Positions 1-61,650 of a stretch of 61,650 bases of DNA are shown in pieces. The notes beneath the pieces were generated by a model, which did not search any database, was not told the origin of the DNA, and was given only the letters and a program-made list of their open reading frames with translations. Numbering within the stretch: the first letter of the stretch is position 1; each line of letters begins with the position of its first letter. Origin of the DNA: a virus; the IMG/VR virus record IMGVR_UViG_3300032753_000026, positions 1 through 61,650 of that record; one strand, 5' to 3'. The translations under genes and the position numbers were made by a program.

Positions 1-1257
1 AGCCACAACCTGCATATAAGGGCTACGATCCCACCCAGGAGGCATATCGAAGTACTCGTGAACAAGCTCCTCAAGTATAACAGGCGCAAAAGGTCTAAAC
101 TTTTGTCTACGTTTGATTTCATTTACTTGATCCTTAATGTCTGGACCTCTAGGGTCCGCTAATAAACTACGGTTACCAAGGGCTCTAGGTCCAAACTCTG
201 CCCGCCCGCTGGCTACCCCAACAATTTTGTTAGTAACCAACTCGGAAATGATATCTTTAACAGGATAACGGCCAGCAATATTAGTGCCCAAGAAAGCATT
301 ATCCCAAACCAATCTTCTGCCCACTGCCATTGCAGCCGCGCCAAGGCTACTGCCAGCATCACCAGGATTAGGCATAATCCAAATGTTATCAAAATACTCT
401 CCTAGAATTCTATTTGCACTACAGTTAAGTGCTACTCCGCCGCAGTATACTAAATTTTCACTATAACCAATATCACTGGCTTTAATCATTATATTACCAA
501 TTAAGTCTTCTGTCAACTCTTGTACCTGCGCGGCCATGTCCATAGGGTCATTGGGATAGACTATGTCATCAGTTAATCCTAGGTGTAGATTCTGTTTGAA
601 CACGATGTTTTTTTCATCGTGTAATAGAGATGCTCTTAGTCGCAAACTACGAAGATCTACCACCTGACCCCATCCAGCCATGCCCATTAAGATATATTCT
701 TCATCTAGTGGTTTGAGTCCAGCTTGCTTGGTAAAGGCACTGTACATCAGACCAATGCTGTGCGGATACTTTTGCCCCCACAATTTTTTATACACGGCCT
801 TGCCACGGTCATCATAGTAACTATGCCAGATACTAATAGTGTCCCACTCGCCTATTGCATCAATGACAACCACCGTGGCATCTGTAAATGAGCTTGTTTG
901 AAAACCTGCGGCCGCATGTGTTAAGTGATGGTTGTAACTCTTAATAGGTAATTTATCTAGACTTAACTTAGGTAATTGTTGTTTTAATATACCTGAGACA
1001 GTCCATGGTGTTTTTAATTCACTCCACTGGCCAGCATACAATTGACGAGCCTTTTTAACCCACGGACGCTCATAGTATGCTATACGGTCTATGGATCCAT
1101 ACTTAAGCGCATCTTTGATTAATGGTTCATTTAAGTTACTGTCGTGTTTACGTTTGCTGTATCGTTCAGCATGTCCAGCAAACAGTATCTTCCCATCATC
1201 ATTGATGAGAGTTACTGCCGCATCATGAAACCCCGCAGAAATTCCTAAGATATTCAT
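1..1257 (-). CDS. Carbamoyltransferase, NodU/CmcH/TobZ family (partial)
   Basis: Begins at an ATG (1257-1255) and runs off the left edge, so 419 codons are present and the C-terminus is missing. The N-terminus (ILGISAGFHDAAVTLI, then GHAERYSKRKHD) is the ASKHA-type kinase-like fold of O-carbamoyltransferases. A conserved His segment (NHHLTHAAAGF) follows, and further on GRAEFGPRALGNRSLLADPR and RPFAPVI mark the start of the C-terminal YrdC-like half. The family transfers a carbamoyl group from carbamoyl phosphate, through carbamoyl-AMP, to a hydroxyl on a sugar or antibiotic. The start overlaps the upstream SGNH-like gene by 35 bases, so it is the promoter-distal gene of the cassette seen here. 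With glycosyltransferases in the same unit, a carbamoylated glycan is a reasonable inference, but the acceptor is unknown. Confidence 0.9.
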   Translation of the reverse strand, partial: MNILGISAGFHDAAVTLINDDGKILFAGHAERYSKRKHDSNLNEPLIKDALKYGSIDRIAYYERPWVKKARQLYAGQWSELKTPWTVSGILKQQLPKLSLDKLPIKSYNHHLTHAAAGFQTSSFTDATVVVIDAIGEWDTISIWHSYYDDRGKAVYKKLWGQKYPHSIGLMYSAFTKQAGLKPLDEEYILMGMAGWGQVVDLRSLRLRASLLHDEKNIVFKQNLHLGLTDDIVYPNDPMDMAAQVQELTEDLIGNIMIKASDIGYSENLVYCGGVALNCSANRILGEYFDNIWIMPNPGDAGSSLGAAAMAVGRRLVWDNAFLGTNIAGRYPVKDIISELVTNKIVGVASGRAEFGPRALGNRSLLADPRGPDIKDQVNEIKRRQKFRPFAPVILEELVHEYFDMPPGWDRSPYMQVVA

Positions 1258-1984
1258 ATATTATTTTTTCAGCCTCAACGTGTGCAGGTTCCAATGGATG
1301 TGTAGTAGCAAAAGGAAATTTGTTCTGTTCTGCCCATTCATAAAACCCTAGGTTTGTAGGAAACCACATCCAATTACGATAATTTAATTGCTGTAATAAA
1401 GTAGTCAGTGTTGCATCATTTTTAAAATGACTGGTGTTATTCAAACTATGATCTACCATGGTAAACAGATAAGGTATTTTTTTCAATTCTAAATATTGTT
1501 GCATCATAACTATCTCGCATAATGATGCGTATAATTCCCAATATTCAAATGTACCTACATAGTGATAAAATACTTTGGCAAACTGAAATATTCCTTTTTC
1601 TTTATCTTTGGCTATTTTAGACACATGCCAGTCAAAGACCACAGGATTATCGTTGTGAAAGTATTCTTTAATAGACTTTGAATCGTCTATTATAGACCAT
1701 GAAGTTAACTGTTCCCACTCGTCTGCAATTCTAAATTCGTATCTTCCAGGAAATGTCCAAGTAATTAACACTAAGCCAATATCATCTTTCATTGCTTCGC
1801 AGGCATTCATAGTTTCTCTGCGTATAGCACTATTTGATCTACCTGGCATTGCCGCGCAATGATAGTCCATGCTTAGACGTTTGGCCAGCAGTGCTGGATA
1901 TGTATGTTGGCTAGGACAAAACTTGCAGTCAGCAAGTTCATTGCCGTAGGTAAAACTATCACCGCCAGCAATTAACGTAGCCAC
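1223..1984 (-). CDS. SGNH-hydrolase-like protein (253 aa)
   Basis: The N-terminal GGDSFTYGNEL is a GDS block with the nucleophile serine, and a GRSNSAIRRE segment supplies a Gly/Asn block. Near the C-terminus THPLEPAHVEAEKI has histidines where the catalytic His of block V is expected, although a clear Asp partner is not obvious. SGNH enzymes remove or transfer acyl groups (often acetyl) on sugars and lipids. No signal peptide or membrane segment is visible, so it would act in the host cytoplasm. It overlaps the neighbouring genes at both ends (13 bases upstream, 35 downstream), which implies translational coupling. It is one of four related but divergent SGNH-like proteins in the window. The substrate is unknown; a role in tailoring a glycan made by the cassette is inferred from context. 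Confidence 0.72.
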   Translation of the reverse strand: MATLIAGGDSFTYGNELADCKFCPSQHTYPALLAKRLSMDYHCAAMPGRSNSAIRRETMNACEAMKDDIGLVLITWTFPGRYEFRIADEWEQLTSWSIIDDSKSIKEYFHNDNPVVFDWHVSKIAKDKEKGIFQFAKVFYHYVGTFEYWELYASLCEIVMMQQYLELKKIPYLFTMVDHSLNNTSHFKNDATLTTLLQQLNYRNWMWFPTNLGFYEWAEQNKFPFATTHPLEPAHVEAEKIIYEYLRNFCGVS

Positions 1985-2616
1985 GACAGTTGTTCCATAT
2001 AATTGTAAATTTTGTCTGCTACCCTAGCATGTCCTTGTTCTAAAAAATGCTTACGAGGACCTTGAGGTGTACTGTCAGTCCATTCCATCATTGACTGATC
2101 AGGCCACCCTAGAAAATATTTTAATTCAATTTGACCTATTAGATCTTTATGCACAAGACTTTTTCTTTCTGTACTCTGATGATTTCCAAATGCGTCTAAC
2201 ATCAGATATTTTTTATTATGTGTTTTTAAATAGTTTTGTAATAATATATTGTTAATCAAATACTGTCTATATAGGTATTGGTCATTGTGATTCCAATTGA
2301 TATGATCTATTAGCCATTTTCTCCAAGGTGCTAGATGCTCATGTGGCAGTGGGCTACACCCTGGCCATAGGTCATATGTACCCGCACTGTCTGACCATTC
2401 TATCCTAGCAAAATGGCTCCATGCTATGACTACCATATCATAGTTATTAATTTGTTCTATACAGGTTCTAACCATACGAGTATTGCCAGTCCCTGGTTTT
2501 GCTAAGTTAGTTACTTCATAGCCTATTTTTTCTGCCAATAGATAAGGCCAAGCAGAATTTAAATCTGCTAGTTCTTCCCCGTAGGTAAAACTATCTCCAA
2601 CTGTTAATAATCGCAT
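1972..2616 (-). CDS. SGNH-hydrolase-like protein (214 aa)
   Basis: Opens with LLTVGDSFTYGEELADL, the same GDSFTYG block as its downstream neighbour. A Gly/Asn block follows (KPGTGNTRMVRT), and EQGHARVADKIYNYM near the C-terminus holds the expected catalytic His. It is shorter than the neighbour and only moderately similar outside these blocks, so the two look like old paralogues rather than a recent duplication. The ATG overlaps the TAA of the 33-aa gene by one base (TAATG), a typical coupled start. No export signal is visible. An esterase or acyltransferase acting on a sugar is the family expectation; the substrate is not known. Confidence 0.72.
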   Translation of the reverse strand: MRLLTVGDSFTYGEELADLNSAWPYLLAEKIGYEVTNLAKPGTGNTRMVRTCIEQINNYDMVVIAWSHFARIEWSDSAGTYDLWPGCSPLPHEHLAPWRKWLIDHINWNHNDQYLYRQYLINNILLQNYLKTHNKKYLMLDAFGNHQSTERKSLVHKDLIGQIELKYFLGWPDQSMMEWTDSTPQGPRKHFLEQGHARVADKIYNYMEQLSWLR

Positions 2617-2717
2617 TATTTGTAAATAAAAGGATCTCTTTTACGAAGTTCTTTTAACTTCTTACGATAGTGTAATTCTAATTTGATACGATTATAAAGA
2701 TTTCGTAACCACTTCAT
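2616..2717 (-). CDS. Small basic protein, 33 aa, function unknown
   Basis: A 33-codon ORF from ATG (2717-2715) to TAA (2618-2616), with an excellent Shine-Dalgarno (AAGGAG) 7 nt before the start. The protein begins MKWLRNLYNRIKLEL and ends KELRKRDPFIYK. It is very basic, has no cysteine, and is predicted helical and amphipathic. Its start lies inside the end of the upstream SGNH-like gene and its stop overlaps the ATG of the downstream one, so it is packed into the operon like a real gene. I do not recognise a function. A membrane- or nucleic-acid-associated peptide would fit the charge. It has no core or leader pattern that would mark it as a peptide substrate for the radical SAM enzymes nearby. 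Confidence 0.75.
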   Translation of the reverse strand: MKWLRNLYNRIKLELHYRKKLKELRKRDPFIYK

Positions 2718-3255
2718 TGAATTTCTCCTTAAGTAATTCATGCGCAGCTAAATGTGCGGCTTCTAGAGGGTGCCCGTCTGAACCCATACTGTACTTATTT
2801 TCTATTGCCCATTGGTAAAATCCTCTTGGTCTACAGGTGTCATGAGGATCTGTTCCTGCCGGAAACATATACCAATGGTCCCACGCTATCTGCGGATTAT
2901 CAGAGACTACACAGTTATCTACACAGGTAAACAAATAAGGAATATTATTCAATGTTAAATAATTTTGCAGTTCTAGTATTTCACTGTCACTGTCTAATTT
3001 GTTGTCTCTACTAGGCCAACTCCAACATACTATCACTAGGTGTTTGAGGTTAAATTCAACCAGTGGCATACAAGTATCTATCACTCTACGACATATTTCT
3101 TTATTGCCCAACCCAGGATATGCTGAGCACACATAGTTATTACCTGACAGCAGCGCCGTGAATGTTTTACGGCTGTAACCATCAGGCCCGCCATGTGGGC
3201 TGTCTGCAAGCTCACTGCCCCATATATGACTATCACCCCCTGCTACTGTAATCAT
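2692..3255 (-). CDS. SGNH-hydrolase-like protein (187 aa)
   Basis: Begins MITVAGGDSHIWGSELAD, a GDS block, followed by a Gly/Asn block (YPGLGNKEICRR). Its C-terminal MGSDGHPLEAAHLAAHELL contains an Asp-x-His pair where the catalytic dyad of the family is expected, so this copy looks the most complete of the cassette's three. The same region resembles the 253-aa paralogue (HPLEPAH versus HPLEAAH), which points to a closer relationship between these two. It overlaps the preceding 388-aa gene by 23 bases. No signal peptide is present. A small acyl esterase or acyltransferase is the family-level expectation. Confidence 0.72.
   Translation of the reverse strand: MITVAGGDSHIWGSELADSPHGGPDGYSRKTFTALLSGNNYVCSAYPGLGNKEICRRVIDTCMPLVEFNLKHLVIVCWSWPSRDNKLDSDSEILELQNYLTLNNIPYLFTCVDNCVVSDNPQIAWDHWYMFPAGTDPHDTCRPRGFYQWAIENKYSMGSDGHPLEAAHLAAHELLKEKFNEVVTKSL
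2725..2730 (-). promoter_or_regulatory. Strong Shine-Dalgarno deciding the 33-aa gene start
   Basis: The minus strand reads AAGGAG here, followed by AAATTCA and the ATG. This near-perfect site inside the coding sequence of the preceding SGNH-like gene is the main reason to accept the short ORF as a gene. Confidence 0.75.
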
Positions 3256-4399
3256 ATCCTGGTTTCATCATTGCTATTTGTTGTTGTTTATAGTCTGAAT
3301 CTGTCCAACAATAGTCAAAAGTATTAGCAATTCCATTGACTTCTATACGGTATATGTCTAGGTAGTTTGACATCTTAGTCCAGATCTCTTCAATGTTGTC
3401 AGTACCAAAACTGGCCATTAGATCTACACGACCAATTGGCAAATATCCTAAACTTAGTTTAGTGTCTGCAGGATCCAAATTGTTATCCACTAGCCATTGA
3501 GTAAATTCTGCTTGCTCTTTATCATGCCAAGGATACTTGCCGCCCTTGGTAACATCACGACTCCACTCTACATCAAATTCACCACTGTAATATTGTAGCT
3601 GTGTGATAGCGTCACAGACTGTACGATCCAAATTTGGGGCATGCTCATCACGCCATACTTCAAATAGAGTTTTGCCTATTTGTGTCCAATGCATATAGAC
3701 TCTGCCAAATTCTCTATCATACCCATTAGATAAAAATCCTTGACGATGTTGGTCTAATAGTGGATAGCGTTTGACTAACGGAAAAGTAGTTATCTGACTA
3801 GGGCGTATCCAGTCTGGGGCCATGGCTTTTTTACGTTGGCTTAGTATTAGGTTTTCTAACTCATGACATATGGTATTCAATTCGCGTATTGCATACTTTG
3901 TTTCATAGTCAGCATATTTGTAGTAGGGGCTTAAGTTATCCACAGTGCCCTGTAACAATTCAAAATGATTATGCAGTTGATTTAATATACCATGTTTTGG
4001 ACTCAATCCAATATTAGCATCATCTTTGATGTATAGATCAGGTAGATTATATTCAGCTGGAAACCTTACAGTATTTGGATGAAACCATTCTTCAATGATA
4101 TAAGGGCGCAGACCGTGATCTTGCCACACTTTAGTTTGATTAAATCTATTAATGGTTTCAATTGATGTGTTTAATTCACTGCAAAGAAACTCTAATGTAC
4201 GTTTGCTGTCAGGCCAACCTAGAAAACAAAAGTTTTTTTCTAAAAGTAGTTTTGAATTGAGTATTTCTTGTAGTGCTGATATCCAATCTTGTGCAAGTTT
4301 GTGATCATCAGCAATGATATAATAGTCAAGAAAATCCGTTTTGTCTAACGGATTGCGTAGAGTTACTTTAACCGATTGATTGGTACCATTCAAATACAT
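3233..4399 (-). CDS. Unknown 388-aa protein between radical SAM and SGNH genes
   Basis: I do not recognise this family. The start is supported by a GGAAAG Shine-Dalgarno 8 nt upstream and a 32-base overlap with the preceding radical SAM gene. The protein is soluble and aromatic-rich, with no membrane segment, signal peptide or radical SAM cysteine triad. A middle segment (NQLHNHFELLQG) has two spaced histidines, and the C-terminal half carries SRDVTKGGKYPWHDKEQAEF followed by LGYLPIGRVDLMASFG, both of which look like conserved functional loops. A helical region around residues 165-185 could be a short coiled coil. Its fixed place in the overlapping operon argues for a role in the same pathway, perhaps as an acceptor-binding or partner protein. 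Confidence 0.7.
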   Translation of the reverse strand: MYLNGTNQSVKVTLRNPLDKTDFLDYYIIADDHKLAQDWISALQEILNSKLLLEKNFCFLGWPDSKRTLEFLCSELNTSIETINRFNQTKVWQDHGLRPYIIEEWFHPNTVRFPAEYNLPDLYIKDDANIGLSPKHGILNQLHNHFELLQGTVDNLSPYYKYADYETKYAIRELNTICHELENLILSQRKKAMAPDWIRPSQITTFPLVKRYPLLDQHRQGFLSNGYDREFGRVYMHWTQIGKTLFEVWRDEHAPNLDRTVCDAITQLQYYSGEFDVEWSRDVTKGGKYPWHDKEQAEFTQWLVDNNLDPADTKLSLGYLPIGRVDLMASFGTDNIEEIWTKMSNYLDIYRIEVNGIANTFDYCWTDSDYKQQQIAMMKPGYDYSSRG

Positions 4400-5702
4400 C
4401 GCGTCTTTCCAATAAAATATCAGCCAAAATTAAGTCATCTTGGCGAATCGTTTCTAATTGTAACACACGATGCTTGCCTTTGTCAAGAGCAATCTGCCAT
4501 TCATTGGGCCACTGTTCTTGGAAGGTTGGGCGAGTTTTAAGCTGTATTAACATGTCCCTAAGTTGGCTATTTGCTAGTCCAATGCTATCGGGTCCGCCAT
4601 CCAAAAGTTCATCTATCCAAGGGTGTAATATTGACTTGGGTAGGGCCAAGGGTGACATGATAATATTAGGGCTAAAACTAAAGACAACTTTGGCTAAGAT
4701 GTCTACACCCAATTCTGTTGCTAACTGCTCAATATTACGAAGTTCAAACATACCCGGCAGGGTAAGTGTGAAGTCTAACCTCATCTGACGGCGGTGCGTA
4801 GCGATTCCAAGGCCTTCCTTAAAGTTATCAACCCACGCTTGATAGTCGAGACCTGTGCGTATATATTCTCCAATTCTGCCTGTACCATCAAGGCTTGCAC
4901 ATATTTGCCAGTCACGTAGCCTGCTGAGAATATCAGTATAGAGATTGACGCCGCGATAATTGACGCGACTAAGATTTGTGTTGTATCTAGCATAAACATT
5001 TTTACCATCTCCCAGTTCAACAATGCGCTGCATATAGCGCCAATGTTGTTCGTACATCAAGGGCTCACCGCCAACCCAATATACTTCCTCGATTTGATGA
5101 TTCTCTACCGCAGATGAAAATTCTTCTTCAATCTGCCCGTCCTGGAATGCTTCAATTTGACGTTTGATAGTAGGCTGCATCCAATTATTCTTTGGATCAC
5201 CCCAATTGATCATGTTATGTTGTCTTTGTTCACTCTCCCACGCACTAGACAACATATCACCGCACATACGACACTTAAAGTTGCAGAGATTACTAAAACG
5301 ATAATCCCAACTTACAGGCCGCATAGTTGTCGTTCCCTCTGCGTCTGTAGTGTCCCATATACTATTGTACTTATGAGCAAACAGTTGATCAAAATAACTA
5401 CGGTAAACGCTTGTGTTCAATAATTTATCATTGCAGACTTCACATTCAGGTAAGGTTTCACCTGCCATCATACGCACACGCACATCTTTCATATGTTCGC
5501 TGTTCCAGTGTTCCTCTAGAGTAATAGGAATATACTTGCCTGTACCACTAGCAGTGTCAATATACTGTTTAAAGTTTTGTGCAGGCTCGCGACTAGCACA
5601 ACACATTCGTCGCTCAGTCTGCGGACTTAGGTATGTGTGTACCCAAGGTGCTAGGCAAAGTGTCTTAGGTTTGTCCATATCCCATGGCCTTGGCAATTTC
5701 AT
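4368..5702 (-). CDS. Radical SAM protein with N-terminal auxiliary-cluster domain (444 aa)
   Basis: The radical SAM CxxxCxxC motif is CNFKCRMC (Cys140, 144, 147), which would bind the [4Fe-4S] cluster that cleaves S-adenosylmethionine. Before it lies a cysteine domain: CLAPW (Cys16), CC (Cys34-35) and CEVC (Cys87, 90). This is the twitch/SPASM-like pattern that normally follows the radical SAM core but here precedes it. WVGGEPLMYEQHW is the GGE-like SAM-binding motif of the barrel. It overlaps both neighbours (38 and 32 bases). It is the last of six tandem enzymes and clusters by motif with the next two upstream genes. Substrate unknown: peptide, sugar or nucleotide are all possible. Confidence 0.88.
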   Translation of the reverse strand: MKLPRPWDMDKPKTLCLAPWVHTYLSPQTERRMCCASREPAQNFKQYIDTASGTGKYIPITLEEHWNSEHMKDVRVRMMAGETLPECEVCNDKLLNTSVYRSYFDQLFAHKYNSIWDTTDAEGTTTMRPVSWDYRFSNLCNFKCRMCGDMLSSAWESEQRQHNMINWGDPKNNWMQPTIKRQIEAFQDGQIEEEFSSAVENHQIEEVYWVGGEPLMYEQHWRYMQRIVELGDGKNVYARYNTNLSRVNYRGVNLYTDILSRLRDWQICASLDGTGRIGEYIRTGLDYQAWVDNFKEGLGIATHRRQMRLDFTLTLPGMFELRNIEQLATELGVDILAKVVFSFSPNIIMSPLALPKSILHPWIDELLDGGPDSIGLANSQLRDMLIQLKTRPTFQEQWPNEWQIALDKGKHRVLQLETIRQDDLILADILLERRDVFEWYQSIG

Positions 5703-6849
5703 TGTGTGAGTTTAAGAAACTTTGTTCTCTATATTTGTCCGTGGTCTGCATTTTTTGCAAAAATTCTTCACCGTCACTGCCTTGACCATTACGAATAAAT
5801 TTCACTATACGCATGATCTCTGCACGATGCTTGGGATGAAACTGATGATTTTCTAATCTATCGATCACTAACGCCTGCGCCGCGGGAGTCATGCGGCTGA
5901 TACACATGTGCCAGGGATCATGTAACATATTAAAGTATACATGATCAAATGTTTGGTCTTCAATCCAACGACAAATCTCTGGCAGATAGTAGACATTTTG
6001 TATGTTTACTGTTAGACATAACTGTGTTGAAAATTTAGCACTACGCATTGAATTAAATTTAACTAAATTGTTTTGTACTATATTCCAATCAGCGCCATAA
6101 CGCTCATATTCAAATCGTTCTTTAGTATTGTCAATGCTAAATGCTACTTCAACATGTTTAAAATGACTCCATATGTTATAGCAGTCAGGAAACACAGTGC
6201 CATTGGTGTTGTAGTGTATTTCAATATTTTTAGCATAGTCGTGATCTACAGCATATTGTAATAGATCAAAATGCTGTTGAATAAGGAAAGGTTCGCCACC
6301 TGTGAATTCAAAGTATTTAATGTTAGGCAGTAGAGCTTTTAGGTTATCCCAGAATTGAGGATTTTCTCTAGGCCAAGCACCATCAGTGAGAAACTTGTAA
6401 GCAAGATGTTCTTTACGATTAATACCTGGTACGTAGTCCATCTCTTCTTTAGCCCACTTACTACTTGACCAACTTCCACAAATACGGCACTTAAGATTAC
6501 AGATATTGCCCAACTTAAGGTCAATAAACCACAACTGATCAGGATTGACATTGTTAAAATCCACAAGATCATAGTATTCCTTTAGTCTAATGCGACTGTT
6601 CATGCGCTTGCTAGTACGTCCAGCGGCTTCTTCATCCCAGCAACGCTGGCAGGTACTAGGCTTATTACCAGCGAGAAAATCCTTGCGTAGATCCTGCATG
6701 TAGTCACTGTGATATATTTCTTCAAGAGTATGCTCTCTGAGATTATACCCAGAGATTTCATCTTTGGCTAAACAGCAAGGACGAGCTGTGCCTATAGGAC
6801 TGGTTTCAATACTAATCCAAGGTAGCATACAAATTTTTTCAGGCAACAT
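5665..6849 (-). CDS. Radical SAM protein with N-terminal auxiliary-cluster domain (394 aa)
   Basis: CNLKCRIC (Cys117, 121, 124) is the radical SAM triad, and FTGGEPFLIQQHF supplies the GGEP SAM-binding motif. The N-terminal cysteine domain has CMLPW (Cys7), CC (Cys25-26) and CQRC (Cys67, 70), with the GYNLREHTLEEIYHSD segment shared in outline with its neighbours. A central stretch reading HYNTNGT matches the strand of the barrel seen in the other paralogues. It overlaps the upstream gene by 11 bases and the downstream one by 38. It is likely a cytoplasmic iron-sulfur enzyme; its substrate cannot be read from the sequence. Confidence 0.88.
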   Translation of the reverse strand: MLPEKICMLPWISIETSPIGTARPCCLAKDEISGYNLREHTLEEIYHSDYMQDLRKDFLAGNKPSTCQRCWDEEAAGRTSKRMNSRIRLKEYYDLVDFNNVNPDQLWFIDLKLGNICNLKCRICGSWSSSKWAKEEMDYVPGINRKEHLAYKFLTDGAWPRENPQFWDNLKALLPNIKYFEFTGGEPFLIQQHFDLLQYAVDHDYAKNIEIHYNTNGTVFPDCYNIWSHFKHVEVAFSIDNTKERFEYERYGADWNIVQNNLVKFNSMRSAKFSTQLCLTVNIQNVYYLPEICRWIEDQTFDHVYFNMLHDPWHMCISRMTPAAQALVIDRLENHQFHPKHRAEIMRIVKFIRNGQGSDGEEFLQKMQTTDKYREQSFLNSHNEIAKAMGYGQT

Positions 6850-8152
6850 AAGTTCTCAATGTTTGTAATTCTGGGAATGTAGCTTCAAATGATTCTTTAC
6901 GATACGCATCATGTATGTCGTTCACACGAAAGAATTCACCTAGTAAATGTGTTTTAGAATTGTTTTGGTACATAAAGTTAATTATGCCTTCATAGCCACT
7001 GACTGCACGCTTTAAATGGTCCTGGGGTGTCAGCCACTCAATATGGTCAACAATCTTATTGCGTATGTGATCTTTTAATACACTAGGCAGTACATCAATT
7101 CTGTCGCGCTCTGGACCTTGTAGAATATTAATATTCCAGTCTTGTGCTTTGATGTATCCTTTATTGACCCACTCTCGATGAAAGTCAGGTAAGTGATGTA
7201 CATTGTATAGGCTAACTGTACTACTTACATAAAAGTCTGTAGTTGGGCATACTTCCAACATCTGTTCACGATTGCGTTCAATTTGATCCCATTTAGTACC
7301 TTTACGAATATATTCAGCACGTGGACCCATAGCATCCAAACTAGCACCAACACTGACATTCTTGAACAGCTTCCAATAGTCAAGTACATTATCATCTTTT
7401 AAGTTTAAGCGACTAAAGTTTGTGTTATAGATTAGCTTAACATCAAACATTTCACGTTTAACTAGTTCTTTAAGTATACGATAATGCTCTTCCATCATCA
7501 TGGGTTCGCCGCCAGCAAAGTATACCTGTTCTAAGTAAGGTATATGTGGTTCTAACTGTTCCCACATGTCTAATTCAGTGCGACCTGCAAACATGATCTT
7601 AGGATAGTTACGTTTGCCGTATAGGTCTTCTTCCTCAGTGTACCAACTTGAACTAAACCAACCACCACAGGTTCTGCAGGTAAAGTTACATAGGTTACTA
7701 AACCGCACATCATAGTAGCGTAACTTAAAGTCGTCATATGAGCCATCTGGTTTAGTAGCATCAACTAGACCAATATGATGACCAAAGTTTTTATTAGTAC
7801 TGTTACGCATACTCATAAATCCTGATGCTTCTTGTTCGTAGCACTTAGTACATTCTTTGCATGGTTTTTCTGCTAGCATATTTGCACGCATTTCTTTATA
7901 TGCAGATTGATTCCACACTACTTCCATACTATCTTGTTTAAAGTTGCCAATTGGATATTTGTCATCGCCCAAACAACAAGGATAAGCACGACCATCAGGA
8001 AAGGCATGCATGTGTATCCAAGGAATCATACAGAATCGATCACTAGCAGTTAGGCGATCTAACTGATCAGGTCGTAGATCAGCTTCATCTATATACACAG
8101 GCTTGCGTGTATGATAGTTATGATTTTTATAATATTCTGTTTCTTTACTCAT
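6839..8152 (-). CDS. Radical SAM protein with N-terminal auxiliary-cluster domain (437 aa)
   Basis: CNFTCRTC (Cys155, 159, 162) is the radical SAM triad and FAGGEPMMMEEHY the SAM-binding motif. The N-terminal domain has CMIPW (Cys41), CC (Cys59-60) and C-x2-C-x2-C (Cys98, 101, 104), one cysteine more than in the two downstream paralogues. A 40-residue N-terminal extension (HNYHTRKPVYIDEADLRP) precedes the first cysteine. The start overlaps the upstream stop by four bases (ATGA type). The three genes from 4368 to 8152 look like one subgroup of paralogues judged by PW..., PCCL and EQEA/DEEA motifs. The reaction is unknown. Confidence 0.88.
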   Translation of the reverse strand: MSKETEYYKNHNYHTRKPVYIDEADLRPDQLDRLTASDRFCMIPWIHMHAFPDGRAYPCCLGDDKYPIGNFKQDSMEVVWNQSAYKEMRANMLAEKPCKECTKCYEQEASGFMSMRNSTNKNFGHHIGLVDATKPDGSYDDFKLRYYDVRFSNLCNFTCRTCGGWFSSSWYTEEEDLYGKRNYPKIMFAGRTELDMWEQLEPHIPYLEQVYFAGGEPMMMEEHYRILKELVKREMFDVKLIYNTNFSRLNLKDDNVLDYWKLFKNVSVGASLDAMGPRAEYIRKGTKWDQIERNREQMLEVCPTTDFYVSSTVSLYNVHHLPDFHREWVNKGYIKAQDWNINILQGPERDRIDVLPSVLKDHIRNKIVDHIEWLTPQDHLKRAVSGYEGIINFMYQNNSKTHLLGEFFRVNDIHDAYRKESFEATFPELQTLRTYVA

Positions 8153-9525
8153 AGAGTATCATACCATTCAGCTAATTGTGGAAAGGTATGTCTGAAGTCT
8201 TTGCCACGTCGTTGATCATACTGTTCATAGAAGTTCTTAAAGTCACGTTGTAATACTTCACGTGATAATGCACCACTGTGTGGACTATCTACTGTCTGTA
8301 GGTATTCAACCAATCTATCAAGTTGATTGAATTCATATTCGTGTAGATATTCACGGGCAGCATTTCCAAATCGTCCTAGTTCATGGGCAAACTCTACACG
8401 CATCTCTAAAGGCAATATCAATGGACTTTGGAAACTAGGGAATCGTAAAATGTTTAGGCTAAAGTTGATACTATCTTTGCCGTATTTCTTTTTAAGATTT
8501 ACAATGCTCCATAAAAATTCAGTTAGACTTGGTAAGCATAGGGCATTGATGGTACACATAACATGTAGGCCGCGCAATTTACCACTATCCAATAGATAAC
8601 TAACATTGCTAGCCCACTGATTCCAATCCAAGCCATCACGTATATAAATTGCGTGACGACCAATACTTTCATTGCTGGTGTACAAATCAAGTTCAATACC
8701 TTGTGTGGCATCTAATAGTCTCTCCAACTTATCTTGTTCAAATCCTAGGTTACTGTTAATAGCAAGTCTGGTAGAGCTTTTTCCTCTATTTGCTTGGAAC
8801 CACTCAATTAGTCTCCAAGTATATCCACTCATCAAGGGCTCTCCGCCTGTGATGCGTAGTTCTTTTAGGGTTTTGTGGAGGTCTGATTCCCACCAACGGA
8901 AGAACGCTTCCACGTAGGGATTAACTTGATCAATAGTATACAGTTGACTACTATCGTGAGTGTGAGTAAAGTGATTGCGTCCGTCAGATACGAGATGTTC
9001 ATAGGCTCCATTGCGTTTAATATCTCGTACCCAGGTAGTACTAAAAGCAGGGTTACAATAGCTACAAGCAAACTGGCATGTTCTATCGAAAGCGATTTCC
9101 AATGTTTGTAGGTCAACATCGCGATCAGGGCTAGTATTAAAAGCTTCATCTAAGTCTTTATCCTCATATATTACAGTTTTATAAACACGATCACTAATTG
9201 GCTCGGGCACATCTACCCCAGCATACTTAGGATCCTTGTACATGTCTTCAATTTTCCAGCAGTACTCACAACCCTTAGGGCGAAGTCCATCTTGCATCAA
9301 TGCACGATCATTTTTCTTTTCACGAGTGTTGTGCAGAGCTTTGGGATTAACCAATACCTGTTCAACACTGACCTGATGTGGCAATGGGTGGTGACAACTA
9401 GTAGTTTGTCCTGAACCTAACCATATAGTAGCATTGTACCATTTGGCCGCACAGAAGCTCTCTGACTTAATGTCAATTACTCTACGCTTGTATTGTAAGT
9501 CTGTTTCTTTAGCTAGCTTCGGCAT
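8149..9525 (-). CDS. Radical SAM protein, CxHP subgroup (458 aa)
   Basis: CQFACSYC (Cys150, 154, 157) is the radical SAM triad and RITGGEPLMSGYTW the SAM-binding motif. The N-terminal cysteine domain differs from the three genes downstream: CAAKW (Cys25) and CHHP (Cys44) replace CxxPW and CC, and CEYCW (Cys86, 89) follows. A His-rich segment (HHPLPHQV) sits in this domain. It shares the order AKW, CxHP, HNT, RPKxCxYCW with the next gene upstream, so the two are a paralogous pair, perhaps acting on related substrates or as a heterodimer. It overlaps its neighbours by 17 and 4 bases. The sequence after CxxxCxxC (NPAFSTTW) is also shared within the pair. Confidence 0.87.
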   Translation of the reverse strand: MPKLAKETDLQYKRRVIDIKSESFCAAKWYNATIWLGSGQTTSCHHPLPHQVSVEQVLVNPKALHNTREKKNDRALMQDGLRPKGCEYCWKIEDMYKDPKYAGVDVPEPISDRVYKTVIYEDKDLDEAFNTSPDRDVDLQTLEIAFDRTCQFACSYCNPAFSTTWVRDIKRNGAYEHLVSDGRNHFTHTHDSSQLYTIDQVNPYVEAFFRWWESDLHKTLKELRITGGEPLMSGYTWRLIEWFQANRGKSSTRLAINSNLGFEQDKLERLLDATQGIELDLYTSNESIGRHAIYIRDGLDWNQWASNVSYLLDSGKLRGLHVMCTINALCLPSLTEFLWSIVNLKKKYGKDSINFSLNILRFPSFQSPLILPLEMRVEFAHELGRFGNAAREYLHEYEFNQLDRLVEYLQTVDSPHSGALSREVLQRDFKNFYEQYDQRRGKDFRHTFPQLAEWYDTL

Positions 9526-10927
9526 GGTATTTGCACTCCTGCCAAAATTCTTTCATTTGTGGAAACACATCTAAGAATGTTTCATCACGTGCATCTTTTG
9601 TTGTAGCACCACGACGTTTATCATATTCATTAAAGAAGCGATAAAAATCAGCACGCTGTTCATGTAGATACTTGTCAGTGAGTTTCTTACCTTTCTTCAT
9701 CCAATCTAGGTCACGTTCTAGGCGTTGGATTTCATAGTCTTTGAATCCATCAAAACGAAGTTCACCTTCCTTAAGTTGATGTTGCTTCATATACTTGACT
9801 ACATCAGCTAATATCACAGTATAGCTTTCTGGAAGAATTTGTAGACTCTGCCAACTAGGTGTACGTAGTACAGGAGTATCAAACCAAACACGTTGATAAG
9901 TTGAACTATATGTCTTACGCAAAAACAAGATCTCTTCTAACAAACGTTTTAGTCCTAAAATGCTCAGATTGTTCATGGTAATAATAAACGTTAGGCTATT
10001 GCGTCCTGGAATTTCTTCTAAGAAACGAGTAGTATAGTCAACTACCCTACTAGGATTTAAGCCACGACGAATATAACTAGCATGTTCTGGAATACCAGTG
10101 TCAAGGCTTACATACTGCATGAAGTGTTCAATCTTTGTGCCTTCACATAACTGTTTGACTTTGTCTATATACTTGTTAAACAGTTCTGGTTCTACGCTAA
10201 AGTTACTAGTAACATCTACGTGTAAGTCACTCTTAGGTGCCGCTAGGATATAGTCAAACACACGATGCGTGTTCTTGTCCATTAGAGGTTCACCACCAGT
10301 CATTCTAAAATGTTTTAGTTTAGGGTATAGTTCAGGCCACCAAGCCCAAAACGCATCTACATAAGGATTATCATCTTTAACTGGAATAGGTTTGCGTCGA
10401 CCTTGGAAGTGTTCTGGAGCATTATGTGGCTTGCTGGTAGGATATGCACCCCAGCGGTCAATATCCTTTTGCCATTCTGTGCTGAACTGTGGACTGCAAT
10501 AGCTACATGCTAGATTACAGCCGTGACTAAAGTTTACTTCTACATAACTAGGAGTAACATCAGCGTCCCATGGTAGATCTTTAATAGTGTCGTAGTGTTC
10601 TGCCGCCCAGGGTTCACCACTACGATAGTGACGATCACTTAAGTGTCCAGCATCCTCCATAGTCCAGCAGTAGTTACACTCTTTAGGGCGAGTACCCTCT
10701 AGCATTTTCTTACGTTGTTCTTTCTTATATGCTGTGTTATGTAAGGCGCTAGGATGAAACACTAAAGGGGCCGCATCAATCTCATGTAAGGGAGGATGGT
10801 AACAGCTATTGTTTAATCCTGTAGGTAAATGTAGGCTTACCTGTTGCCATTTAGCCAAGCAAAGACTAGGACCTAGTTTGTCCTTCATCTCTTCTGCACT
10901 TGACATGAATACGCTTTTATTAGCCAT
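9509..10927 (-). CDS. Radical SAM protein, CxHP subgroup (472 aa)
   Basis: CNLACSYC (Cys137, 141, 144) is the radical SAM triad, and FRMTGGEPLMDKNTH is the SAM-binding motif. The N-terminal auxiliary domain has CLAKW (Cys23), CYHP (Cys42) and CNYCW (Cys84, 87). Motif order and spacing match the following gene closely, which marks the pair as paralogues. A central insertion after CxxxCxxC (SPQFSTEWQKDIDRWGAYP) is also shared. It is the longest of the six tandem enzymes, with a charged C-terminal tail. The start overlaps the upstream gene by eight bases. Substrate unknown. Confidence 0.87.
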   Translation of the reverse strand: MANKSVFMSSAEEMKDKLGPSLCLAKWQQVSLHLPTGLNNSCYHPPLHEIDAAPLVFHPSALHNTAYKKEQRKKMLEGTRPKECNYCWTMEDAGHLSDRHYRSGEPWAAEHYDTIKDLPWDADVTPSYVEVNFSHGCNLACSYCSPQFSTEWQKDIDRWGAYPTSKPHNAPEHFQGRRKPIPVKDDNPYVDAFWAWWPELYPKLKHFRMTGGEPLMDKNTHRVFDYILAAPKSDLHVDVTSNFSVEPELFNKYIDKVKQLCEGTKIEHFMQYVSLDTGIPEHASYIRRGLNPSRVVDYTTRFLEEIPGRNSLTFIITMNNLSILGLKRLLEEILFLRKTYSSTYQRVWFDTPVLRTPSWQSLQILPESYTVILADVVKYMKQHQLKEGELRFDGFKDYEIQRLERDLDWMKKGKKLTDKYLHEQRADFYRFFNEYDKRRGATTKDARDETFLDVFPQMKEFWQECKYHAEAS

Positions 10928-12041
10928 TGTTATTTACTACCTGTTTATAAGCAACCTGTGAAAATGGAAGATAATCAAAAAGATTTTCTTTACGGATCTT
11001 ATCCAATAGCAATATGCTTGCTATAGTATTTAAAAACAAAGATTGTCCTTGATTTTTCTGTATTTTATTCTTAGCATACATTAATTGAGATATACTTTCT
11101 TGTGACAATGGCATCGTTAATGCTTGATCAACTTGTTGATTAGCCAATTCAATTAACTCTGGCGGTAGACAATCTACCGAATAGTAATCTGGAAATTCTA
11201 ATACAGATAACCACATGTCAATTCCTATATTGTTAAAATATTTTACATATTCATCTAAGAACCAAATATTTAAATTACTAACAACATTATCAGTTGTAAG
11301 TTTTAAATTGTCCATTTTATCTCGATGTTCTACCAGATCTTGAATATTTTTTTCTATCAAAGCCCAATTGGATCCTGATCGAAGACTATTAAGTTTTTCG
11401 CCAACAGCATCTATACTAATATGATAATCAACTATACCAAAATGTTTCCAATAATCAAATATAGATTTATCTTTATATTTTAACGTAGATACATTACTAT
11501 TGTATCTCAATGAGACATTTTGACTTTTTTCTTGTTTGATATATTCGTCTAATACTTCCCAATGGCAGGGATTTAATAAAGGTTCTCCCCCTGTAAAATA
11601 AATTTCTGTTACAGAATCATTTACTATTATGTCTAGATAGTCTGTTAAATCAGTAAAACTATCAATTTCAATCCCAAATTCTTTTTCCCATAGACTACTT
11701 GAGTGTGGCCCGCAGGTACGACAAGATAGATTACATACCTTAGAATTTCTTATATCAATATATTGATATCCAGTCCATGGCTGTTTACGATGATTCAGAC
11801 CTTGTCTATAACTTTTAACGTTGTTTGCTTCTTGTTTTGTGCATATACGGCATTCAGCAGGAGCACAATTTGTTTGTTTAATACGTTCTTTAAGATCAGC
11901 AAAAGGATTTCCTGTTTTTAAATCAGTAATATTTTTCCTGTAAGAATGATCAATTACACAACAGGGAGCAATTTTATTATTAGGAAAAAATGTAATGCCG
12001 TTGGTAATAGCTGCACAGGTCCATTGTTCTTTGCTTGTCAT
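10920..12041 (-). CDS. Radical SAM protein with N-terminal auxiliary-cluster domain (373 aa)
   Basis: CNLSCRTC (Cys103, 107, 110) is the radical SAM triad and FTGGEPLLNPCHW the SAM-binding motif. The N-terminal domain has Cys9, CC (Cys27-28), Cys59 and C-x2-C (Cys64, 67), the CC-type arrangement, so it groups with the genes at 4368-8152 rather than with the adjacent CxHP pair. It is the shortest of the six and the most AT-rich, with many Asn, Ile and Lys codons, which may mean a separate origin. It is first of the radical SAM run in transcription order, and its start overlaps the stop of the glycosyltransferase gene upstream by four bases. Confidence 0.87.
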   Translation of the reverse strand: MTSKEQWTCAAITNGITFFPNNKIAPCCVIDHSYRKNITDLKTGNPFADLKERIKQTNCAPAECRICTKQEANNVKSYRQGLNHRKQPWTGYQYIDIRNSKVCNLSCRTCGPHSSSLWEKEFGIEIDSFTDLTDYLDIIVNDSVTEIYFTGGEPLLNPCHWEVLDEYIKQEKSQNVSLRYNSNVSTLKYKDKSIFDYWKHFGIVDYHISIDAVGEKLNSLRSGSNWALIEKNIQDLVEHRDKMDNLKLTTDNVVSNLNIWFLDEYVKYFNNIGIDMWLSVLEFPDYYSVDCLPPELIELANQQVDQALTMPLSQESISQLMYAKNKIQKNQGQSLFLNTIASILLLDKIRKENLFDYLPFSQVAYKQVVNNNG

Positions 12042-12937
12042 TCTCTAACCATTGGTCCTTGATTTTTAAAGTTACTCTTATAATGATGTTTAAAAAATTT
12101 GCTTTCTTCTGGATCCATATCCACAATAGGTAAACCTAAACGTTGCCGTAGTGTATCACCTATTACCTTGCAGTGATCTATAGCAATATCCTCATGGTTG
12201 TATTCATTCCATAGGTCTTCAAGTGTATCAAAGTCTTGTACCCAACGATATTCCCAATCGCATAGCATTGTTAAGTATGTGCCCAAGCGTGCGCCATATA
12301 TTGCCCAGAAGCCATTTTCTACATCTGCGCCTACTGTTTGCCAAATGCACAAATGGTCATAGTTACGTGAGTGTACACGTTGCTCAAACTCAGATAAATT
12401 AGGCTTTGCACCGCGATCTAAACACATCTTAACGCCTTCACGGAAGCCTGCACGCCATGCCTGGAAAGCTGTTTGATTAGGATATGTTGTTGAATAACAA
12501 TCTGCCATAGCCCAGTAGTTGGGATAGAAACAAAACTCTACATCATTCTTAGCGTCGCCGTCTGATGCTTCATGTGTTCGCATGTTATACACAAACTCTT
12601 TGGTCCAGCAACTTAGTCCTCCGTTTCCGTACTGTAGCCCATTAATATGGTTGCGAGCACGCCAACGAAATACTTTATCGCTATTAGCATCAGTAAGAGC
12701 AAGCTGAAGGTTAAAAAATCCTGGATCGGGTATATTATCACCGTCAACAACCACAAAACGATCAGTGTCGCTGATGTCAGCACATGCCTTGTGTGCGGCG
12801 TCACTGCCCTTAACTCCGTCAACCCTTTTTGCCCATGGTACCATGTTTTGAATCTTAATCCAATTTTGTTCTTTATTAGGTTCATCATATGTTAGGTATA
12901 TTACATCCAAGTCTGCTATGTCAATTAGTTGTGTCAT
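12038..12937 (-). CDS. GT-A-like glycosyltransferase (299 aa)
   Basis: The N-terminal region (DLDVIYLTYDEPNKEQNW) is a Rossmann-like first strand, and RFVVVDGDNIPDPGFF contains DGD, a DxD-type metal and nucleotide-sugar site of GT-A enzymes, at the end of a hydrophobic strand. GNGGLSCWTKEFV resembles the acceptor loop of such enzymes. No transmembrane helix is seen, so it is probably soluble or peripheral. Family expectation is transfer of a sugar from a nucleotide-sugar donor. It precedes the six radical SAM genes and its stop overlaps the first of them, which ties glycosyl transfer to the radical chemistry. Donor and acceptor are unknown. Confidence 0.7.
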   Translation of the reverse strand: MTQLIDIADLDVIYLTYDEPNKEQNWIKIQNMVPWAKRVDGVKGSDAAHKACADISDTDRFVVVDGDNIPDPGFFNLQLALTDANSDKVFRWRARNHINGLQYGNGGLSCWTKEFVYNMRTHEASDGDAKNDVEFCFYPNYWAMADCYSTTYPNQTAFQAWRAGFREGVKMCLDRGAKPNLSEFEQRVHSRNYDHLCIWQTVGADVENGFWAIYGARLGTYLTMLCDWEYRWVQDFDTLEDLWNEYNHEDIAIDHCKVIGDTLRQRLGLPIVDMDPEESKFFKHHYKSNFKNQGPMVRE

Positions 12938-13283
12938 AATATTCTATAGTTGAGTATTCTTCATTTTTTTCTAAAATCAATCCTGCATGATTTTTAACCA
13001 CGGCATATCCGTGATCGCTTTTCTTTAATTTTACACTAATTCCTAGGTCAAGAGCAATCTTTTCTAGACGATTTCTTTCTAAATTTACATAATACCTACT
13101 GGCATTATCGTATACATCCTTTTCTACAACCAAGTATTTGGTATTTTCTGGGTGTTGTTGCATAGTACACATAGTAATCTTACCCGTGTCATCATAATGA
13201 ACCCTATATTCAATGGGTTCAGGTACTATAACTCCAAAACTAGCCAGGGCCTGATTAAACTCTTCTTCCCAACTCATCTTCAT
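12921..13283 (-). CDS. Unknown 120-aa protein
   Basis: No recognised family. The protein starts MKMSWEEEFNQAL (translation could also begin at the second Met) and alternates short beta-strand-like and charged segments. A basic and acidic mix follows (LERNRLEKIALDLGISVKLK), then a short C-terminal tail. There is no signal peptide or cysteine motif. It overlaps the glycosyltransferase genes on both sides (17 and 29 bases), which indicates it belongs to the pathway. A small accessory or acceptor-binding role is only a guess. Confidence 0.65.
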   Translation of the reverse strand: MKMSWEEEFNQALASFGVIVPEPIEYRVHYDDTGKITMCTMQQHPENTKYLVVEKDVYDNASRYYVNLERNRLEKIALDLGISVKLKKSDHGYAVVKNHAGLILEKNEEYSTIEYYDTTN

Positions 13284-14121
13284 ATTCCTTAACTATATCA
13301 TCTGTGATCCATGACTTTTCATAATAGTGTAGTGGGTGATATTGATTTATATTATTAATACGCACCATTGGCAAATCCAATTCATAGACCAGTGCTTCGT
13401 GCCAGGGTATAGATCTACTCAATCCGTTAATGTCTGGTTTCATATGTACAAAATTAATAAAATCTATTGCAGGTAACAGACATTTTTCAACTCCTAGAGT
13501 TTTGGCTGCTATAGAGTAAACCACATCAGTGGTAGGTATTTTGTCTCGACAATTTTTTAATACATTATCTCTGATGTAATTCCAATTGGTAAAAATTTGT
13601 TCTGCGTATCTAAAAAAATCTGCAGAATCTTGACTATATCTAAAATACATTAGTCCGCTGTAGACATCTGGCAAGTCATTATCATCAAACAAACGTCTAT
13701 AACTACGCACTACGCTAGGTTGTTCTAGGTAATCTTTACATCCCTGACTAAGCGCAATGTTCTTTAATCTGAACGTAGTCCACCAGTGCGCTATGCTGCG
13801 AGTAAAAATCAAATCACTTTCTAATTTAATTGTTTCTTTAAACGGTGTTAGATAAAATACCTGCCACTCATTTGACAATTTCCACTCAGAATCTTTTGCC
13901 AGATCCTGTTCTAGTAGAATAACATAGTCAAAAACTCTGCGGTGTTGTTCTGTAATCTGTTCCATGGTTGCTGAGTCAACTATAACAGCATATTGACTGC
14001 CGGGCATGGTTAGCTTTATGCTCATGGCCTGCACATAGGCCAGACGTAGGTAATCAACGGTAGTATTTTGTGCTATTGACACAAACCCTTGTTGTGCCTG
14101 ATGAGGTGTTATTCTGTGCAT
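13255..14121 (-). CDS. GT-A-like nucleotide-sugar transferase (288 aa)
   Basis: The fold outline is that of a GT-A/GT8-like enzyme: DYLRLAYVQAMSIKLTMPG, then a strand (YAVIVDS), and YLTPFKETIKLESDLIF, where ESD occupies the DxD position. The same YxLSPYDETILIDGD pattern is seen in the next gene upstream, so the two are paralogues, with a degenerate metal site here. DVYSGLMYFRYSQDSADFF matches the usual substrate loop. No membrane segment is apparent. It overlaps both neighbours (29 and 13 bases). Sugar transfer to a phage or host glycan is the family-level inference. Confidence 0.62.
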   Translation of the reverse strand: MHRITPHQAQQGFVSIAQNTTVDYLRLAYVQAMSIKLTMPGSQYAVIVDSATMEQITEQHRRVFDYVILLEQDLAKDSEWKLSNEWQVFYLTPFKETIKLESDLIFTRSIAHWWTTFRLKNIALSQGCKDYLEQPSVVRSYRRLFDDNDLPDVYSGLMYFRYSQDSADFFRYAEQIFTNWNYIRDNVLKNCRDKIPTTDVVYSIAAKTLGVEKCLLPAIDFINFVHMKPDINGLSRSIPWHEALVYELDLPMVRINNINQYHPLHYYEKSWITDDIVKEYEDELGRRV

Positions 14122-14918
14122 ATTGTTTTTACAAAATTATCAAAATCATCTGACAACAAATATTCTTTATCCATAACGTGAATATTCTGTTGTGGTACCA
14201 GTACAGCTTTATTAGTTTCTTTAATTGTTATTAAACCCTTGTCAATTGACATTGATTTTATTGGATCATTGTAGGTAAACATTGACCACGGAATTAGAGT
14301 ATTGGGATTTTGATTATACCCGTTTAATAGATTATTGGCTATGGTAAATGCAAAGTCATTTCTAAAAGCCCCATGTTTAACATGATATAGATTCCAGTAG
14401 TATAGATAATTTCTTTGTACACGCCCTACTAGATTAAAAAACATCTGTGCTGTTGGTGTCTTTTTAAATACCGCGGCAGTGGCCCATTGATAGACTAATC
14501 CGTATGCGCCCATCTTATCAGGCCAAGCACCAAGTTGTGTTTGATTTTGTGCTGTGATTTTATAATCAAAATCTTGCTCAAATAATTTCAATAGATTGCA
14601 ATCTAAAACCAAATAATCGCCGTCAATTAAAATAGTTTCATCATACGGGCTTAGATCATATGCACGATATCTATTGCCGTTTTTCCATGCTGTGCCTTCT
14701 TTAGTTCTAATATTTGGCATGGTATTGCTGATGCAAATAACATTGTCAAATATATCACTGGCAATCTCAGAGTCAGTTATCAGTGTTACAGGTAGATTAA
14801 GTGTGTGAGCAATTAATTGACTAGAACGTTTGGCTATTTTTACATAGTCAACTGTGTCTGTATTAAAAGCAAATAATACAACACCTCTAGACTTTGCGGG
14901 CACGTTTGATTTCTGCAT
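14109..14918 (-). CDS. GT-A-like nucleotide-sugar transferase (269 aa)
   Basis: Contains the first-strand segment VVLFAFNTDTVDYVKIAKR, the NLPVTLITDSE strand, and YDLSPYDETILIDGDYLVLD with an intact DGD metal and donor site. WATAAVFKKTPTAQMFF follows as the likely acceptor-facing loop. It resembles the downstream 288-aa protein along its first half. It overlaps the 104-aa gene at its start by 32 bases. It is a soluble enzyme with no signal peptide. Donor and acceptor cannot be read from sequence. Confidence 0.65.
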   Translation of the reverse strand: MQKSNVPAKSRGVVLFAFNTDTVDYVKIAKRSSQLIAHTLNLPVTLITDSEIASDIFDNVICISNTMPNIRTKEGTAWKNGNRYRAYDLSPYDETILIDGDYLVLDCNLLKLFEQDFDYKITAQNQTQLGAWPDKMGAYGLVYQWATAAVFKKTPTAQMFFNLVGRVQRNYLYYWNLYHVKHGAFRNDFAFTIANNLLNGYNQNPNTLIPWSMFTYNDPIKSMSIDKGLITIKETNKAVLVPQQNIHVMDKEYLLSDDFDNFVKTICTE

Positions 14919-15201
14919 GCTGGATATGCCACATATTCATTACCATTTGATAATGTTGTTTACATAACCCTAAGAATTCTAATCTATTAACTAGGATTGG
15001 ATTTTGGTATGTGTCTTCTAAGAAGAGCTCATCTTCACCCCAGGTGACTACAAAAGAATACAGCTCAGGAGTTGCTTTAAACAACCCACCATTATAGGCA
15101 AAATGTAAATCAGTTTGAATTTTTTCGCGTAGAATACGCTTGTTGGTTTGGTAATCTGTTGCTAAACGGATTTGGTCTACAATTTTTTCTAAGTCGCTCA
15201 T
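14887..15201 (-). CDS. Conserved small T4-like phage protein (104 aa), function unknown
   Basis: Begins MSDLEKIVDQIRLATDYQTN, with a strongly helical N-terminus, then YNGGLFKATPELYSFV and WGEDELFLEDTYQNP. This pattern is one I associate with small conserved proteins of T4-like aquatic phages, but I cannot assign a function. The gene lies between fibre genes and the glycosyltransferase cassette and is the first gene of the cassette transcript. There is no Shine-Dalgarno before the ATG; instead a late-promoter-like GATAATTA sits 5 nt upstream, so it may be read from a leaderless mRNA. Confidence 0.75.
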   Translation of the reverse strand: MSDLEKIVDQIRLATDYQTNKRILREKIQTDLHFAYNGGLFKATPELYSFVVTWGEDELFLEDTYQNPILVNRLEFLGLCKQHYQMVMNMWHIQHAEIKRARKV

Positions 15202-15206
15202 ACTAG

Positions 15207-15214
15207 TAATTATC
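15207..15214 (-). promoter_or_regulatory. Possible late promoter, one mismatch (GATAATTA)
   Basis: The minus strand reads GATAATTA, one base off the GATAAATA form used elsewhere in the window, then CTAGT and the ATG of the 104-aa gene. With the spacing of T4 late promoters, transcription would begin at the ATG itself. It is the only promoter-like site seen ahead of the 15-kb cassette, so it may drive it. Confidence 0.4.
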
Positions 15215-15238
15215 TAGTCTAGCAGACTTAGAAAAATA

Positions 15239-16198
15239 TTATGAGATTGTTACAGTACCCCAGGTATTAGTTAGGTATGTGGTTTCTGGATAAACAACAT
15301 TGATTTGAGCATTGTGGGTAAATCCAACAGTATTATTAAAATGTGAGTTACCGCCTACTGTAGAGCAATAGGTATAGAATGTAACTGTAATTGTTGATCC
15401 ATTATCGCTATGTGAACCTTGAAGTCCATTAGTGTTAACAGCAATATAAACATAGTCACCATCATAAACATAGGTAGAATTAGCTGATGTAATTTTTGCC
15501 ACTACCTGAGCTGAGGTGCTCATATTCCAATAACCTAAGCCAGTGTTATTAGTACTAACTGTACCGCCACTACCAGAATAGCTAGTAGTAGTTCCCTTAA
15601 TAGTGATACCTGTTAAGTTAGTTCCCCATAGGGTTACAAAGTCAGCTGAATGGCTTGTACCATTTGATCCTGTTGGTGTATTTACAACAACGTTGATTTG
15701 CCCGCCTGCGTTAAAGAAATAGCGTGCTTGGTCAGCACTGGCAAAAGTTACAGTTCTTGTGATTGTACTTGTTTGTGCGGCACTAGAAGTATCTGTAAAT
15801 GATATTGCAGTACCATAGTTACTGCCAGTAGTTGTAGTACCTTGCGCATAAGCAGTTGCACGTGTTGTATTAACTTGTGTAACTGCGGCAGCTACGTTTG
15901 AAAAATACGTGATAGTTTGGCCAGCTGTCATATTGATGTTAGCACCGCCTAGGCCCCCACCAATTTGTGTTTGTCCTTGGTGTGCTAATGCGGCGTTAGT
16001 AGTATAGACTAATCCTGCCCATTGTACGGCTGTAACTGTACCGCCTGTTGAAACTGATGCAATTAAACTAGTGCTTTGGCCGTATCCCCAGGTACTGCTA
16101 CCAACTCCCCATACATAAGCAACATTGCCGCCAGCAGTTGTTTGTGCTAGTCCATTGTAGTCCGTTGCTTGAATTAATCCACCAGAAGCGTATGCCAT
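15239..16198 (-). CDS. Virion structural protein, fibre-like (319 aa)
   Basis: Rich in Thr, Ser, Gly, Asn and Ala with almost no charged residues, the composition of phage fibre or tip proteins. It starts MAYASGGLIQATDYNGLAQT and contains beta-rich segments (RYFFNAGGQINVVVNTPTG, SAQVVAKITSANSTYVYDGDYV) typical of trimeric beta structures. An AGGA Shine-Dalgarno precedes the ATG. It is co-directional with the fibre genes upstream and last in that group. A role at the distal fibre or as adhesin is likely, but the exact position in the virion is unknown. Confidence 0.72.
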   Translation of the reverse strand: MAYASGGLIQATDYNGLAQTTAGGNVAYVWGVGSSTWGYGQSTSLIASVSTGGTVTAVQWAGLVYTTNAALAHQGQTQIGGGLGGANINMTAGQTITYFSNVAAAVTQVNTTRATAYAQGTTTTGSNYGTAISFTDTSSAAQTSTITRTVTFASADQARYFFNAGGQINVVVNTPTGSNGTSHSADFVTLWGTNLTGITIKGTTTSYSGSGGTVSTNNTGLGYWNMSTSAQVVAKITSANSTYVYDGDYVYIAVNTNGLQGSHSDNGSTITVTFYTYCSTVGGNSHFNNTVGFTHNAQINVVYPETTYLTNTWGTVTIS

Positions 16199-16212
16199 GT
16201 TCCTATCCCGTT

Positions 16213-17622
16213 TTAACTATTTAGTTTGACGATGGCTTCAATTGTACCCTCGTCTAATGTTGTTTTATTATCTAAACTACGTCCAATGACGTTGAATGCT
16301 GTGATTTCACTGCGTAGAGCTGATCTAGCTAAGCCATTGCCTGCCGACACTAGGCGATCACCTTTTTTAACCATACCAATAACACGCACAGGCACACGTC
16401 CTTGAACTGCCACTGGCGGGTGTGTTAGATCGTTACCTGCTGATCCATTCATTAGATAAGCTGCACGTGTACTAATAACTCCAAATACATCTTCTGTTAG
16501 GTCTTCTGCGGCTGCTGTAATTTCTTTAGCACCACCAAGTGCTACCACTGTGCCAGCTGGATATGCTGTATCAGCTTCAAATCGTTCTGCCAAGTCAGCG
16601 TATTGTGCAGTAATAGATGTACCAACTAGGTAGTTAGCATACACATTACCAAATTTACTGCCTGTAGATCCAATATTAATACCAGCACCGCTTGGTAGTA
16701 AGGTATTTTGTAATGTTGTGGTACCTGCAACTACAAGAGGTCCAGCAAACGTACTTGTTAGGCTACTTGCAGTTAATGTTAATATTGTTTGGTTAACACC
16801 GCTTTGATTAACTTGGAATAATATGTTTTTGTTTGAGGTAGTTTCTTGTAGAACAGCTGATGCTCCGCCTGCGTTAATCACTAGATCTGAGTTAACAGTT
16901 AATCCAGCTGTTGATAATGCGTATGCCGTTGTGAATGCTGTTTGGTCTGACATGTAGTGACTGGCTGCCAATCCACCTAGTGAATTTGCACCTTGTGTTG
17001 CGCCAGTGAATTGTGCGCCTGTCAATGATGCTTGACTAATCAAATTCAATCCAGGAATAATTGTAGTAAATCCTGGAATAGCTGTTTGTGGGGTAAATGT
17101 AGTATCTTTACTTAGAATAGCAATAGCTTGGTTACTAATGTAGAATATAACTACTACATGACTAGCTGAACTTGAATCTAAAATTGTTTGTGTAACAGGA
17201 CCGCTAGTGCCTGCTGTGCTAGTATATGCTGGGCCGATGGTAATCCATGCTGAACCAGACCATACTTTTAATTGTGCGTTAGTTGTGTCCCACCAAATAT
17301 CACCAGTAACGCTAACTGATGCACTAGGTGCTGTTGATTGTGAGATTGAGCTTGAAATAGGTTTCCAAATGTTGTTAGCACTGTTATATACTTTTAAGAT
17401 CTCGTTAACACTGTCGTACCAAAGTTGACCTGTTAAAGGTGCTGTTGGGGGAGTACTGTTGCTGAAATTTTCTAATATTTCAACATAGTTTTCGTTTAAG
17501 AAAATACCGTAACCAGCATAGTTTTTACCAATTAGGGTTATACTAGTTGCTGTGGTATTAACTGTACCATCTGCGACAGTTGCTAGTGTTCTACCAGCTG
17601 TTGTTGTGACTGTATATGACAT
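16213..17622 (-). CDS. Tail fibre protein with shared N-terminal module and C-terminal ADLAE domain (469 aa)
   Basis: Residues 1-130 (TLIGKNYAGYGIFLNENYVE, PLTGQLWYD, LKVYNSANNIWKPIS) form a module also found in the genes at 18530 and 19857; this is probably the attachment end. The middle is Ser/Thr/Ala-rich and fibre-like. The C-terminus begins YADLAERFEADTAYPAGTVV and includes DVFGVISTRAAYLMN and GRVPVRVIG, a compact domain common at the end of phage fibres and resembling intramolecular-chaperone or autoprocessing domains. Only this one of the three paralogues has it. A late promoter (17648-17655) and an AGG-containing ribosome site precede the ATG. Confidence 0.8.
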   Translation of the reverse strand: MSYTVTTTAGRTLATVADGTVNTTATSITLIGKNYAGYGIFLNENYVEILENFSNSTPPTAPLTGQLWYDSVNEILKVYNSANNIWKPISSSISQSTAPSASVSVTGDIWWDTTNAQLKVWSGSAWITIGPAYTSTAGTSGPVTQTILDSSSASHVVVIFYISNQAIAILSKDTTFTPQTAIPGFTTIIPGLNLISQASLTGAQFTGATQGANSLGGLAASHYMSDQTAFTTAYALSTAGLTVNSDLVINAGGASAVLQETTSNKNILFQVNQSGVNQTILTLTASSLTSTFAGPLVVAGTTTLQNTLLPSGAGINIGSTGSKFGNVYANYLVGTSITAQYADLAERFEADTAYPAGTVVALGGAKEITAAAEDLTEDVFGVISTRAAYLMNGSAGNDLTHPPVAVQGRVPVRVIGMVKKGDRLVSAGNGLARSALRSEITAFNVIGRSLDNKTTLDEGTIEAIVKLNS

Positions 17623-17647
17623 TTTTCTAACCTATTTAATATTATAT

Positions 17648-17655
17648 TATTTATC
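17648..17655 (-). promoter_or_regulatory. Late promoter GATAAATA for the fibre gene at 16213
   Basis: The minus strand reads GATAAATA, one base from the T4 late consensus TATAAATA, 25 nt before the ATG with an AGG-containing ribosome site between. It would start a transcript covering the two fibre genes downstream. Confidence 0.65.
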
Positions 17656-17678
17656 ACACTTTAATCCAAGGGTTTAGA

Positions 17679-18527
17679 TTAATATGTAATGTTAATGTAC
17701 CCATTTCCGCCAGATGTATAGTCTGCGCCGCCATTAGAGCCTATACCTATAGTTGCTCCTCCTGGTACTAGACTTTGTCCATTTATGCCGCTAGATCCAG
17801 CAGAACTATTATCTGCTCCGGCTGATCCGCCTGCGCCGCCTAATGGATAGCCGCCTCCGCCACCACCACCACCACCGCCGTCGTAACCAGCACTTCCACC
17901 AGTACCACCAATTGATGTTCCAGAATAACTTGTAGCACCTTGGGGGCCGCCTGCTACATTATTACTACCTCCAGTACCACCCCCGCCACCTGCGGCAACA
18001 ATTATTGGGCTTCCATTTAATAACACTACAGATGCGGCGCCGCCGCCACCGCCACCGCCTGATCCGCCATGTGGGCCAGCATTACCGCCTGGGCCGCCGT
18101 TATAATTACTATAATCTGTACCACCTGCGCCGCTTCCACCACCGCCGCTAGTAGTCCCGTTTGTGCCACCACCGCCTGGTAGTAGAGTATAGACTGTGCC
18201 TGGAGTTGTAGACGTTGTATAAGTTATGATGTTACCAGCATAGCCCGCATGACCTGGGCCACCGCCATCATCTCCACCACCACCACCACCGCCGCCTATA
18301 ACGGTAAACGTCAGTGAAAATATACCAGCTGGAACTGTAAAACTGTTGGTTGTATTAGGTGTACTATAGGTAACGTTGCCAGATCCGTAGTTACCAAAAA
18401 CCTGTTGCCATACGCCGTTGGTTTTAGTGTAAATTCGTTTGATAGGTTGCCATACGCCGTTGGCTTTGGCATAGACTGCCTGCGCCTGTCTTTGTACTCC
18501 ACTGGCTTTAACGTAGGTATTTGGCAT
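17679..18527 (-). CDS. Glycine-rich adhesin-like tail protein (282 aa)
   Basis: Three tandem YxKxxGVxQ repeats open the protein (YVKASGVQRQ, YAKANGVWQP, YTKTNGVWQQ), followed by a beta segment (NSFTVPAGIFSLTFTVIGG). The rest is largely glycine-rich runs (for example DDGGGPGHAGYAGN, SYSGTSIGGTGGSAGYDGGG) and ends GGNGYINITY. This resembles receptor-binding adhesins built from polyglycine loops, such as T2 gp38, in kind if not in sequence. It lies between two related fibre genes, the place where host-range modules are commonly exchanged. No Shine-Dalgarno is obvious. Cell attachment at the fibre tip is inferred. Confidence 0.75.
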   Translation of the reverse strand: MPNTYVKASGVQRQAQAVYAKANGVWQPIKRIYTKTNGVWQQVFGNYGSGNVTYSTPNTTNSFTVPAGIFSLTFTVIGGGGGGGGDDGGGPGHAGYAGNIITYTTSTTPGTVYTLLPGGGGTNGTTSGGGGSGAGGTDYSNYNGGPGGNAGPHGGSGGGGGGGAASVVLLNGSPIIVAAGGGGGTGGSNNVAGGPQGATSYSGTSIGGTGGSAGYDGGGGGGGGGGYPLGGAGGSAGADNSSAGSSGINGQSLVPGGATIGIGSNGGADYTSGGNGYINITY

Positions 18528-18529
18528 AA

Positions 18530-19843
18530 TTAGTACTGATAGATAATATCGCCATTATTACCTGTAGAGTTAGATGGTACGCCATTGGCAATGGATTGTA
18601 TGGTTTTAGTGCCTTGGCTATTTGATCCAACATTAGAAGCATTTAATGGACTTTGCACATAGTTGATTACCCAGTCTTGTCTAGCAGCTAAATTACCACC
18701 AATGGTCACTGCGCCGCCCACTGTTAAACTGCCAGTGGCTATTACGCTATCTGCACTTAAATTACCAACTAGGTTACCGTATAGTGTTGTGGCATATAAA
18801 TTATTAAATCTTGTAGCCGATGCGCCAATGTCAACTGTTCCATTGTATTGAGGAACCATTGCGGCCTGTAAAGTTGTTATTCCACCTAATGTAGTAGTTG
18901 TGTTAGCAGTAAAGGCACCTTGTGCTGTTAATGCTCCGGTAACCACCGCCGCATCGTTGATAGTTACGACTCCAGTACTAGCACCAATAGCAATAGCCGC
19001 AACATTTGCGCCATTTTGATTGACGTAGAAATTAAGATCTCTGTTATTCTGTACTGTACGAATAGCTACTCTATTACTGGCAGATTCAAGAGTTGCTGTT
19101 AAGTCACTGGCAATAACAAACCCACCGCCTGCTGTTATTTGATATTGAGTGGCAGCATTTTGGTCACTGCGTAAAAATTGATTGCTGGTTACACCGTTTA
19201 ATGTTAATGCGTTACTAGCAGAGCCTGTAAATTGACTGCCTGCTAACGCTGATGTATCAACTAAATTCAATCCAGGATTAATAGTAACAAAGCCAGCAAT
19301 AGCCGATTGTGGGGTAAACACTGAATCATTGCTGATAATAGCAACAATATTGTTATTAACTTTTAATTCAACTACAGTATGACTAACACTGCTACTGTCA
19401 ATAATGGTAGTAGTAATAGCACCTGAACCAGTTGAGGTGTTTGGTGGGCCAATTAAGATCCATCCGTTGGTAGCGCCACTGAAAACATATAATTGATTAT
19501 GAACATTATCCCACCATAGGTCACCTATGGTGCTGGTCACCGCAGTCGGAGCAACTGCCGCTGAAATACTGCTACTAATTGGTTTCCATTGACTTAAACT
19601 AGTATTCCAAACTTTTAAAGTATTAGTACTTGTGTCATACCAAAGTTGTCCAGTAAGTGGACTATTAGGTGCAGTATTAGCCGCAAAATTCTCTAAAATG
19701 TGTACAAAGTTTTCGTTTAAGAATGCACCATATCCAGCATAGTCTCTACCTATCAATGTGATGCTTAACGCCGCAGTGTTAATCGTTGCGTCTTGCACTG
19801 TAGCTATAGGAGCACCTTGCGTTGTGGTTATGTAATATGCCAT
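18530..19843 (-). CDS. Tail fibre protein with shared N-terminal module (437 aa)
   Basis: The N-terminal 130 residues (TLIGRDYAGYGAFLNENFVH, PLTGQLWYDTSTN, LKVWNTSLSQWKPIS) match the paralogues at 16213 and 19857. The body is low in charge and beta-rich, with segments such as SNQFLRSDQNAATQYQITAG. It lacks the ADLAE domain and ends in a short tail (IIYQY). An AAGGT ribosome site precedes the ATG. It precedes the glycine-rich adhesin gene with a 2-base gap and may form its fibre partner. Confidence 0.8.
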   Translation of the reverse strand: MAYYITTTQGAPIATVQDATINTAALSITLIGRDYAGYGAFLNENFVHILENFAANTAPNSPLTGQLWYDTSTNTLKVWNTSLSQWKPISSSISAAVAPTAVTSTIGDLWWDNVHNQLYVFSGATNGWILIGPPNTSTGSGAITTTIIDSSSVSHTVVELKVNNNIVAIISNDSVFTPQSAIAGFVTINPGLNLVDTSALAGSQFTGSASNALTLNGVTSNQFLRSDQNAATQYQITAGGGFVIASDLTATLESASNRVAIRTVQNNRDLNFYVNQNGANVAAIAIGASTGVVTINDAAVVTGALTAQGAFTANTTTTLGGITTLQAAMVPQYNGTVDIGASATRFNNLYATTLYGNLVGNLSADSVIATGSLTVGGAVTIGGNLAARQDWVINYVQSPLNASNVGSNSQGTKTIQSIANGVPSNSTGNNGDIIYQY

Positions 19844-19856
19844 TATTTTACCTTAA

Positions 19857-21218
19857 TTAACTAGATAGTTGGAACCAGAAGTCCCCGTTGTTACTACCAG
19901 CATCATTTACTCCTAGAACAGGAGCAGAGTTGCTGACAAATTTAGCTGAACCACCCCACCATTGTGCGGCATTCTTTACAAATCCTGTAGTCGCTACTGC
20001 GGCATTACCTGAACCATTGTAGGTATCTGGTTGTGTTACTGCGGTTGCTCCACCAAATAAATTAAATCCTGATTGTGAAGCTGTGGCTACTGTTGATCCA
20101 TCAATAGACAATGTCATTGAGCCAACATCAGTATCAGTAATACTTAAAATACTGTTTGATTGGTAAATTGCGTTAGTTTTAAATCCTGAATTGTTAACTA
20201 CAAAAGATGTAGTAGCAATCATAGCATTAGCTGTACCAGCTGGTGCTGTTGGTGCTGTTGGTACACCTGTTAACGCAGCGTTAATAAAGCTGTTGTCAAC
20301 GTATTGTTTAGTAGCAACACCTAGTGGTTGTGCAGGGTCATTGGCAACGTAAACGTTGCCATCTAAGCCGCTAATATAAAGAGCTTTTTCTTGTCCATTG
20401 ACTAATGAGTTAACGTGGAAGCTGACATTGCCACCTAGATACGTGTTATATAATCTACCAGTTCCTGTTGTTGTAACATTAGCAAAGAATGTTCCTAATG
20501 TACCCAATTGAATACCAACATTACTTTGTAATGTTAGACTACCTGAGCCTACATTGTTTAGATCACTACGGAAATAACTAGCCGCTGGATATGCGCCTAG
20601 ATAGCTAGCATTATTAGCTGTGCCATAGATAGTATAACTACTATTCATGTTATAGCCAGCTTGGATAACTGTATTAAAACCTGAGATAGGTGTAGCTAAC
20701 GTAAATGTTGCTGAGCTAATAATTGCAGTGCGAGTACCATCTAAGTAAATTGATACCACATCGTGTGGATTACTACCAGTATCAAGTAATTGTTCCCATA
20801 CTGCACCACTACCGTTGCGTTGTGGGCCTACTAAGACCCAACTGGTGCTGCCAAGACAAACATAAAGTTGGTTGTATGTGGTATCTAGATAAAAGCTACC
20901 TGCTACTGCTGAAATTGTAGGAACACCGCTTGATGATCCAGTAATTGCTGTGCCTACAGGTACCCATGCATTGGATCCGTTGTAGACATACATTACGTTG
21001 CTGGTTGAATTGTACCACAGTTGTCCCACTTGCGGACTTGTTGGACTTGTGCTATTGGAAAAGTTTACCAATAGTGCCAATTGATCAGTGACCATGATCT
21101 GGCCATAGTTACTGTAGTTACGTCCCACCAGCGTCAAGCTAGTAGTGGTATTGTCTACGGTACCATCTGCAATAGTGCCTAGCGTTTGTCCATTGGGTAG
21201 TGTTATATTGTACGACAT
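19857..21218 (-). CDS. Tail fibre protein with shared N-terminal module (453 aa)
   Basis: Carries the same opening module (TSLTLVGRNYSNYGQIMVTD, SPTSPQVGQLWYNSTSN) in its most divergent version. The middle contains GNVYVANDPAQPLGVATKQYVDNSF, a motif of phage fibre shafts, and later TNAMIATTSFVVNNSGF and NAAVATTGFVKNAAQWWGG, two copies of a second repeat. An AGGAT ribosome site sits 6 nt before the ATG. It is probably a shaft or tip protein assembled on the same attachment point as its paralogues. Confidence 0.8.
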   Translation of the reverse strand: MSYNITLPNGQTLGTIADGTVDNTTTSLTLVGRNYSNYGQIMVTDQLALLVNFSNSTSPTSPQVGQLWYNSTSNVMYVYNGSNAWVPVGTAITGSSSGVPTISAVAGSFYLDTTYNQLYVCLGSTSWVLVGPQRNGSGAVWEQLLDTGSNPHDVVSIYLDGTRTAIISSATFTLATPISGFNTVIQAGYNMNSSYTIYGTANNASYLGAYPAASYFRSDLNNVGSGSLTLQSNVGIQLGTLGTFFANVTTTGTGRLYNTYLGGNVSFHVNSLVNGQEKALYISGLDGNVYVANDPAQPLGVATKQYVDNSFINAALTGVPTAPTAPAGTANAMIATTSFVVNNSGFKTNAIYQSNSILSITDTDVGSMTLSIDGSTVATASQSGFNLFGGATAVTQPDTYNGSGNAAVATTGFVKNAAQWWGGSAKFVSNSAPVLGVNDAGSNNGDFWFQLSS

Positions 21219-21231
21219 TTTATTATCCTAG

Positions 21232-21846
21232 TTATGCTGTCAAATTAGTTAGCGTTTGAATTCTCACAGTATAATCGATCTGTATAAGTCTATTCAGTGC
21301 CTTCTGCACTGGACTGAAAATCACGTGTGTTAGCAGTGGTAACCCTGCACCTAATCCACTGGCTCCTGCTACTGAACCAAATAAGCCCAATTCGTCAAAT
21401 ACAAAGTCGCCGTTAAGCGTTTGGCTGTTATCATATACTGCTTGCCCGCTAGGTTCACCGTAGTCTAACAAACAGGTCACTACAATGTCAGTGTAGACTA
21501 ACCCTGGTGTGTGGTTAATAGTAATATTGTTACGCAATGGGTCTGTATTGGCCGCATTGGTATTGTCTACAATTTTGTAGTATGTTGGGTTATACAAGTC
21601 AGCGTTTTGTACGTTGGTATTTGTAGGCAAGTAAGTAATAACACCTGTAGGGTCAACTGTAGTCCCACCATTACCAAAGTGCATTTCAGTAATAAAATTA
21701 GTACCTTTGTTGGCTACGTTTTGTGCTAGAGCAACACTCATGTTTTCATAATGGATAGCATTACACTTATCAACAAAGACTTCTTTGGTGATAGGATTGT
21801 GGATTTTTACAAATCCTTTAATGCTTAAATTAGTTGTTGAGTGCAT
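21232..21846 (-). CDS. Virion structural protein (204 aa)
   Basis: Begins with SIKGFVKIHNPITKEVFVD, which resembles the end of the small protein encoded just upstream (IKIFDPQTKQVFVKGRA). The core is beta-rich and ends with LNRLIQIDYTVRIQTLTN. FVFDELGLFGSVAG is a segment I associate with baseplate or fibre-attachment proteins. The ribosome site GGAAGAG sits 8 nt before the ATG, inside the small gene's end. Exact location in the tail is unknown. Confidence 0.7.
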   Translation of the reverse strand: MHSTTNLSIKGFVKIHNPITKEVFVDKCNAIHYENMSVALAQNVANKGTNFITEMHFGNGGTTVDPTGVITYLPTNTNVQNADLYNPTYYKIVDNTNAANTDPLRNNITINHTPGLVYTDIVVTCLLDYGEPSGQAVYDNSQTLNGDFVFDELGLFGSVAGASGLGAGLPLLTHVIFSPVQKALNRLIQIDYTVRIQTLTNLTA

Positions 21847-21847
21847 C

Positions 21848-21976
21848 TTATGCTCTTCCCTTTACAAATACCTGTTTAGTCTGTGGATCAAATATTTTAA
21901 TGTGTGCTTCTACACGAATACCACCGCGCTCGTCTGGAGCTTTTTTTGGTTGTTCAGTTTGTGTATTAGTGGTCAT
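21848..21976 (-). CDS. Small virion-region protein, 42 aa
   Basis: ATG at 21976-21974 to TAA at 21850-21848. The protein reads MTTNTQTEQPKKAPDERGG at its start and ends IKIFDPQTKQVFVKGRA. The end resembles the first strand of the following 204-aa protein, so the two share a structural element or one derives from the other. A longer in-frame start at 22003 would give 51 aa, but the promoter motif GATAAATA lies between the two ATGs, which favours the shorter form. There is no proper Shine-Dalgarno (AAGAG ends 1 base before the ATG). Function unknown. Confidence 0.65.
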   Translation of the reverse strand: MTTNTQTEQPKKAPDERGGIRVEAHIKIFDPQTKQVFVKGRA

Positions 21977-21981
21977 ACTCT

Positions 21982-21989
21982 TATTTATC
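21982..21989 (-). promoter_or_regulatory. Late promoter GATAAATA 5 nt before the 42-aa gene
   Basis: The minus strand reads GATAAATA-AGAGT-ATG. With T4 late-promoter geometry, the transcript would begin at the A of the ATG, giving a leaderless mRNA for the 42-aa gene and a normal leader for the next gene. Confidence 0.55.
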
Positions 21990-22011
21990 GCGTTTTTATC
22001 CATGATTATTC

Positions 22012-23187
22012 TTACCAAATTGCCAAGTTAGCACGGCGCCATGTATTAGTAGCAATACATACATAAACATAGCCGCCATCGTAGGTAATTTGTCCTTTGG
22101 TGCCCACTGAGTTATTAGCTGTTGGAACATAAACGTTACTAACTGTTAGATTACCACCAATTGTAACTCCTGTGTTGGCAAAAGTAGTGACTACGTTTGC
22201 GGCTAGCGTGCCACCTACGTGTACCTTAACTGTGGTACCTAAGGTATCTGTACCAAGCGTTAAATTGCCAGTGTTTACATACAAGTATCCGTCATCTTTA
22301 CCACTGATAGTCCATGCGCTAGACACAAAGTTATTACCATTGATACCCATGTCAATGTACTTGCTACTGTCTGTACCGTCTGGAGCAGTAGCAATAAAGT
22401 CTGCACTGTTGTTAGTGCCCACGCTGTCAATATTTTGGATATTTAATTGTACAAAGCTATTAGCAGTGTTAACGGCATTTACTACCACATTACCAAATGC
22501 TATTGGGCTTGGGAACCCTACGTTTAACGCACCAAACACTGAGGTATTACCAGTGATGCTTAATGGGCCAATATTTCCAATGTAAGTTGGTAAGTAAGCG
22601 GCTACTTTGGTGTTACTGTAAAATGATTGGCTATTAACATATCCTGTCATAGCTGTGTTAGCTGTGTTGGCCGCAGTATTAGCCGCAGTTACCTGTTGAT
22701 TAATATAACTAACCACGCTGGTATTAGCAATATTGGCCGCTGTGTTAGCCGCTGTTACTTGACTGTTAACATACCCTGTCATTATAATGTTAGCAGTGTT
22801 TGCTGATGTGTTGGCCGCAGTTACTTGACTGCTAACATATCCTAACATGCCTATATTAGCTGAGGCAATGGCAGTTGCTTGTATGGTGTTGCCTCGATCA
22901 ACGTAACCCTTCATGCCAACGTTGGCCGCAGTGATAGCAGTATTTTCACCGCTGGTTGCGGCATCAACGTAGCCTTTCATTCCAACATTGGCTGCAGTAA
23001 TTGAAGCGTTTACTGTTGCAATGTTAGCTGTAAGAGCTGTGTATAAGTTACTGGTAAAATATGTACGCAGTGTACTTACATTAGCTTGTAACGTAGTCAG
23101 TGTGTTGGCAACATAGTCAATTACAGGAATACTTGTGGTATCTGCAGCTATGGTTAAATTTCCTAATTGGCTAATCTTAATTGTCAT
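22012..23187 (-). CDS. Fibre-like structural protein with tandem repeats (391 aa)
   Basis: Residues about 60-190 consist of imperfect repeats of roughly 18-25 residues built on TAANxxMxGYVxxQ (ITAANVGMKGYVD twice, then SANIGMLGYVSSQVTAANTS and relatives). They are Ala/Thr/Asn-rich and likely form a trimeric coiled or beta-helical shaft. The C-terminal 150 residues include a beta-rich part (ADFIATAPDGTDSSKYIDMG, then KDDGYLYVNTGNLTLGTDT) and end QITYDGGYVYVCIATNTWRR, a short closing motif frequent in phage fibres. It follows the giant gene by 2 bases. A late promoter lies 50 nt upstream, inside the giant gene. Confidence 0.78.
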   Translation of the reverse strand: MTIKISQLGNLTIAADTTSIPVIDYVANTLTTLQANVSTLRTYFTSNLYTALTANIATVNASITAANVGMKGYVDAATSGENTAITAANVGMKGYVDRGNTIQATAIASANIGMLGYVSSQVTAANTSANTANIIMTGYVNSQVTAANTAANIANTSVVSYINQQVTAANTAANTANTAMTGYVNSQSFYSNTKVAAYLPTYIGNIGPLSITGNTSVFGALNVGFPSPIAFGNVVVNAVNTANSFVQLNIQNIDSVGTNNSADFIATAPDGTDSSKYIDMGINGNNFVSSAWTISGKDDGYLYVNTGNLTLGTDTLGTTVKVHVGGTLAANVVTTFANTGVTIGGNLTVSNVYVPTANNSVGTKGQITYDGGYVYVCIATNTWRRANLAIW

Positions 23188-23189
23188 TT

Positions 23190-26100
23190 TTATGTCTCAG
23201 TGTAAATTGTTACATTGCCTTCAGTGGCTATCATCATATTTATCGCATTTTCAGTTGTTATAGCATTATTCATTCCTGGAATTATATTGCTATAAGTTGC
23301 TGGGTATGCCTTCATAACGTTTGCAGCCAATGTATCGCTGCCATTCAACCCTGTACCATCTAGGGCTGTACCAGTACCGTTGTTGTAGAATACATTAGCA
23401 TAGGTAATTAGATTACCGTAAGTGGTATTTGGTATTATTTGACTAGCACTAGCATCAAACGCACTAGCACCAGCAAGGTGTGTAGCAGCCGCTGTGCCTT
23501 GTGTACCTCTACGTATTTGTCCTAGAGTATTTGTTACTACGTTAGCAGTCCAGTAAGTAATACGTTCAGCGTCAATGAATATCACACCAGGTTTTAAATT
23601 AACTGGGTCTGGCATAGTCAGTGCAGCCGCGTTAGCAACAAAAATATTGCCGTCTGTTAGGCCTAAACTATGTGTTAGTACAGTTGTGTTGGCGCTGCTG
23701 ATACGTAGATAACTAGGTTTGTTAATCATGTTATCAAATATTCTATAGCCTAAAGTAACATTAGCACCATTTACAGTTACATTTGAAGTATAGATACGCA
23801 TGTCTAATGTGTCAAATGTAATACCTGGCACTAGTTCTTCTGGAGCATGGCTATAGTATCTGTCAATATATTGTCCGCCACTTAGAACGATCTCTTCTGG
23901 TGTATTACCAGCCAGTTCCTCTGTGACATAGTTACTTTGATAGATTGTATCTAGAACATTAGTTGACAGTAAAGGTATACCGTCTTGGCTGTATTGTACG
24001 CTGTCATAACTGCTAAGGTCCCATGTGCGACCAAATCCTGGACTTAGATCAAATCCTGCGCCAACCACTGGGCTACTTGGATATGTAATACCAGTTAGCA
24101 GTTGATCTAATGCATTGTATGTTGCTGTAATAGTAGTATCTGTAGCCAAGCTGACGTTGACACTTAGTGAAATTTGTGTTACACTAGTAATAACATTGCT
24201 CAAGTTAATTGTAACATTAGAAACTATGTTAGTAATGTATCCTGCTGTGACATTAGCACCACTGATAGTCATACCTTTTAATAGGTTACTTGCTGGGAAC
24301 ACATAGATAGTATTTGCACTTACCGCTGCATTAGCTACAGTAATTGGCACTGTAATTGTGTCAACCACTGGCATTACATTGCTAGGTTCATAGTAACCTA
24401 CAATACGATCACTGGCATTAGTAAACAGGTTAGCCGCATATACTGTATAATCGCCTGAGAAGAATGTTCCAGATGTAATTATATTTGATTTAACCTGATA
24501 TGCTTGACGTACTAGTACATTACCTTCAGGTTGTGCATAGGTTACAATTTGTCCTGCAATGTAATTGGTATATGGTTGCCATTGCTGAACTGTACTTGAA
24601 TATGTAGTACGGTCAAATTTGATTGCTGTGTCAAAAGTTCTAACCAATGGGTAAGCATTACCAGTTAGTAACGGTGTGTTGTTAGTGAATGGCAATTTAA
24701 CCAATTGTGCATAAGCAGTAGCTGACACACTTGAGGTACCGTTAATAGTAACCACAGGTGTGGTAATATATCCGCTACCTGGGTTAGTAACTGTGATACT
24801 AACCACAGTTAAATTAGCATTACCAGTAACCGGTCCGCTCATAACTGCGGTAGCAGTTGCTCCTGATCCTTTACCGTCAACACTTGAAATAGTTACCTGA
24901 GGAACAAAACTATAGTTTGCTCCTGTTGTTTCTACTATAACTGCACCGACCTGTAGTGTACGGTTATCGTACCATTGATTATAAGGGAATGTCTGCCAGG
25001 TAGCTTCATCTTCGCTGGTGTATGGTACTTCGCCGCTTGGACTACGGAATATGCCGTAGCCTGTGCTGGTGTCATAGTATGCTGGCAAATCAAAGTCAGT
25101 AACACTACCACTATAAGTATCGTTGCCGGTGTAGTCAATTAAGTATTCACGTACTTTAGTTCTATATGGTTTTACTTCGTTAATATAGTCTTGATAGTAG
25201 GTTTGATTATCAACAATATAACTTGGGAATTGGCTTAGTGTACGCAATTTGTGTGTTACACTGATAAAACTTGATTTAAATAGCCAATCAACATAGTTTT
25301 GTTCTGTTAGCAAGTAGTTTACTAAGATAAAGAACAAGTTATTAAATTCACCTTGTAATTGGTCAATAAAGATATCATTGTTCAGCGCCTGTACAATAGC
25401 ACGAATTTCATTGTTAGGGTCTTGGTCAAATCTGCTACTGTCAAAGTCTTGATTACCAAAACCTAAGGCATTATTAACAAAGTCACCAAGGCTGGTATTT
25501 AATTGTATAGTACCGTTTTGAATACCAACTACTTGGAATGTGCCATCAGTATTAACAACAAACAATCTCCAAGTACCATTACCAGTGGCATCACTTACAT
25601 AGATGATTTCACCAGCCGCTGGTTTCAATGCCAAAGCATCATTGGTTGTCATTACAGAAAAATTAGGTTTAGTTGCTGCACTATATCCTGTAGCATACCA
25701 ATCAGTGTAGGTCCAATACAAGCTAGTCTTGTAGGCCTGTACTTGTTCAATCTGCCAAAGTTTATCGGCAGTTAATACATACAACACCCAAAGACCGTTT
25801 TGTGTACTGTCGCTGGTCACTAATACCAGATAGCCCGGTGCTAATGACATAGTATCAATATAATTTAATTCTTCAACTGTTGATACACTTTGATCGTATG
25901 CACCCAATTTGTAATCAGGTTGCGGATCTTCTGCATACATGCCTGCTAGACTGTATTGTTCAACAATAGGATTAGCAATTAAAATACTATTTGCATACTG
26001 TACCATTTCTACCACAGCGGTTAGTCTGCCTTTGAACATACTTTGTCTTGGGCGTATGTCAATACCATAACGATCAGCGTCGCTGAGTGTTGGATCAGGT

Positions 26101-29100
26101 ACTGTTTGACCAATGCTGTCTAATCCAGCCAAACTGTCAACTAGTTTATTGACAATTTTTACAGGTATTGGGTCACTAGGATTACCTTTTTGTACTAGTT
26201 CGTATTCGCTGTGTATCATATCACTGTTGATCAACAGTTGATAGTCTAAGTGCATGATGGTATTGTCAGCTGACAAGTACGATCCTACATTGTAGAATGC
26301 AATGGCCTGCGGACTGATTACCGCTGCATAAGCTAGGCCTTGATTCTTAGGATTCTGTATATAGTCTGCTATCACACTAGTAGGCAAATGTCTAGTAGGA
26401 TTATTAGGATCTACAGTAGTTTTGCCTGTGACCCAATAATAGTAGTTAGTAGTGATAATATTTGTAGTTGGATCTACATAGGTAATCTCTACATAAGCAC
26501 TGTTATCAGCATATTTAGGTTGACCGTCGCCACCGTTAGCCACGTACTGACTTGGTAGGTAGATACTCTTTACCCACTCACAAACTTCAATAACAGCACC
26601 TGGGAATAAATTACCCCAATTGATACTACGATATGTTATTTTATCATTGAGGTTAGTATCTTGTTCATAGTCTATGTAGCGAACTTGACTTAGGTTCCAC
26701 CAAACTCGCCCAACTTGTAGATCACCCCAGTAGACATTTGAATTGATGTCTGCATTGGCATTAGTACCTACATTGTATTGTGCAGGATCATATTCTGTCT
26801 TGTAACTGATTTCTTGCTCAGCTTCGCCTAGTATACGACCTTTAGCTGGATCAATGAATTGTAGATCATCAATAATTGTATTGGTTAGATTATTGTATAG
26901 ATATGCTCTGGTTAAACTGTCTGGATCAACTTTAGCCTGTTGATATCTAATCAATCCCCAACCGCGAGCCAGCGTTGGGTTTTCAAATATGTACACAGCG
27001 CCTGTGCCGCTAGGTTCACCATTGACTGTAGCACCTGGTGCCGAAACAACAACAAAGGTTTCTTTAACATCAAGAGAGTAACCAAACTCTGCACCTGATG
27101 CTAATAGTCCTGGATCTAGGTTTTGACAGTATTGATATCTACCTGGAGTATATACGTCATCGCGCGGATCATCGTACAGTTCATAAATGTAAGTACTACC
27201 ACTGCCAGGAATACTGTCAAACCATTTGGTTGTGGTACGATCAAATGTAGTACTGTTAGTAGTAGTAGCAACATCAAATGTAGTGTATCTATGTGTAGTA
27301 CCACGTGCCGCACCAATAACCAACATGTAGGCATTTTGTGCAATCTTAACTTGGCTACCAAAGTATTCGCCAGGTTGACCAAATGGATTAACAATAATCT
27401 GCATGAATGCGAATAGTCTAAGGTCAGCATCAGCATATACACCTGGACTACCAGGAGTACGTATACCTGACAGAATACGCAGTTGGTCTTTAGCTACAGT
27501 AACATCTGAGTTTAAGCGCAATAGACCATTTTGATTGACCGCACTAACACCTAAGATTTGTGCATCGTTAACATCTTTAACAATACTGTCTAAGCTGGCC
27601 ATTGGGTAAGCTGTGGTTGTAATTGATGTGTTAGCCCAGATGTGGCTGTTATTATTCCATACTGGATTTACAATAGCAACAACATTAGCACCTGTTGAAC
27701 TTTGGCCATAGTTGAATAAGATATTACCAGTGTAGTTTGTAACTGTGACAAATTGACTATTGGTTACGTTGGCCAATACTACTACATTAGCATAAACTCC
27801 ACTGCCTTGATTTTGACTGATGGTCTGACCAGCCACGGCTGTGATATTACTGCTGAGTGCTAGTATATTAGCCGCCTGTCCGTTATAGGTCGTTGGCATC
27901 ATACGTGCTGATACAATAACTTCAAAGTTTTGTAAACGTATACTATCGCCAGGTGTGAATACTGGATTTACAGCATAGCCAGTGTTGGTACCGTATAAGC
28001 GACCTCTGTTATGGAATTTCCAAATAGCACCACTGTTGTATTCTGTACCATTGGCATAGTAAGGGGCACCTGTATAGATTGCACAGTTAATACCGCAAAC
28101 TGTTAGACTGGTACCAAATGCTGCACCTGCTTGTAAGGCTGTTAGAGTATTTTCTAAGCTGTCAACTCCAATTAATCTTTCTAATAGATTAAAGTCATTG
28201 ACTTCAATGTATAACACATGACCTACTTCTGGTGGGTCAATAAATTCAATAGTATAAGTACCTGTTACTGTGTAGTTAGTAACTTCATTACCGTCAATAG
28301 TTACTTTATAAACTGGACCAATTGGATTTCTAGTTGTGTAGATTAATCCACCTGTGGTTTTAAATGCTTCTATCACACGATCGTAGATGTAAATACAACC
28401 TGCACCTACTAGTAGATTGCCACCTTCGCCTGCTACAGTATCACCAGGTGCACCAATAGCAATCTGTGCGCCATCAAAGCTAGCTGACAGTGAGTGACCA
28501 AAATTAGCAAAGGTATTTGCTGGATTTGGATTTTGAATATTCTTAACTAGTTTATAGTAAGGTTGTTGCACAATACTGATGTCACTTTGTACTACATTTG
28601 CAGTAAAGTAAACTGTACTACCACTTAAGGTATAGTCTTGGTTAGGAATATATGTTTTGTTACTGCTGGTAATTAATAGCGATGTAGCATCGTTAGCGGC
28701 ATACGGAGTAAATGTCAACGGAATACTATTAGTAACACTGGCATTTACAACATTAGTTACATAAACTCCTGCATCAACACTTTGAATGCTGATATTGCCA
28801 GCTACATAGGTGTTGCCAATTAAGACATTAGAGCCTATGGCAAAATTGCTAACTAAATTTGTCAATACAACTACACTAGAATTACTTACTGTTGCAGCCA
28901 ATGAGCCTTGTGCGCCTGACACTGATTGGTTAATCAATTGAGTAGCTGTTGCTGAAATATTACCGCTGAGAGTTAGGGTAACTTGATCTTTAACTGACAC
29001 TGTTTGTTGTTGGAATGGAACAAAACGACTTAGGCCGTAGGCATAAACATTGTTGTTACCTGCCGCTCCCACGTATAACCATTCACCGTCTTGATTAAAC

Positions 29101-32100
29101 TGTATGCTAGACCCAAACAAATCACCTACATTGCCACCTACTATGATTTGCTTACGATCAAATGTACTTGAACTTACAGTCTTGCTGTAGATGTACACAT
29201 ATCCTGTATTGCCTGAAGTACCGCTGTTAGGTGCCCCCACAGCCAATACATCACTGTTATTAGCATCAACAGATAAGTCTACAGCCTGACCAAATGCGCT
29301 GGTGTTTGTACCAAGTGGTTGTACAGTTACACCTTCAGCAAACGTGCCTGCGTAATTTTTTAAGAATGTGTTAACAGATCCCACGCCGTTTAAAGCAGTT
29401 GGCGATCCCACAGCTACCACAAGGTTGTCTGCGCTCATAGCTACGCTAGTGCCAAAACCGTCGCCTTGGGTGTATTCATTAACACCTTTAGTCACCTGTT
29501 GTGTGAAATTCCAAGGATGTGCTTTTTCATAGACATTCCAAAGATGTTCAACTGTAGCCACAGGACTTCCCATGGCCAATGTTGTAGCGGCATTATCATC
29601 AATCCAGATCTTTTCTCCTACTTGCCATCCGTGTGGCGGATTACCTGCATAACCATATAGACGTGCATCTTCCATGTATTGGAAACGCATACTGTCTAAT
29701 CTATATAAGATACCAGACCCTGTTTGTGTAGTCAGTGATGAGACGTTTGAAGGACTACCAAGATATTTTACCATGATGTTGTTGAGATCAACAACTTTGT
29801 ACACTTGATAGAAACCATCAAATGCTGTGCTAAAATTCTTAATTAAAAACACACTGCCTTCAGTAGTGGCTGTACCTGCTACAAAATTATGCGGTGCTTG
29901 TGTGGTAAAGGTAATATAATTGTTTAGACTATTAGCTACCTGAGTTACCAAATTGTTTGTTTCAGTTACACGATAGACATTCCAATCACGTTTAAAGTCT
30001 TTGGCTACCCAAATACGATATCCACTGCCCATGCTGGCAATATTATTGTCTAGGTCAACGTAATTAGCAAGATCAAATATAGTTAGATCAACGTCTTGTG
30101 AGTTAACATATCCTGCTGTAGGAATATCGTTGTCATAGTTACTGTGACTGGTTCTAATTAAAGCAATGTTGCCATTATAGGTACCGTATGATCCATATAG
30201 TTGACTTTGATTGAATACAGCAACACCATCACCTAGATTATTATTTTCTGCTGTGACAAACTGCGCTACACTTGGGTTTACACCAAATGCTTTTTCATTC
30301 AATGGAATTTCAATATAAGGATTGCTGTCTAGTGCTCCGTAAGCACCCACACGTATAGCCCACTCTTCATAGAATTTAATGTCACTGGTCAAGTTATTAA
30401 ATGTAGCACGCAACATTTGATTAACAGCATTTGCTGAACCTTTTTGTGCAATATACCCTTTGTAGAATTCTATTTGTGTGGTTTTAGTTAGGCCCAGGTC
30501 ACTAAGATATTGACGAGGCTTGTAGCCAATTAATGTATGGCTGTAAGTTAAATTGTCTTTGTCTTTGATCTCACCGTAGCTGTCATAGTATGACTGTGCT
30601 TCTACAGCCAATGTTGAGAAGTTAGGTAATAGGCCTTTTTGTATTTGATTGCTGGTCAACTGACTCCAATATTGGAATTGGAAAGTTGGGCTAGCAATGA
30701 TATCTTGCAAGGCTGTATAGTATTGACTCTTGTATTCAACGATATCACCTTGAAGGTAATCTTGTCCTTGATTCCAACTGTCGACTACACCTGAACTATA
30801 GATAAATCCAGGAGCATATAAACTACCGTCCCACGCAGCAGTTTTCTGACCAATTAGTTTTAGACGGTATTGACGATTACCTGTTTCTGGTTGATATATC
30901 ACATCATCAAACACTGTGGTGTTGTCAAATATCAAAATATGTTCGTACTGTACTAGGTCAACTTCAACATATCCAATAACACTTGCTGGATCAGTCAGTG
31001 ATAATTTAAATGTTGTAGGAGTACGTAAGACCGAGTAGTTGTTATTTCTAACTAGGTTAAAGTTTTGATCAATAACTTTACTACCGTACTGACTATCAGT
31101 AATACCAGCAGTAATACTGTTGACACTGATAGCAGTTAAAGTATCTGCCACAGGACTTAAGACTAAGATACTACCTGGTTTCCAGCCCTGTTGTGCCCAG
31201 TATAAGAATTCTTTAACTGATAAGTTCCAGTCACGTATTTCACCTAAGTTAGGATCTACAAGTCCAAATGTAAAGCCCTGTGCTACCAAATAACGTTGGT
31301 AGCTGATTAAGAAGTCAGCTATCTGTTGTTGTGTGCTAAATTCAAAACCGTATGGAACTTTTAGTTTTAAGTTTTGATAGTTATTGAATAGTGTAGCTGT
31401 GCTGTTCAACACTGTGGTCTTATTAGCATTACTATTAACCACACTAGGGATAATTGTAAAGTAACTGTTTTGTAAATCATAGCCACGAACACTGTAACCA
31501 TTTGTGGTCTTTTCTACAATAACTGCACTGTAGATTAATTTACCTACAGGTACTGGGCCTTCTACAGTCCATACTTTGTAGTTTTCGTTAGGTATGACAA
31601 TACTGTTATTAGTACTGGTTGGACTGACCTGTTCTGCTAATACCTCAAGATATTTTTGATCAGTGAAGCCTGCAGCCGCATAGGCTAGGTTAACAGTAAA
31701 TGATTTAATAAATGGGCTGATGTATGATTCAGGATTGATACCTTGATTACGTAGGTATTCTGCTATCCAGTTAATGTATCCTGCACCACGATACACTGTG
31801 CCTGAGCTAGTATCACCATTGAAGTCAACTTGATCTTGTGTTATGTGATGATTAGTGTTACGTGTTAAATACTGCTCTGACCCTATCACTAATCCACTGC
31901 TAGTATCTTGAAGAGTGTTTAATTGATTAAATTGAGAATAATTGTAAGTATCAATCAACAACCCAAAATATTTACCTGGTTTAGCCAGTGCAATAGCCTG
32001 TTGAACTGCGTATGGGAATTCGCTACTTGAGCGCCAAGCATACTCTACTGGACCATATTGGCCCACTGCCCAACTCTGTGCCATTTTTCTGCTGTTGATT

Positions 32101-35100
32101 GATTTGGCCATTATCTGTGCTGGACTTAGCAAGTTACCGTTTTGATCTACAGGGATGACCTGACTTAGGCCAGGGCGAACATAGTGCGGATCAATACCTG
32201 CTCTAGCACCTTGTACAATCAACCCAGCTTCTAGGTCATTCCATAGTAATGTGTTACCGCCGGTATAAGGTGCAGGACCGTAATAGCTTTCCCACCAAGT
32301 AGGCATAGTAGCAAACCCTAGCATTTCCCATGGTGTTAGGTGTGGGCGTAGTGTGTCGTAGTAGTATTGATAGCAAGCACGCCACGATCCTGGTAGAGCC
32401 TCACCAGTAAGTTTATCAGGTTGGCCAGCATAGTTCCAAGTAAAGCTGTCATTGCTTTCAAATGTACTGTTGGTGCTGAAATCTAATTTATTATTACCAA
32501 TCCAATTTAAGAAACTATTTGATGCCAGTTGATTGATTTCAGCCAGGCTATATGCTTCAGGTACACGTCTAAATTTGCCTGGTACCACTGATAAGATATC
32601 ACCGTAGGTACCTGTATCAGGTAGTTTAATATTGTTGAATATACGTAGTTCTAATTCTAATAAGAACTGATCTCTATAGTCATTGAACACAGGTGTTACA
32701 CTGCCATCGTGGCCGCGTATAACATCTGTAGGTGTTCTATAGGTATTGTCATAGAATACTTCTGGTACATATGGTGGCCATAAGCCTAACTTAGTAGGAG
32801 TTTCTGGAATATAGTTACCATCAGTGTTGCTGTATTCGTTGATGGTAATAATGTCACCAACATTTAATGTTGTTAAGAATGTTATTGCTGGTACTGTTGA
32901 ACTAAATTCAAAGTCTTGATTATTGACCACTTGCTGACCATTGACATAGACTAATACTGCTTGATTGCTTAACTGTTGGTCGTTGAATACGTTAGTTAAT
33001 TGATAGTCAGTGACTAAAGGATCAAATACAGTATAGGTTAAGGTAGTCTTTAATGGACCATAAGGTACCATGTCACTGTAGTAGAATGGGAATGATTTAT
33101 TCTTAACAGCATTGATCTTAGTTAAAATTAAATCAACACTGGCCGCAGGATCTGTAGGAATAATACCTGGTAAACTAACTGCTAGTTCTAAAAATTTATT
33201 TTTAAATTTAGTATATTCTTGTTGAGCAAAGCGCAAGGCATTGATAAAGTTAGCGTTGTCATCTACTAGGAATATTGACAGTGGTGCAGGTGCTGAGTGT
33301 TGTAGCAGTGTACCGCCTTGGGCTTTGATATCAATATCACGTAGGTTACTACTGCCAAGAATATTACCTATAACTGAATTGCTGTTCTGTGCCAGCGCAA
33401 CTAAATGGTTACGAACCTGTCCTAGGGTCAATGTATTAATATCTACGTTCTGTGCATTAACGTCTAGATTCTGTGGTACTTGGTAGAAGCCAAGTTGGCT
33501 GACTTGATCACTATAGACTAGAATATCAATTTGGTCACCAGTGGTCAGTGTTGCAGAAACTGTAACTGCACTATTGGCCAACGCCCATTGACTAGATTGT
33601 AAGTACGTGTAATTTTGAAATACTTTTAAGTAAGGTATAGTTGCAGATGTATTTGGTACTACATCAATAGGGAATGAGCTAGTAGTACCATCATAGGTAT
33701 AGCTGATCTGTTGATACTGTTTACTGTTTTCTGGAACTGTCTTCCAGGTATTTTTAGGTTGCAGTGTTTGGCTGTCAACTATAGTTTGTAGATAGCCAAG
33801 GTTAATTAGCTCTGTTTGTACTACTCCAGAAGCATCTGAATAGGTAAATGAGTCTGTGTTAAAGTAATTTTGAAACTCAATATCGCCTTGGGTACTGAAG
33901 TTTCTATAGGTCAATGAGAACCCTAGTACAGGATCAACAAAGCCAGTGGAATTAACTAAATACCCAAATAACCAAGTACCTTTAAATGTACTTCTAGTAT
34001 AGGTAGAAAAACTCTTGCCACTAACATCTAACACTTCAAATAGCGGAAATTGATTAACCGCGGTCTTTTGTTGGCTGCTATTCCATTGCACACCATTGTA
34101 CCACCACTCACTACCTGCGTATTGACCAGTTGCTACTGTGGTAGTATCATATGGTAATACATCTCCGTCTGCAGCTTTGACTAATTCAATATGATATGGA
34201 CCTGTAGGTGCTCCATCTAGATCAACTGAATACTGTACTAGTTTGACCAGATAAATCTTATTCTTAACCAATGGATCTTGATCAGCAGCAAATATCACAC
34301 GCAGGCCATTGGGGTATATTGGTTTACCGTTAGCGTCTAATAATGGTATACCAAATGCAGTTGAATATGTCTGGCCTTGCAGTTGCGTAAATGCATCTGT
34401 GGTAGTGGTGTCTAAAATATCAATCGCATCTAGTCCACGGCGGCCATAGTTAAACAATAATGTATCTGCATCAAATTGAATAATAGGTCGTTGGCCACGA
34501 GAATTTTGGTCAAATGATGGTAGTACACCATTGTAGTTTGCTGTGGCAGTGATAACGTCAACATGGAACCAACGATTGTTACGTGACCAAGCATTACGAT
34601 CTACACTACTGCGATTAATAGTAATGTAGTCTGGGAACAAGGTATTAGGATACAATAAAGTATTTTCTTTAATGTAGGCCTCTGGGGTTATCATTTGGTC
34701 TACAGGGACTAAACGTATACCACTGTTGTATAATGCTTGATTACCAACTTCTTCTACGTAGTATTGATTATTTTGATATTCAGCTGGCGTTACATCTGTG
34801 CCAAATTGAATTTTTAATCCTGAAGTAAAATTAACTCCATTTGGACTAGTATAATTTTGTTGTCCTAGGATGTCAGCATCTACATCAATGGCCCAGTTGT
34901 TGTATTCAACAACTTTGATCTTTTCAAAAATATTATAATTTGTGCCGTCTTGTATCCACAAGGTATCTAGGCCAGCAGTTAACAGCGGCATTGGATAGAA
35001 TAACCCGTCAAGATCTTTGTAGAATTCTCTGTTGGCATTAACTACACCAAATTTAATGTAGACCTTTTGATTCACTGCCACTGCTTGATCAGGAATTAAC

Positions 35101-36200
35101 TGTATTAGTAGGTCATTAGTGCCATCTGCATTTTTAATTCCTGCATCAACTAACACAACTTTCCATACGTTGTATCTCAACGATGAGCTGACAATAGTAC
35201 CTGCGTTATAACCTGGTACTACATTACCTGAGTGATCATGTACTACTGGAGCAGTCCAATCAGCATCGCCACCTTTGTGTGGCCAAGTGCTGACACTAGA
35301 AAAAACTAGTTTCTTACCTGTGAGCTGTTGAACAATACCGTTGTATTGTGGGTACTCTGTAGTAAACTGACTGACTGTTTTATTCTGCCAGGTATTGTAT
35401 GGTACTGGCGTAGAGTAGTCTATATTGTCTACTACCTGCATGCCTGAGAACTTGTCTTGTGCCGTGCTTTGCGGAACATTGAATGAAATAGTACCAACAT
35501 CAATACCATTGTTAGTTACGCCATAGACGTCGCGTGAGCTGATAGTAGGAGTAGCATTTACTTTACCTGCTAGAGCTAGATTGCCTCGTTCGCTTTGAAT
35601 CCAAAAAGGTACACCAGGTTGATTGACTATAAATTTATACTCGCCACCGCGTGCCAGAGTAATACTATAGTCTACTGTGCCAGTCTGATCAGTAAAAATA
35701 TACTGAAGATTGTTAGGATCACGAGTGACTGTGTATGTTGTAGTCAGTGGCAGACCTGAGGTGTTAACAGCCACAGCATCAGGACCATTAGGCAACCAGT
35801 AGTATTGACTAAAGTTAACAAACTTGTCATATGAAATTAATGGATCAAAACTGTAGTATTCTTGTTCCCATAGGCGACTTTGATTATTAGTGAATCCGCC
35901 ATAGTAATTGATTTGATTTAGTAAATCGCGATAGCTAGCAAAGAATTTAATATTCTGTTGTTGATCTTTGATTACCAAGCTAGGTTCAAGCTGATAGTCT
36001 TGACGATCAGCTGTAGGTTCAATTATGTAGCTATCACCGCTCTTATATGTAGGAGCAAATGTGCGTCCTATGTAACCATATAAGTTTGTTAAATTAGGTT
36101 CACTGACCAGTTGATCCATTGTAGCTGATAAGAACTTTTGATTCGTATCAGTTTGGAATACACTAGGTAAAAATTTAAGCGTTTTTCTTGTTACGGCCAT
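23190..36200 (-). CDS. Giant virion/baseplate protein (4,336 aa) with FG-GAP-like repeats
   Basis: One uninterrupted frame of 13 kb, a fifth of the window. The N-terminus (TLKFLPSVFQTDTNQKFLSA, then NLTNLYGYIGRTFAPTYKSG) is the pattern I associate with large structural proteins encoded after gp6 in T4-like aquatic phages. About residues 1285-1335 contain WEMLGFATMPTWWESYYG. Around 1805-1835, WNQGQDYLQGDIVEYKSQYY resembles a small carbohydrate-binding module. Residues about 2240-3075 contain at least seven FG-GAP-like repeats (GFGTSVAMSADNLVVAVGSP, AFGQAVDLSVDANNSD, FGHSLSASFDGAQIAIGAPG, EFGYSLDVKETFVVVSAPG), which suggests an integrin-type beta-propeller. Near the C-terminus are GSGYITTPVVTI and INAER-type (IFIDAERITYW) motifs. 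It lies where T4 has gp7 and gp8, so a wedge or peripheral baseplate role is inferred. Ribosome site: TTGAGAG. Confidence 0.85.
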   Translation of the reverse strand: MAVTRKTLKFLPSVFQTDTNQKFLSATMDQLVSEPNLTNLYGYIGRTFAPTYKSGDSYIIEPTADRQDYQLEPSLVIKDQQQNIKFFASYRDLLNQINYYGGFTNNQSRLWEQEYYSFDPLISYDKFVNFSQYYWLPNGPDAVAVNTSGLPLTTTYTVTRDPNNLQYIFTDQTGTVDYSITLARGGEYKFIVNQPGVPFWIQSERGNLALAGKVNATPTISSRDVYGVTNNGIDVGTISFNVPQSTAQDKFSGMQVVDNIDYSTPVPYNTWQNKTVSQFTTEYPQYNGIVQQLTGKKLVFSSVSTWPHKGGDADWTAPVVHDHSGNVVPGYNAGTIVSSSLRYNVWKVVLVDAGIKNADGTNDLLIQLIPDQAVAVNQKVYIKFGVVNANREFYKDLDGLFYPMPLLTAGLDTLWIQDGTNYNIFEKIKVVEYNNWAIDVDADILGQQNYTSPNGVNFTSGLKIQFGTDVTPAEYQNNQYYVEEVGNQALYNSGIRLVPVDQMITPEAYIKENTLLYPNTLFPDYITINRSSVDRNAWSRNNRWFHVDVITATANYNGVLPSFDQNSRGQRPIIQFDADTLLFNYGRRGLDAIDILDTTTTDAFTQLQGQTYSTAFGIPLLDANGKPIYPNGLRVIFAADQDPLVKNKIYLVKLVQYSVDLDGAPTGPYHIELVKAADGDVLPYDTTTVATGQYAGSEWWYNGVQWNSSQQKTAVNQFPLFEVLDVSGKSFSTYTRSTFKGTWLFGYLVNSTGFVDPVLGFSLTYRNFSTQGDIEFQNYFNTDSFTYSDASGVVQTELINLGYLQTIVDSQTLQPKNTWKTVPENSKQYQQISYTYDGTTSSFPIDVVPNTSATIPYLKVFQNYTYLQSSQWALANSAVTVSATLTTGDQIDILVYSDQVSQLGFYQVPQNLDVNAQNVDINTLTLGQVRNHLVALAQNSNSVIGNILGSSNLRDIDIKAQGGTLLQHSAPAPLSIFLVDDNANFINALRFAQQEYTKFKNKFLELAVSLPGIIPTDPAASVDLILTKINAVKNKSFPFYYSDMVPYGPLKTTLTYTVFDPLVTDYQLTNVFNDQQLSNQAVLVYVNGQQVVNNQDFEFSSTVPAITFLTTLNVGDIITINEYSNTDGNYIPETPTKLGLWPPYVPEVFYDNTYRTPTDVIRGHDGSVTPVFNDYRDQFLLELELRIFNNIKLPDTGTYGDILSVVPGKFRRVPEAYSLAEINQLASNSFLNWIGNNKLDFSTNSTFESNDSFTWNYAGQPDKLTGEALPGSWRACYQYYYDTLRPHLTPWEMLGFATMPTWWESYYGPAPYTGGNTLLWNDLEAGLIVQGARAGIDPHYVRPGLSQVIPVDQNGNLLSPAQIMAKSINSRKMAQSWAVGQYGPVEYAWRSSSEFPYAVQQAIALAKPGKYFGLLIDTYNYSQFNQLNTLQDTSSGLVIGSEQYLTRNTNHHITQDQVDFNGDTSSGTVYRGAGYINWIAEYLRNQGINPESYISPFIKSFTVNLAYAAAGFTDQKYLEVLAEQVSPTSTNNSIVIPNENYKVWTVEGPVPVGKLIYSAVIVEKTTNGYSVRGYDLQNSYFTIIPSVVNSNANKTTVLNSTATLFNNYQNLKLKVPYGFEFSTQQQIADFLISYQRYLVAQGFTFGLVDPNLGEIRDWNLSVKEFLYWAQQGWKPGSILVLSPVADTLTAISVNSITAGITDSQYGSKVIDQNFNLVRNNNYSVLRTPTTFKLSLTDPASVIGYVEVDLVQYEHILIFDNTTVFDDVIYQPETGNRQYRLKLIGQKTAAWDGSLYAPGFIYSSGVVDSWNQGQDYLQGDIVEYKSQYYTALQDIIASPTFQFQYWSQLTSNQIQKGLLPNFSTLAVEAQSYYDSYGEIKDKDNLTYSHTLIGYKPRQYLSDLGLTKTTQIEFYKGYIAQKGSANAVNQMLRATFNNLTSDIKFYEEWAIRVGAYGALDSNPYIEIPLNEKAFGVNPSVAQFVTAENNNLGDGVAVFNQSQLYGSYGTYNGNIALIRTSHSNYDNDIPTAGYVNSQDVDLTIFDLANYVDLDNNIASMGSGYRIWVAKDFKRDWNVYRVTETNNLVTQVANSLNNYITFTTQAPHNFVAGTATTEGSVFLIKNFSTAFDGFYQVYKVVDLNNIMVKYLGSPSNVSSLTTQTGSGILYRLDSMRFQYMEDARLYGYAGNPPHGWQVGEKIWIDDNAATTLAMGSPVATVEHLWNVYEKAHPWNFTQQVTKGVNEYTQGDGFGTSVAMSADNLVVAVGSPTALNGVGSVNTFLKNYAGTFAEGVTVQPLGTNTSAFGQAVDLSVDANNSDVLAVGAPNSGTSGNTGYVYIYSKTVSSSTFDRKQIIVGGNVGDLFGSSIQFNQDGEWLYVGAAGNNNVYAYGLSRFVPFQQQTVSVKDQVTLTLSGNISATATQLINQSVSGAQGSLAATVSNSSVVVLTNLVSNFAIGSNVLIGNTYVAGNISIQSVDAGVYVTNVVNASVTNSIPLTFTPYAANDATSLLITSSNKTYIPNQDYTLSGSTVYFTANVVQSDISIVQQPYYKLVKNIQNPNPANTFANFGHSLSASFDGAQIAIGAPGDTVAGEGGNLLVGAGCIYIYDRVIEAFKTTGGLIYTTRNPIGPVYKVTIDGNEVTNYTVTGTYTIEFIDPPEVGHVLYIEVNDFNLLERLIGVDSLENTLTALQAGAAFGTSLTVCGINCAIYTGAPYYANGTEYNSGAIWKFHNRGRLYGTNTGYAVNPVFTPGDSIRLQNFEVIVSARMMPTTYNGQAANILALSSNITAVAGQTISQNQGSGVYANVVVLANVTNSQFVTVTNYTGNILFNYGQSSTGANVVAIVNPVWNNNSHIWANTSITTTAYPMASLDSIVKDVNDAQILGVSAVNQNGLLRLNSDVTVAKDQLRILSGIRTPGSPGVYADADLRLFAFMQIIVNPFGQPGEYFGSQVKIAQNAYMLVIGAARGTTHRYTTFDVATTTNSTTFDRTTTKWFDSIPGSGSTYIYELYDDPRDDVYTPGRYQYCQNLDPGLLASGAEFGYSLDVKETFVVVSAPGATVNGEPSGTGAVYIFENPTLARGWGLIRYQQAKVDPDSLTRAYLYNNLTNTIIDDLQFIDPAKGRILGEAEQEISYKTEYDPAQYNVGTNANADINSNVYWGDLQVGRVWWNLSQVRYIDYEQDTNLNDKITYRSINWGNLFPGAVIEVCEWVKSIYLPSQYVANGGDGQPKYADNSAYVEITYVDPTTNIITTNYYYWVTGKTTVDPNNPTRHLPTSVIADYIQNPKNQGLAYAAVISPQAIAFYNVGSYLSADNTIMHLDYQLLINSDMIHSEYELVQKGNPSDPIPVKIVNKLVDSLAGLDSIGQTVPDPTLSDADRYGIDIRPRQSMFKGRLTAVVEMVQYANSILIANPIVEQYSLAGMYAEDPQPDYKLGAYDQSVSTVEELNYIDTMSLAPGYLVLVTSDSTQNGLWVLYVLTADKLWQIEQVQAYKTSLYWTYTDWYATGYSAATKPNFSVMTTNDALALKPAAGEIIYVSDATGNGTWRLFVVNTDGTFQVVGIQNGTIQLNTSLGDFVNNALGFGNQDFDSSRFDQDPNNEIRAIVQALNNDIFIDQLQGEFNNLFFILVNYLLTEQNYVDWLFKSSFISVTHKLRTLSQFPSYIVDNQTYYQDYINEVKPYRTKVREYLIDYTGNDTYSGSVTDFDLPAYYDTSTGYGIFRSPSGEVPYTSEDEATWQTFPYNQWYDNRTLQVGAVIVETTGANYSFVPQVTISSVDGKGSGATATAVMSGPVTGNANLTVVSITVTNPGSGYITTPVVTINGTSSVSATAYAQLVKLPFTNNTPLLTGNAYPLVRTFDTAIKFDRTTYSSTVQQWQPYTNYIAGQIVTYAQPEGNVLVRQAYQVKSNIITSGTFFSGDYTVYAANLFTNASDRIVGYYEPSNVMPVVDTITVPITVANAAVSANTIYVFPASNLLKGMTISGANVTAGYITNIVSNVTINLSNVITSVTQISLSVNVSLATDTTITATYNALDQLLTGITYPSSPVVGAGFDLSPGFGRTWDLSSYDSVQYSQDGIPLLSTNVLDTIYQSNYVTEELAGNTPEEIVLSGGQYIDRYYSHAPEELVPGITFDTLDMRIYTSNVTVNGANVTLGYRIFDNMINKPSYLRISSANTTVLTHSLGLTDGNIFVANAAALTMPDPVNLKPGVIFIDAERITYWTANVVTNTLGQIRRGTQGTAAATHLAGASAFDASASQIIPNTTYGNLITYANVFYNNGTGTALDGTGLNGSDTLAANVMKAYPATYSNIIPGMNNAITTENAINMMIATEGNVTIYTET
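23237..23244 (-). promoter_or_regulatory. Late promoter GATAAATA inside the 3' end of the giant gene
   Basis: GATAAATA on the minus strand, about 50 nt before the ATG at 23187. It would give the fibre genes their own late transcript, independent of the 13-kb gene upstream. Confidence 0.5.
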
Positions 36201-36215
36201 TATACTCTCAATATG

Positions 36216-39200
36216 TTATGAACTTACAACTGCGCCAGTTTGATTCAACTGAGCAGCGGTAATTGCTGTAATTATTTTCACGTCTGCCACTGTGGCTGCA
36301 CTGGTTACTATTTCATTGATGTTACAATTAACCTGCATTAAACTACCAAACACGCTGGATTCATTTGCAGGTACAATCGTAATACTTGCTACATTAGGAA
36401 CTAATTGAACATGTAGGTATGCGGCTAATTCACTGAAGTAGAATGTTTCACCAAAGTCCCAATTGGCCACATCAAAATAACTATTAATTGCTGCAATCAC
36501 TTGGCTTTGTACTTCATTGTCACTGATAACCACATTAGGATTCTTAATCACTAAGAAATTTGCCTGTAGTGTAGGATCTGCTTTGGCTCCAAACAAAGGT
36601 TTAAATGCCGCAGGATTATAAATGATAGTGTCACTGATGGCTTTGTAATTGTCTAGGCCACTGTAAGCAGTATCAAGTTCTTCACTGGTAGGTGCTGTTG
36701 GTTTGCTGATTAATCCAGTAGTGTCTTGTACCCATGCAAGATAGTCTGTGCTATATTGTTGCGTTAGAATATACAAGTCAATGATGTTGTTTGGGCTAGG
36801 ATCAATACGGCGATTATTTGGACTATTATGGCGATACTGGAAGTAGATACTTTGGCGTCCTACTTTAGCCACATATCCTGACACAGGATTGAGTGTGTAA
36901 ACAGCGCCACTAACACTCAATTGATAAAAACTATCAATTGGTGGTATATAGAACAGTTGTCCTGCTTGGTAGGTTGTTGCAGCTACCTGTGCATCGCGCA
37001 GTGATTGATATGTTGATACCACAGTACTATTGTCTACACTGGTCTGTACAATAAAATTATCATAGCCAGTGGTTTCTTGGAAGTAAACGTACTTGCTGTC
37101 AATGTTGGTTTCTGGGCTAACAATCAATTCAAACAGTTCAGGATTATCTGGGATGCCGTCATTGTTGACATCACTGAATGTAATTAAAATACGATTTTGA
37201 TCTACATAGCCATCAACTTCAGTAATAGCTTTATAGATATACCAAATGTAGTCAAGTGCCAGTGGATTACTGTCATCGGGATTACTATTAACTTTTAACA
37301 CTTTGATCTGATCGTGTACAGTTTGTCCTGTTGTGGTATCAAAGATCTTAGTCGTGCCGTCATAGTAGAAGTCTGTTTCTAATACGCTTTCAAACACATA
37401 GTTTAGGCCGCGATAGCTAACTGTGTAGGTTTTACCCACAGTTGTAAATGCGATAAGCCAGCTTGAATCTAACCCTGTACCAGATGTATCACCAGCATGA
37501 GCTAAACTAAAATCATTAGCAGTGTTTAAGTCGCCTGGTAGTACCATTTGCCAGCTGGCTAAACCTACATCATAGCGTAGACCAAAGTTAGCATAGGCTT
37601 GAATATAGCTGACCATTGCAGCTACAATGCTGTTAGAAAATGTTACATTGAATACTGCAAACACTTTGTCAGCAATAGCACCTGTAGGAACATTTTGGCT
37701 GATAGTCACTGGACCACTGCCATTAGGTAAATTACCCTGTCCTCCATTTGTACCATCACCTACTACTAATTCTACTGCACCATAGATATAGTATTTGTCA
37801 CCAGGCTTGCTAGGTGTACCTGTTTGTATAGTATTTGTAGCGTCAAAGTAGTTACCTAGGCCTGCTGAATAACGAATAATACTACCTTGTACTATGTATT
37901 TGTTATTGCTGGTCACTGATGAGCCAATTTGTAAGATCTTACCTGATGCATCTGTAAAGTATCCTGTACTACCGTTAGCAATCACAGTTGATTTATTCCA
38001 GTAGATATTAGTCAATGCTATCAAAGGATAGTTAGCATAGAAAAATTGTGTAGTCTCAGGTGCTTGCGCAATTGGTGCTACCTTGTCATAGATCACACGA
38101 TAGATGTCATTGGTAGTGGTGTAGCTGAAACTGAATGTATTGATAAAAGGATCACGATATAAGATACCATCATCTGCAAAAATGTTAGTGCTGGAATATT
38201 TGCCTGTTACATCAATAACATCAAGATAACGACTAATGCCGCTACTGGTACGGTTAACTGCTTTGATCTTTAAAATATTACTGAATAATGTGTAAGGTAA
38301 GATATTATAATCTTCACCTGTGATCATACGATTCTGTGTGTAGAACTGTTGTGGTGCTTTCTGACGTACATCGTCAAGACTTTCACGTGTGGCTGAATTT
38401 GCCACTGTGTACTGTAGACTGGCTGTGATTGTAATGGTTTCGACACGGCCACTTGCACTGATATAGTTAATAGGAACTACTACACCCTGCATTTCGTCAG
38501 GAGTAATTTTGTATTGTAGGCCATTGCTGGTTCTGTAATACACACGGAAATTGCCTTGTGGAATATTACTAAATGAGCCATCACCAAATACTAGATCAAT
38601 TTGATCACCTGCACGACTGTTAACTTGATAGATATTTCTATTAGTGCTTTGATTGTAGATAACATTGGTATTGGCCACAGCTGGAACCTGTTCCCACAAT
38701 GTGCCTAGATTGCCATTGGTGTCTACACTGTATAACCAAATGTCACTGTTGTTAATATTGTTAGTATTGATACTGTATACACGATTAGGCACACTTTCAG
38801 CAAAGTTAAAGTCTTGGCTTTGTAGTTTACCCTGTACAAAATACAAGAAGTAACCAGTATTAACTGATCCATTACCTAGGTTGTCATTTTTGTATAAGAA
38901 ATTAAACGGTGCATTCAGATATGGATTTACTTCATATATGTATGATTGTCCTGCTGAAGTTGGGCTTACCATTTCAAACGGCATACCGGTGCCCGCCACT
39001 GTGGCATTGAAACTATATGTAGCTAACACATTAGGTATTAGATTAATCTGATATTCATCATTGGTGATGCCATTGATTAACTGGCTAGCACTAGGCTTAC
39101 CAATAGCTTGATTGCTGATCAATGCAGCATTTAAGATTAAGGTAAATTGTTCTTGCCAGTTACCGTTGCCTGCATCTGCCCAGTTAATCACTAGGTTTGA

Positions 39201-39611
39201 TAGATTAATACCATTGCTGTCGTAAATTGTTTCAGTTGTGCTAACTGATGTAAATTTTAAGAATCCACGACTGTTGATATTGCGTTTAGGGTTATAGCTA
39301 ATTAAGCGAGCTAGTTTAAGAATACTGTCACGACGTTGTGCTGTGTCAATAAAGTTTTCACGTGCGTTTAAGTCGCCACGGAAAGCCAATGATTGGCCTA
39401 AAAAGGCAATCATATCAATTAAGGCAATGAACTCACTTGACTCAATGAAGTCATTAAAGTCTTCTGGATAGTAAAGCTGTAGGTAGCTTACCATTGAAGC
39501 ACGAAGTGTTTCGTAATCGTAACTTTGGAAGTCAGCGTTACGGAATGTTTGATATAGTTTAGTCCAGTCTTCAGCGACTAATAAACTGGTTTGTCGTGTG
39601 GTGGTTGCCAT
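36216..39611 (-). CDS. 6: Baseplate wedge protein, gp6-like (1,131 aa)
   Basis: The N-terminus (RNADFQSYDYETLRASMVSY, LQLYYPEDFNDFIESSEFI, MIAFLGQSLAFRGDLNAREN, then RRDSILKLARLISYNPKRN) is the conserved start of T4 gp6 and its relatives. Gp6 forms the ring of wedge dimers around the hub and binds gp25, gp7 and gp53. At 1,131 aa it is far longer than T4 gp6 (660 aa), with inserted beta-rich stretches between about residues 200 and 900; the C-terminal part (DVANWDFGETFYFSELAAYL) is again typical. A late promoter and an AGGGA ribosome site precede it. Confidence 0.92.
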   Translation of the reverse strand: MATTTRQTSLLVAEDWTKLYQTFRNADFQSYDYETLRASMVSYLQLYYPEDFNDFIESSEFIALIDMIAFLGQSLAFRGDLNARENFIDTAQRRDSILKLARLISYNPKRNINSRGFLKFTSVSTTETIYDSNGINLSNLVINWADAGNGNWQEQFTLILNAALISNQAIGKPSASQLINGITNDEYQINLIPNVLATYSFNATVAGTGMPFEMVSPTSAGQSYIYEVNPYLNAPFNFLYKNDNLGNGSVNTGYFLYFVQGKLQSQDFNFAESVPNRVYSINTNNINNSDIWLYSVDTNGNLGTLWEQVPAVANTNVIYNQSTNRNIYQVNSRAGDQIDLVFGDGSFSNIPQGNFRVYYRTSNGLQYKITPDEMQGVVVPINYISASGRVETITITASLQYTVANSATRESLDDVRQKAPQQFYTQNRMITGEDYNILPYTLFSNILKIKAVNRTSSGISRYLDVIDVTGKYSSTNIFADDGILYRDPFINTFSFSYTTTNDIYRVIYDKVAPIAQAPETTQFFYANYPLIALTNIYWNKSTVIANGSTGYFTDASGKILQIGSSVTSNNKYIVQGSIIRYSAGLGNYFDATNTIQTGTPSKPGDKYYIYGAVELVVGDGTNGGQGNLPNGSGPVTISQNVPTGAIADKVFAVFNVTFSNSIVAAMVSYIQAYANFGLRYDVGLASWQMVLPGDLNTANDFSLAHAGDTSGTGLDSSWLIAFTTVGKTYTVSYRGLNYVFESVLETDFYYDGTTKIFDTTTGQTVHDQIKVLKVNSNPDDSNPLALDYIWYIYKAITEVDGYVDQNRILITFSDVNNDGIPDNPELFELIVSPETNIDSKYVYFQETTGYDNFIVQTSVDNSTVVSTYQSLRDAQVAATTYQAGQLFYIPPIDSFYQLSVSGAVYTLNPVSGYVAKVGRQSIYFQYRHNSPNNRRIDPSPNNIIDLYILTQQYSTDYLAWVQDTTGLISKPTAPTSEELDTAYSGLDNYKAISDTIIYNPAAFKPLFGAKADPTLQANFLVIKNPNVVISDNEVQSQVIAAINSYFDVANWDFGETFYFSELAAYLHVQLVPNVASITIVPANESSVFGSLMQVNCNINEIVTSAATVADVKIITAITAAQLNQTGAVVSS

Positions 39612-39631
39612 CTTTATTCCCTAATATAATG

Positions 39632-39639
39632 TATTTATC
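39632..39639 (-). promoter_or_regulatory. Late promoter GATAAATA for gp6
   Basis: The minus strand reads GATAAATAC, 20 nt before the gp6 ATG, with AGGGA between. It would start a transcript through gp6 and the giant gene. Confidence 0.68.
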
Positions 39640-39665
39640 AGGTTTAAAAACTGCGCAGTTAATAA

Positions 39666-40043
39666 TTAGTGTGCTGTAAGGGTATTGGTTGCGTTGTTGA
39701 AGTTCATTAGCATGGTATTAACTTGATTAGTTAGTACATAGCGTAATTGTACTTCAATTTGTATGCCTTGATCATATTCTGTGATAACAATATTATCAAA
39801 ACTCACACGCGGATCATAGGTAGCCACTGATTGTACATCTTGGCTGATCACTGATTTTAGGTCTTCTGTAAAAGGCTCGTGTAAGACATTCCAAATAATA
39901 GTACCAAAATTTGGATTCATTAGCTTTTCGCCCTTGCGGATATTAAAATGATTAAGTATATCGCGTTTAATCAAGTCAAAATCTGTCAAGCGCCAGTTTC
40001 TTGTGCCTGCTAGTGTACTAAAACCTTTATATGTGTTTGCCAT
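39666..40043 (-). CDS. 25: Baseplate wedge protein gp25
   Basis: At 125 aa it is close to T4 gp25 (132 aa). The core contains DFDLIKRDILNHFNIRKGEK, then MNPNFGTIIWNVLHEPFTED, the gp25/GPW signature shared with type VI secretion TssE. Gp25 sits in the wedge core next to gp6 and gp53 and helps trigger sheath contraction. It is preceded by gp5 (8-base gap) and followed by gp6. No Shine-Dalgarno precedes the ATG, and a late-promoter octamer ends 5 nt upstream, which suggests a leaderless transcript. Confidence 0.93.
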   Translation of the reverse strand: MANTYKGFSTLAGTRNWRLTDFDLIKRDILNHFNIRKGEKLMNPNFGTIIWNVLHEPFTEDLKSVISQDVQSVATYDPRVSFDNIVITEYDQGIQIEVQLRYVLTNQVNTMLMNFNNATNTLTAH

Positions 40044-40048
40044 ACAAA

Positions 40049-40056
40049 TATTTATC
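40049..40056 (-). promoter_or_regulatory. Possible late promoter GATAAATA 5 nt before gp25
   Basis: GATAAATA-TTTGT-ATG on the minus strand. The octamer includes the TAA stop of gp5 (GGA TAA), so part of the match is forced by coding. The spacing would put the transcript start at the ATG of gp25, which lacks a Shine-Dalgarno. Confidence 0.45.
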
Positions 40057-42130
40057 CGGCATTTACTGTTGATAATTGTGGCGCAAGTACCTGCACAGCA
40101 TATTTGCCTTTGTTAAAATATGTGGCTCCAGTGGTGCCATAAGCATCTGCACCGCTTTTACCGTTGCGATAATCGCGTGCCCCGCCAGGGCCTAATAGGT
40201 GTGCCACAGCCAACATACCTGCTACGTCTTCTGGTGATTGATCAGATGTAACACAGCCCAATTTACACATACTGGTGTAATTGCGTTTGGTATAAGCACA
40301 CATTGCGGCTTCTTGTTCTGCTGGACTACCTAAGAATGTCTGTAGGCTATCCATGCCGTTTTTGCCAGTCCAATTATTGGGATTGTTTAACTGTGCGTTT
40401 GACTTACAGGTACTCTTGACATAACGGCCATCAACCAGTGCAGGCCAACCAAATTGATATTTGCCTACGTAGCCAATGCTGTTGACTGTGTTATATTTGC
40501 CACCACTTTCACTCTTACCAATAGTGGTGTAGTAGGCAGTAAGTTGTGCAGAAGTCAGACTACCAATAGTACAGTCACAAGGTGGTTGGTTGCGTAGATC
40601 AGTTGCGGTTGCAGGATTTTTTATTCCTGTGTCTTGTGCTTGTTTAGTAGCATCTACAGGTGCATTATATGTTCCAGGCTGTATACCTGGACTTTGTGGC
40701 ACAAAGAATGCTGCGGCTGTGGTTCTAGTAAATGGTTCGTGTGTTGGCGCAACCGTAACAATCGTATCTAATGTGCCAGGATTAATTACCCATTGTCCTA
40801 CAGTGTTTTGTGCTGTATCAGGCAAACTCTGATGTTGAATACCTTTTACTTCTTTGGCTGATTTTGATTTTCCTGACTGTGCGTACCATCCGCTGCCATC
40901 TACAGCAACCACCCCACCTGATTTAAGTGATACTTGTCCTGTGGCATCTACAATAAATTCTCCGCCAAGTTTTAACTGTGTTGCTCCTGCTTGTAGATTA
41001 AATGCACCTGGACTTAGTATGTTAGTCGTTGACGTGTTCATTTGGAATGTGCTGGTGGCATTCATATTGATATTCTGTGCATTAAAGTTAATGTCAGCAT
41101 CACTGTGGAAGTTAATAGTTCCAAGACTTCTAACATTAAAATTACTGCCAGCAAATATATTCAATGCGCCATCACTGCCTAACTCAATCCAATTATCACC
41201 ATTGGCATTGGCAATATAAAGAATATTGTTAGTGTCATTCATCAGGATTTGATGTCCACCTGCTGAACGCAGACGTATCAATTGATCTATGCCTAGGGCT
41301 GTACCATCATCCATAACAAATGAATGTCCACCTTTACGTGTTTTAACAGTAAAGTAGTCAGGAGGTAAGTTGCCGCTGTTTAATTTAGTAACATATTCTT
41401 TGTCGTCTGCTGGATCGTTGACAAATGGACGGCCTGGGGTGGATATACCAAATACCTGACTAGGGCTTTCGCGCTGACTTGAGCTTGAAATAGCACCACG
41501 CACTGGATCTTTTTCAAGACCCTGTTGTTGTAGTATACCGTATTGGAATTTGTGTATGGGTTTATTGTTATTGTAGAAACTTGAATTAGTAACATCTGCT
41601 GTCTGATACTCATTGAATTCCACTACAGGAACAATGTCACCTTGTTTGTATGTGTTGTTTTCGTTTTTACCAAGACTAGTAGTATCTACATTAGGAGTAC
41701 CAGCAATAGCTGGAATCATATAGTGACTTAGGCTTGAGTCAACACAGGCCAACCAGTATCCACGTAAAGGATCCCCTGCGATAAACAGAACAATCACTTC
41801 AACTTCAAGGTCTGGTGGTACTGCCCACATACCATAGCTGTGTGACACAGTTTCAAAACTGTTGGTTGTTGGAGACTGTGCTCCAGACTTCTGTACTTGA
41901 CTGGTATAGCCCATGAATGGACTAGCATATGACACTGTGCGCCAATTGTTAGGATCATCAGCAGGTCCGCCTAGATCAGGAATATATACCTGTAGTCGAC
42001 CACTGCGTGTTGGATCTAGATTGTTTTTAACCACACCAATGTATGGATACGGATCAACACGTGTGCCGCTGGCTTCTTCTCTGCGTAGATTTTTTGCTAC
42101 TTTACTTGCTATTCTATGATCGATTGCCAT
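40052..42130 (-). CDS. 5: Baseplate hub/spike protein with C-terminal lysozyme-like domain, gp5-like (692 aa)
   Basis: The N-terminus (YIGVVKNNLDPTRSGRLQVY) is the OB-fold of gp5/VgrG-like spikes. Residues about 260-420 are repeated beta strands (GGHSFVMDDGT, GGHQILMNDTNN, LNIFAGSNFNVRS, INFNAQNINMNATS), a triple beta-helix spike. A separate domain follows from about residue 513, with IGKSESGGKYNTVNSIGYVG and KYQFGW, a lytic-transglycosylase-like site with Glu538. T4 gp5 carries its lysozyme between the OB-fold and the beta-helix; here the wall-degrading domain is at the C-terminus and of a different type. The role is to pierce the outer membrane and open peptidoglycan during injection. Ribosome site: AGGATA. 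Confidence 0.88.
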   Translation of the reverse strand: MAIDHRIASKVAKNLRREEASGTRVDPYPYIGVVKNNLDPTRSGRLQVYIPDLGGPADDPNNWRTVSYASPFMGYTSQVQKSGAQSPTTNSFETVSHSYGMWAVPPDLEVEVIVLFIAGDPLRGYWLACVDSSLSHYMIPAIAGTPNVDTTSLGKNENNTYKQGDIVPVVEFNEYQTADVTNSSFYNNNKPIHKFQYGILQQQGLEKDPVRGAISSSSQRESPSQVFGISTPGRPFVNDPADDKEYVTKLNSGNLPPDYFTVKTRKGGHSFVMDDGTALGIDQLIRLRSAGGHQILMNDTNNILYIANANGDNWIELGSDGALNIFAGSNFNVRSLGTINFHSDADINFNAQNINMNATSTFQMNTSTTNILSPGAFNLQAGATQLKLGGEFIVDATGQVSLKSGGVVAVDGSGWYAQSGKSKSAKEVKGIQHQSLPDTAQNTVGQWVINPGTLDTIVTVAPTHEPFTRTTAAAFFVPQSPGIQPGTYNAPVDATKQAQDTGIKNPATATDLRNQPPCDCTIGSLTSAQLTAYYTTIGKSESGGKYNTVNSIGYVGKYQFGWPALVDGRYVKSTCKSNAQLNNPNNWTGKNGMDSLQTFLGSPAEQEAAMCAYTKRNYTSMCKLGCVTSDQSPEDVAGMLAVAHLLGPGGARDYRNGKSGADAYGTTGATYFNKGKYAVQVLAPQLSTVNAG

Positions 42131-42137
42131 TTTTTAA

Positions 42138-45100
42138 TTATCCTGTAACTGCTGCTTGGCCAGGAACTTGATTCCCTTTAATACTTATTGGTGTAAAATT
42201 AGGAACGATTGCTTGTGGTTCTGTTTGATCTGTAATAACAGCACTAGGCGCTGTTTCGTTTACGGCCATCAAATCCTGTTGTCCAGGAGTAAATCCTCCG
42301 CCGCTGGTTTCTGTTTGATCACCATAGTAGCCTCCAGAATAGTCAGGGCCAATGGCCTGAGTAATCTGTTGGTCTTGGCCAGGTGTTTGATTATTAGCAC
42401 TGTCTGCAGCAGAAGCAGTGCTTGGGTCTGGACCACCTCCAGCTACTTCTACAGTAGGCACAGGAGTTGGTGGAGTTACACCAGGAGTTATTTGAGCTGT
42501 TGGTGTTCTATTGTCACTGGTTTGATTATTTTGTCCATTGACATAATCGTATGCCTGCTGTCTTACCAATCTAACCAGTTCTAGTTCTTGTGTAAATTGT
42601 CCGTTGGTAAAGTGACTAGATACTTTAGTTACTATGTACAGTCCTGAAAACACACTCTGTTTGTAGTTGGTGTTAAACTTCATAAACCCAGTGGTTTCGT
42701 CAATGTCTGACGGAATTCTAAACAATAGCTGTACGTAAAGTCCGCCCTTGTCCATGACTAAACTACTGTTACCAGCAGTTAAACGTGGATCTGTACTGGG
42801 TTTAGATGCAACATTAAATCCTTCTAGCGGAGGTCTATAGAACACATCATCCTGTTTAATGTAGTCAGGATCTCCAATGATTTTTAATTTAACATTCAGC
42901 ATGTCAGCTTGACTGTTGGTCATGATGCTGGCTTCTAGATCCACTGACGCAGTTTCTTTGGCTGTGCTAGCACCACCAGTGGCATTGCTTCTAGAGTTTT
43001 GTACTACTGGTTTCATTACCAGTGGCATCACAGCATCATATTGACTGCTGGCCGCAGTGGTAGTCGTAGGAGCATTACCACCGCCGTTGTAGTTTGGATA
43101 GTTTTGTGTTTGATTATCCGTGGTGTTGCTGGCCGCAGTTGGATTAACATCTGTTAGACTATTTCTATAGGCAGTGACCTGATTAAAGTATAGTGCATTA
43201 AATTTAATATCAAAATCTAAAACGTCATCATTTTGTCCTGTATACAGATAGTTGTAGTATTTCACAGGATATAGTTGCACACCTTGTGGGCCTATGTCAG
43301 CACGTAGATTGTAAATTTTATATGGTATTACACTGTAGGTAATTTCTCTGGCCCACACACGTTTACGTACATCAAAATCTAATAGTCTGACTGTAGGAAT
43401 AATTTTAAACCAATACAGTGGTTTATCTTTTAATGCTTCTTTCTTGCTGGCATAGTCAGGATCTTCAGGCACAATCAATTGATTCTGTATGTAATCGCTA
43501 TTTCTAACTATGTAGTCAATGAGCCTGTCAATAGTTGTGCCTGCTTGTATTTGAAATATAGCTTTAGTAGGATCATATAACGCTACGTTTGGGGTAGCTG
43601 GTGCCGCTGGAGCTGGTATTGTAGTTGTTACTCCAAGTCTAGCATTCTGTTGAGTAGCGTAGTCTTGCATACGTTTAGCATAGGCTGCATCTGACTCACC
43701 AGGTGCTTTGATAAAATATGTTTTGTCATATGAACCAGCAATGGCATTATTTGTTGTAGTGGCAGAAGCCGTGGCTGCTTTAATTGCGGCATTTTGAGTA
43801 TTAGCATAATCTCTCATACGTTTAGCATAGGCTGCATCTGACTCACCAGGTGCTTTGATAAAGTATGTCTGATCTACTACCCCTGAAGTGTAGGTTGGTG
43901 TTGCACTGGTAGTAGCAGGTGTGGGGTTGGCTGTGGTTGTTTTAACCGTGCCGCCAACTGTCTGTCCTAGATCAGCACGCTTCATAGCCACAATGTCACC
44001 TGGGGTTTGATTGCCCTTCATTGATGTTTCTTTTGGTGTATGTCTAAGTTGATCTGTAAATAAACTGTCGCCTATGCTGATGGTTGTACCATCATCTAGT
44101 GTGGTCTTAGGAAATTCAAATCTATAGACATCAGCTACACTGATTTTATTATACTGCACCAACGCCTGCATCCATTGATTAATCGCACTGCCATAACTTG
44201 AGAATTTATTATATGCTGGAGGGGTTGATGGTGTTGGTTTAGCAGTGGCAGTGTTAGGCTGCGGAGTAGTTGGGATTGACGCAAATCTATTTTTCCCTGT
44301 GGTCTGCGTTGCTGAATTTGTTGGGGCAGGTGTTGATCCATTGGCCGCCTGCACTTCTGCTCTGACTGCGTTTAGTGCTGTGACTTCATCAGCAGTTGTG
44401 CCTTCTACACTTTGGAAAAAGTTAGCCACAGTGCTGGCAGTAATTTCAAAGTTTGCAGGAGTTGAACAGGTAGACATATCATATGCTGAATGATGGAATG
44501 GCACATAGGTGATTTTATATTCTGCACCTTTGACTGTTACTCTGATTTCCAAATTGGTGATTTTACATGGTACACGTTTTCTTAGATCTTCAATTGAGCC
44601 CAAGATACTGCCATCATCGCCCATGGCAAAGAAATCAATTTGAATTAGATATGGCATATCTAAATAGTTTTGTGCATTGATGTCTTTGGCCGCTAACAAT
44701 AATCTTTCTACAAAGGTAAATCCATAGGGTTCAATTAAGGTAAATGACCCTTCTATGGCATTGGTATTTCTACTAAGGTCATTAGGCGCAATAACTGTGG
44801 TCATGCTAAAGTCTTCAAAATAGAAGTCTTCACTAAAGAATTGATTTCTAGGAAAATTATCGGGACTGTAACGGCCAGCACTGGCCACTAGAACATTTTT
44901 TGGTGTATAGGTTTGAGTTTCTACAGTATGATTATAGTCTGAATCTGATAGTAGATGTAAACTTAGACCGTAGATATAGCTAGGATAGTCTTTTAATCTA
45001 TTAGGCAAAGGTTTGTTAGTATTAGTATCAGGTGTTGCTGTAGTAGGTTTACTAGGAGCATTAGGACTATTATAGTTTGGTGCTGTGTTTAAATTTTGTG

Positions 45101-45458
45101 TAGTATCTGCCGCAGGATTAGGTGCTGTGTCTGCTACACTTGCTTCATTGGCCACAGGTCCTGTTGTTATAGTTTCAGCACTAGGATCAAATCCGCCGCC
45201 ACTGGCTTCATTTTGATCACCGTAGTATCCACCTGCATAACTTGGTGCAAGATTTTGTTGTTCGCTGGCAGACAATGCCGCAGGACCTGGAACATTGTTA
45301 GCCGTAGCTATAGTAGAACCGCCGCCACTGGCTTCTGTTTGTTCGCCATAGTAGCCGCCTGAATAGTCAGGTGCTAGGCCTGTAACACTAGGAGGAGGTG
45401 AACTAGGAGTATTGACTAACTGGGTTTCAGCGTTATCTTGAGTAATCACGTCAGTCAT
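42138..45458 (-). CDS. Baseplate hub-like structural protein with terminal repeats (1,106 aa)
   Basis: Placed between gp53 and gp5, where T4-like phages encode hub proteins. The centre (ITNLEIRVTVKGAEYKITYV, and later SGLYIVTKVSSHFTNGQFTQ) is the kind of strand seen in gp27/late-control-D hub proteins, but I cannot assign it firmly. Two repeat types stand out. PDYSGGYYGEQTEASGGG-like units occur twice at the N-terminus and once near the C-terminus. A second unit (TYFIKAPGESDAAYAKRM) occurs twice, with a perfect 48-nt DNA repeat. Long Pro/Thr/Ala linkers separate folded parts. A connector between hub and spike is inferred. Confidence 0.7.
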   Translation of the reverse strand: MTDVITQDNAETQLVNTPSSPPPSVTGLAPDYSGGYYGEQTEASGGGSTIATANNVPGPAALSASEQQNLAPSYAGGYYGDQNEASGGGFDPSAETITTGPVANEASVADTAPNPAADTTQNLNTAPNYNSPNAPSKPTTATPDTNTNKPLPNRLKDYPSYIYGLSLHLLSDSDYNHTVETQTYTPKNVLVASAGRYSPDNFPRNQFFSEDFYFEDFSMTTVIAPNDLSRNTNAIEGSFTLIEPYGFTFVERLLLAAKDINAQNYLDMPYLIQIDFFAMGDDGSILGSIEDLRKRVPCKITNLEIRVTVKGAEYKITYVPFHHSAYDMSTCSTPANFEITASTVANFFQSVEGTTADEVTALNAVRAEVQAANGSTPAPTNSATQTTGKNRFASIPTTPQPNTATAKPTPSTPPAYNKFSSYGSAINQWMQALVQYNKISVADVYRFEFPKTTLDDGTTISIGDSLFTDQLRHTPKETSMKGNQTPGDIVAMKRADLGQTVGGTVKTTTANPTPATTSATPTYTSGVVDQTYFIKAPGESDAAYAKRMRDYANTQNAAIKAATASATTTNNAIAGSYDKTYFIKAPGESDAAYAKRMQDYATQQNARLGVTTTIPAPAAPATPNVALYDPTKAIFQIQAGTTIDRLIDYIVRNSDYIQNQLIVPEDPDYASKKEALKDKPLYWFKIIPTVRLLDFDVRKRVWAREITYSVIPYKIYNLRADIGPQGVQLYPVKYYNYLYTGQNDDVLDFDIKFNALYFNQVTAYRNSLTDVNPTAASNTTDNQTQNYPNYNGGGNAPTTTTAASSQYDAVMPLVMKPVVQNSRSNATGGASTAKETASVDLEASIMTNSQADMLNVKLKIIGDPDYIKQDDVFYRPPLEGFNVASKPSTDPRLTAGNSSLVMDKGGLYVQLLFRIPSDIDETTGFMKFNTNYKQSVFSGLYIVTKVSSHFTNGQFTQELELVRLVRQQAYDYVNGQNNQTSDNRTPTAQITPGVTPPTPVPTVEVAGGGPDPSTASAADSANNQTPGQDQQITQAIGPDYSGGYYGDQTETSGGGFTPGQQDLMAVNETAPSAVITDQTEPQAIVPNFTPISIKGNQVPGQAAVTG
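43668..43862. repeat. Perfect 48-nt direct repeat (43668-43715 and 43815-43862)
   Basis: Two identical 48-nt copies start 147 bases (49 codons) apart in the hub-like gene, so they keep frame. They encode the shared IKAPGESDAAYAKRM unit, while flanking residues differ. This suggests a recent intragenic duplication or gene conversion. Confidence 0.9.
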
Positions 45459-45461
45459 TTG

Positions 45462-45764
45462 TTACAATCCCAATGCTGATGTTAGATTCTGTTTCTGTGG
45501 TACGTAGATAACAACACCTGGCACAAAGTCAAAAATTGGATCTTGTATAACATTAGGATTTCTAACAGCAAATACCCACCATAGGCCTGGATCTCCATAT
45601 AAGTCAAAGGCCAACAGATCAGGACGATTACCATATATCTTATCAATTTGGTATTGTACATCTGTAGAATTAATTGGTATGTTAGGAATATTAGCCACAT
45701 CTAAGAAAAAACTGTAGATGTCTGTGTTAGCATACGGGCTGGTCTTGTTATAAGCCACGGTCAT
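45462..45764 (-). CDS. 53: Baseplate wedge protein gp53-like (100 aa)
   Basis: Contains NRPDLLAFDLYGDPGLWWVF, the signature of gp53, which joins neighbouring wedges through its LysM-like domain. T4 gp53 is 196 aa, so this is about half length and appears to be the core domain alone. The ATG overlaps the stop of the gp48-like gene by one base, with GGAGGA as ribosome site. The context (gp48, gp53, hub, gp5, gp25, gp6) supports the call. Confidence 0.88.
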   Translation of the reverse strand: MTVAYNKTSPYANTDIYSFFLDVANIPNIPINSTDVQYQIDKIYGNRPDLLAFDLYGDPGLWWVFAVRNPNVIQDPIFDFVPGVVIYVPQKQNLTSALGL

Positions 45765-46786
45765 TAGATGAATCCTCCGACACCTGTTTTGGTGTCTTTG
45801 ATTAATTTACCCTGCGCAAAGTCAGTTAGGTTAAATCTATTGTGTAAATTATTGCGACTATACATTGGGCGTAGAGTCACTGCAATGGTACTGGTAGTAG
45901 GCACACGAGTATGTGTGGTTATGGTACTAAATCCTGTGGTGTTGCCTGCAGCCACAATGGCTTTAGTTGCCGCTGTTGTAGCCTGTGTACTAGACTGCAA
46001 CAGACTAGGTACTGTACCTGGATCCAGTGCGCTGGTATCTACACTACTGTTTGGTCCTTGTGTATTTTGTGGACTTTCTGTAGATGTTGTTAGACTAGTT
46101 TGGCTAATTGGCACTTGTATGTAGTCAGCTTCATTTGGTAAGGTATGAGTGAAACTAGTAATCACGCAAGGAACGTGCGGGAAGTAGTGACTGCCGTAGC
46201 CGTCTAAGAATACAATAGGTGGAGGATTGCCTACGTTAGCGCCTTGACCAAAGAACATTTTAGTCACACTACGGAAGAAGTAGACTGCGGCCATTAGATA
46301 TTGTCCGTCTGCCACTGTCTGTACAGTAAATTCACCAGATACCTGTATGTCTGCCACTTCTGAATAGTTGTAGAAATGTGCGGGATAATTACTATGTGTA
46401 AGCTGTGCAGTGCTGTAGTTGGCGTTATGTGTCACTGCAATCTGTGGTGTGTATGGCCAAATAACTCCGTTAGTTTCTACCAATGGATACATCAATGAAT
46501 TTGCTGGGATTCCAGGATCTTGATAGAATATTTGTGCGCTAGGTGCTAGACTTACACGCACACGCCAATCATCTTCAGCAGCCGCAGTTGCTCCGCCCTG
46601 TGCGCTAGCTGATTGAAAGCCAATATTAGGTACATTTACAGGAGCACTAGAAGCGCCGCCAGGCAACAGTCCAGCAACACTTAGTCTGCTGGTACTGGGA
46701 TTTAGTAAATCAAATGCAGTGTTACTGCCGCCACCTAGGCCTGGTACGCTGCCTGATTGTCCAAATAATCCGCCAAATATTGACAT
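45764..46786 (-). CDS. 48: Tail-tube/baseplate cap protein, gp48/gp54-like (340 aa)
   Basis: The body has WRVRVSLAPSAQIFYQDPG and PLVETNGVIWPYTPQIAVTH, then YNYSEVADIQVSGEFTVQ, patterns of gp48/gp54, which cap the baseplate and start the tail tube. T4 gp48 is 364 aa. The chosen start (46786-46784, MSIFGGLFGQ) has AGAGGT as ribosome site. An ATG at 46810 is rejected because the late promoter TATAAATA ends 1 base upstream of it, so that ATG would lie before the transcript start. It is the first gene of the baseplate operon. It could instead be the gp54 equivalent. Confidence 0.82.
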   Translation of the reverse strand: MSIFGGLFGQSGSVPGLGGGSNTAFDLLNPSTSRLSVAGLLPGGASSAPVNVPNIGFQSASAQGGATAAAEDDWRVRVSLAPSAQIFYQDPGIPANSLMYPLVETNGVIWPYTPQIAVTHNANYSTAQLTHSNYPAHFYNYSEVADIQVSGEFTVQTVADGQYLMAAVYFFRSVTKMFFGQGANVGNPPPIVFLDGYGSHYFPHVPCVITSFTHTLPNEADYIQVPISQTSLTTSTESPQNTQGPNSSVDTSALDPGTVPSLLQSSTQATTAATKAIVAAGNTTGFSTITTHTRVPTTSTIAVTLRPMYSRNNLHNRFNLTDFAQGKLIKDTKTGVGGFI

Positions 46787-46801
46787 GTTGTAAAATACCT
46801 C

Positions 46802-46830
46802 TTGTATCATGTATTTATAGGTTATATAAT
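46802..46830 (+). promoter_or_regulatory. Sigma70-like promoter for gp55
   Basis: TTGTAT (46802-46807), a 17-base spacer, then TATAAT (46825-46830). A transcript would start near 46837, and AAGGA at 46844-46848 is a ribosome site 11 nt before the gp55 ATG. It overlaps the minus-strand late promoter, so host polymerase and gp55-polymerase would compete here. Confidence 0.6.
46812..46819 (-). promoter_or_regulatory. Perfect late promoter TATAAATA for the baseplate operon
   Basis: The minus strand reads CTATAAATAC, an exact T4 late consensus, 25 nt before the chosen ATG at 46786 with AGAGGT between. It should drive the gp48-gp53-hub-gp5 run. It lies back to back with the gp55 promoter. Confidence 0.82.
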
Positions 46831-46859
46831 AGTAGTAGTTTAAAAGGAACCCCTGAACT

Positions 46860-47741
46860 ATGAGAAAGGTAAATTATCTTAATAATAAAGATATTCTTAA
46901 AGAAATTGCAAAAAGTAAGCTGACATACTGTAGTTTTATAGATGATTCAGTTAAAAATTATGATATGATTGTTACTGGTGTAGGAGCAATCACTAAAAAA
47001 GCAGTAACAGAAGCACGTAAGCTACGTGCAGAACGCCTAGCTAAAGAACAACAAGAAGCAGAACTACTGTTAGGAAATAAGCGCAAGCTAGATGAATTCC
47101 TAACTCCTGCCAAAGATATTCCAGTCACTGATGTGGTTTTTCGTGTGATGACCTGGGACCACATACCCATCGACGAAGCAAAACAAAAGAAAGCTGACGC
47201 TAAAGCCCAAGAAGAATACGATTCTGATGAAGATAACTTTGAAACAGAATACGACGAGCCTGTAGTAGTCAAAGGCGCAACCAAGTATACCAAAGTAAAC
47301 TTTCCTCCGTTCCAACACTACAAAGTAGATGAAGAATTAAATCCTATTTGTGTAGGTAAAAGTCATTGGAAAGGTGGTTTAGAAAAAGGCAAGTTCAGTA
47401 AAGATCATGGCACTATGACTGCTAAACTAGCACACATGTTTATTAAACTATGTGAACGCTATGCTACTAGGTCTAACTGGCGTGGTTATACTTATAATGA
47501 TGAAATGCGTAGCCAAGCATTATTACAACTAAGTCAAATCGGCCTACAATTTGATGAAGCAAAGAGTCAAAATCCATTTGCCTATTACACAGCGGCAATC
47601 ACCAACAGCTTTACCCGTGTTCTTAATATTGAAAAGCGCAATCAAAACATTCGTGATGATATTTTAGAAATGAATAATTATTCTCCAAGCTACACACGCC
47701 AAGGAGACTGGGGCGGAGGTGGTGGCCACTACGAAGAATAA
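46860..47741 (+). CDS. 55: Late-transcription sigma factor gp55-like (293 aa)
   Basis: The start (MRKVNYLNNKDILKEI) and the later stretch MFIKLCERYATRSNWRGYTY, NDEMRSQALLQ and NPFAYYTAAITNSFTRVLNI match the layout of T4 gp55, which directs host RNA polymerase to TATAAATA promoters. It is much longer than T4 gp55 (185 aa) because about 150 residues, partly charged and helical (KLRAERLAKEQQEAELLLG) and partly acidic (EEYDSDEDNFETEYDE), are inserted after residue 30. The C-terminus ends GGGGGHYEE and lacks a hydrophobic clamp-binding tail like T4's. It has its own sigma70-like promoter. Confidence 0.9.
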   Translation: MRKVNYLNNKDILKEIAKSKLTYCSFIDDSVKNYDMIVTGVGAITKKAVTEARKLRAERLAKEQQEAELLLGNKRKLDEFLTPAKDIPVTDVVFRVMTWDHIPIDEAKQKKADAKAQEEYDSDEDNFETEYDEPVVVKGATKYTKVNFPPFQHYKVDEELNPICVGKSHWKGGLEKGKFSKDHGTMTAKLAHMFIKLCERYATRSNWRGYTYNDEMRSQALLQLSQIGLQFDEAKSQNPFAYYTAAITNSFTRVLNIEKRNQNIRDDILEMNNYSPSYTRQGDWGGGGGHYEE

Positions 47742-47757
47742 TTTGGCAATTCGCAAT

Positions 47758-47786
47758 TTGCACTTTGACCTTAACTAACTTATACT
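47758..47786 (+). promoter_or_regulatory. Sigma70-like promoter for gp47, start at the ATG
   Basis: TTGCAC (47758-47763), a 17-base spacer, then TATACT (47781-47786). Normal spacing puts transcription start at 47793, the A of the gp47 ATG, and no Shine-Dalgarno precedes that ATG. A leaderless mRNA is suggested. Confidence 0.45.
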
Positions 47787-47792
47787 ATATAC

Positions 47793-48812
47793 ATGGCTAA
47801 CCTATTTAAAAAAGCGGCTGTTTGCACGGATATTCACTTTGGATTAAAGTCTAACAGCCAAACACACAACGACGATTGTCTTAATTTTATCAAGTGGTTT
47901 ATTGCTACCGCCAAAGCTGAAGGTTGTGAGACCTGCTTCTTTACAGGTGACTGGCATAATAACCGCGCGGCAATTAACATCGTCACACTTAATTACAGTC
48001 TACAAGCCCTGGAGTTATTAAATGCCGCTTTTGATCGTGTATATTTTATCCCTGGCAATCACGATCTCTACTATAGAGATAAGCGTGATGTACAAAGTGT
48101 CGAATGGGCAAAGCATCTACCCAATGTACAAATTGTTAACGATTGGTTTTCAGACGGTGACGTTGTCATTGCTCCTTGGCTCGTTGGTGACGATCACAAA
48201 CGGGTACCTAAACTAAAAGGTCAATACTGTTTTGGGCACTTTGAACTACCGCATTTCTACATGAATGCCATGGTACAGATGCCAGACACAGGTGAAATCC
48301 AAGCTGATGCTTTCCGAGGGTTTGATAAGGTGTTCAGTGGACACTTCCATAAGCGTCAAGAAAAAGGCAACATTGTCTACTTAGGTAACTGTTTCCCACA
48401 TAACTACGCAGATGCAGGCGATGATAGTCGTGGCATGATGATCATTGAATGGGGTAAAGAGCCAGAATATCGCACATGGGCTAACCAACCTAAATATAGA
48501 GTATATAATCTAAGTGATGTTCTACGCACTCCAGAAAATTTACTACTGCCAAACATGCACTGTCGTGTTAATCTAGACATTGACATCAGTTACGAAGAAG
48601 CAACATTTATCAAAGAAACATTTGTTGGTACATACAATCTGCGTGAATTAACACTACTACCTGTTAAAGATGTTACTGTTGGTAGTGACATTGTTATGGG
48701 TAATATACAATTTGAAAGTATTGACACCATTGTTACTAATCAATTGACTAATATTGCAGGTGATGGGCACTACGATCCTAACTTACTACTTGATATCTAT
48801 AGGCATCTATAA
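47793..48812 (+). CDS. 47: Recombination nuclease subunit gp47 (SbcD/Mre11-like)
   Basis: 339 aa, the same length as T4 gp47. The metallophosphatase motifs are all present: DIHFG (Asp13, His15), GDWHNN (Asp53, His55), GNHD (88-91) and SGHFHKRQ (about residue 180). With gp46 it forms the Mre11/Rad50-like exonuclease that resects DNA ends for phage recombination and host DNA degradation. The stop TAA is followed directly by the TTG start of gp46. There is no upstream in-frame start and no Shine-Dalgarno. Confidence 0.95.
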   Translation: MANLFKKAAVCTDIHFGLKSNSQTHNDDCLNFIKWFIATAKAEGCETCFFTGDWHNNRAAINIVTLNYSLQALELLNAAFDRVYFIPGNHDLYYRDKRDVQSVEWAKHLPNVQIVNDWFSDGDVVIAPWLVGDDHKRVPKLKGQYCFGHFELPHFYMNAMVQMPDTGEIQADAFRGFDKVFSGHFHKRQEKGNIVYLGNCFPHNYADAGDDSRGMMIIEWGKEPEYRTWANQPKYRVYNLSDVLRTPENLLLPNMHCRVNLDIDISYEEATFIKETFVGTYNLRELTLLPVKDVTVGSDIVMGNIQFESIDTIVTNQLTNIAGDGHYDPNLLLDIYRHL

Positions 48813-50585
48813 TTGTTTAAAATCAAATATCTAACTGTTAAAAACTTTATGAGTGTAGGTAACGCTACACAGGCTGTTAACTTTGACCGCAGAGACTTAA
48901 CCTTAGTCTTAGGTGAAAACGTTGACCTAGGTGGTGATGACACAGGTGCACGTAATGGTACAGGTAAAACTACTATTATCAACGCACTGAGTTATGCTCT
49001 ATACGGACAAGCACTGACTAACATTCGTAAAGACAATCTAGTTAATAAAACCAATCAAAAGGCCATGCTGGTTACTATTGACTTTGAAGTTAATGGTGTT
49101 GAATATAGAATTGAGCGTGGTCGCAAATCTAATGTACTTAAATTCTATATTGGTGATCAAGAACAAGAAGCCAAGGACGATAACAGTCAAGGTGACAGCA
49201 GAGAAACACAGCAAGAAATAGAACGTTTATTAGGCATGAGTCACGAGATGTTCAAGCACGTGGTTGCATTGAACACCTACACTGAGCCATTTTTAGCACT
49301 AAAATCAAATGATCAACGTGCTATCATCGAACAACTGCTAGGTATTACCTTATTGAGTGAAAAAGCAGAAGCACTCAAAGAGCAAAGTAAGGCCACAAGG
49401 GACGCCATTCAGCAGGAAGAAGCCAACATCAAAGCTGTGTCTGATGCTAATAAACGTATTGAAGAGCAGATTGAAGCGGCACAGCGTCGTCAGATGCTAT
49501 GGTTAACTAAACACAAAGATGATGTTCGTAAACTACAAGAAGCACTTGACGAATTGCAAAAACTAGATATCGATGCAGAGATTCAAGCACATAAAGAACT
49601 GTCAGCGTACAATCAAAAAAGCAAAGACATTGCTGATTTAAACACTGCTATTCAACGATCTACACAGGATCTACAGCGCGAAGTCAAAGGCATTGCTAAC
49701 TTAACCAGTGATATAGAAACTCTTCGTGATCACAAGTGTAATACCTGCGGTCAGGATCTGCATGATGAAAAACATGCAGAATTGTTGTCTATCAAAGAAA
49801 GCAAACTACGTGATGCTGAGTTACAACAGAATACACATGCTAGTCAATTAGAAGAACTAATTGCAGCCAAAGCATCTATAGGTGAGCTAGGTGTTAAACC
49901 TACCACATTCTATGATACTGAAGCAGATGCTATTCAACATCGTAGCAGTGTTGCTGGATTACAGCAACAGTTAGCTGCTAAGTCAAAAGAAGAAGATCCT
50001 TATACAGAGCAGATTGCAGACATGAAAACCACTGCCCTGGCTGAGATTGACTATTCTATGATGAATGAACTGACTCGCCTTAAAGAACATCAAGAGTTCT
50101 TACACAAACTATTAACTAACAAAGATTCTTATATACGTAAACGTATTATTGATCAAAATTTAAGCTACCTAAACGCAAGATTAAGTCAATACCTAGATCG
50201 TATTGGTTTACCGCATACTGTGGTGTTTATGAACGACCTAAGCGTTAATATTACAGAACTAGGTCGTGAACTAGACTTTGATAACCTAAGTCGTGGTGAA
50301 CGCAATAGACTTATCCTTAGCTTGTCGTGGGCATTCCGTGATGTATGGGAAAGTTTATATCAACCAATTAACTTGTTGTTTATTGATGAATTAGTAGACA
50401 GCGGCATGGATGCATCAGGTGTAGAAAATGCCTTGGCTATTCTTAAAAAGATGTCGCGTGATGCACACAAATCAATTTGGTTAGTAAGTCATAGAGATGA
50501 ACTAGGCGGGCGTGTAAACAACATCCTTACAGTGGTAAAAGAAAATGGCTTTACCAGTTATAACACTGATGTTGAGATTGCATAG
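48813..50585 (+). CDS. 46: Recombination nuclease subunit gp46 (SbcC/Rad50-like)
   Basis: 590 aa (T4: 560). Walker A is GARNGTGKTT (45-54), the zinc-hook CNTC is at Cys309 and Cys312, the ABC signature LSRGERNRL is at about 492, and Walker B LLFIDEL at about 523. Coiled-coil arms flank the hook (EEQIEAAQRRQMLWLTKHKD; ESKLRDAELQQNTHASQLEE). The start is TTG immediately after the gp47 stop; the conserved FKIKYLTVKNFMSVGN N-terminus needs this codon, and the next ATG would delete it. ATP-driven partner of gp47. Confidence 0.95.
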   Translation: MFKIKYLTVKNFMSVGNATQAVNFDRRDLTLVLGENVDLGGDDTGARNGTGKTTIINALSYALYGQALTNIRKDNLVNKTNQKAMLVTIDFEVNGVEYRIERGRKSNVLKFYIGDQEQEAKDDNSQGDSRETQQEIERLLGMSHEMFKHVVALNTYTEPFLALKSNDQRAIIEQLLGITLLSEKAEALKEQSKATRDAIQQEEANIKAVSDANKRIEEQIEAAQRRQMLWLTKHKDDVRKLQEALDELQKLDIDAEIQAHKELSAYNQKSKDIADLNTAIQRSTQDLQREVKGIANLTSDIETLRDHKCNTCGQDLHDEKHAELLSIKESKLRDAELQQNTHASQLEELIAAKASIGELGVKPTTFYDTEADAIQHRSSVAGLQQQLAAKSKEEDPYTEQIADMKTTALAEIDYSMMNELTRLKEHQEFLHKLLTNKDSYIRKRIIDQNLSYLNARLSQYLDRIGLPHTVVFMNDLSVNITELGRELDFDNLSRGERNRLILSLSWAFRDVWESLYQPINLLFIDELVDSGMDASGVENALAILKKMSRDAHKSIWLVSHRDELGGRVNNILTVVKENGFTSYNTDVEIA

Positions 50586-51598
50586 TGAAATTAGCAACAT
50601 GGCATTGGCACATTGAAATATCTAGCAAGTGTACACTTAAGTGTCCGCGATGTGCTCGCACAGAAGTGCCTGACACATTAGTAAACACAGAATTAAGTTT
50701 AGACTTTTTTAAAAAGAACTTTACACCAGAGTTTATACAGAAAAACGTAGAAAAGATTACATTCTGCGGTGATGACGGTGATCCTATATATGCACACGAC
50801 CTAATTCCAGTCATTCGTTATATTAAAAGTGTTAAACCTGTTAAAATTGTTATAGTTACCAATGGTAGCTATAAGAAAACTGAATGGTGGCAACAATTAG
50901 GACTTGCTTTAGATGCTGATGATCATGTACACTTTAGTTTAGACGGGTGGGATCAAGCCAGCAACGAACAGTATAGAGTAAACAGTGATTGGTCTAGCAT
51001 CATAGCTGGTATTACTGCTTTTAATTTTACCACACAAGCATATACTACCTGGGATGCTATCGCATTTAGTTTTAATCAAGATCGTTTAGACTACATGCAA
51101 GAACTAGCACGTACACTAGAATTTGATCAGTTTCAATTGACTCGCAGTACTAAATTTAACAAAGTCTACACTGTATATCCAGAAGGCGACCCATTACAGC
51201 CTAGAAATGAGTTGATCAGCAGTAACTACAGGTTTCAACGAGAAATTATTAATCTTTCTGGGCGTAAAGAATCCACAGTAGGCTACGAAACTAATTTAAA
51301 CCTCTATCAATCAGCTGAGGAAATAAATGGAGTTAAAGCACTGTGTGGGATTGGGGCCAAAGGACTGTTTATCAACAGTCAAGGACATTTCTTTCCTTGC
51401 TGTTGGGTAGCAAATAGATATTCACACAATAATGAGTGGTTAGACTTAGCAAAAAGTTTTAATTTAAATGAAAAACCACTAGATATTGTGTTACAAGATT
51501 CATTCTGGGACAAAAAATTTGAAAATTTTTCCTGGACTGAGTGCAAGACTAAATGTAATATATCAGTAGTAAATCAACAATACGCAACCGAATGGTAA
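50585..51598 (+). CDS. Radical SAM protein with C-terminal SPASM-like cysteines (337 aa)
   Basis: The triad is CTLKCPRC (Cys16, 20, 23) at the N-terminus, the usual place. The C-terminus has CGIG (Cys254), PCCW (Cys272-273) and C-x3-C (Cys320, 324), a classical SPASM-like arrangement. This differs from the six cassette enzymes, whose auxiliary cysteines come first. FSLDG after a barrel strand is also typical. It starts with GTG that overlaps the gp46 stop (TAGTG), so it is coupled to replication genes. Substrate unknown; peptide maturation is one family possibility. Confidence 0.87.
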   Translation: MKLATWHWHIEISSKCTLKCPRCARTEVPDTLVNTELSLDFFKKNFTPEFIQKNVEKITFCGDDGDPIYAHDLIPVIRYIKSVKPVKIVIVTNGSYKKTEWWQQLGLALDADDHVHFSLDGWDQASNEQYRVNSDWSSIIAGITAFNFTTQAYTTWDAIAFSFNQDRLDYMQELARTLEFDQFQLTRSTKFNKVYTVYPEGDPLQPRNELISSNYRFQREIINLSGRKESTVGYETNLNLYQSAEEINGVKALCGIGAKGLFINSQGHFFPCCWVANRYSHNNEWLDLAKSFNLNEKPLDIVLQDSFWDKKFENFSWTECKTKCNISVVNQQYATEW

Positions 51599-51608
51599 GG
51601 AGAATTGC

Positions 51609-51785
51609 ATGGCAGATAAACCACACCCAAGTAAACGACACAATAACCCAATGCAGTATAAGAGTGGTAAGGCCAGATTAGGTCCATTGAATGTCAAACA
51701 GCTTTCAGAATTGTTAAATAAAACACAACGTAAGAAAGATAAAGCAAAAATTACGAGAGAACTTGCTCGTAGACAAGCAGTATAA
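51609..51785 (+). CDS. Small basic protein, 58 aa, unknown
   Basis: ATG with an AAGGAG ribosome site 6 nt upstream, ending TAA at 51783-51785. It starts MADKPHPSKRHNNPMQYKSG and continues KARLGPLNVKQLSELLNK, then a Lys/Arg-rich helix. I associate the QYKSGKARLGPLN pattern with T4-like aquatic phages but have no function for it. The charge suggests nucleic-acid or ribosome contact. It follows the radical SAM gene by 10 bases and precedes the Hc1-like gene in the same run. Confidence 0.78.
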   Translation: MADKPHPSKRHNNPMQYKSGKARLGPLNVKQLSELLNKTQRKKDKAKITRELARRQAV

Positions 51786-51805
51786 TTTTTAAAAAGGAAA
51801 AGAAA

Positions 51806-51985
51806 ATGGCAACATTACATGAACAAATTTTAGAAGCAATTGAAACATACAAAGCAGAATCAGAAAAGTTTGACGGTAAGGGTGTTAAAGCCGCTGCCGC
51901 ACGTGCTCGTGGTGCATTAGGTGACTTAGGCAAACTAGCCAAAGCTCGTCGTGCAGAAATCCAAGAGAAGAAAAACAGTTTATAA
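51806..51985 (+). CDS. Hc1 histone H1-like small protein (59 aa)
   Basis: ATG preceded by AAAAAGGAAAAG. The protein is Ala/Lys/Arg-rich: KGVKAAAARARGALGDLGKL followed by AKARRAEIQEKKNSL. This pattern (AAAxRARxALxxLxKLAKxxR) is that of Hc1 histone H1-like proteins, which bind DNA non-specifically. Chlamydial Hc1 is about twice as long; phage versions are short. It may help compact or protect phage DNA. The stop is followed directly by the TTG of the SGNH-like gene. Confidence 0.72.
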   Translation: MATLHEQILEAIETYKAESEKFDGKGVKAAAARARGALGDLGKLAKARRAEIQEKKNSL

Positions 51986-52690
51986 TTGAAAAAGATTTTA
52001 TACATCAACGGAGACAGTTATTCTGCACCAACTGAGTATGGGATGTATGGCAATGTTTTATCACATCAATATAATATTGGGTTAGTAAACAAAGCTGTCA
52101 TTGGTAGTTCAAACCACAGAATAATTCGATCTACTCTAGAAGATTGTATAAAATTTAAAAGACAAAATATAAACGTATATGTGATCATTGGCTTATCATT
52201 TTTCACACGTGAAGAAATATGGGCTAACACAGATAATGAATTTGTTAAAAGACTTAACGAATGCCCTGAAGGAAAATTTGTTACTTTAGACTCAGTTCGT
52301 AAAGAAGATTTAACTATTTTTGATAAACGACGATTAGTTGATTTAAATATTAATGTGCAGGTTGTACAATTACTTGTTAATATTTTTATGTTAACTAACA
52401 CATTAACTTTATTAAATATTCCTCATTTTATTTTTTCTGCGGCGCATAATCAGCCCAACAGTGAATTAAAATGGGGATATTTAAATCAATTAGAAGTTTA
52501 TCAAGATATTAAAAAAAGAAAGAATATTTTAGATATTTTTAATTTCAGTATCCCAACCTGGGCTAAAGAAAATAATGTAGATACTTCTGATACTGGGCAT
52601 TTAGTGAGTATTGGCACACATAAAATATTTGCTGATTATCTCTATGATAATCATCTATCAAAATTAAATTGGGACATCAATGATGTATGA
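51986..52690 (+). CDS. SGNH-hydrolase-like protein (234 aa)
   Basis: Starts with TTG right after the Hc1-like gene's TAA. KKILYINGDSYSAPTEYG is the GDS block, VIGSSNHRIIRSTLED the Gly/Asn block, and DTSDTGHLVSIGTHKIFADY the C-terminal Asp/His region. It is the fourth such protein in the window but the only one on the plus strand with replication genes. The gene is AT-rich, with long runs of A and T, unlike the cassette copies. It overlaps the next gene by 11 bases. Esterase or acyltransferase; substrate unknown. Confidence 0.72.
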   Translation: MKKILYINGDSYSAPTEYGMYGNVLSHQYNIGLVNKAVIGSSNHRIIRSTLEDCIKFKRQNINVYVIIGLSFFTREEIWANTDNEFVKRLNECPEGKFVTLDSVRKEDLTIFDKRRLVDLNINVQVVQLLVNIFMLTNTLTLLNIPHFIFSAAHNQPNSELKWGYLNQLEVYQDIKKRKNILDIFNFSIPTWAKENNVDTSDTGHLVSIGTHKIFADYLYDNHLSKLNWDINDV

Positions 52691-53114
52691 ATATCCGTGG
52701 ACTTACAATGGAAAAATATTTGAGTCTGAGGATATCAACAACTATTATGGCTTTATATATAGGATAACTAATACTGTTAACGGGCATGATTATGTTGGCA
52801 GAAAATACTTCAAAACCATCAAAAAGAGACCACCTCTAAAAGGCAAGAAAAACAAACGTAGGGAAACAGTTGAAACTGATTGGAAAACTTACTGGGGCAG
52901 TAGTCCTAGACTCCAAGCAGATATAGACAAACTAGGCCGGGACAAGTTCACACGTGAAATCATACATCTATGTGAGTCACGTGGCGAAACTAATTACTTG
53001 GAAGCCTATTATCAGTTTAAGGAAAATGTATTGTTACGTGAAAACAACTACAATGGCATTATTCAAGTTAGACTAGGTAAGAATTCCGTTAAAGATTTAA
53101 AGATTACAAAATAA
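52680..53114 (+). CDS. GIY-YIG nuclease, SegE-like (144 aa)
   Basis: YGFIYRITN (Tyr23-Asn31) and DYVGRKYF (Asp37-) are the two GIY-YIG strands, with the KKRPPLKGKKNKRRET segment giving a basic DNA-binding loop. DWKTYWGSSPRLQADIDKLG and NYLEAYYQFKENVL (catalytic Glu) follow the order of T4 SegE-like free-standing homing endonucleases. It overlaps the SGNH-like gene, and just downstream lies the 445-bp structured non-coding region. It may be mobile, or may serve phage exclusion by cutting related genomes. Confidence 0.78.
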   Translation: MMYEYPWTYNGKIFESEDINNYYGFIYRITNTVNGHDYVGRKYFKTIKKRPPLKGKKNKRRETVETDWKTYWGSSPRLQADIDKLGRDKFTREIIHLCESRGETNYLEAYYQFKENVLLRENNYNGIIQVRLGKNSVKDLKITK

Positions 53115-53559
53115 CAGCCCTTTTGCAGATTAAGTTCTGTGTCATGAGGAGATGGTGCTCGCGTAATGGCCGCACTTGGAACGTCTAGAGTAGACTAGAC
53201 ACATGACGGCACGGCAATCAATTAGGTGTAAAAACCAAAAGATTCAGGCTCTGAAACAACTCAACCTGAGAGCAAAACAACAGTTGGCTAACTACGGCTG
53301 TTTGAGCTACCGCCAGAGAAATCTAGAGTAGGGAGTACAGGCTGACCGCTTCCGTGCTGATGATAGCAATCTCTTTTAGTTAGTGTGCGAGTAGGACTCA
53401 GATAAAGCTCTCGTTGCAATTTGCCTGTAATAGGTAAATTGTGACTGAAGGATCTAGATAAAGCATTTAAGAACGTACAATAGTTCAATATATCTTAGAT
53501 TAAAGAGATTAGAAGAAAAAGCATTGAGCGCAAGCGAAAATGCAGATGTCGTAGACATC
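53115..53559 (+). ncRNA. Structured non-coding region, candidate phage RNA (core about 53135-53445)
   Basis: No convincing ORF lies in these 445 bases between convergent genes. Pairing elements are dense. GTCATG (53141-53146) pairs with CATGAC (53202-53207) and encloses two hairpins: GGTGC/GCACT (53154-53158 with 53172-53176) and GTCTAG/CTAGAC (53183-53188 with 53195-53200), a three-way junction. Two competing stems sit at 53244-53273 (TCAGG/CCTGA and GCTCT/AGAGC). CTAACTA (53288-53294) is complementary to TAGTTAG (53377-53383). A 10-bp hairpin CAATTTGCCT/AGGTAAATTG (one G-U) spans 53417-53441. TCTAGAGTAG occurs twice (53184, 53322). Strand is assigned by the SegE-like gene upstream and is uncertain. 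Related classes could be large phage RNAs such as GOLLD or ROOL, untested. Confidence 0.5.
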
Positions 53560-53560
53560 T
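53512..53560 (-). terminator. Tandem-hairpin terminator after the gp26/gp51 transcript
   Basis: On the minus strand, directly after the gp51-like stop, a perfect 7-bp hairpin (AGATGTC-TAC-GACATCT, 53560-53544) is followed by a second stem (GCATT...AATGC with inner CGC/GCG, 53543-53521) and then TTTTTCTTCT. This is a rho-independent terminator for leftward transcription and protects the non-coding region from readthrough. Confidence 0.62.
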
Positions 53561-53799
53561 TAAAAGAATGGAAACTTACTCTTTTTAGTTGTTTCTAAGT
53601 TATCTTTGATTATCTCACCAATAATGTCTCTTTCTGATTTACTTAACAGCATAGATTCATCATAGCTAAGACCACCACGCATGTACCAACACATTCTTAA
53701 GGCGTCTTCTTTAAAGGCTCTTACCTCTTTGTCCATCTTTTCTAACTGCTGGACAATTTCTTCGTTACTTAGAGCTAAGAGCCTAGACCGAAAAAATTT
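53560..53799 (-). CDS. gp51-like ORF in -1 frame of gp26, likely made as a frameshift fusion
   Basis: Open from the slippery site at 53799 to TAA (53562-53560), 79 residues in the -1 frame of the gp26-like gene, continuing RSRLLALSNEEIVQQLEK, then MDKEVRAFKEDALRMCWYMR, GGLSYDESMLLSK and ending KKSKFPFF. The ALRMCWYMRGG/TKKSxxPFF pattern is one I associate with the small ORF after gp26 in T4-like phages. The first 18 codons after the shift look protein-like but contain no start codon. The only ATG (53736) would drop them and has a weak ribosome site. A -1 shift would give a gp26-51 fusion of about 354 aa beside the 282-aa short form. Confidence 0.6.
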   Translation of the reverse strand, partial: KFFRSRLLALSNEEIVQQLEKMDKEVRAFKEDALRMCWYMRGGLSYDESMLLSKSERDIIGEIIKDNLETTKKSKFPFF

Positions 53800-54623
53800 G
53801 CGTAGTCAAACGTAACTTCTGTTTTATATTCATGCTGACATTCGTCACAGACATTATCATATGGTTTAAGACCAGCAGTACTGGCAATCTCAGCTAGTTT
53901 TTCCTGTACTTTGCGTACCGTTGCACTGCTGGTGCTAGAATAAAACTCTCTAATAAACCCGCTGTCAACTACCTTGGTTCCATCACTCATTAGAATATAT
54001 TCTGTGCTGGCTGTTAGGTTGTCTAGATTTAATTCAATTAGTTCTTCTGTAATGGCCTTAAGGTTAGCATCACGGTCTTCTTTGCTGATTTCATTTTCGC
54101 CTTGAGCTAGAACATTTAAAATACGTTGTTCTTTATATGTGATGCTGTTGGCGTTGTTGACTGCAAAATAGTTCTGTGGTTTAAGTTTGATAGTCAAATC
54201 AGGTTCTTGAATCAAATTATCAAAGTTTGGCATGGTGATTTGATCCAGGGCCGCGTTAAGATTAACAGTATGATCATTAGTGTGTTTGCACTTAGGACAA
54301 CTGGTATTGATGTCCATATCACTGCCATAACTGGCAATACGTATAGCAATCAAACAAGCATCAACGTCTACACTAGGCATAGCCCACGGGTCTTGAATAC
54401 TAGGAATACAGCTTTTGACTACTTCTACAATGGCTGATCCGTTGATTAAACTATCTGGTGTACGCAGGGTAATTTCATCTTTGGTAGTCATAGGGTACAC
54501 AGGCAGTTCACCTGTAGCACTGAGTGTTAGTGCGCCCTCAGGCCAATATTTGCCCTTACTAGGTAACTTTAAAAAGATCGCAGGTTGGCGAAAATGCTTG
54601 GCTAAAGGATTAGTTTGATTCAT
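53775..54623 (-). CDS. 26: Baseplate hub/tail assembly protein gp26-like (282 aa)
   Basis: NPLAKHFRQPAIFLKLPSKG at the start and PVYPMTTKDEITLRTPDSLI are hallmarks of the T4 baseplate/tail assembly (gp26) family. CPKCKHTND and CDECQHEY (two CxxC pairs) probably bind zinc. T4 gp26 is 208 aa. The ATG at 54623 is preferred to an in-frame TTG at 54638 because the conserved N-terminus begins there and GGAAAA precedes it. The gene faces the tape measure gene across a short divergent region and carries a slippery site at its end, as in tail-chaperone genes of other tailed phages. Confidence 0.8.
   Translation of the reverse strand: MNQTNPLAKHFRQPAIFLKLPSKGKYWPEGALTLSATGELPVYPMTTKDEITLRTPDSLINGSAIVEVVKSCIPSIQDPWAMPSVDVDACLIAIRIASYGSDMDINTSCPKCKHTNDHTVNLNAALDQITMPNFDNLIQEPDLTIKLKPQNYFAVNNANSITYKEQRILNVLAQGENEISKEDRDANLKAITEELIELNLDNLTASTEYILMSDGTKVVDSGFIREFYSSTSSATVRKVQEKLAEIASTAGLKPYDNVCDECQHEYKTEVTFDYANFFGLGS
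53790..53799 (-). promoter_or_regulatory. Candidate -1 ribosomal slippery site
   Basis: The minus strand reads GC-A-AAT-TTT-TTC-GG in the gp26 frame. It contains two overlapping in-phase X-XXY-YYZ heptamers, A-AAT-TTT and T-TTT-TTC, seven codons before the zero-frame stop. Both slips give the same -1 frame. The downstream stem (CTTA/TAAG, 13 nt on) is weak. Confidence 0.6.
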
Positions 54624-54636
54624 GGTGATTTTTTCC

Positions 54637-54644
54637 AATAAATA
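54637..54644 (+). promoter_or_regulatory. Possible late promoter AATAAATA for the tape measure gene
   Basis: AATAAATA, one base from TATAAATA, 49 nt before the ATG at 54694, with AGTGAG as a weak ribosome site. It lies in the 70-bp divergent region between gp26-like and gp29-like genes. No clear late motif was found for the minus-strand direction. Confidence 0.4.
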
Positions 54645-54693
54645 TATGATATACTACGTAATATTTAGCACCAATAAAGTGAGCATATAATAA

Positions 54694-56856
54694 ATGGATG
54701 AAGAAAAATTACTGGAGATGTTCCAGCGCCTGTTTGAAAAGATGGGAGCTTCTGTGGACAACTGGTCAGAAGAACTAGACAAATCCACTAAAGGTCAAAC
54801 TAAGCAAGAAAAATTAATTGACCGAATCACTAAACAGTTCACTAAACTTAACTCAGATCTTGAAAAAGGTCGTAAAAAGATCATTGACCTTGGCCCTACT
54901 ATCAAAGATCTTGATCAACAAATTGAAGATCTTGATGAAGGTGTAAAAAAATCTGAATTAGAAATAGAACGCCAACGTCTGGCCAACCAATTCCTCACAG
55001 CACAGTACAAAAAAGCCGCGGTACAACTAACATCAGCTATTGGCGATACACTGGTCAAGGGCATATTCAAAGGTACTAAAACACTAGTAAATGATCTGCA
55101 GAGCAACAGTAGTGGCATAGCACTAGCTGGCGATCTAATGACGCAGGCTATAGATTCGTCACAAGCTGGCATGACCGCAGTAGGAAAAACAGGCGAAGCT
55201 CTTGGGTCTGGTATGGCACAGCTTGGTGGCAAAACAGGCAAATTTGGTATAGCCTTATCTGCTGGGTCGGCCGCATTAGAATACTTTACAGCAGGTGTTG
55301 CTGAAGCTGCTAAAGCCGGCATTGACATGCTGGTTAAAGAAGTTGAAAAAACAGTCAAAGCATTTAATGACACAACAGCATCAGGCGCACTATTTGCACA
55401 CGGCATGGATGATCTGCGTGCAAACGCATCACGTGCTGGTCTAACAGTTGAACAGTTTGGTGCAGTGATTAAAAATAACAATGCGGCTCTAGCAGAATCT
55501 GGTATGACAGTAGAAACAGCAGCCAGAGCTGTAGCTGATGTTACTAGTAGATATGCTGTTCAAACAGGCAAAAGCGGATTAACCTTACAGCGTGAAATGC
55601 AAAACCTAGGTATTGGTTTCCAAGAACAAGCAGAAATCACAGCACAGGTTATTGCCAGTTATAAAAAAACAGGTGCGCAGGCTACTAACTCACAGGTAGC
55701 GGCAGCCACTGTTGAAATGGCTAAAAACATGAAAGCCATGTCAGACATCATGGGCGAAGAATACAAAGCACGACAAGATGCCGCTAAAAAACAAGCAGAG
55801 CAGTATGCATTCCAAGCTAAAGTTAACGAGATAGCTAGAAAAACTAACGATCCTGGATTGGTAAATCGTGTAAATCAAGCATTGGGTGCGATGAGCGAAA
55901 GTAATCGTAGAGCGGCTATTCAAGCCACAGTATTAGGTGGTGCTGTTACTGACGTAGCAGCCAATCTAACAGGTGCCGCGGCTGCAGGGCAAGATTTTGG
56001 TAATGCACTGTTAAGTGGCAGAACAGATATTAAATCTTTAACTGACGGTACTGCTAAACTCAATGATTCATTCCAAGCTGGCACTAGCGAAATGGGCGCA
56101 GCTATTAGCCGTGCTACTATTGCTACTGGTGACCTAGCAGATGTGTCACAGGCCTATGATCAACAGCAACAAGATTCATTTAAAATGAATACCAAGAATA
56201 GAGACAAAGCACTATCAGATGCAGACAAACTATCAGCGGCACACGGTGGCCTACAAGAAGAGGTAATGGGCGCAGAAAAATCTGCACAAGATTTGAAGAT
56301 GGCATTACAAAAAGAATTAACTCCCGCAATTAAGAGTTTTGCTAGTGTAGCCAATCAAATACTTGACGGAGTTAAGAAAACTCTAGCCAAAGCAGGCATA
56401 GGTAATCCAGGCGAAACAGGACGAGACTGGACAAAAATAGCAGAAGGTGCTGGATTAGCTATTGCAGGTGTAGTTGGTGGTATTGCAACATCATGGACTG
56501 GTGTTGGCGGAGTTGCTGGCGGTATTGCCGCAGAGCAAGGCGCATCAATGATGATGTCTGGGTGGAATGACCCAGTAGTCAAAAAAGCCGACGGGGGCAT
56601 TGCAGATGGTCCTGTAAGCGGTTATGCGGCTCAATTACACGGCACAGAAGCAGTGGTACCACTACCAGACGGTAAAAATATTCCAGTAGAAGTTAAACAA
56701 AACACAATGGGCGGAATTGATCCTAAGATGATGTCAGACATGCTGCATGAACTGAAAAAAGGTCACGAAATGACCAAACACAGCATGGATGAATTAGTGC
56801 GACATGCTAGAACCACCGCTGGCTACTCATCACAATTAGTTCAACTAGCTAGTTAA
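54694..56856 (+). CDS. 29: Tape measure protein, gp29-like (720 aa)
   Basis: The N-terminal 110 residues are charged coiled coil (FTKLNSDLEKGRKKIIDLGP; LDQQIEDLDEGVKKSELEIE). The middle is long, Ala/Gly-rich helix with repeated hydrophobic patches (AALEYFTAGVAEAAKAGIDM). The C-terminus has DGGIADGPVSGYAAQLHGTE and AVVPLPDGKNIPV, the HGTEAVVPL motif of tape measure proteins. It sets tail tube length and lies inside the tube; T4 gp29 is 590 aa, so the tail would be longer if length scales. It is divergent from the gp26/51 genes, which probably encode its chaperone. Confidence 0.85.
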   Translation: MDEEKLLEMFQRLFEKMGASVDNWSEELDKSTKGQTKQEKLIDRITKQFTKLNSDLEKGRKKIIDLGPTIKDLDQQIEDLDEGVKKSELEIERQRLANQFLTAQYKKAAVQLTSAIGDTLVKGIFKGTKTLVNDLQSNSSGIALAGDLMTQAIDSSQAGMTAVGKTGEALGSGMAQLGGKTGKFGIALSAGSAALEYFTAGVAEAAKAGIDMLVKEVEKTVKAFNDTTASGALFAHGMDDLRANASRAGLTVEQFGAVIKNNNAALAESGMTVETAARAVADVTSRYAVQTGKSGLTLQREMQNLGIGFQEQAEITAQVIASYKKTGAQATNSQVAAATVEMAKNMKAMSDIMGEEYKARQDAAKKQAEQYAFQAKVNEIARKTNDPGLVNRVNQALGAMSESNRRAAIQATVLGGAVTDVAANLTGAAAAGQDFGNALLSGRTDIKSLTDGTAKLNDSFQAGTSEMGAAISRATIATGDLADVSQAYDQQQQDSFKMNTKNRDKALSDADKLSAAHGGLQEEVMGAEKSAQDLKMALQKELTPAIKSFASVANQILDGVKKTLAKAGIGNPGETGRDWTKIAEGAGLAIAGVVGGIATSWTGVGGVAGGIAAEQGASMMMSGWNDPVVKKADGGIADGPVSGYAAQLHGTEAVVPLPDGKNIPVEVKQNTMGGIDPKMMSDMLHELKKGHEMTKHSMDELVRHARTTAGYSSQLVQLAS

Positions 56857-56859
56857 GGC

Positions 56860-56867
56860 GATAAATA
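56860..56867 (+). promoter_or_regulatory. Late promoter GATAAATA for the portal gene
   Basis: GATAAATACTG lies between the tape measure stop and the portal ATG (56892), with AAAGAGAG as ribosome site. This motif position ahead of gp20 fits the T4 scheme of late promoters on head genes. Confidence 0.7.
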
Positions 56868-56891
56868 CTGTATCTTTAAAGAGAGCATAAT

Positions 56892-58616
56892 ATGGCCTGG
56901 AAAAAATATTTCAAAACAGCAAACTCAAATTCTGCGGGATTAATGAGTCCAATTGGTAGCGGTGGTAATCTACCAGATCCACGTTATAGCAACTATGCTA
57001 GCCAACTACCAGAAGTTTACATTGGACACCCAAATCGTACAGAACGCTACAATCAATACGAACAAATGGACATGGACAGTGAAGTAAACGCGGCACTAGA
57101 TATCCTTGCTGAGTTCATGACGCAACCTAATATTGAAAACGGCACAGGTTTTGATTTATTCTTTAAAGAAGATCCAACAGACAACGAAGTTAAGATACTT
57201 AAAGACCAATTACAACAATGGGTTAGTTTAAACGATCTTAACAAACGCCTATTCAAACTAGTGCGTAATACTATCAAATACGGTGATCAGGTATTCTTGC
57301 GTGACCCAGAAACATTTAAGTTATTTTGGACAGAAATGTTCAAAGTGACCAAGGTTATTGTTAACGAAGCAGAAGGCAAAAAGCCAGAGCAATATGTTAT
57401 CAAAGACCTAAACATCAATTTTCAAAACCTAACAGCCACAGCATTGAGCAGTAGTGATACCTTTGTTAATCACCCGCAGGTAGGTGGACCAAGTGGTAGT
57501 TATGTACAACCACAAACACCCTACAGTGGCGGCAGTCGTTTTAGTCACGCTAAAAATGAAGCTGTTATTGATGCAGAACACGTAGTACACCTAAGCCTAA
57601 CAGAAGGTTTGGACTTAAACTGGCCATTTGGTAACAGTGTATTAGAAAGTATCTTTAAGATCTTTAAACAAAAAGAACTACTAGAAGATGCTATTATTAT
57701 CTATCGTATACAACGTGCTCCAGAACGCAGAATCTTTAAGATTGACGTAGGTAACATGCCAACACACATGGCTATGGCCTATGTTGATCGTATCAAAAAT
57801 GAAATCCACCAACGTCGTATTCCTACGCAAACAGAAGGTGGACAAAACATGATGGATGCTACCTACAATCCATTATCAACTAACGAAGACTACTTTTTCC
57901 CAACTACAGCAGATGGTCGTGGATCAACAGTAGAAGTATTCCCAGGTGGACAAAACCTTGGTGAAATTACAGACTTGCGTTATTTTACTAACAAGATGTT
58001 CCGTGGTCTACGTATTCCCTCAAGCTACTTGCCAAACGGTATTGACGAAAGTGAACGCACATTCAGTGACGGTAAAACAACCACAGCACTTATTCAAGAA
58101 TGGCGTTTTAACCAATACTGTATGCGCCTACAACGTTTGATTGTTGAAAAACTAGACATGGAATTTAAAATGTTCATGCGCTGGAGAGGTGTAAACATTG
58201 ACAACAGCTTATTTGAACTACGTTTCAATGAACCACAAAACTTTGCCAAATATCGTCAAGCTGAGCTTGATCAAACACGTATTGCTACATTCACGAGCCT
58301 AGAAGGTATTGGGTATTTGAGCAAACGTTTCCTACTAGAACGTTACCTAGATCTAAGCGAAGAAGAAATGACACGCAACGATGAGCTATGGGCTCAGGAA
58401 AACGGTGTAGTAGAAGATACTACTGCTCCTGATGCTGGTCTACGTAGCGTTGGCGTAAGTAATGCAGGTATTCAACAGGATTTAGAAACTCTAACGCCAA
58501 ATCCTGAAGGACAACTGCCGGCTGGCGCAGTGCCAGGAGGCCCAGAAGAAGCAGGTGCTCCAGGTAGCGCACCAGCTGGCGGTGGTGGTGCTCCCGCTGG
58601 TGGATTAGGTTTGTAG
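56892..58616 (+). CDS. 20: Portal vertex protein gp20
   Basis: 574 aa (T4: 524). RYNQYEQMDMDSEVNAALDI and LAEFMTQPN near the start, LRDPETFKLFWTEMFKVTKV in the wing, and YRIQRAPERRIFKIDVGNMP with DYFFPTTADGRGSTVEVFPG are conserved blocks of T4-type portals. The dodecameric ring starts head assembly and is the DNA channel. The last 60 residues are a Pro/Gly/Ala-rich tail (GAPGSAPAGGGGAPAGGLGL) that T4 lacks, perhaps a flexible contact to core proteins. Ordered with gp67-like, gp21 and gp22 downstream as in T4. Confidence 0.95.
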   Translation: MAWKKYFKTANSNSAGLMSPIGSGGNLPDPRYSNYASQLPEVYIGHPNRTERYNQYEQMDMDSEVNAALDILAEFMTQPNIENGTGFDLFFKEDPTDNEVKILKDQLQQWVSLNDLNKRLFKLVRNTIKYGDQVFLRDPETFKLFWTEMFKVTKVIVNEAEGKKPEQYVIKDLNINFQNLTATALSSSDTFVNHPQVGGPSGSYVQPQTPYSGGSRFSHAKNEAVIDAEHVVHLSLTEGLDLNWPFGNSVLESIFKIFKQKELLEDAIIIYRIQRAPERRIFKIDVGNMPTHMAMAYVDRIKNEIHQRRIPTQTEGGQNMMDATYNPLSTNEDYFFPTTADGRGSTVEVFPGGQNLGEITDLRYFTNKMFRGLRIPSSYLPNGIDESERTFSDGKTTTALIQEWRFNQYCMRLQRLIVEKLDMEFKMFMRWRGVNIDNSLFELRFNEPQNFAKYRQAELDQTRIATFTSLEGIGYLSKRFLLERYLDLSEEEMTRNDELWAQENGVVEDTTAPDAGLRSVGVSNAGIQQDLETLTPNPEGQLPAGAVPGGPEEAGAPGSAPAGGGGAPAGGLGL

Positions 58617-58635
58617 GTTTTTGGTAAATAATAAC

Positions 58636-58860
58636 ATGAACCTACTAGAAGTCTTTGACCAAATGCCGCAGGGCTATCGCAGCGAAAAAGAAGATCATAC
58701 TGAGATAAAACTCAAAGATCTACGTAAAACCAAGCTGACTCTAAAGCAGATTAATCGCCTACGTATTATGAATGATGTACGTAAGTTAGAACACGAACAA
58801 AAGATCACAGGCGTACAAAAACAGTACAAAGCCCCTCCAGCTGAAGCGTCAGTAGCATAG
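58636..58860 (+). CDS. Small conserved head-region protein (74 aa), unknown
   Basis: Read from the ATG at 58636 (MNLLEVFDQMPQG); an in-frame TTG at 58621 is not needed. The sequence KLKDLRKTKLTLKQINRLRI, then MNDVRKLEHEQKI, is highly charged and helical, with a Pro/Ala tail. It lies between gp20 and gp67-like genes, so a small core or assembly protein is likely. I do not recognise the family by function. No Shine-Dalgarno is clear, and the portal stop is 19 bases upstream. Confidence 0.7.
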   Translation: MNLLEVFDQMPQGYRSEKEDHTEIKLKDLRKTKLTLKQINRLRIMNDVRKLEHEQKITGVQKQYKAPPAEASVA

Positions 58861-58992
58861 TTATCCTCCAAAACGATTCAAAAAACTAGCATTTAACCCC
58901 CTTTTCTGTAATAAAAAGTAAATATATTAACATAATACATTTACTCTCAAGTATTAGTCCGGATTTAATATTAATTTTTAAGGAGTTCTTAA
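58861..58992 (+). promoter_or_regulatory. 132-bp leader before the core protein gene
   Basis: AT-rich, no ORF. A perfect 7-base inverted repeat (AGTAAAT/ATTTACT) is separated by 15 bases at about 58917-58945, and AAGGAG (58980-58985) is a strong ribosome site. No exact late octamer is present. AGTAAATA (two mismatches) within the repeat is a weak candidate. Confidence 0.35.
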
Positions 58993-59931
58993 ATGAGCAA
59001 CAAATACGAACAATTAGTCGAATTCATCATTAACGATGAAACAGACAAAGCTCGTGAACTTTTCCACAAGATCGTTGTAGAAAAATCACGTGATATCTAT
59101 GAAAGTCTAGTTGAAGAAGAAGACCTAGACGAAGTAATGGGTGGCAACGAAGTTGAAGAAATGGTTAACGACGTTCAAATGGACGAAGAAGGCATTTCAG
59201 AAGAAGAAGAAGAGTTTGGTGACGAAGAAGATTCTGAAGAAGACGAAGATGGTGCTTTTGATCACGACGAAGGTCACGAAGAAGCTGGTGAAGCTGAATT
59301 AGAAGATCGCGTGGTTGACCTAGAGTCAGCACTTGACGAACTTAAAGCAGAATTTGATGCACTAATGGCTGATGAACAACATGAACCAGAACATCATGAT
59401 GGTGTTGACGATCCAAATTTTGGCGGCGAAGAAGACATGATGTACGAGTCAGCTGAAGACGACGAAGAAGATGACGAAGAAGACGACGAAGAAGATTTAG
59501 AAGAATCTATCGTTCGTGAATACGTTGAAAACGTTGGTACACCTTACTCAGGTGAATTAGATGGTAAAGAAGGTAAAACAGTTGGTACAGGTAAAAGCTT
59601 CAAATCACCTATCCAAACTAAAGACCCTGTAGCATCTAAGAACGACATGGGTGGTTCAGCTAAGAATATCGCTACTGGTAAAGCTAATGCTAATCCAGAT
59701 GGCAACACACCAGCTAAAGAAGGTGCTGCAAACGCTTACAAGAAAGGCGAAACAAAAATGCCACACAGCGGTCAATTTAAAAACGTACCAGGCAGCAAGA
59801 AAGTTTGGGATGGTGGCGGAGATGGCGGTCACGGTGCTGAAAAGAAAGGCGCTGGTGAAGGTAAACTAGCTGGTAACGACGGTAGTCGCCCAATTGGCAA
59901 AACACCTGTTATCAAAACAACACCACGTTAA
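58993..59931 (+). CDS. 67: Prohead core protein, gp67-like with long C-terminal extension (312 aa)
   Basis: The N-terminus (LVEFIINDETDKARELFHKI) matches the helical start of T4 gp67. The next 130 residues are almost all Asp and Glu (EEEEEFGDEEDSEEDEDG, DDEEDDEEDDEEDLEES), as in gp67. The last 120 residues are Gly/Lys/Asn-rich (GGSAKNIATGKANANPDGN, GAEKKGAGEGKLAGNDGS), an unusual basic low-complexity tail not present in T4 (gp67 is about 80 aa). It would be part of the internal scaffold removed by gp21. A strong AAGGAG precedes the ATG. Confidence 0.72.
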   Translation: MSNKYEQLVEFIINDETDKARELFHKIVVEKSRDIYESLVEEEDLDEVMGGNEVEEMVNDVQMDEEGISEEEEEFGDEEDSEEDEDGAFDHDEGHEEAGEAELEDRVVDLESALDELKAEFDALMADEQHEPEHHDGVDDPNFGGEEDMMYESAEDDEEDDEEDDEEDLEESIVREYVENVGTPYSGELDGKEGKTVGTGKSFKSPIQTKDPVASKNDMGGSAKNIATGKANANPDGNTPAKEGAANAYKKGETKMPHSGQFKNVPGSKKVWDGGGDGGHGAEKKGAGEGKLAGNDGSRPIGKTPVIKTTPR

Positions 59932-59950
59932 TTATTAGGAAACCATAGCA

Positions 59951-60592
59951 ATGGCATTTTATCTTAAAGAGAACTTAACTTTTGACGCAGCTAGAATGGA
60001 GGTTCTAACAGAATCTTCAGCTGACGGCAAAGGTAAGAATCTTTACATGAAAGGTATTTTCATTCAAGGTGGCGTTAAAAACCACAATGAACGTGTATAC
60101 CCAGTAACTGAGATTGAAAGAGCCGTTAGCACACTAAATGAACAAATCAAGGGTGGCTACAGCGTCTTAGGCGAAGTAGATCACCCTGATGATTTGAAAA
60201 TCAATTTAGATCGCGTGTCACATATGATTACTGATATGTGGATGGATGGTCCTAATGGTTTTGGCAAATTAAAGATTCTTCCTACTCCAATGGGTCAGTT
60301 AGTTCAGACCATGTTGGAATCAGGAGTAAAACTTGGTGTTTCATCTCGTGGTAGCGGCAACGTGAACGAGGGAGACGGCAAAGTAAGTGACTTTGAAATA
60401 GTCACAGTAGATGTAGTTGCGCAACCAAGCGCACCAAATGCATATCCAACAGCTATCTACGAGGGGTTGATGAATATGCGCGGTGGCAGTAAGGTATTCG
60501 AGATGGCAAAAGAAGCCAGCGCAGATCAAAAGGTACAAAAATATTTGAAAGAGCAAGTTACTCGCTTGATCAAAGATTTGAAAATTAAATAG
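59951..60592 (+). CDS. 21: Prohead core protease gp21
   Basis: 213 aa (T4: 212). The catalytic triad of the herpes-assemblin-type serine protease is visible: His78 in LGEVDHPDD, Ser131/Ser132 in KLGVSSRGSG and Asp154 in VTVDVVAQPSAPNAYP. It cleaves the scaffold and capsid proteins during head maturation and then itself. The ribosome site AGGAAACC lies before the ATG, 19 bases after the core protein stop. Order with gp20, gp67-like and gp22 is T4-like. Confidence 0.95.
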   Translation: MAFYLKENLTFDAARMEVLTESSADGKGKNLYMKGIFIQGGVKNHNERVYPVTEIERAVSTLNEQIKGGYSVLGEVDHPDDLKINLDRVSHMITDMWMDGPNGFGKLKILPTPMGQLVQTMLESGVKLGVSSRGSGNVNEGDGKVSDFEIVTVDVVAQPSAPNAYPTAIYEGLMNMRGGSKVFEMAKEASADQKVQKYLKEQVTRLIKDLKIK

Positions 60593-60601
60593 GAGATCAC
60601 A

Positions 60602-61650
60602 ATGTTAGACGCTATCAAACCATTGTTGGAAAGCGGCATCATTAATGAAGATACTAAGCAAGCTATCAGCGAAGCTTGGGAATCACAAATTAATGAAGCA
60701 CGTGAAGCTGTTCGCTCTGAATTGCGCGAAGAGTTTGCACAACGCTATACACATGACAAACAAGTAATGGTTGAAGCTCTAGACAAAATGGTTACTGAAA
60801 GTCTCGCCGCTGAACTCAAAGAGTTCGCCGAAGAGAAACAAGCTCTTGTTGAAGACCGCGTGAAATTTAAACGTCACATGGTTGAATCAGCAGGTAAGTT
60901 TAATGACTTTATGGTTACTAAACTTGCAGAAGAAATCAAAGAACTACGTGCAGATAAGAAAGTTCAAAACGAAGCAGTAGCTAAGTTAGAACGTTTTGTT
61001 ATTCATGCGCTAGCTGAAGAGATCAAAGAGTTTGACCAAGACAAGCAAGCTGTTGTTGAAACTAAAGTAAAACTAGTAGCAGAAGCTAAACAAAAATTAG
61101 CTAAACTACAAGAAGCTTTTGTTGCTCGCAGTGCTAAACTTGTTAAGGAAGCAGTGGCAAACAATCTAGGCTCAGAACTAGCTCAACTTAAAGAAGATAT
61201 CCAAGCTGCTCGTGAGAACATGTTTGGTCGTCGCTTATTTGAAGCATTTGCTCAAGAATTCGCTGTTACACACTTAAGTGAAAACGCTGAATTCGCAAAA
61301 CTTAAAGCAGAAATTGCAACGAAAGATGCAGTGATCGCTGAAAGCAAAAAAGCACTAGCTGAAAAAGAAGTATTAGTTGAGTCAAAAGAAAAAGAAGTTC
61401 GAGTAATCAAAGAAAGTGTAACTCGCAAGGAAGCACTAAACGGTTTACTCAAAACATTAAACAAAGAGAAAGCTGAAGTAATGAGCAGCCTACTCGAGAA
61501 TGTGCAAACTGATCGTCTTCAGGCTGCATATGAAAAGTATCTACCAGCAGTTCTAAACAACACTCCAGCTGTTAAAGCTGAAAAAGCTGTATTAGCTGAG
61601 AGTCGTGTAGAAGTGACAGGTGATAAATCTGCTAAAACAGACGTAGAAGT
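60602..61650 (+). CDS. 22: Prohead scaffold protein gp22 (partial)
   Basis: ATG at 60602 with AGGAG ten bases after the gp21 stop; runs off the right edge with 349 codons present, already longer than T4 gp22 (269 aa). MLDAIKPLLESGIINEDTKQ and AISEAWESQINEAREAVRSE are typical of gp22, followed by long Lys/Glu/Ala-rich coiled coil and repeating patches (FAEEKQALVEDRVKFKRHMV; FDQDKQAVVETKVKLVAEAK). It forms the core around which the capsid assembles and is degraded by gp21. The two near-repeat helical units may explain the greater length. Confidence 0.92.
   Translation, partial: MLDAIKPLLESGIINEDTKQAISEAWESQINEAREAVRSELREEFAQRYTHDKQVMVEALDKMVTESLAAELKEFAEEKQALVEDRVKFKRHMVESAGKFNDFMVTKLAEEIKELRADKKVQNEAVAKLERFVIHALAEEIKEFDQDKQAVVETKVKLVAEAKQKLAKLQEAFVARSAKLVKEAVANNLGSELAQLKEDIQAARENMFGRRLFEAFAQEFAVTHLSENAEFAKLKAEIATKDAVIAESKKALAEKEVLVESKEKEVRVIKESVTRKEALNGLLKTLNKEKAEVMSSLLENVQTDRLQAAYEKYLPAVLNNTPAVKAEKAVLAESRVEVTGDKSAKTDVE

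Follow-up and report, generated by a model that had tools for sequence, protein, structure and literature searches.

Why should a phage carry six consecutive radical SAM (rSAM) genes between glycosyltransferase genes and a carbamoyltransferase gene, and do all of these genes serve one pathway? The cassette that raises this question fills positions 1–15201 of the minus strand of IMG/VR record IMGVR_UViG_3300032753_000026, whose 61,650 nucleotides are called the window here. A preliminary description counted 14 genes plus a 33-residue ORF, overlapping almost continuously on one strand. Strand and continuity are as described, but the nearly gapless run holds 16 ORFs besides the 33-residue one (Table 1), and one of them, comp, was overlooked as a conserved member although relatives occur in 43 of the 50 viral loci in which we found R3 (R3 loci). 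With a probability of roughly 0.4, we read the cassette as a two-module pathway for a fibre-linked glycan, in which an inserted block of radical enzymes tailors a sugar and a carbamoyl group forms the cap.

Table 1 Genes of the cassette and the adjoining fibre genes, in window positions
Feature	Position	Strand	Evidence
Carbamoyltransferase, NodU/Nol-type, 3′ end cut by record end	1..1257	-	PF02543, PF16861, phrog_1601
sgnh1, SGNH/DUF6071-like	1223..1984	-	DUF6071 E 0.007 (below cut-off), GGDSFTYG motif by eye
sgnh2, DUF6071/SGNH hydrolase-like	1972..2616	-	PF19547 41.8 bits (cut-off 27)
33-aa micropeptide, C-terminus KRDPFIYK, carbamoyltransferase partner gene	2616..2717	-	39/50 R3 loci
sgnh3, SGNH-like by motif alone	2692..3255	-	GGDSHIWG by eye
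comp, conserved phage protein, invariant CHExE	3233..4399	-	43/50 R3 loci
R1, N-twitch radical SAM	4368..5702	-	NF033640 288 bits
R2, N-twitch radical SAM	5665..6849	-	NF033640 340.6 bits
R3, N-twitch radical SAM	6839..8152	-	NF033640 401 bits
R4, N-twitch radical SAM	8149..9525	-	NF033640 270.2 bits
R5, N-twitch radical SAM	9509..10927	-	NF033640 286.7 bits
R6, additional N-twitch radical SAM at an accessory position, R5 and GT1 on either side	10920..12041	-	NF033640 231.1 bits
GT1, probable GT-A-type glycosyltransferase	12038..12937	-	AlphaFold2 model, Foldseek, VIA
h120, small conserved protein	12921..13283	-	35/50 R3 loci
GT2, glycogenin-like GT-A glycosyltransferase	13255..14121	-	Glycogenin profile match E 6e-5
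GT3, GT2 paralogue	14109..14918	-	hhalign 99.2%, E 3e-19 vs GT2
h104, small conserved protein between GT3 and fibre genes	14887..15201	-	44/50 R3 loci
fib319, fibre-like, cassette-upstream, candidate acceptor	15239..16198	-	Relatives in 41/50 R3 loci
fib469, tail-fibre-type protein	16213..17622	-	phrog_19602 tail fiber and others

The six rSAM proteins, R1–R6, belong to one family. All score above the curated NF033640 N-terminal-twitch cut-off of 170 bits (231–401 bits in profile searches), which was exceeded in none of 14 control genomes. Every aligned row of R1 (45), R2 (44), R3 (48) and R5 (47) retains the CxxxCxxC motif and the N-terminal C..C(C)..CxxC cysteines, as do all three rows of R6, among them L009, which duplicates the window; in R4, one of 46 rows lacks three N-terminal cysteines, and that locus (L022) is cut there. 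These counts leave out L056 (R3 only), L007 and L008. An extra R3 cysteine, C98, is present in 32 of 48 rows. The earlier claim of six CxxxCxxC enzymes with auxiliary cysteines ahead of the core is borne out, and R1–R6 are predicted to carry bound clusters together with one N-terminal auxiliary cluster. R2 and R3 are fused in four loci. Best-hit relatives of R6 turned up in only three of the 50 R3 loci (the window copy, L014 and, weakly at 21 bits, L038); R1–R5 are common to the phage clade, and R6 is a local extra.

What these enzymes act on separates our reading from its main rival, in which cross-linking, epimerization or C–H functionalization by the rSAM block changes residues of a peptide or of the fibre protein itself and the glycosyltransferases and carbamoyltransferase act on these residues, giving a RiPP-like decoration of the virion. 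Auxiliary-cluster rSAM enzymes mostly have peptide substrates, and the best solved relative by profile, the peptide maturase SkfB, argues in the same direction and against a sugar; the second, viperin, whose substrate is a nucleotide, favors the glycan. Our literature searches found no described function for the NF033640 subfamily.

The remaining proteins were assigned with graded confidence. GT2 matches a glycogenin profile over the N-terminal 110 positions, with no Pfam match, and GT3 is its homologue, with no PDB profile match of its own. The AlphaFold2 model of GT1 (pLDDT 88) suggests a fold of GT-A/nucleotidyltransferase type: in Foldseek the best match was SunS, a peptide S-glycosyltransferase (E 1.9e-3, none at ≤0.001), and in VIA a glycosyltransferase aligned over 139 residues (Z 9.8, rmsd 3.4), tied with nucleotidyltransferases. 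GT1 is thus probably a GT-A glycosyltransferase, in agreement with the three glycosyltransferases first proposed. Both SunS and glycogenin, which glycosylates a protein tyrosine, lend some weight to peptide or fibre modification. Among the three SGNH-like proteins proposed, sgnh2 stands through its DUF6071 score (its GDSL match, E 2e-4, is below cut-off); sgnh1 and sgnh3 were assigned from GDS-type motifs picked out by eye, sgnh3 matching nothing in Pfam or NCBIfam and having relatives in 15 of the 50 R3 loci.

The comp protein has no Pfam match over cut-off and none in NCBIfam or PHROG, and its CHExE motif is invariant in an alignment of 36 rows. Its AlphaFold2 model (pLDDT 86) matches ten uncharacterized phage structures at E ≤0.001, and one Atu_ph07 protein is similar in structure at E 1e-6; against the PDB, the best Foldseek E value was only 0.38. 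VIA rows are mostly cyclophilins (best row Z 8.2, rmsd 3.5, 143 aligned), and we keep a cyclophilin-type fold as a lead only, as Z scores of 7–8 may reflect a common arrangement. A sequence homologue in Atu_ph07 was dropped: the match at 400 kb has an E value of 0.004, and no gene is annotated there. PqqD is absent from the Pfam matches of the cassette proteins, which may count somewhat against peptide modification. The structure comparisons matched comp to no PqqD-like recognition element. By tblastn, comp, GT1, GT3 and fib319 had no relatives in 50,697 phage records.

Large, uncultured jumbo phages of the T4 superfamily share the cassette as a conserved cluster of genes. All 11 core genes are present in 34 of the 50 R3 loci, and in each of the 50 those that are present keep their order and strand, so the arrangement is not due to chance. 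These loci were selected by R3 similarity and are non-independent: over R3, L009 has the same sequence as the window (100% identity), and L051 and L055 are near-identical. The neighborhood comparison thus places the single rSAM family together with glycosyltransferases and a carbamoyltransferase, as the preliminary description had anticipated, in 34 of 50 loci within a phage clade. The rSAM block nevertheless varies more than these 50 loci would imply, which counts against our reading: R1 precedes R2 in phage-like MAG contigs (L060–L062), in which comp was not found, and three other loci (L103, L119 and L123) have different rSAM sets behind GT1.

Between none and seven additional genes are interspersed in these cassettes. 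Those inside the cassette encode a GDSL-like protein, an rSAM of the B12 type and, in L048 and L054, an epimerase (the epimerase that was tested is that of L050, where it lies downstream); an APS-kinase-like protein and an FkbM methyltransferase are found downstream, as are, on the opposite strand, a DegT aminotransferase and a Gfo/Idh oxidoreductase. This accessory set is typical of sugar tailoring. Against a glycan, the extra families u0, u5 and u10 gave no convincing Pfam family, and no gene for sugar-nucleotide synthesis was recognized in the window cassette. Mixed chemistry of this kind might instead yield a diffusible small molecule, and carbamoyl, GDSL-like and other tailoring enzymes co-occur in natural-product clusters described in the literature. 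We consider such a product very improbable, as neither a scaffold-building enzyme nor a transporter was recognized in the cassette and its core is fixed while accessory genes vary.

In nearly all loci that reach far enough, the cassette comes after the fibre genes and shares their strand, with fib319 relatives upstream of h104. The glycosyltransferases are tied to the fibre by position alone. Fibre genes immediately upstream would suit a modified fibre protein as well as a fibre-linked glycan, and their shared strand would fit late virion genes better than a third possibility, that during infection the pathway alters the polysaccharide of the host surface, for instance to shut out other phages. 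We judge that possibility unlikely, even though 138 phage records, the majority from Synechococcus phages, contain carbamoyltransferase relatives and four examined records have heptose, UDP-glucose dehydrogenase or aminotransferase genes nearby.

Bacterial relatives show that the cassette can be taken apart. In a 99-row tree (a short search, with SH-aLRT support only), each of the types R1–R5 clusters with chromosomal genes of Bdellovibrionota, and all five are represented in one eight-gene array, L066; the rSAM genes are therefore a portable set. A few rows (L028_R3_7186, L015_R5_7534 and those of L051) fall away from their best-hit type, and long branches leave their places unsure. Two further arrays hold relatives of R1–R4 (L371) and of R1, R2 and R4 (L372). 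These arrays differ from the phage cassette in that GT1, comp and the carbamoyltransferase were detected in none of the stretches examined (0 of 10, each of 14–21 kb, around bacterial R1–R5 relatives). Conversely, L208 contains h104, GT3, GT2, GT1, the peptide and the carbamoyltransferase without rSAM genes. The cassette thus consists of separable modules, and with that qualification the initial proposal of a single pathway for a modified sugar remains the best guess, a peptide-linked product being a less probable alternative.

The surroundings of the cellular relatives bear on the substrate from both sides. Bacterial R1 is flanked by GlmU-like and GlmS-like genes in one locus (G177), as a glycan would predict, and in another (G028) its neighbors are two GDSL-like proteins, of which one is above the Pfam cut-off, and a nucleotidyltransferase; a third locus (G001) also has a nucleotidyltransferase nearby, together with an enzyme of the GT2 family. 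The Pfam family met most often in the neighbors is glycosyltransferase family 2 (10 of 123 proteins scanned, from 213 listed, at 18 of 31 loci); G021–G023 are uncounted, since they were chosen for a carbamoyltransferase already noticed next to their rSAM genes. Four other bacterial R1 loci (G251, G159, G104 and G077) have housekeeping surroundings with no glycan gene recognized by eye, and in G143 at most one neighbor, a membrane protein, might be a glycosyltransferase. Alphaproteobacterial relatives adjoin PqqD-like proteins, a sign of peptide handling that counts against a sugar substrate. No leader–core precursor tied to the rSAM genes was found, the general survey covering ORFs of 60 residues and longer, and on balance we regard modification of a peptide or fibre residues as doubtful.

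The only small peptide in the cassette follows the carbamoyltransferase. The latter, as first described, is a carbamoyltransferase: both NodU/Nol Pfam domains are found (PF02543, E 8e-37; PF16861, E 5e-27, the C-terminal one cut), as is a match to phrog_1601 (Nol-like carbamoyltransferase). It is truncated by the record end at base 1, leaving 419 residues, as compared with 487–500 in 32 full relatives; neither the cut protein (104.7 bits) nor a full relative (145.9 bits) reaches the NodU equivalog NF041651 (cut-off 1000). Of 80 loci, 75 have the 33-residue peptide together with the carbamoyltransferase, the peptide lying upstream every time; the peptide occurs in 39 of the 50 R3 loci. Among the 120 stretches listed in a motif scan that required a DPFIY-like end and nothing of the remaining sequence, 103 have the carbamoyltransferase but 33 an rSAM match, which argues against peptide modification by the rSAM block. 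A chance ORF was rejected, as 33 distinct peptides agree in their C-terminal half, and an rSAM precursor was rejected as a likely reading. A tblastn search with the peptide had no match, which carries no weight because the low-complexity filter may have masked it. The preliminary statement that the cassette has no candidate precursor needs revising, since this ORF is conserved as a gene, although its link is to the carbamoyltransferase and not to the rSAM genes.

A bacterial DUF5989/SxtK-type protein in L080 has the corresponding position ahead of a carbamoyltransferase gene and ends in TPFVYTLF, as compared with DPFIYK in the phage peptide. In L080, by contrast, a second small gene intervenes, and the phage peptide is shorter, without a long hydrophobic stretch in the window and unmatched by Pfam (no family, DUF5989 (PF19451) included, for six micropeptides at E up to 10). 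Carbamoyltransferases of cyanophages and pelagiphages are also NodU/Nol-like, some near sugar genes, but the eight examined share 26–34% identity with ours, and none has the peptide within 4 kb; a ninth, from a single-cell marine virus, has 46% identity and a similar peptide. Mycofactocin and PQQ offer a pattern for a ribosomal peptide as carrier or cofactor backbone. By that pattern, the near-invariant YRKKLKELRKRDPFIYK end might be carbamoylated, with radical modification and glycosylation as well in rSAM-bearing phages, and the modified peptide placed in or on the virion, a scheme to which we give little credence.

In the fibre-linked glycan pathway that we favor, one module (h104, GT3, GT2 and GT1, with the micropeptide, SGNH proteins and carbamoyltransferase at the far end) would build and then cap the glycan. 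The GT-A enzymes would transfer sugars, the SGNH proteins could shift acyl groups or take them off, and the carbamoyltransferase would add a carbamoyl group with the peptide as a helper, in the place held by DUF5989 in bacteria. The other module would comprise R5-R4-R3-R2-R1, here with R6, and comp. Its rSAM enzymes, each with one N-terminal auxiliary cluster, may act jointly, and probably sequentially, on a single substrate, for which a sugar within this glycan is the likeliest candidate, by epimerization, dehydrogenation or deoxygenation. The decorated target would most likely be the fibre or another virion protein. The analysis establishes which genes are present, their order and conservation, the family of the rSAM proteins, the co-occurrence of these proteins in bacteria and the link between peptide and carbamoyltransferase, from which a sugar substrate, the reactions, the functions of the SGNH proteins and of the peptide, and the acceptor are inferred.

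We found no description of such a cassette in the open-licence PMC literature, as far as the accessible text goes, and one relevant paper. The T4-like marine phage TARA_ERS488813_N000010, with 12 rSAM genes (PMC5332604), resembles our phage as a T4-like phage rich in such genes, but in the portions of that source available to us they are read as Fe–S related and no cassette with glycosyltransferases and a carbamoyltransferase is described. Vibrio phages K566, K567 and VS2 have distant rSAM relatives (22–25% identity); those of K566, however, are scattered over both strands and form a separate group in the tree, and comp was found in neither K566 nor VS2. Within the NF033640 subfamily, to which R1–R6 clearly belong, the distinguishing features here are the tandem sets, the five types and the company of glycosyltransferases, comp and a carbamoyltransferase.

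More broadly, a genetically separable set of five rSAM types is common to phages and Bdellovibrionota chromosomes, and the function of this subfamily thereby becomes testable. The near-invariant micropeptide points to an unrecognized small partner of phage carbamoyltransferases, parallel to bacterial DUF5989. If the product is placed on the fibre, these phages would encode a radically modified glycan on their receptor-binding apparatus.

The linear virus record, 61,650 bases long, encodes a portal protein with 49% identity to the portals of Agrobacterium phage Atu_ph07 and the Pseudomonas phage PA5oct group, as well as T4-type baseplate and hub proteins, and from these features we infer that the record represents part of a T4-superfamily jumbo phage genome. 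An ORF of 4,336 aa with FG-GAP repeats lies amid its tail genes. The cassette comprises 16 ORFs and one 33-aa ORF in a nearly gapless row, and its carbamoyltransferase gene is truncated by the end of the record. The preliminary description had noted six consecutive radical SAM (rSAM) enzymes with an auxiliary cysteine domain ahead of the core; these six N-terminal-twitch proteins, R1 to R6, all exceed the cut-off of the corresponding model, NF033640, and are its sole matches in the entire 61,650-base record. Relatives conserve the radical SAM cysteines as well as one N-terminal auxiliary set (three R4 auxiliary cysteines are missing in 1 of 46 rows, and L022 is truncated at that region). In four phage loci (L023, L034, L038 and L040), R3 and R2 are fused into a single ORF of 837–848 aa, a sign that these two enzymes work together.

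Cassette, related features and rSAM tree groups
Feature	Location	Strand	Content or tree partners	SH-aLRT
Cassette, transcription order	window 15201..1	-	h104, GT3, GT2, h120, GT1, R6, R5, R4, R3, R2, R1, comp, sgnh3, micropeptide, sgnh2, sgnh1, carbamoyltransferase	
FG-GAP ORF	window 23190-36200			
R1-type gene and flanks, genome G177	L376:7745-12333	one strand	GlmU-like and GlmS-like genes on either side of R1	
Protein with GT1-like part	L143:4946-7762		~940 aa	
Protein with GT1-like part	L166:3012-5843		~940 aa	
R1 group			L066	100
R2 group			L066	100
R3 group			L064, L066, L067 and others	96
R4 group			L066, L064	100
R5 group			L066, L067	99

Scanning IMG/VR with R3 yielded 50 loci, all of which keep the order and strand of whichever core genes are present. 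The 11 core genes (small protein h104, glycosyltransferases GT3, GT2 and GT1, R5, R4, R3, R2, R1, conserved phage protein comp and the carbamoyltransferase) are complete in 34; in 11 of the 16 incomplete loci, the sequence stops short of where the missing genes would be. The stretches of L051 and L055 are without R4, R1, comp and carbamoyltransferase, L052 and L057 are without carbamoyltransferase, and R3 is the sole common gene of L056. One to seven extra ORFs (≥90 aa) occur in 36 of the 40 loci that are complete from GT1 to comp, with 34 between R2 and R1, 25 between GT1 and R5 (the slot occupied by R6 in the window), 22 between R5 and R4, 15 between R4 and R3, and 5 between R3 and R2. Products of extra genes within the cassettes of relatives include a B12-type rSAM, a GDSL-like protein, further rSAMs and an epimerase. 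Downstream, they include an APS-kinase-like protein and an FkbM methyltransferase, together with a DegT aminotransferase and a Gfo/Idh oxidoreductase encoded on the opposite strand. With 64 members in 35 loci, u0 is the most frequent family among these extras; its end resembles a glycosyltransferase by eye, and three members tested gave no Pfam match. By eye, a GIY-YIG-like ORF, perhaps a homing endonuclease, is inserted between genes for SGNH-like proteins in L019, L022 and L033. Beyond these 50 loci, more variation is seen among phage-like contigs that had been assigned to MAGs: R1 precedes R2 and comp was not found in L060 to L062, and different rSAM sets follow fiber, h104, GT3, GT2 and GT1 in L103, L119 and L123.

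The rSAM set is a portable module, because chromosomal genes of Bdellovibrionota join the phage genes in each of the supported R1 to R5 groups of a maximum-likelihood tree (99 rows, short search, SH-aLRT support only). A handful of additional phage copies in this tree do not group with their own type. L066, for example, is an eight-gene rSAM array in a Bacteriovoracaceae MAG, close to obgE-like and other housekeeping genes (named by eye). R1-type genes (≥235 bits) are present in 8 of 290 Bdellovibrionota genomes, and some match at E ≤1e-20 in 57; an R2-like gene adjoins R1 in four of seven fetched bacterial stretches (L371, L372, L373 and L375). GT1, comp and carbamoyltransferase were undetected in those seven stretches and in L064, L066 and L067. 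The distance from a carbamoyltransferase to the rSAM array is 11.6 kb in G001, and in G012 one lies 3.7 kb from an rSAM gene; it is ~46 kb away in G002 and on other contigs in G010, and none was found in G011. Conversely, L208 carries h104, GT3, GT2, GT1, a GT1 relative, the micropeptide and carbamoyltransferase in a single 8.8-kb row with no rSAM match. Among other bacteria, the Elusimicrobia MAG G003 (genome of L072, about 2.9 Mb) has 49 N-twitch rSAM matches, several of these ORFs starting with tetratricopeptide-like repeats by eye, and six Flavobacteriales loci (L083, L087, L088, L090, L095 and L098) have a single-copy twitch rSAM near at least one of hemL-, hemE- and hemB-like genes (by eye).

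GT2 matches glycogenin (E 6e-5), and GT3 is its homolog. For the predicted GT1 structure (pLDDT 88), Foldseek found nothing in the PDB at E ≤0.001; the best matches, from E 1.9e-3, are GT-A enzymes and nucleotidyltransferases. In VIA-align, glycosyltransferases (Z 9.8, rmsd 3.4, 139 aligned) and nucleotidyltransferases (Z 9.3) score about equally. The confident model of comp (pLDDT 86), which has an invariant CHExE motif, has no good match among solved structures and matches ten uncharacterized phage proteins at E ≤0.001.

Weighing the accessory genes, glycan enzymes, family 2 glycosyltransferase neighbors and bacterial R1 contexts against the peptide signs, we place a sugar first as the rSAM substrate, at a probability of roughly 40%. 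Glycosyltransferase family 2 is the commonest family near cellular rSAM relatives (10 of 123 proteins, 18 loci). The GlmU-like and GlmS-like flanks of R1 in G177 are a hint of an amino-sugar substrate; in G028, a nucleotidyltransferase gene and GDSL-like genes accompany R1, and the R1-containing array of G001 lies near a nucleotidyltransferase and a GT2-family enzyme. Enzymes of this kind generally act on peptides, and this habit, the PqqD-like neighbors of rSAM relatives in alphaproteobacteria, and SkfB as first solved relative (viperin being second) speak for modification of a peptide or fiber residue, which we consider unlikely. By eye, neither a sugar nor a peptide sign is present at four or five of the eight R1 loci from bacteria. 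Judged by gene position alone, the fiber is a candidate acceptor; alteration of the host surface by the pathway is rated slightly less likely still than peptide modification.

The gene for the 33-aa micropeptide is tied to that for the carbamoyltransferase. Its relatives occur in 39 of the 50 R3 loci, and 33 distinct micropeptides share YRKKLKELRKRDPFIYK almost unchanged. Among the best 80 of 185 carbamoyltransferase loci, 75 have the micropeptide, and all 76 copies lie upstream of the carbamoyltransferase and share its strand; 26 of these have a four-base overlap with the following ORF. A motif-only search found at least 120 stretches, whose unequal lengths make co-occurrence counts lower bounds: at least 103 of the 120 listed contain a carbamoyltransferase, downstream and on the same strand in 102 of 102 measured cases, and at least 33 of the 120 an rSAM match. 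Where phage records encode a more distant carbamoyltransferase, a similar peptide was present in one of nine regions, the one at 46% identity. In L143 and L166, from other phages, a protein with a GT1-like part follows the peptide–carbamoyltransferase pair.

In the bacterial locus L080, a DUF5989-family protein with the ending TPFVYTLF and then a 109-aa protein precede the carbamoyltransferase; SxtK of saxitoxin clusters is presumably of the DUF5989 kind. In those clusters, sxtI, sxtJ and sxtK are consecutive, and one account proposes a role in carbamoyl transfer for all three (PMC2679770). The micropeptide and the L080 protein are alike in gene place and C-terminal ending; the DUF5989 model did not match the phage micropeptide, and the resemblance is therefore one of place and ending, short of established kinship.

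An ocean T4-like phage carrying 12 rSAM genes has already been reported (PMC5332604); in our searches of the open-licence literature, we found no description of the cassette, the common five-type rSAM set or the carbamoyltransferase peptide. We rate the cassette as a phage glycan cluster that carries a radical SAM block.
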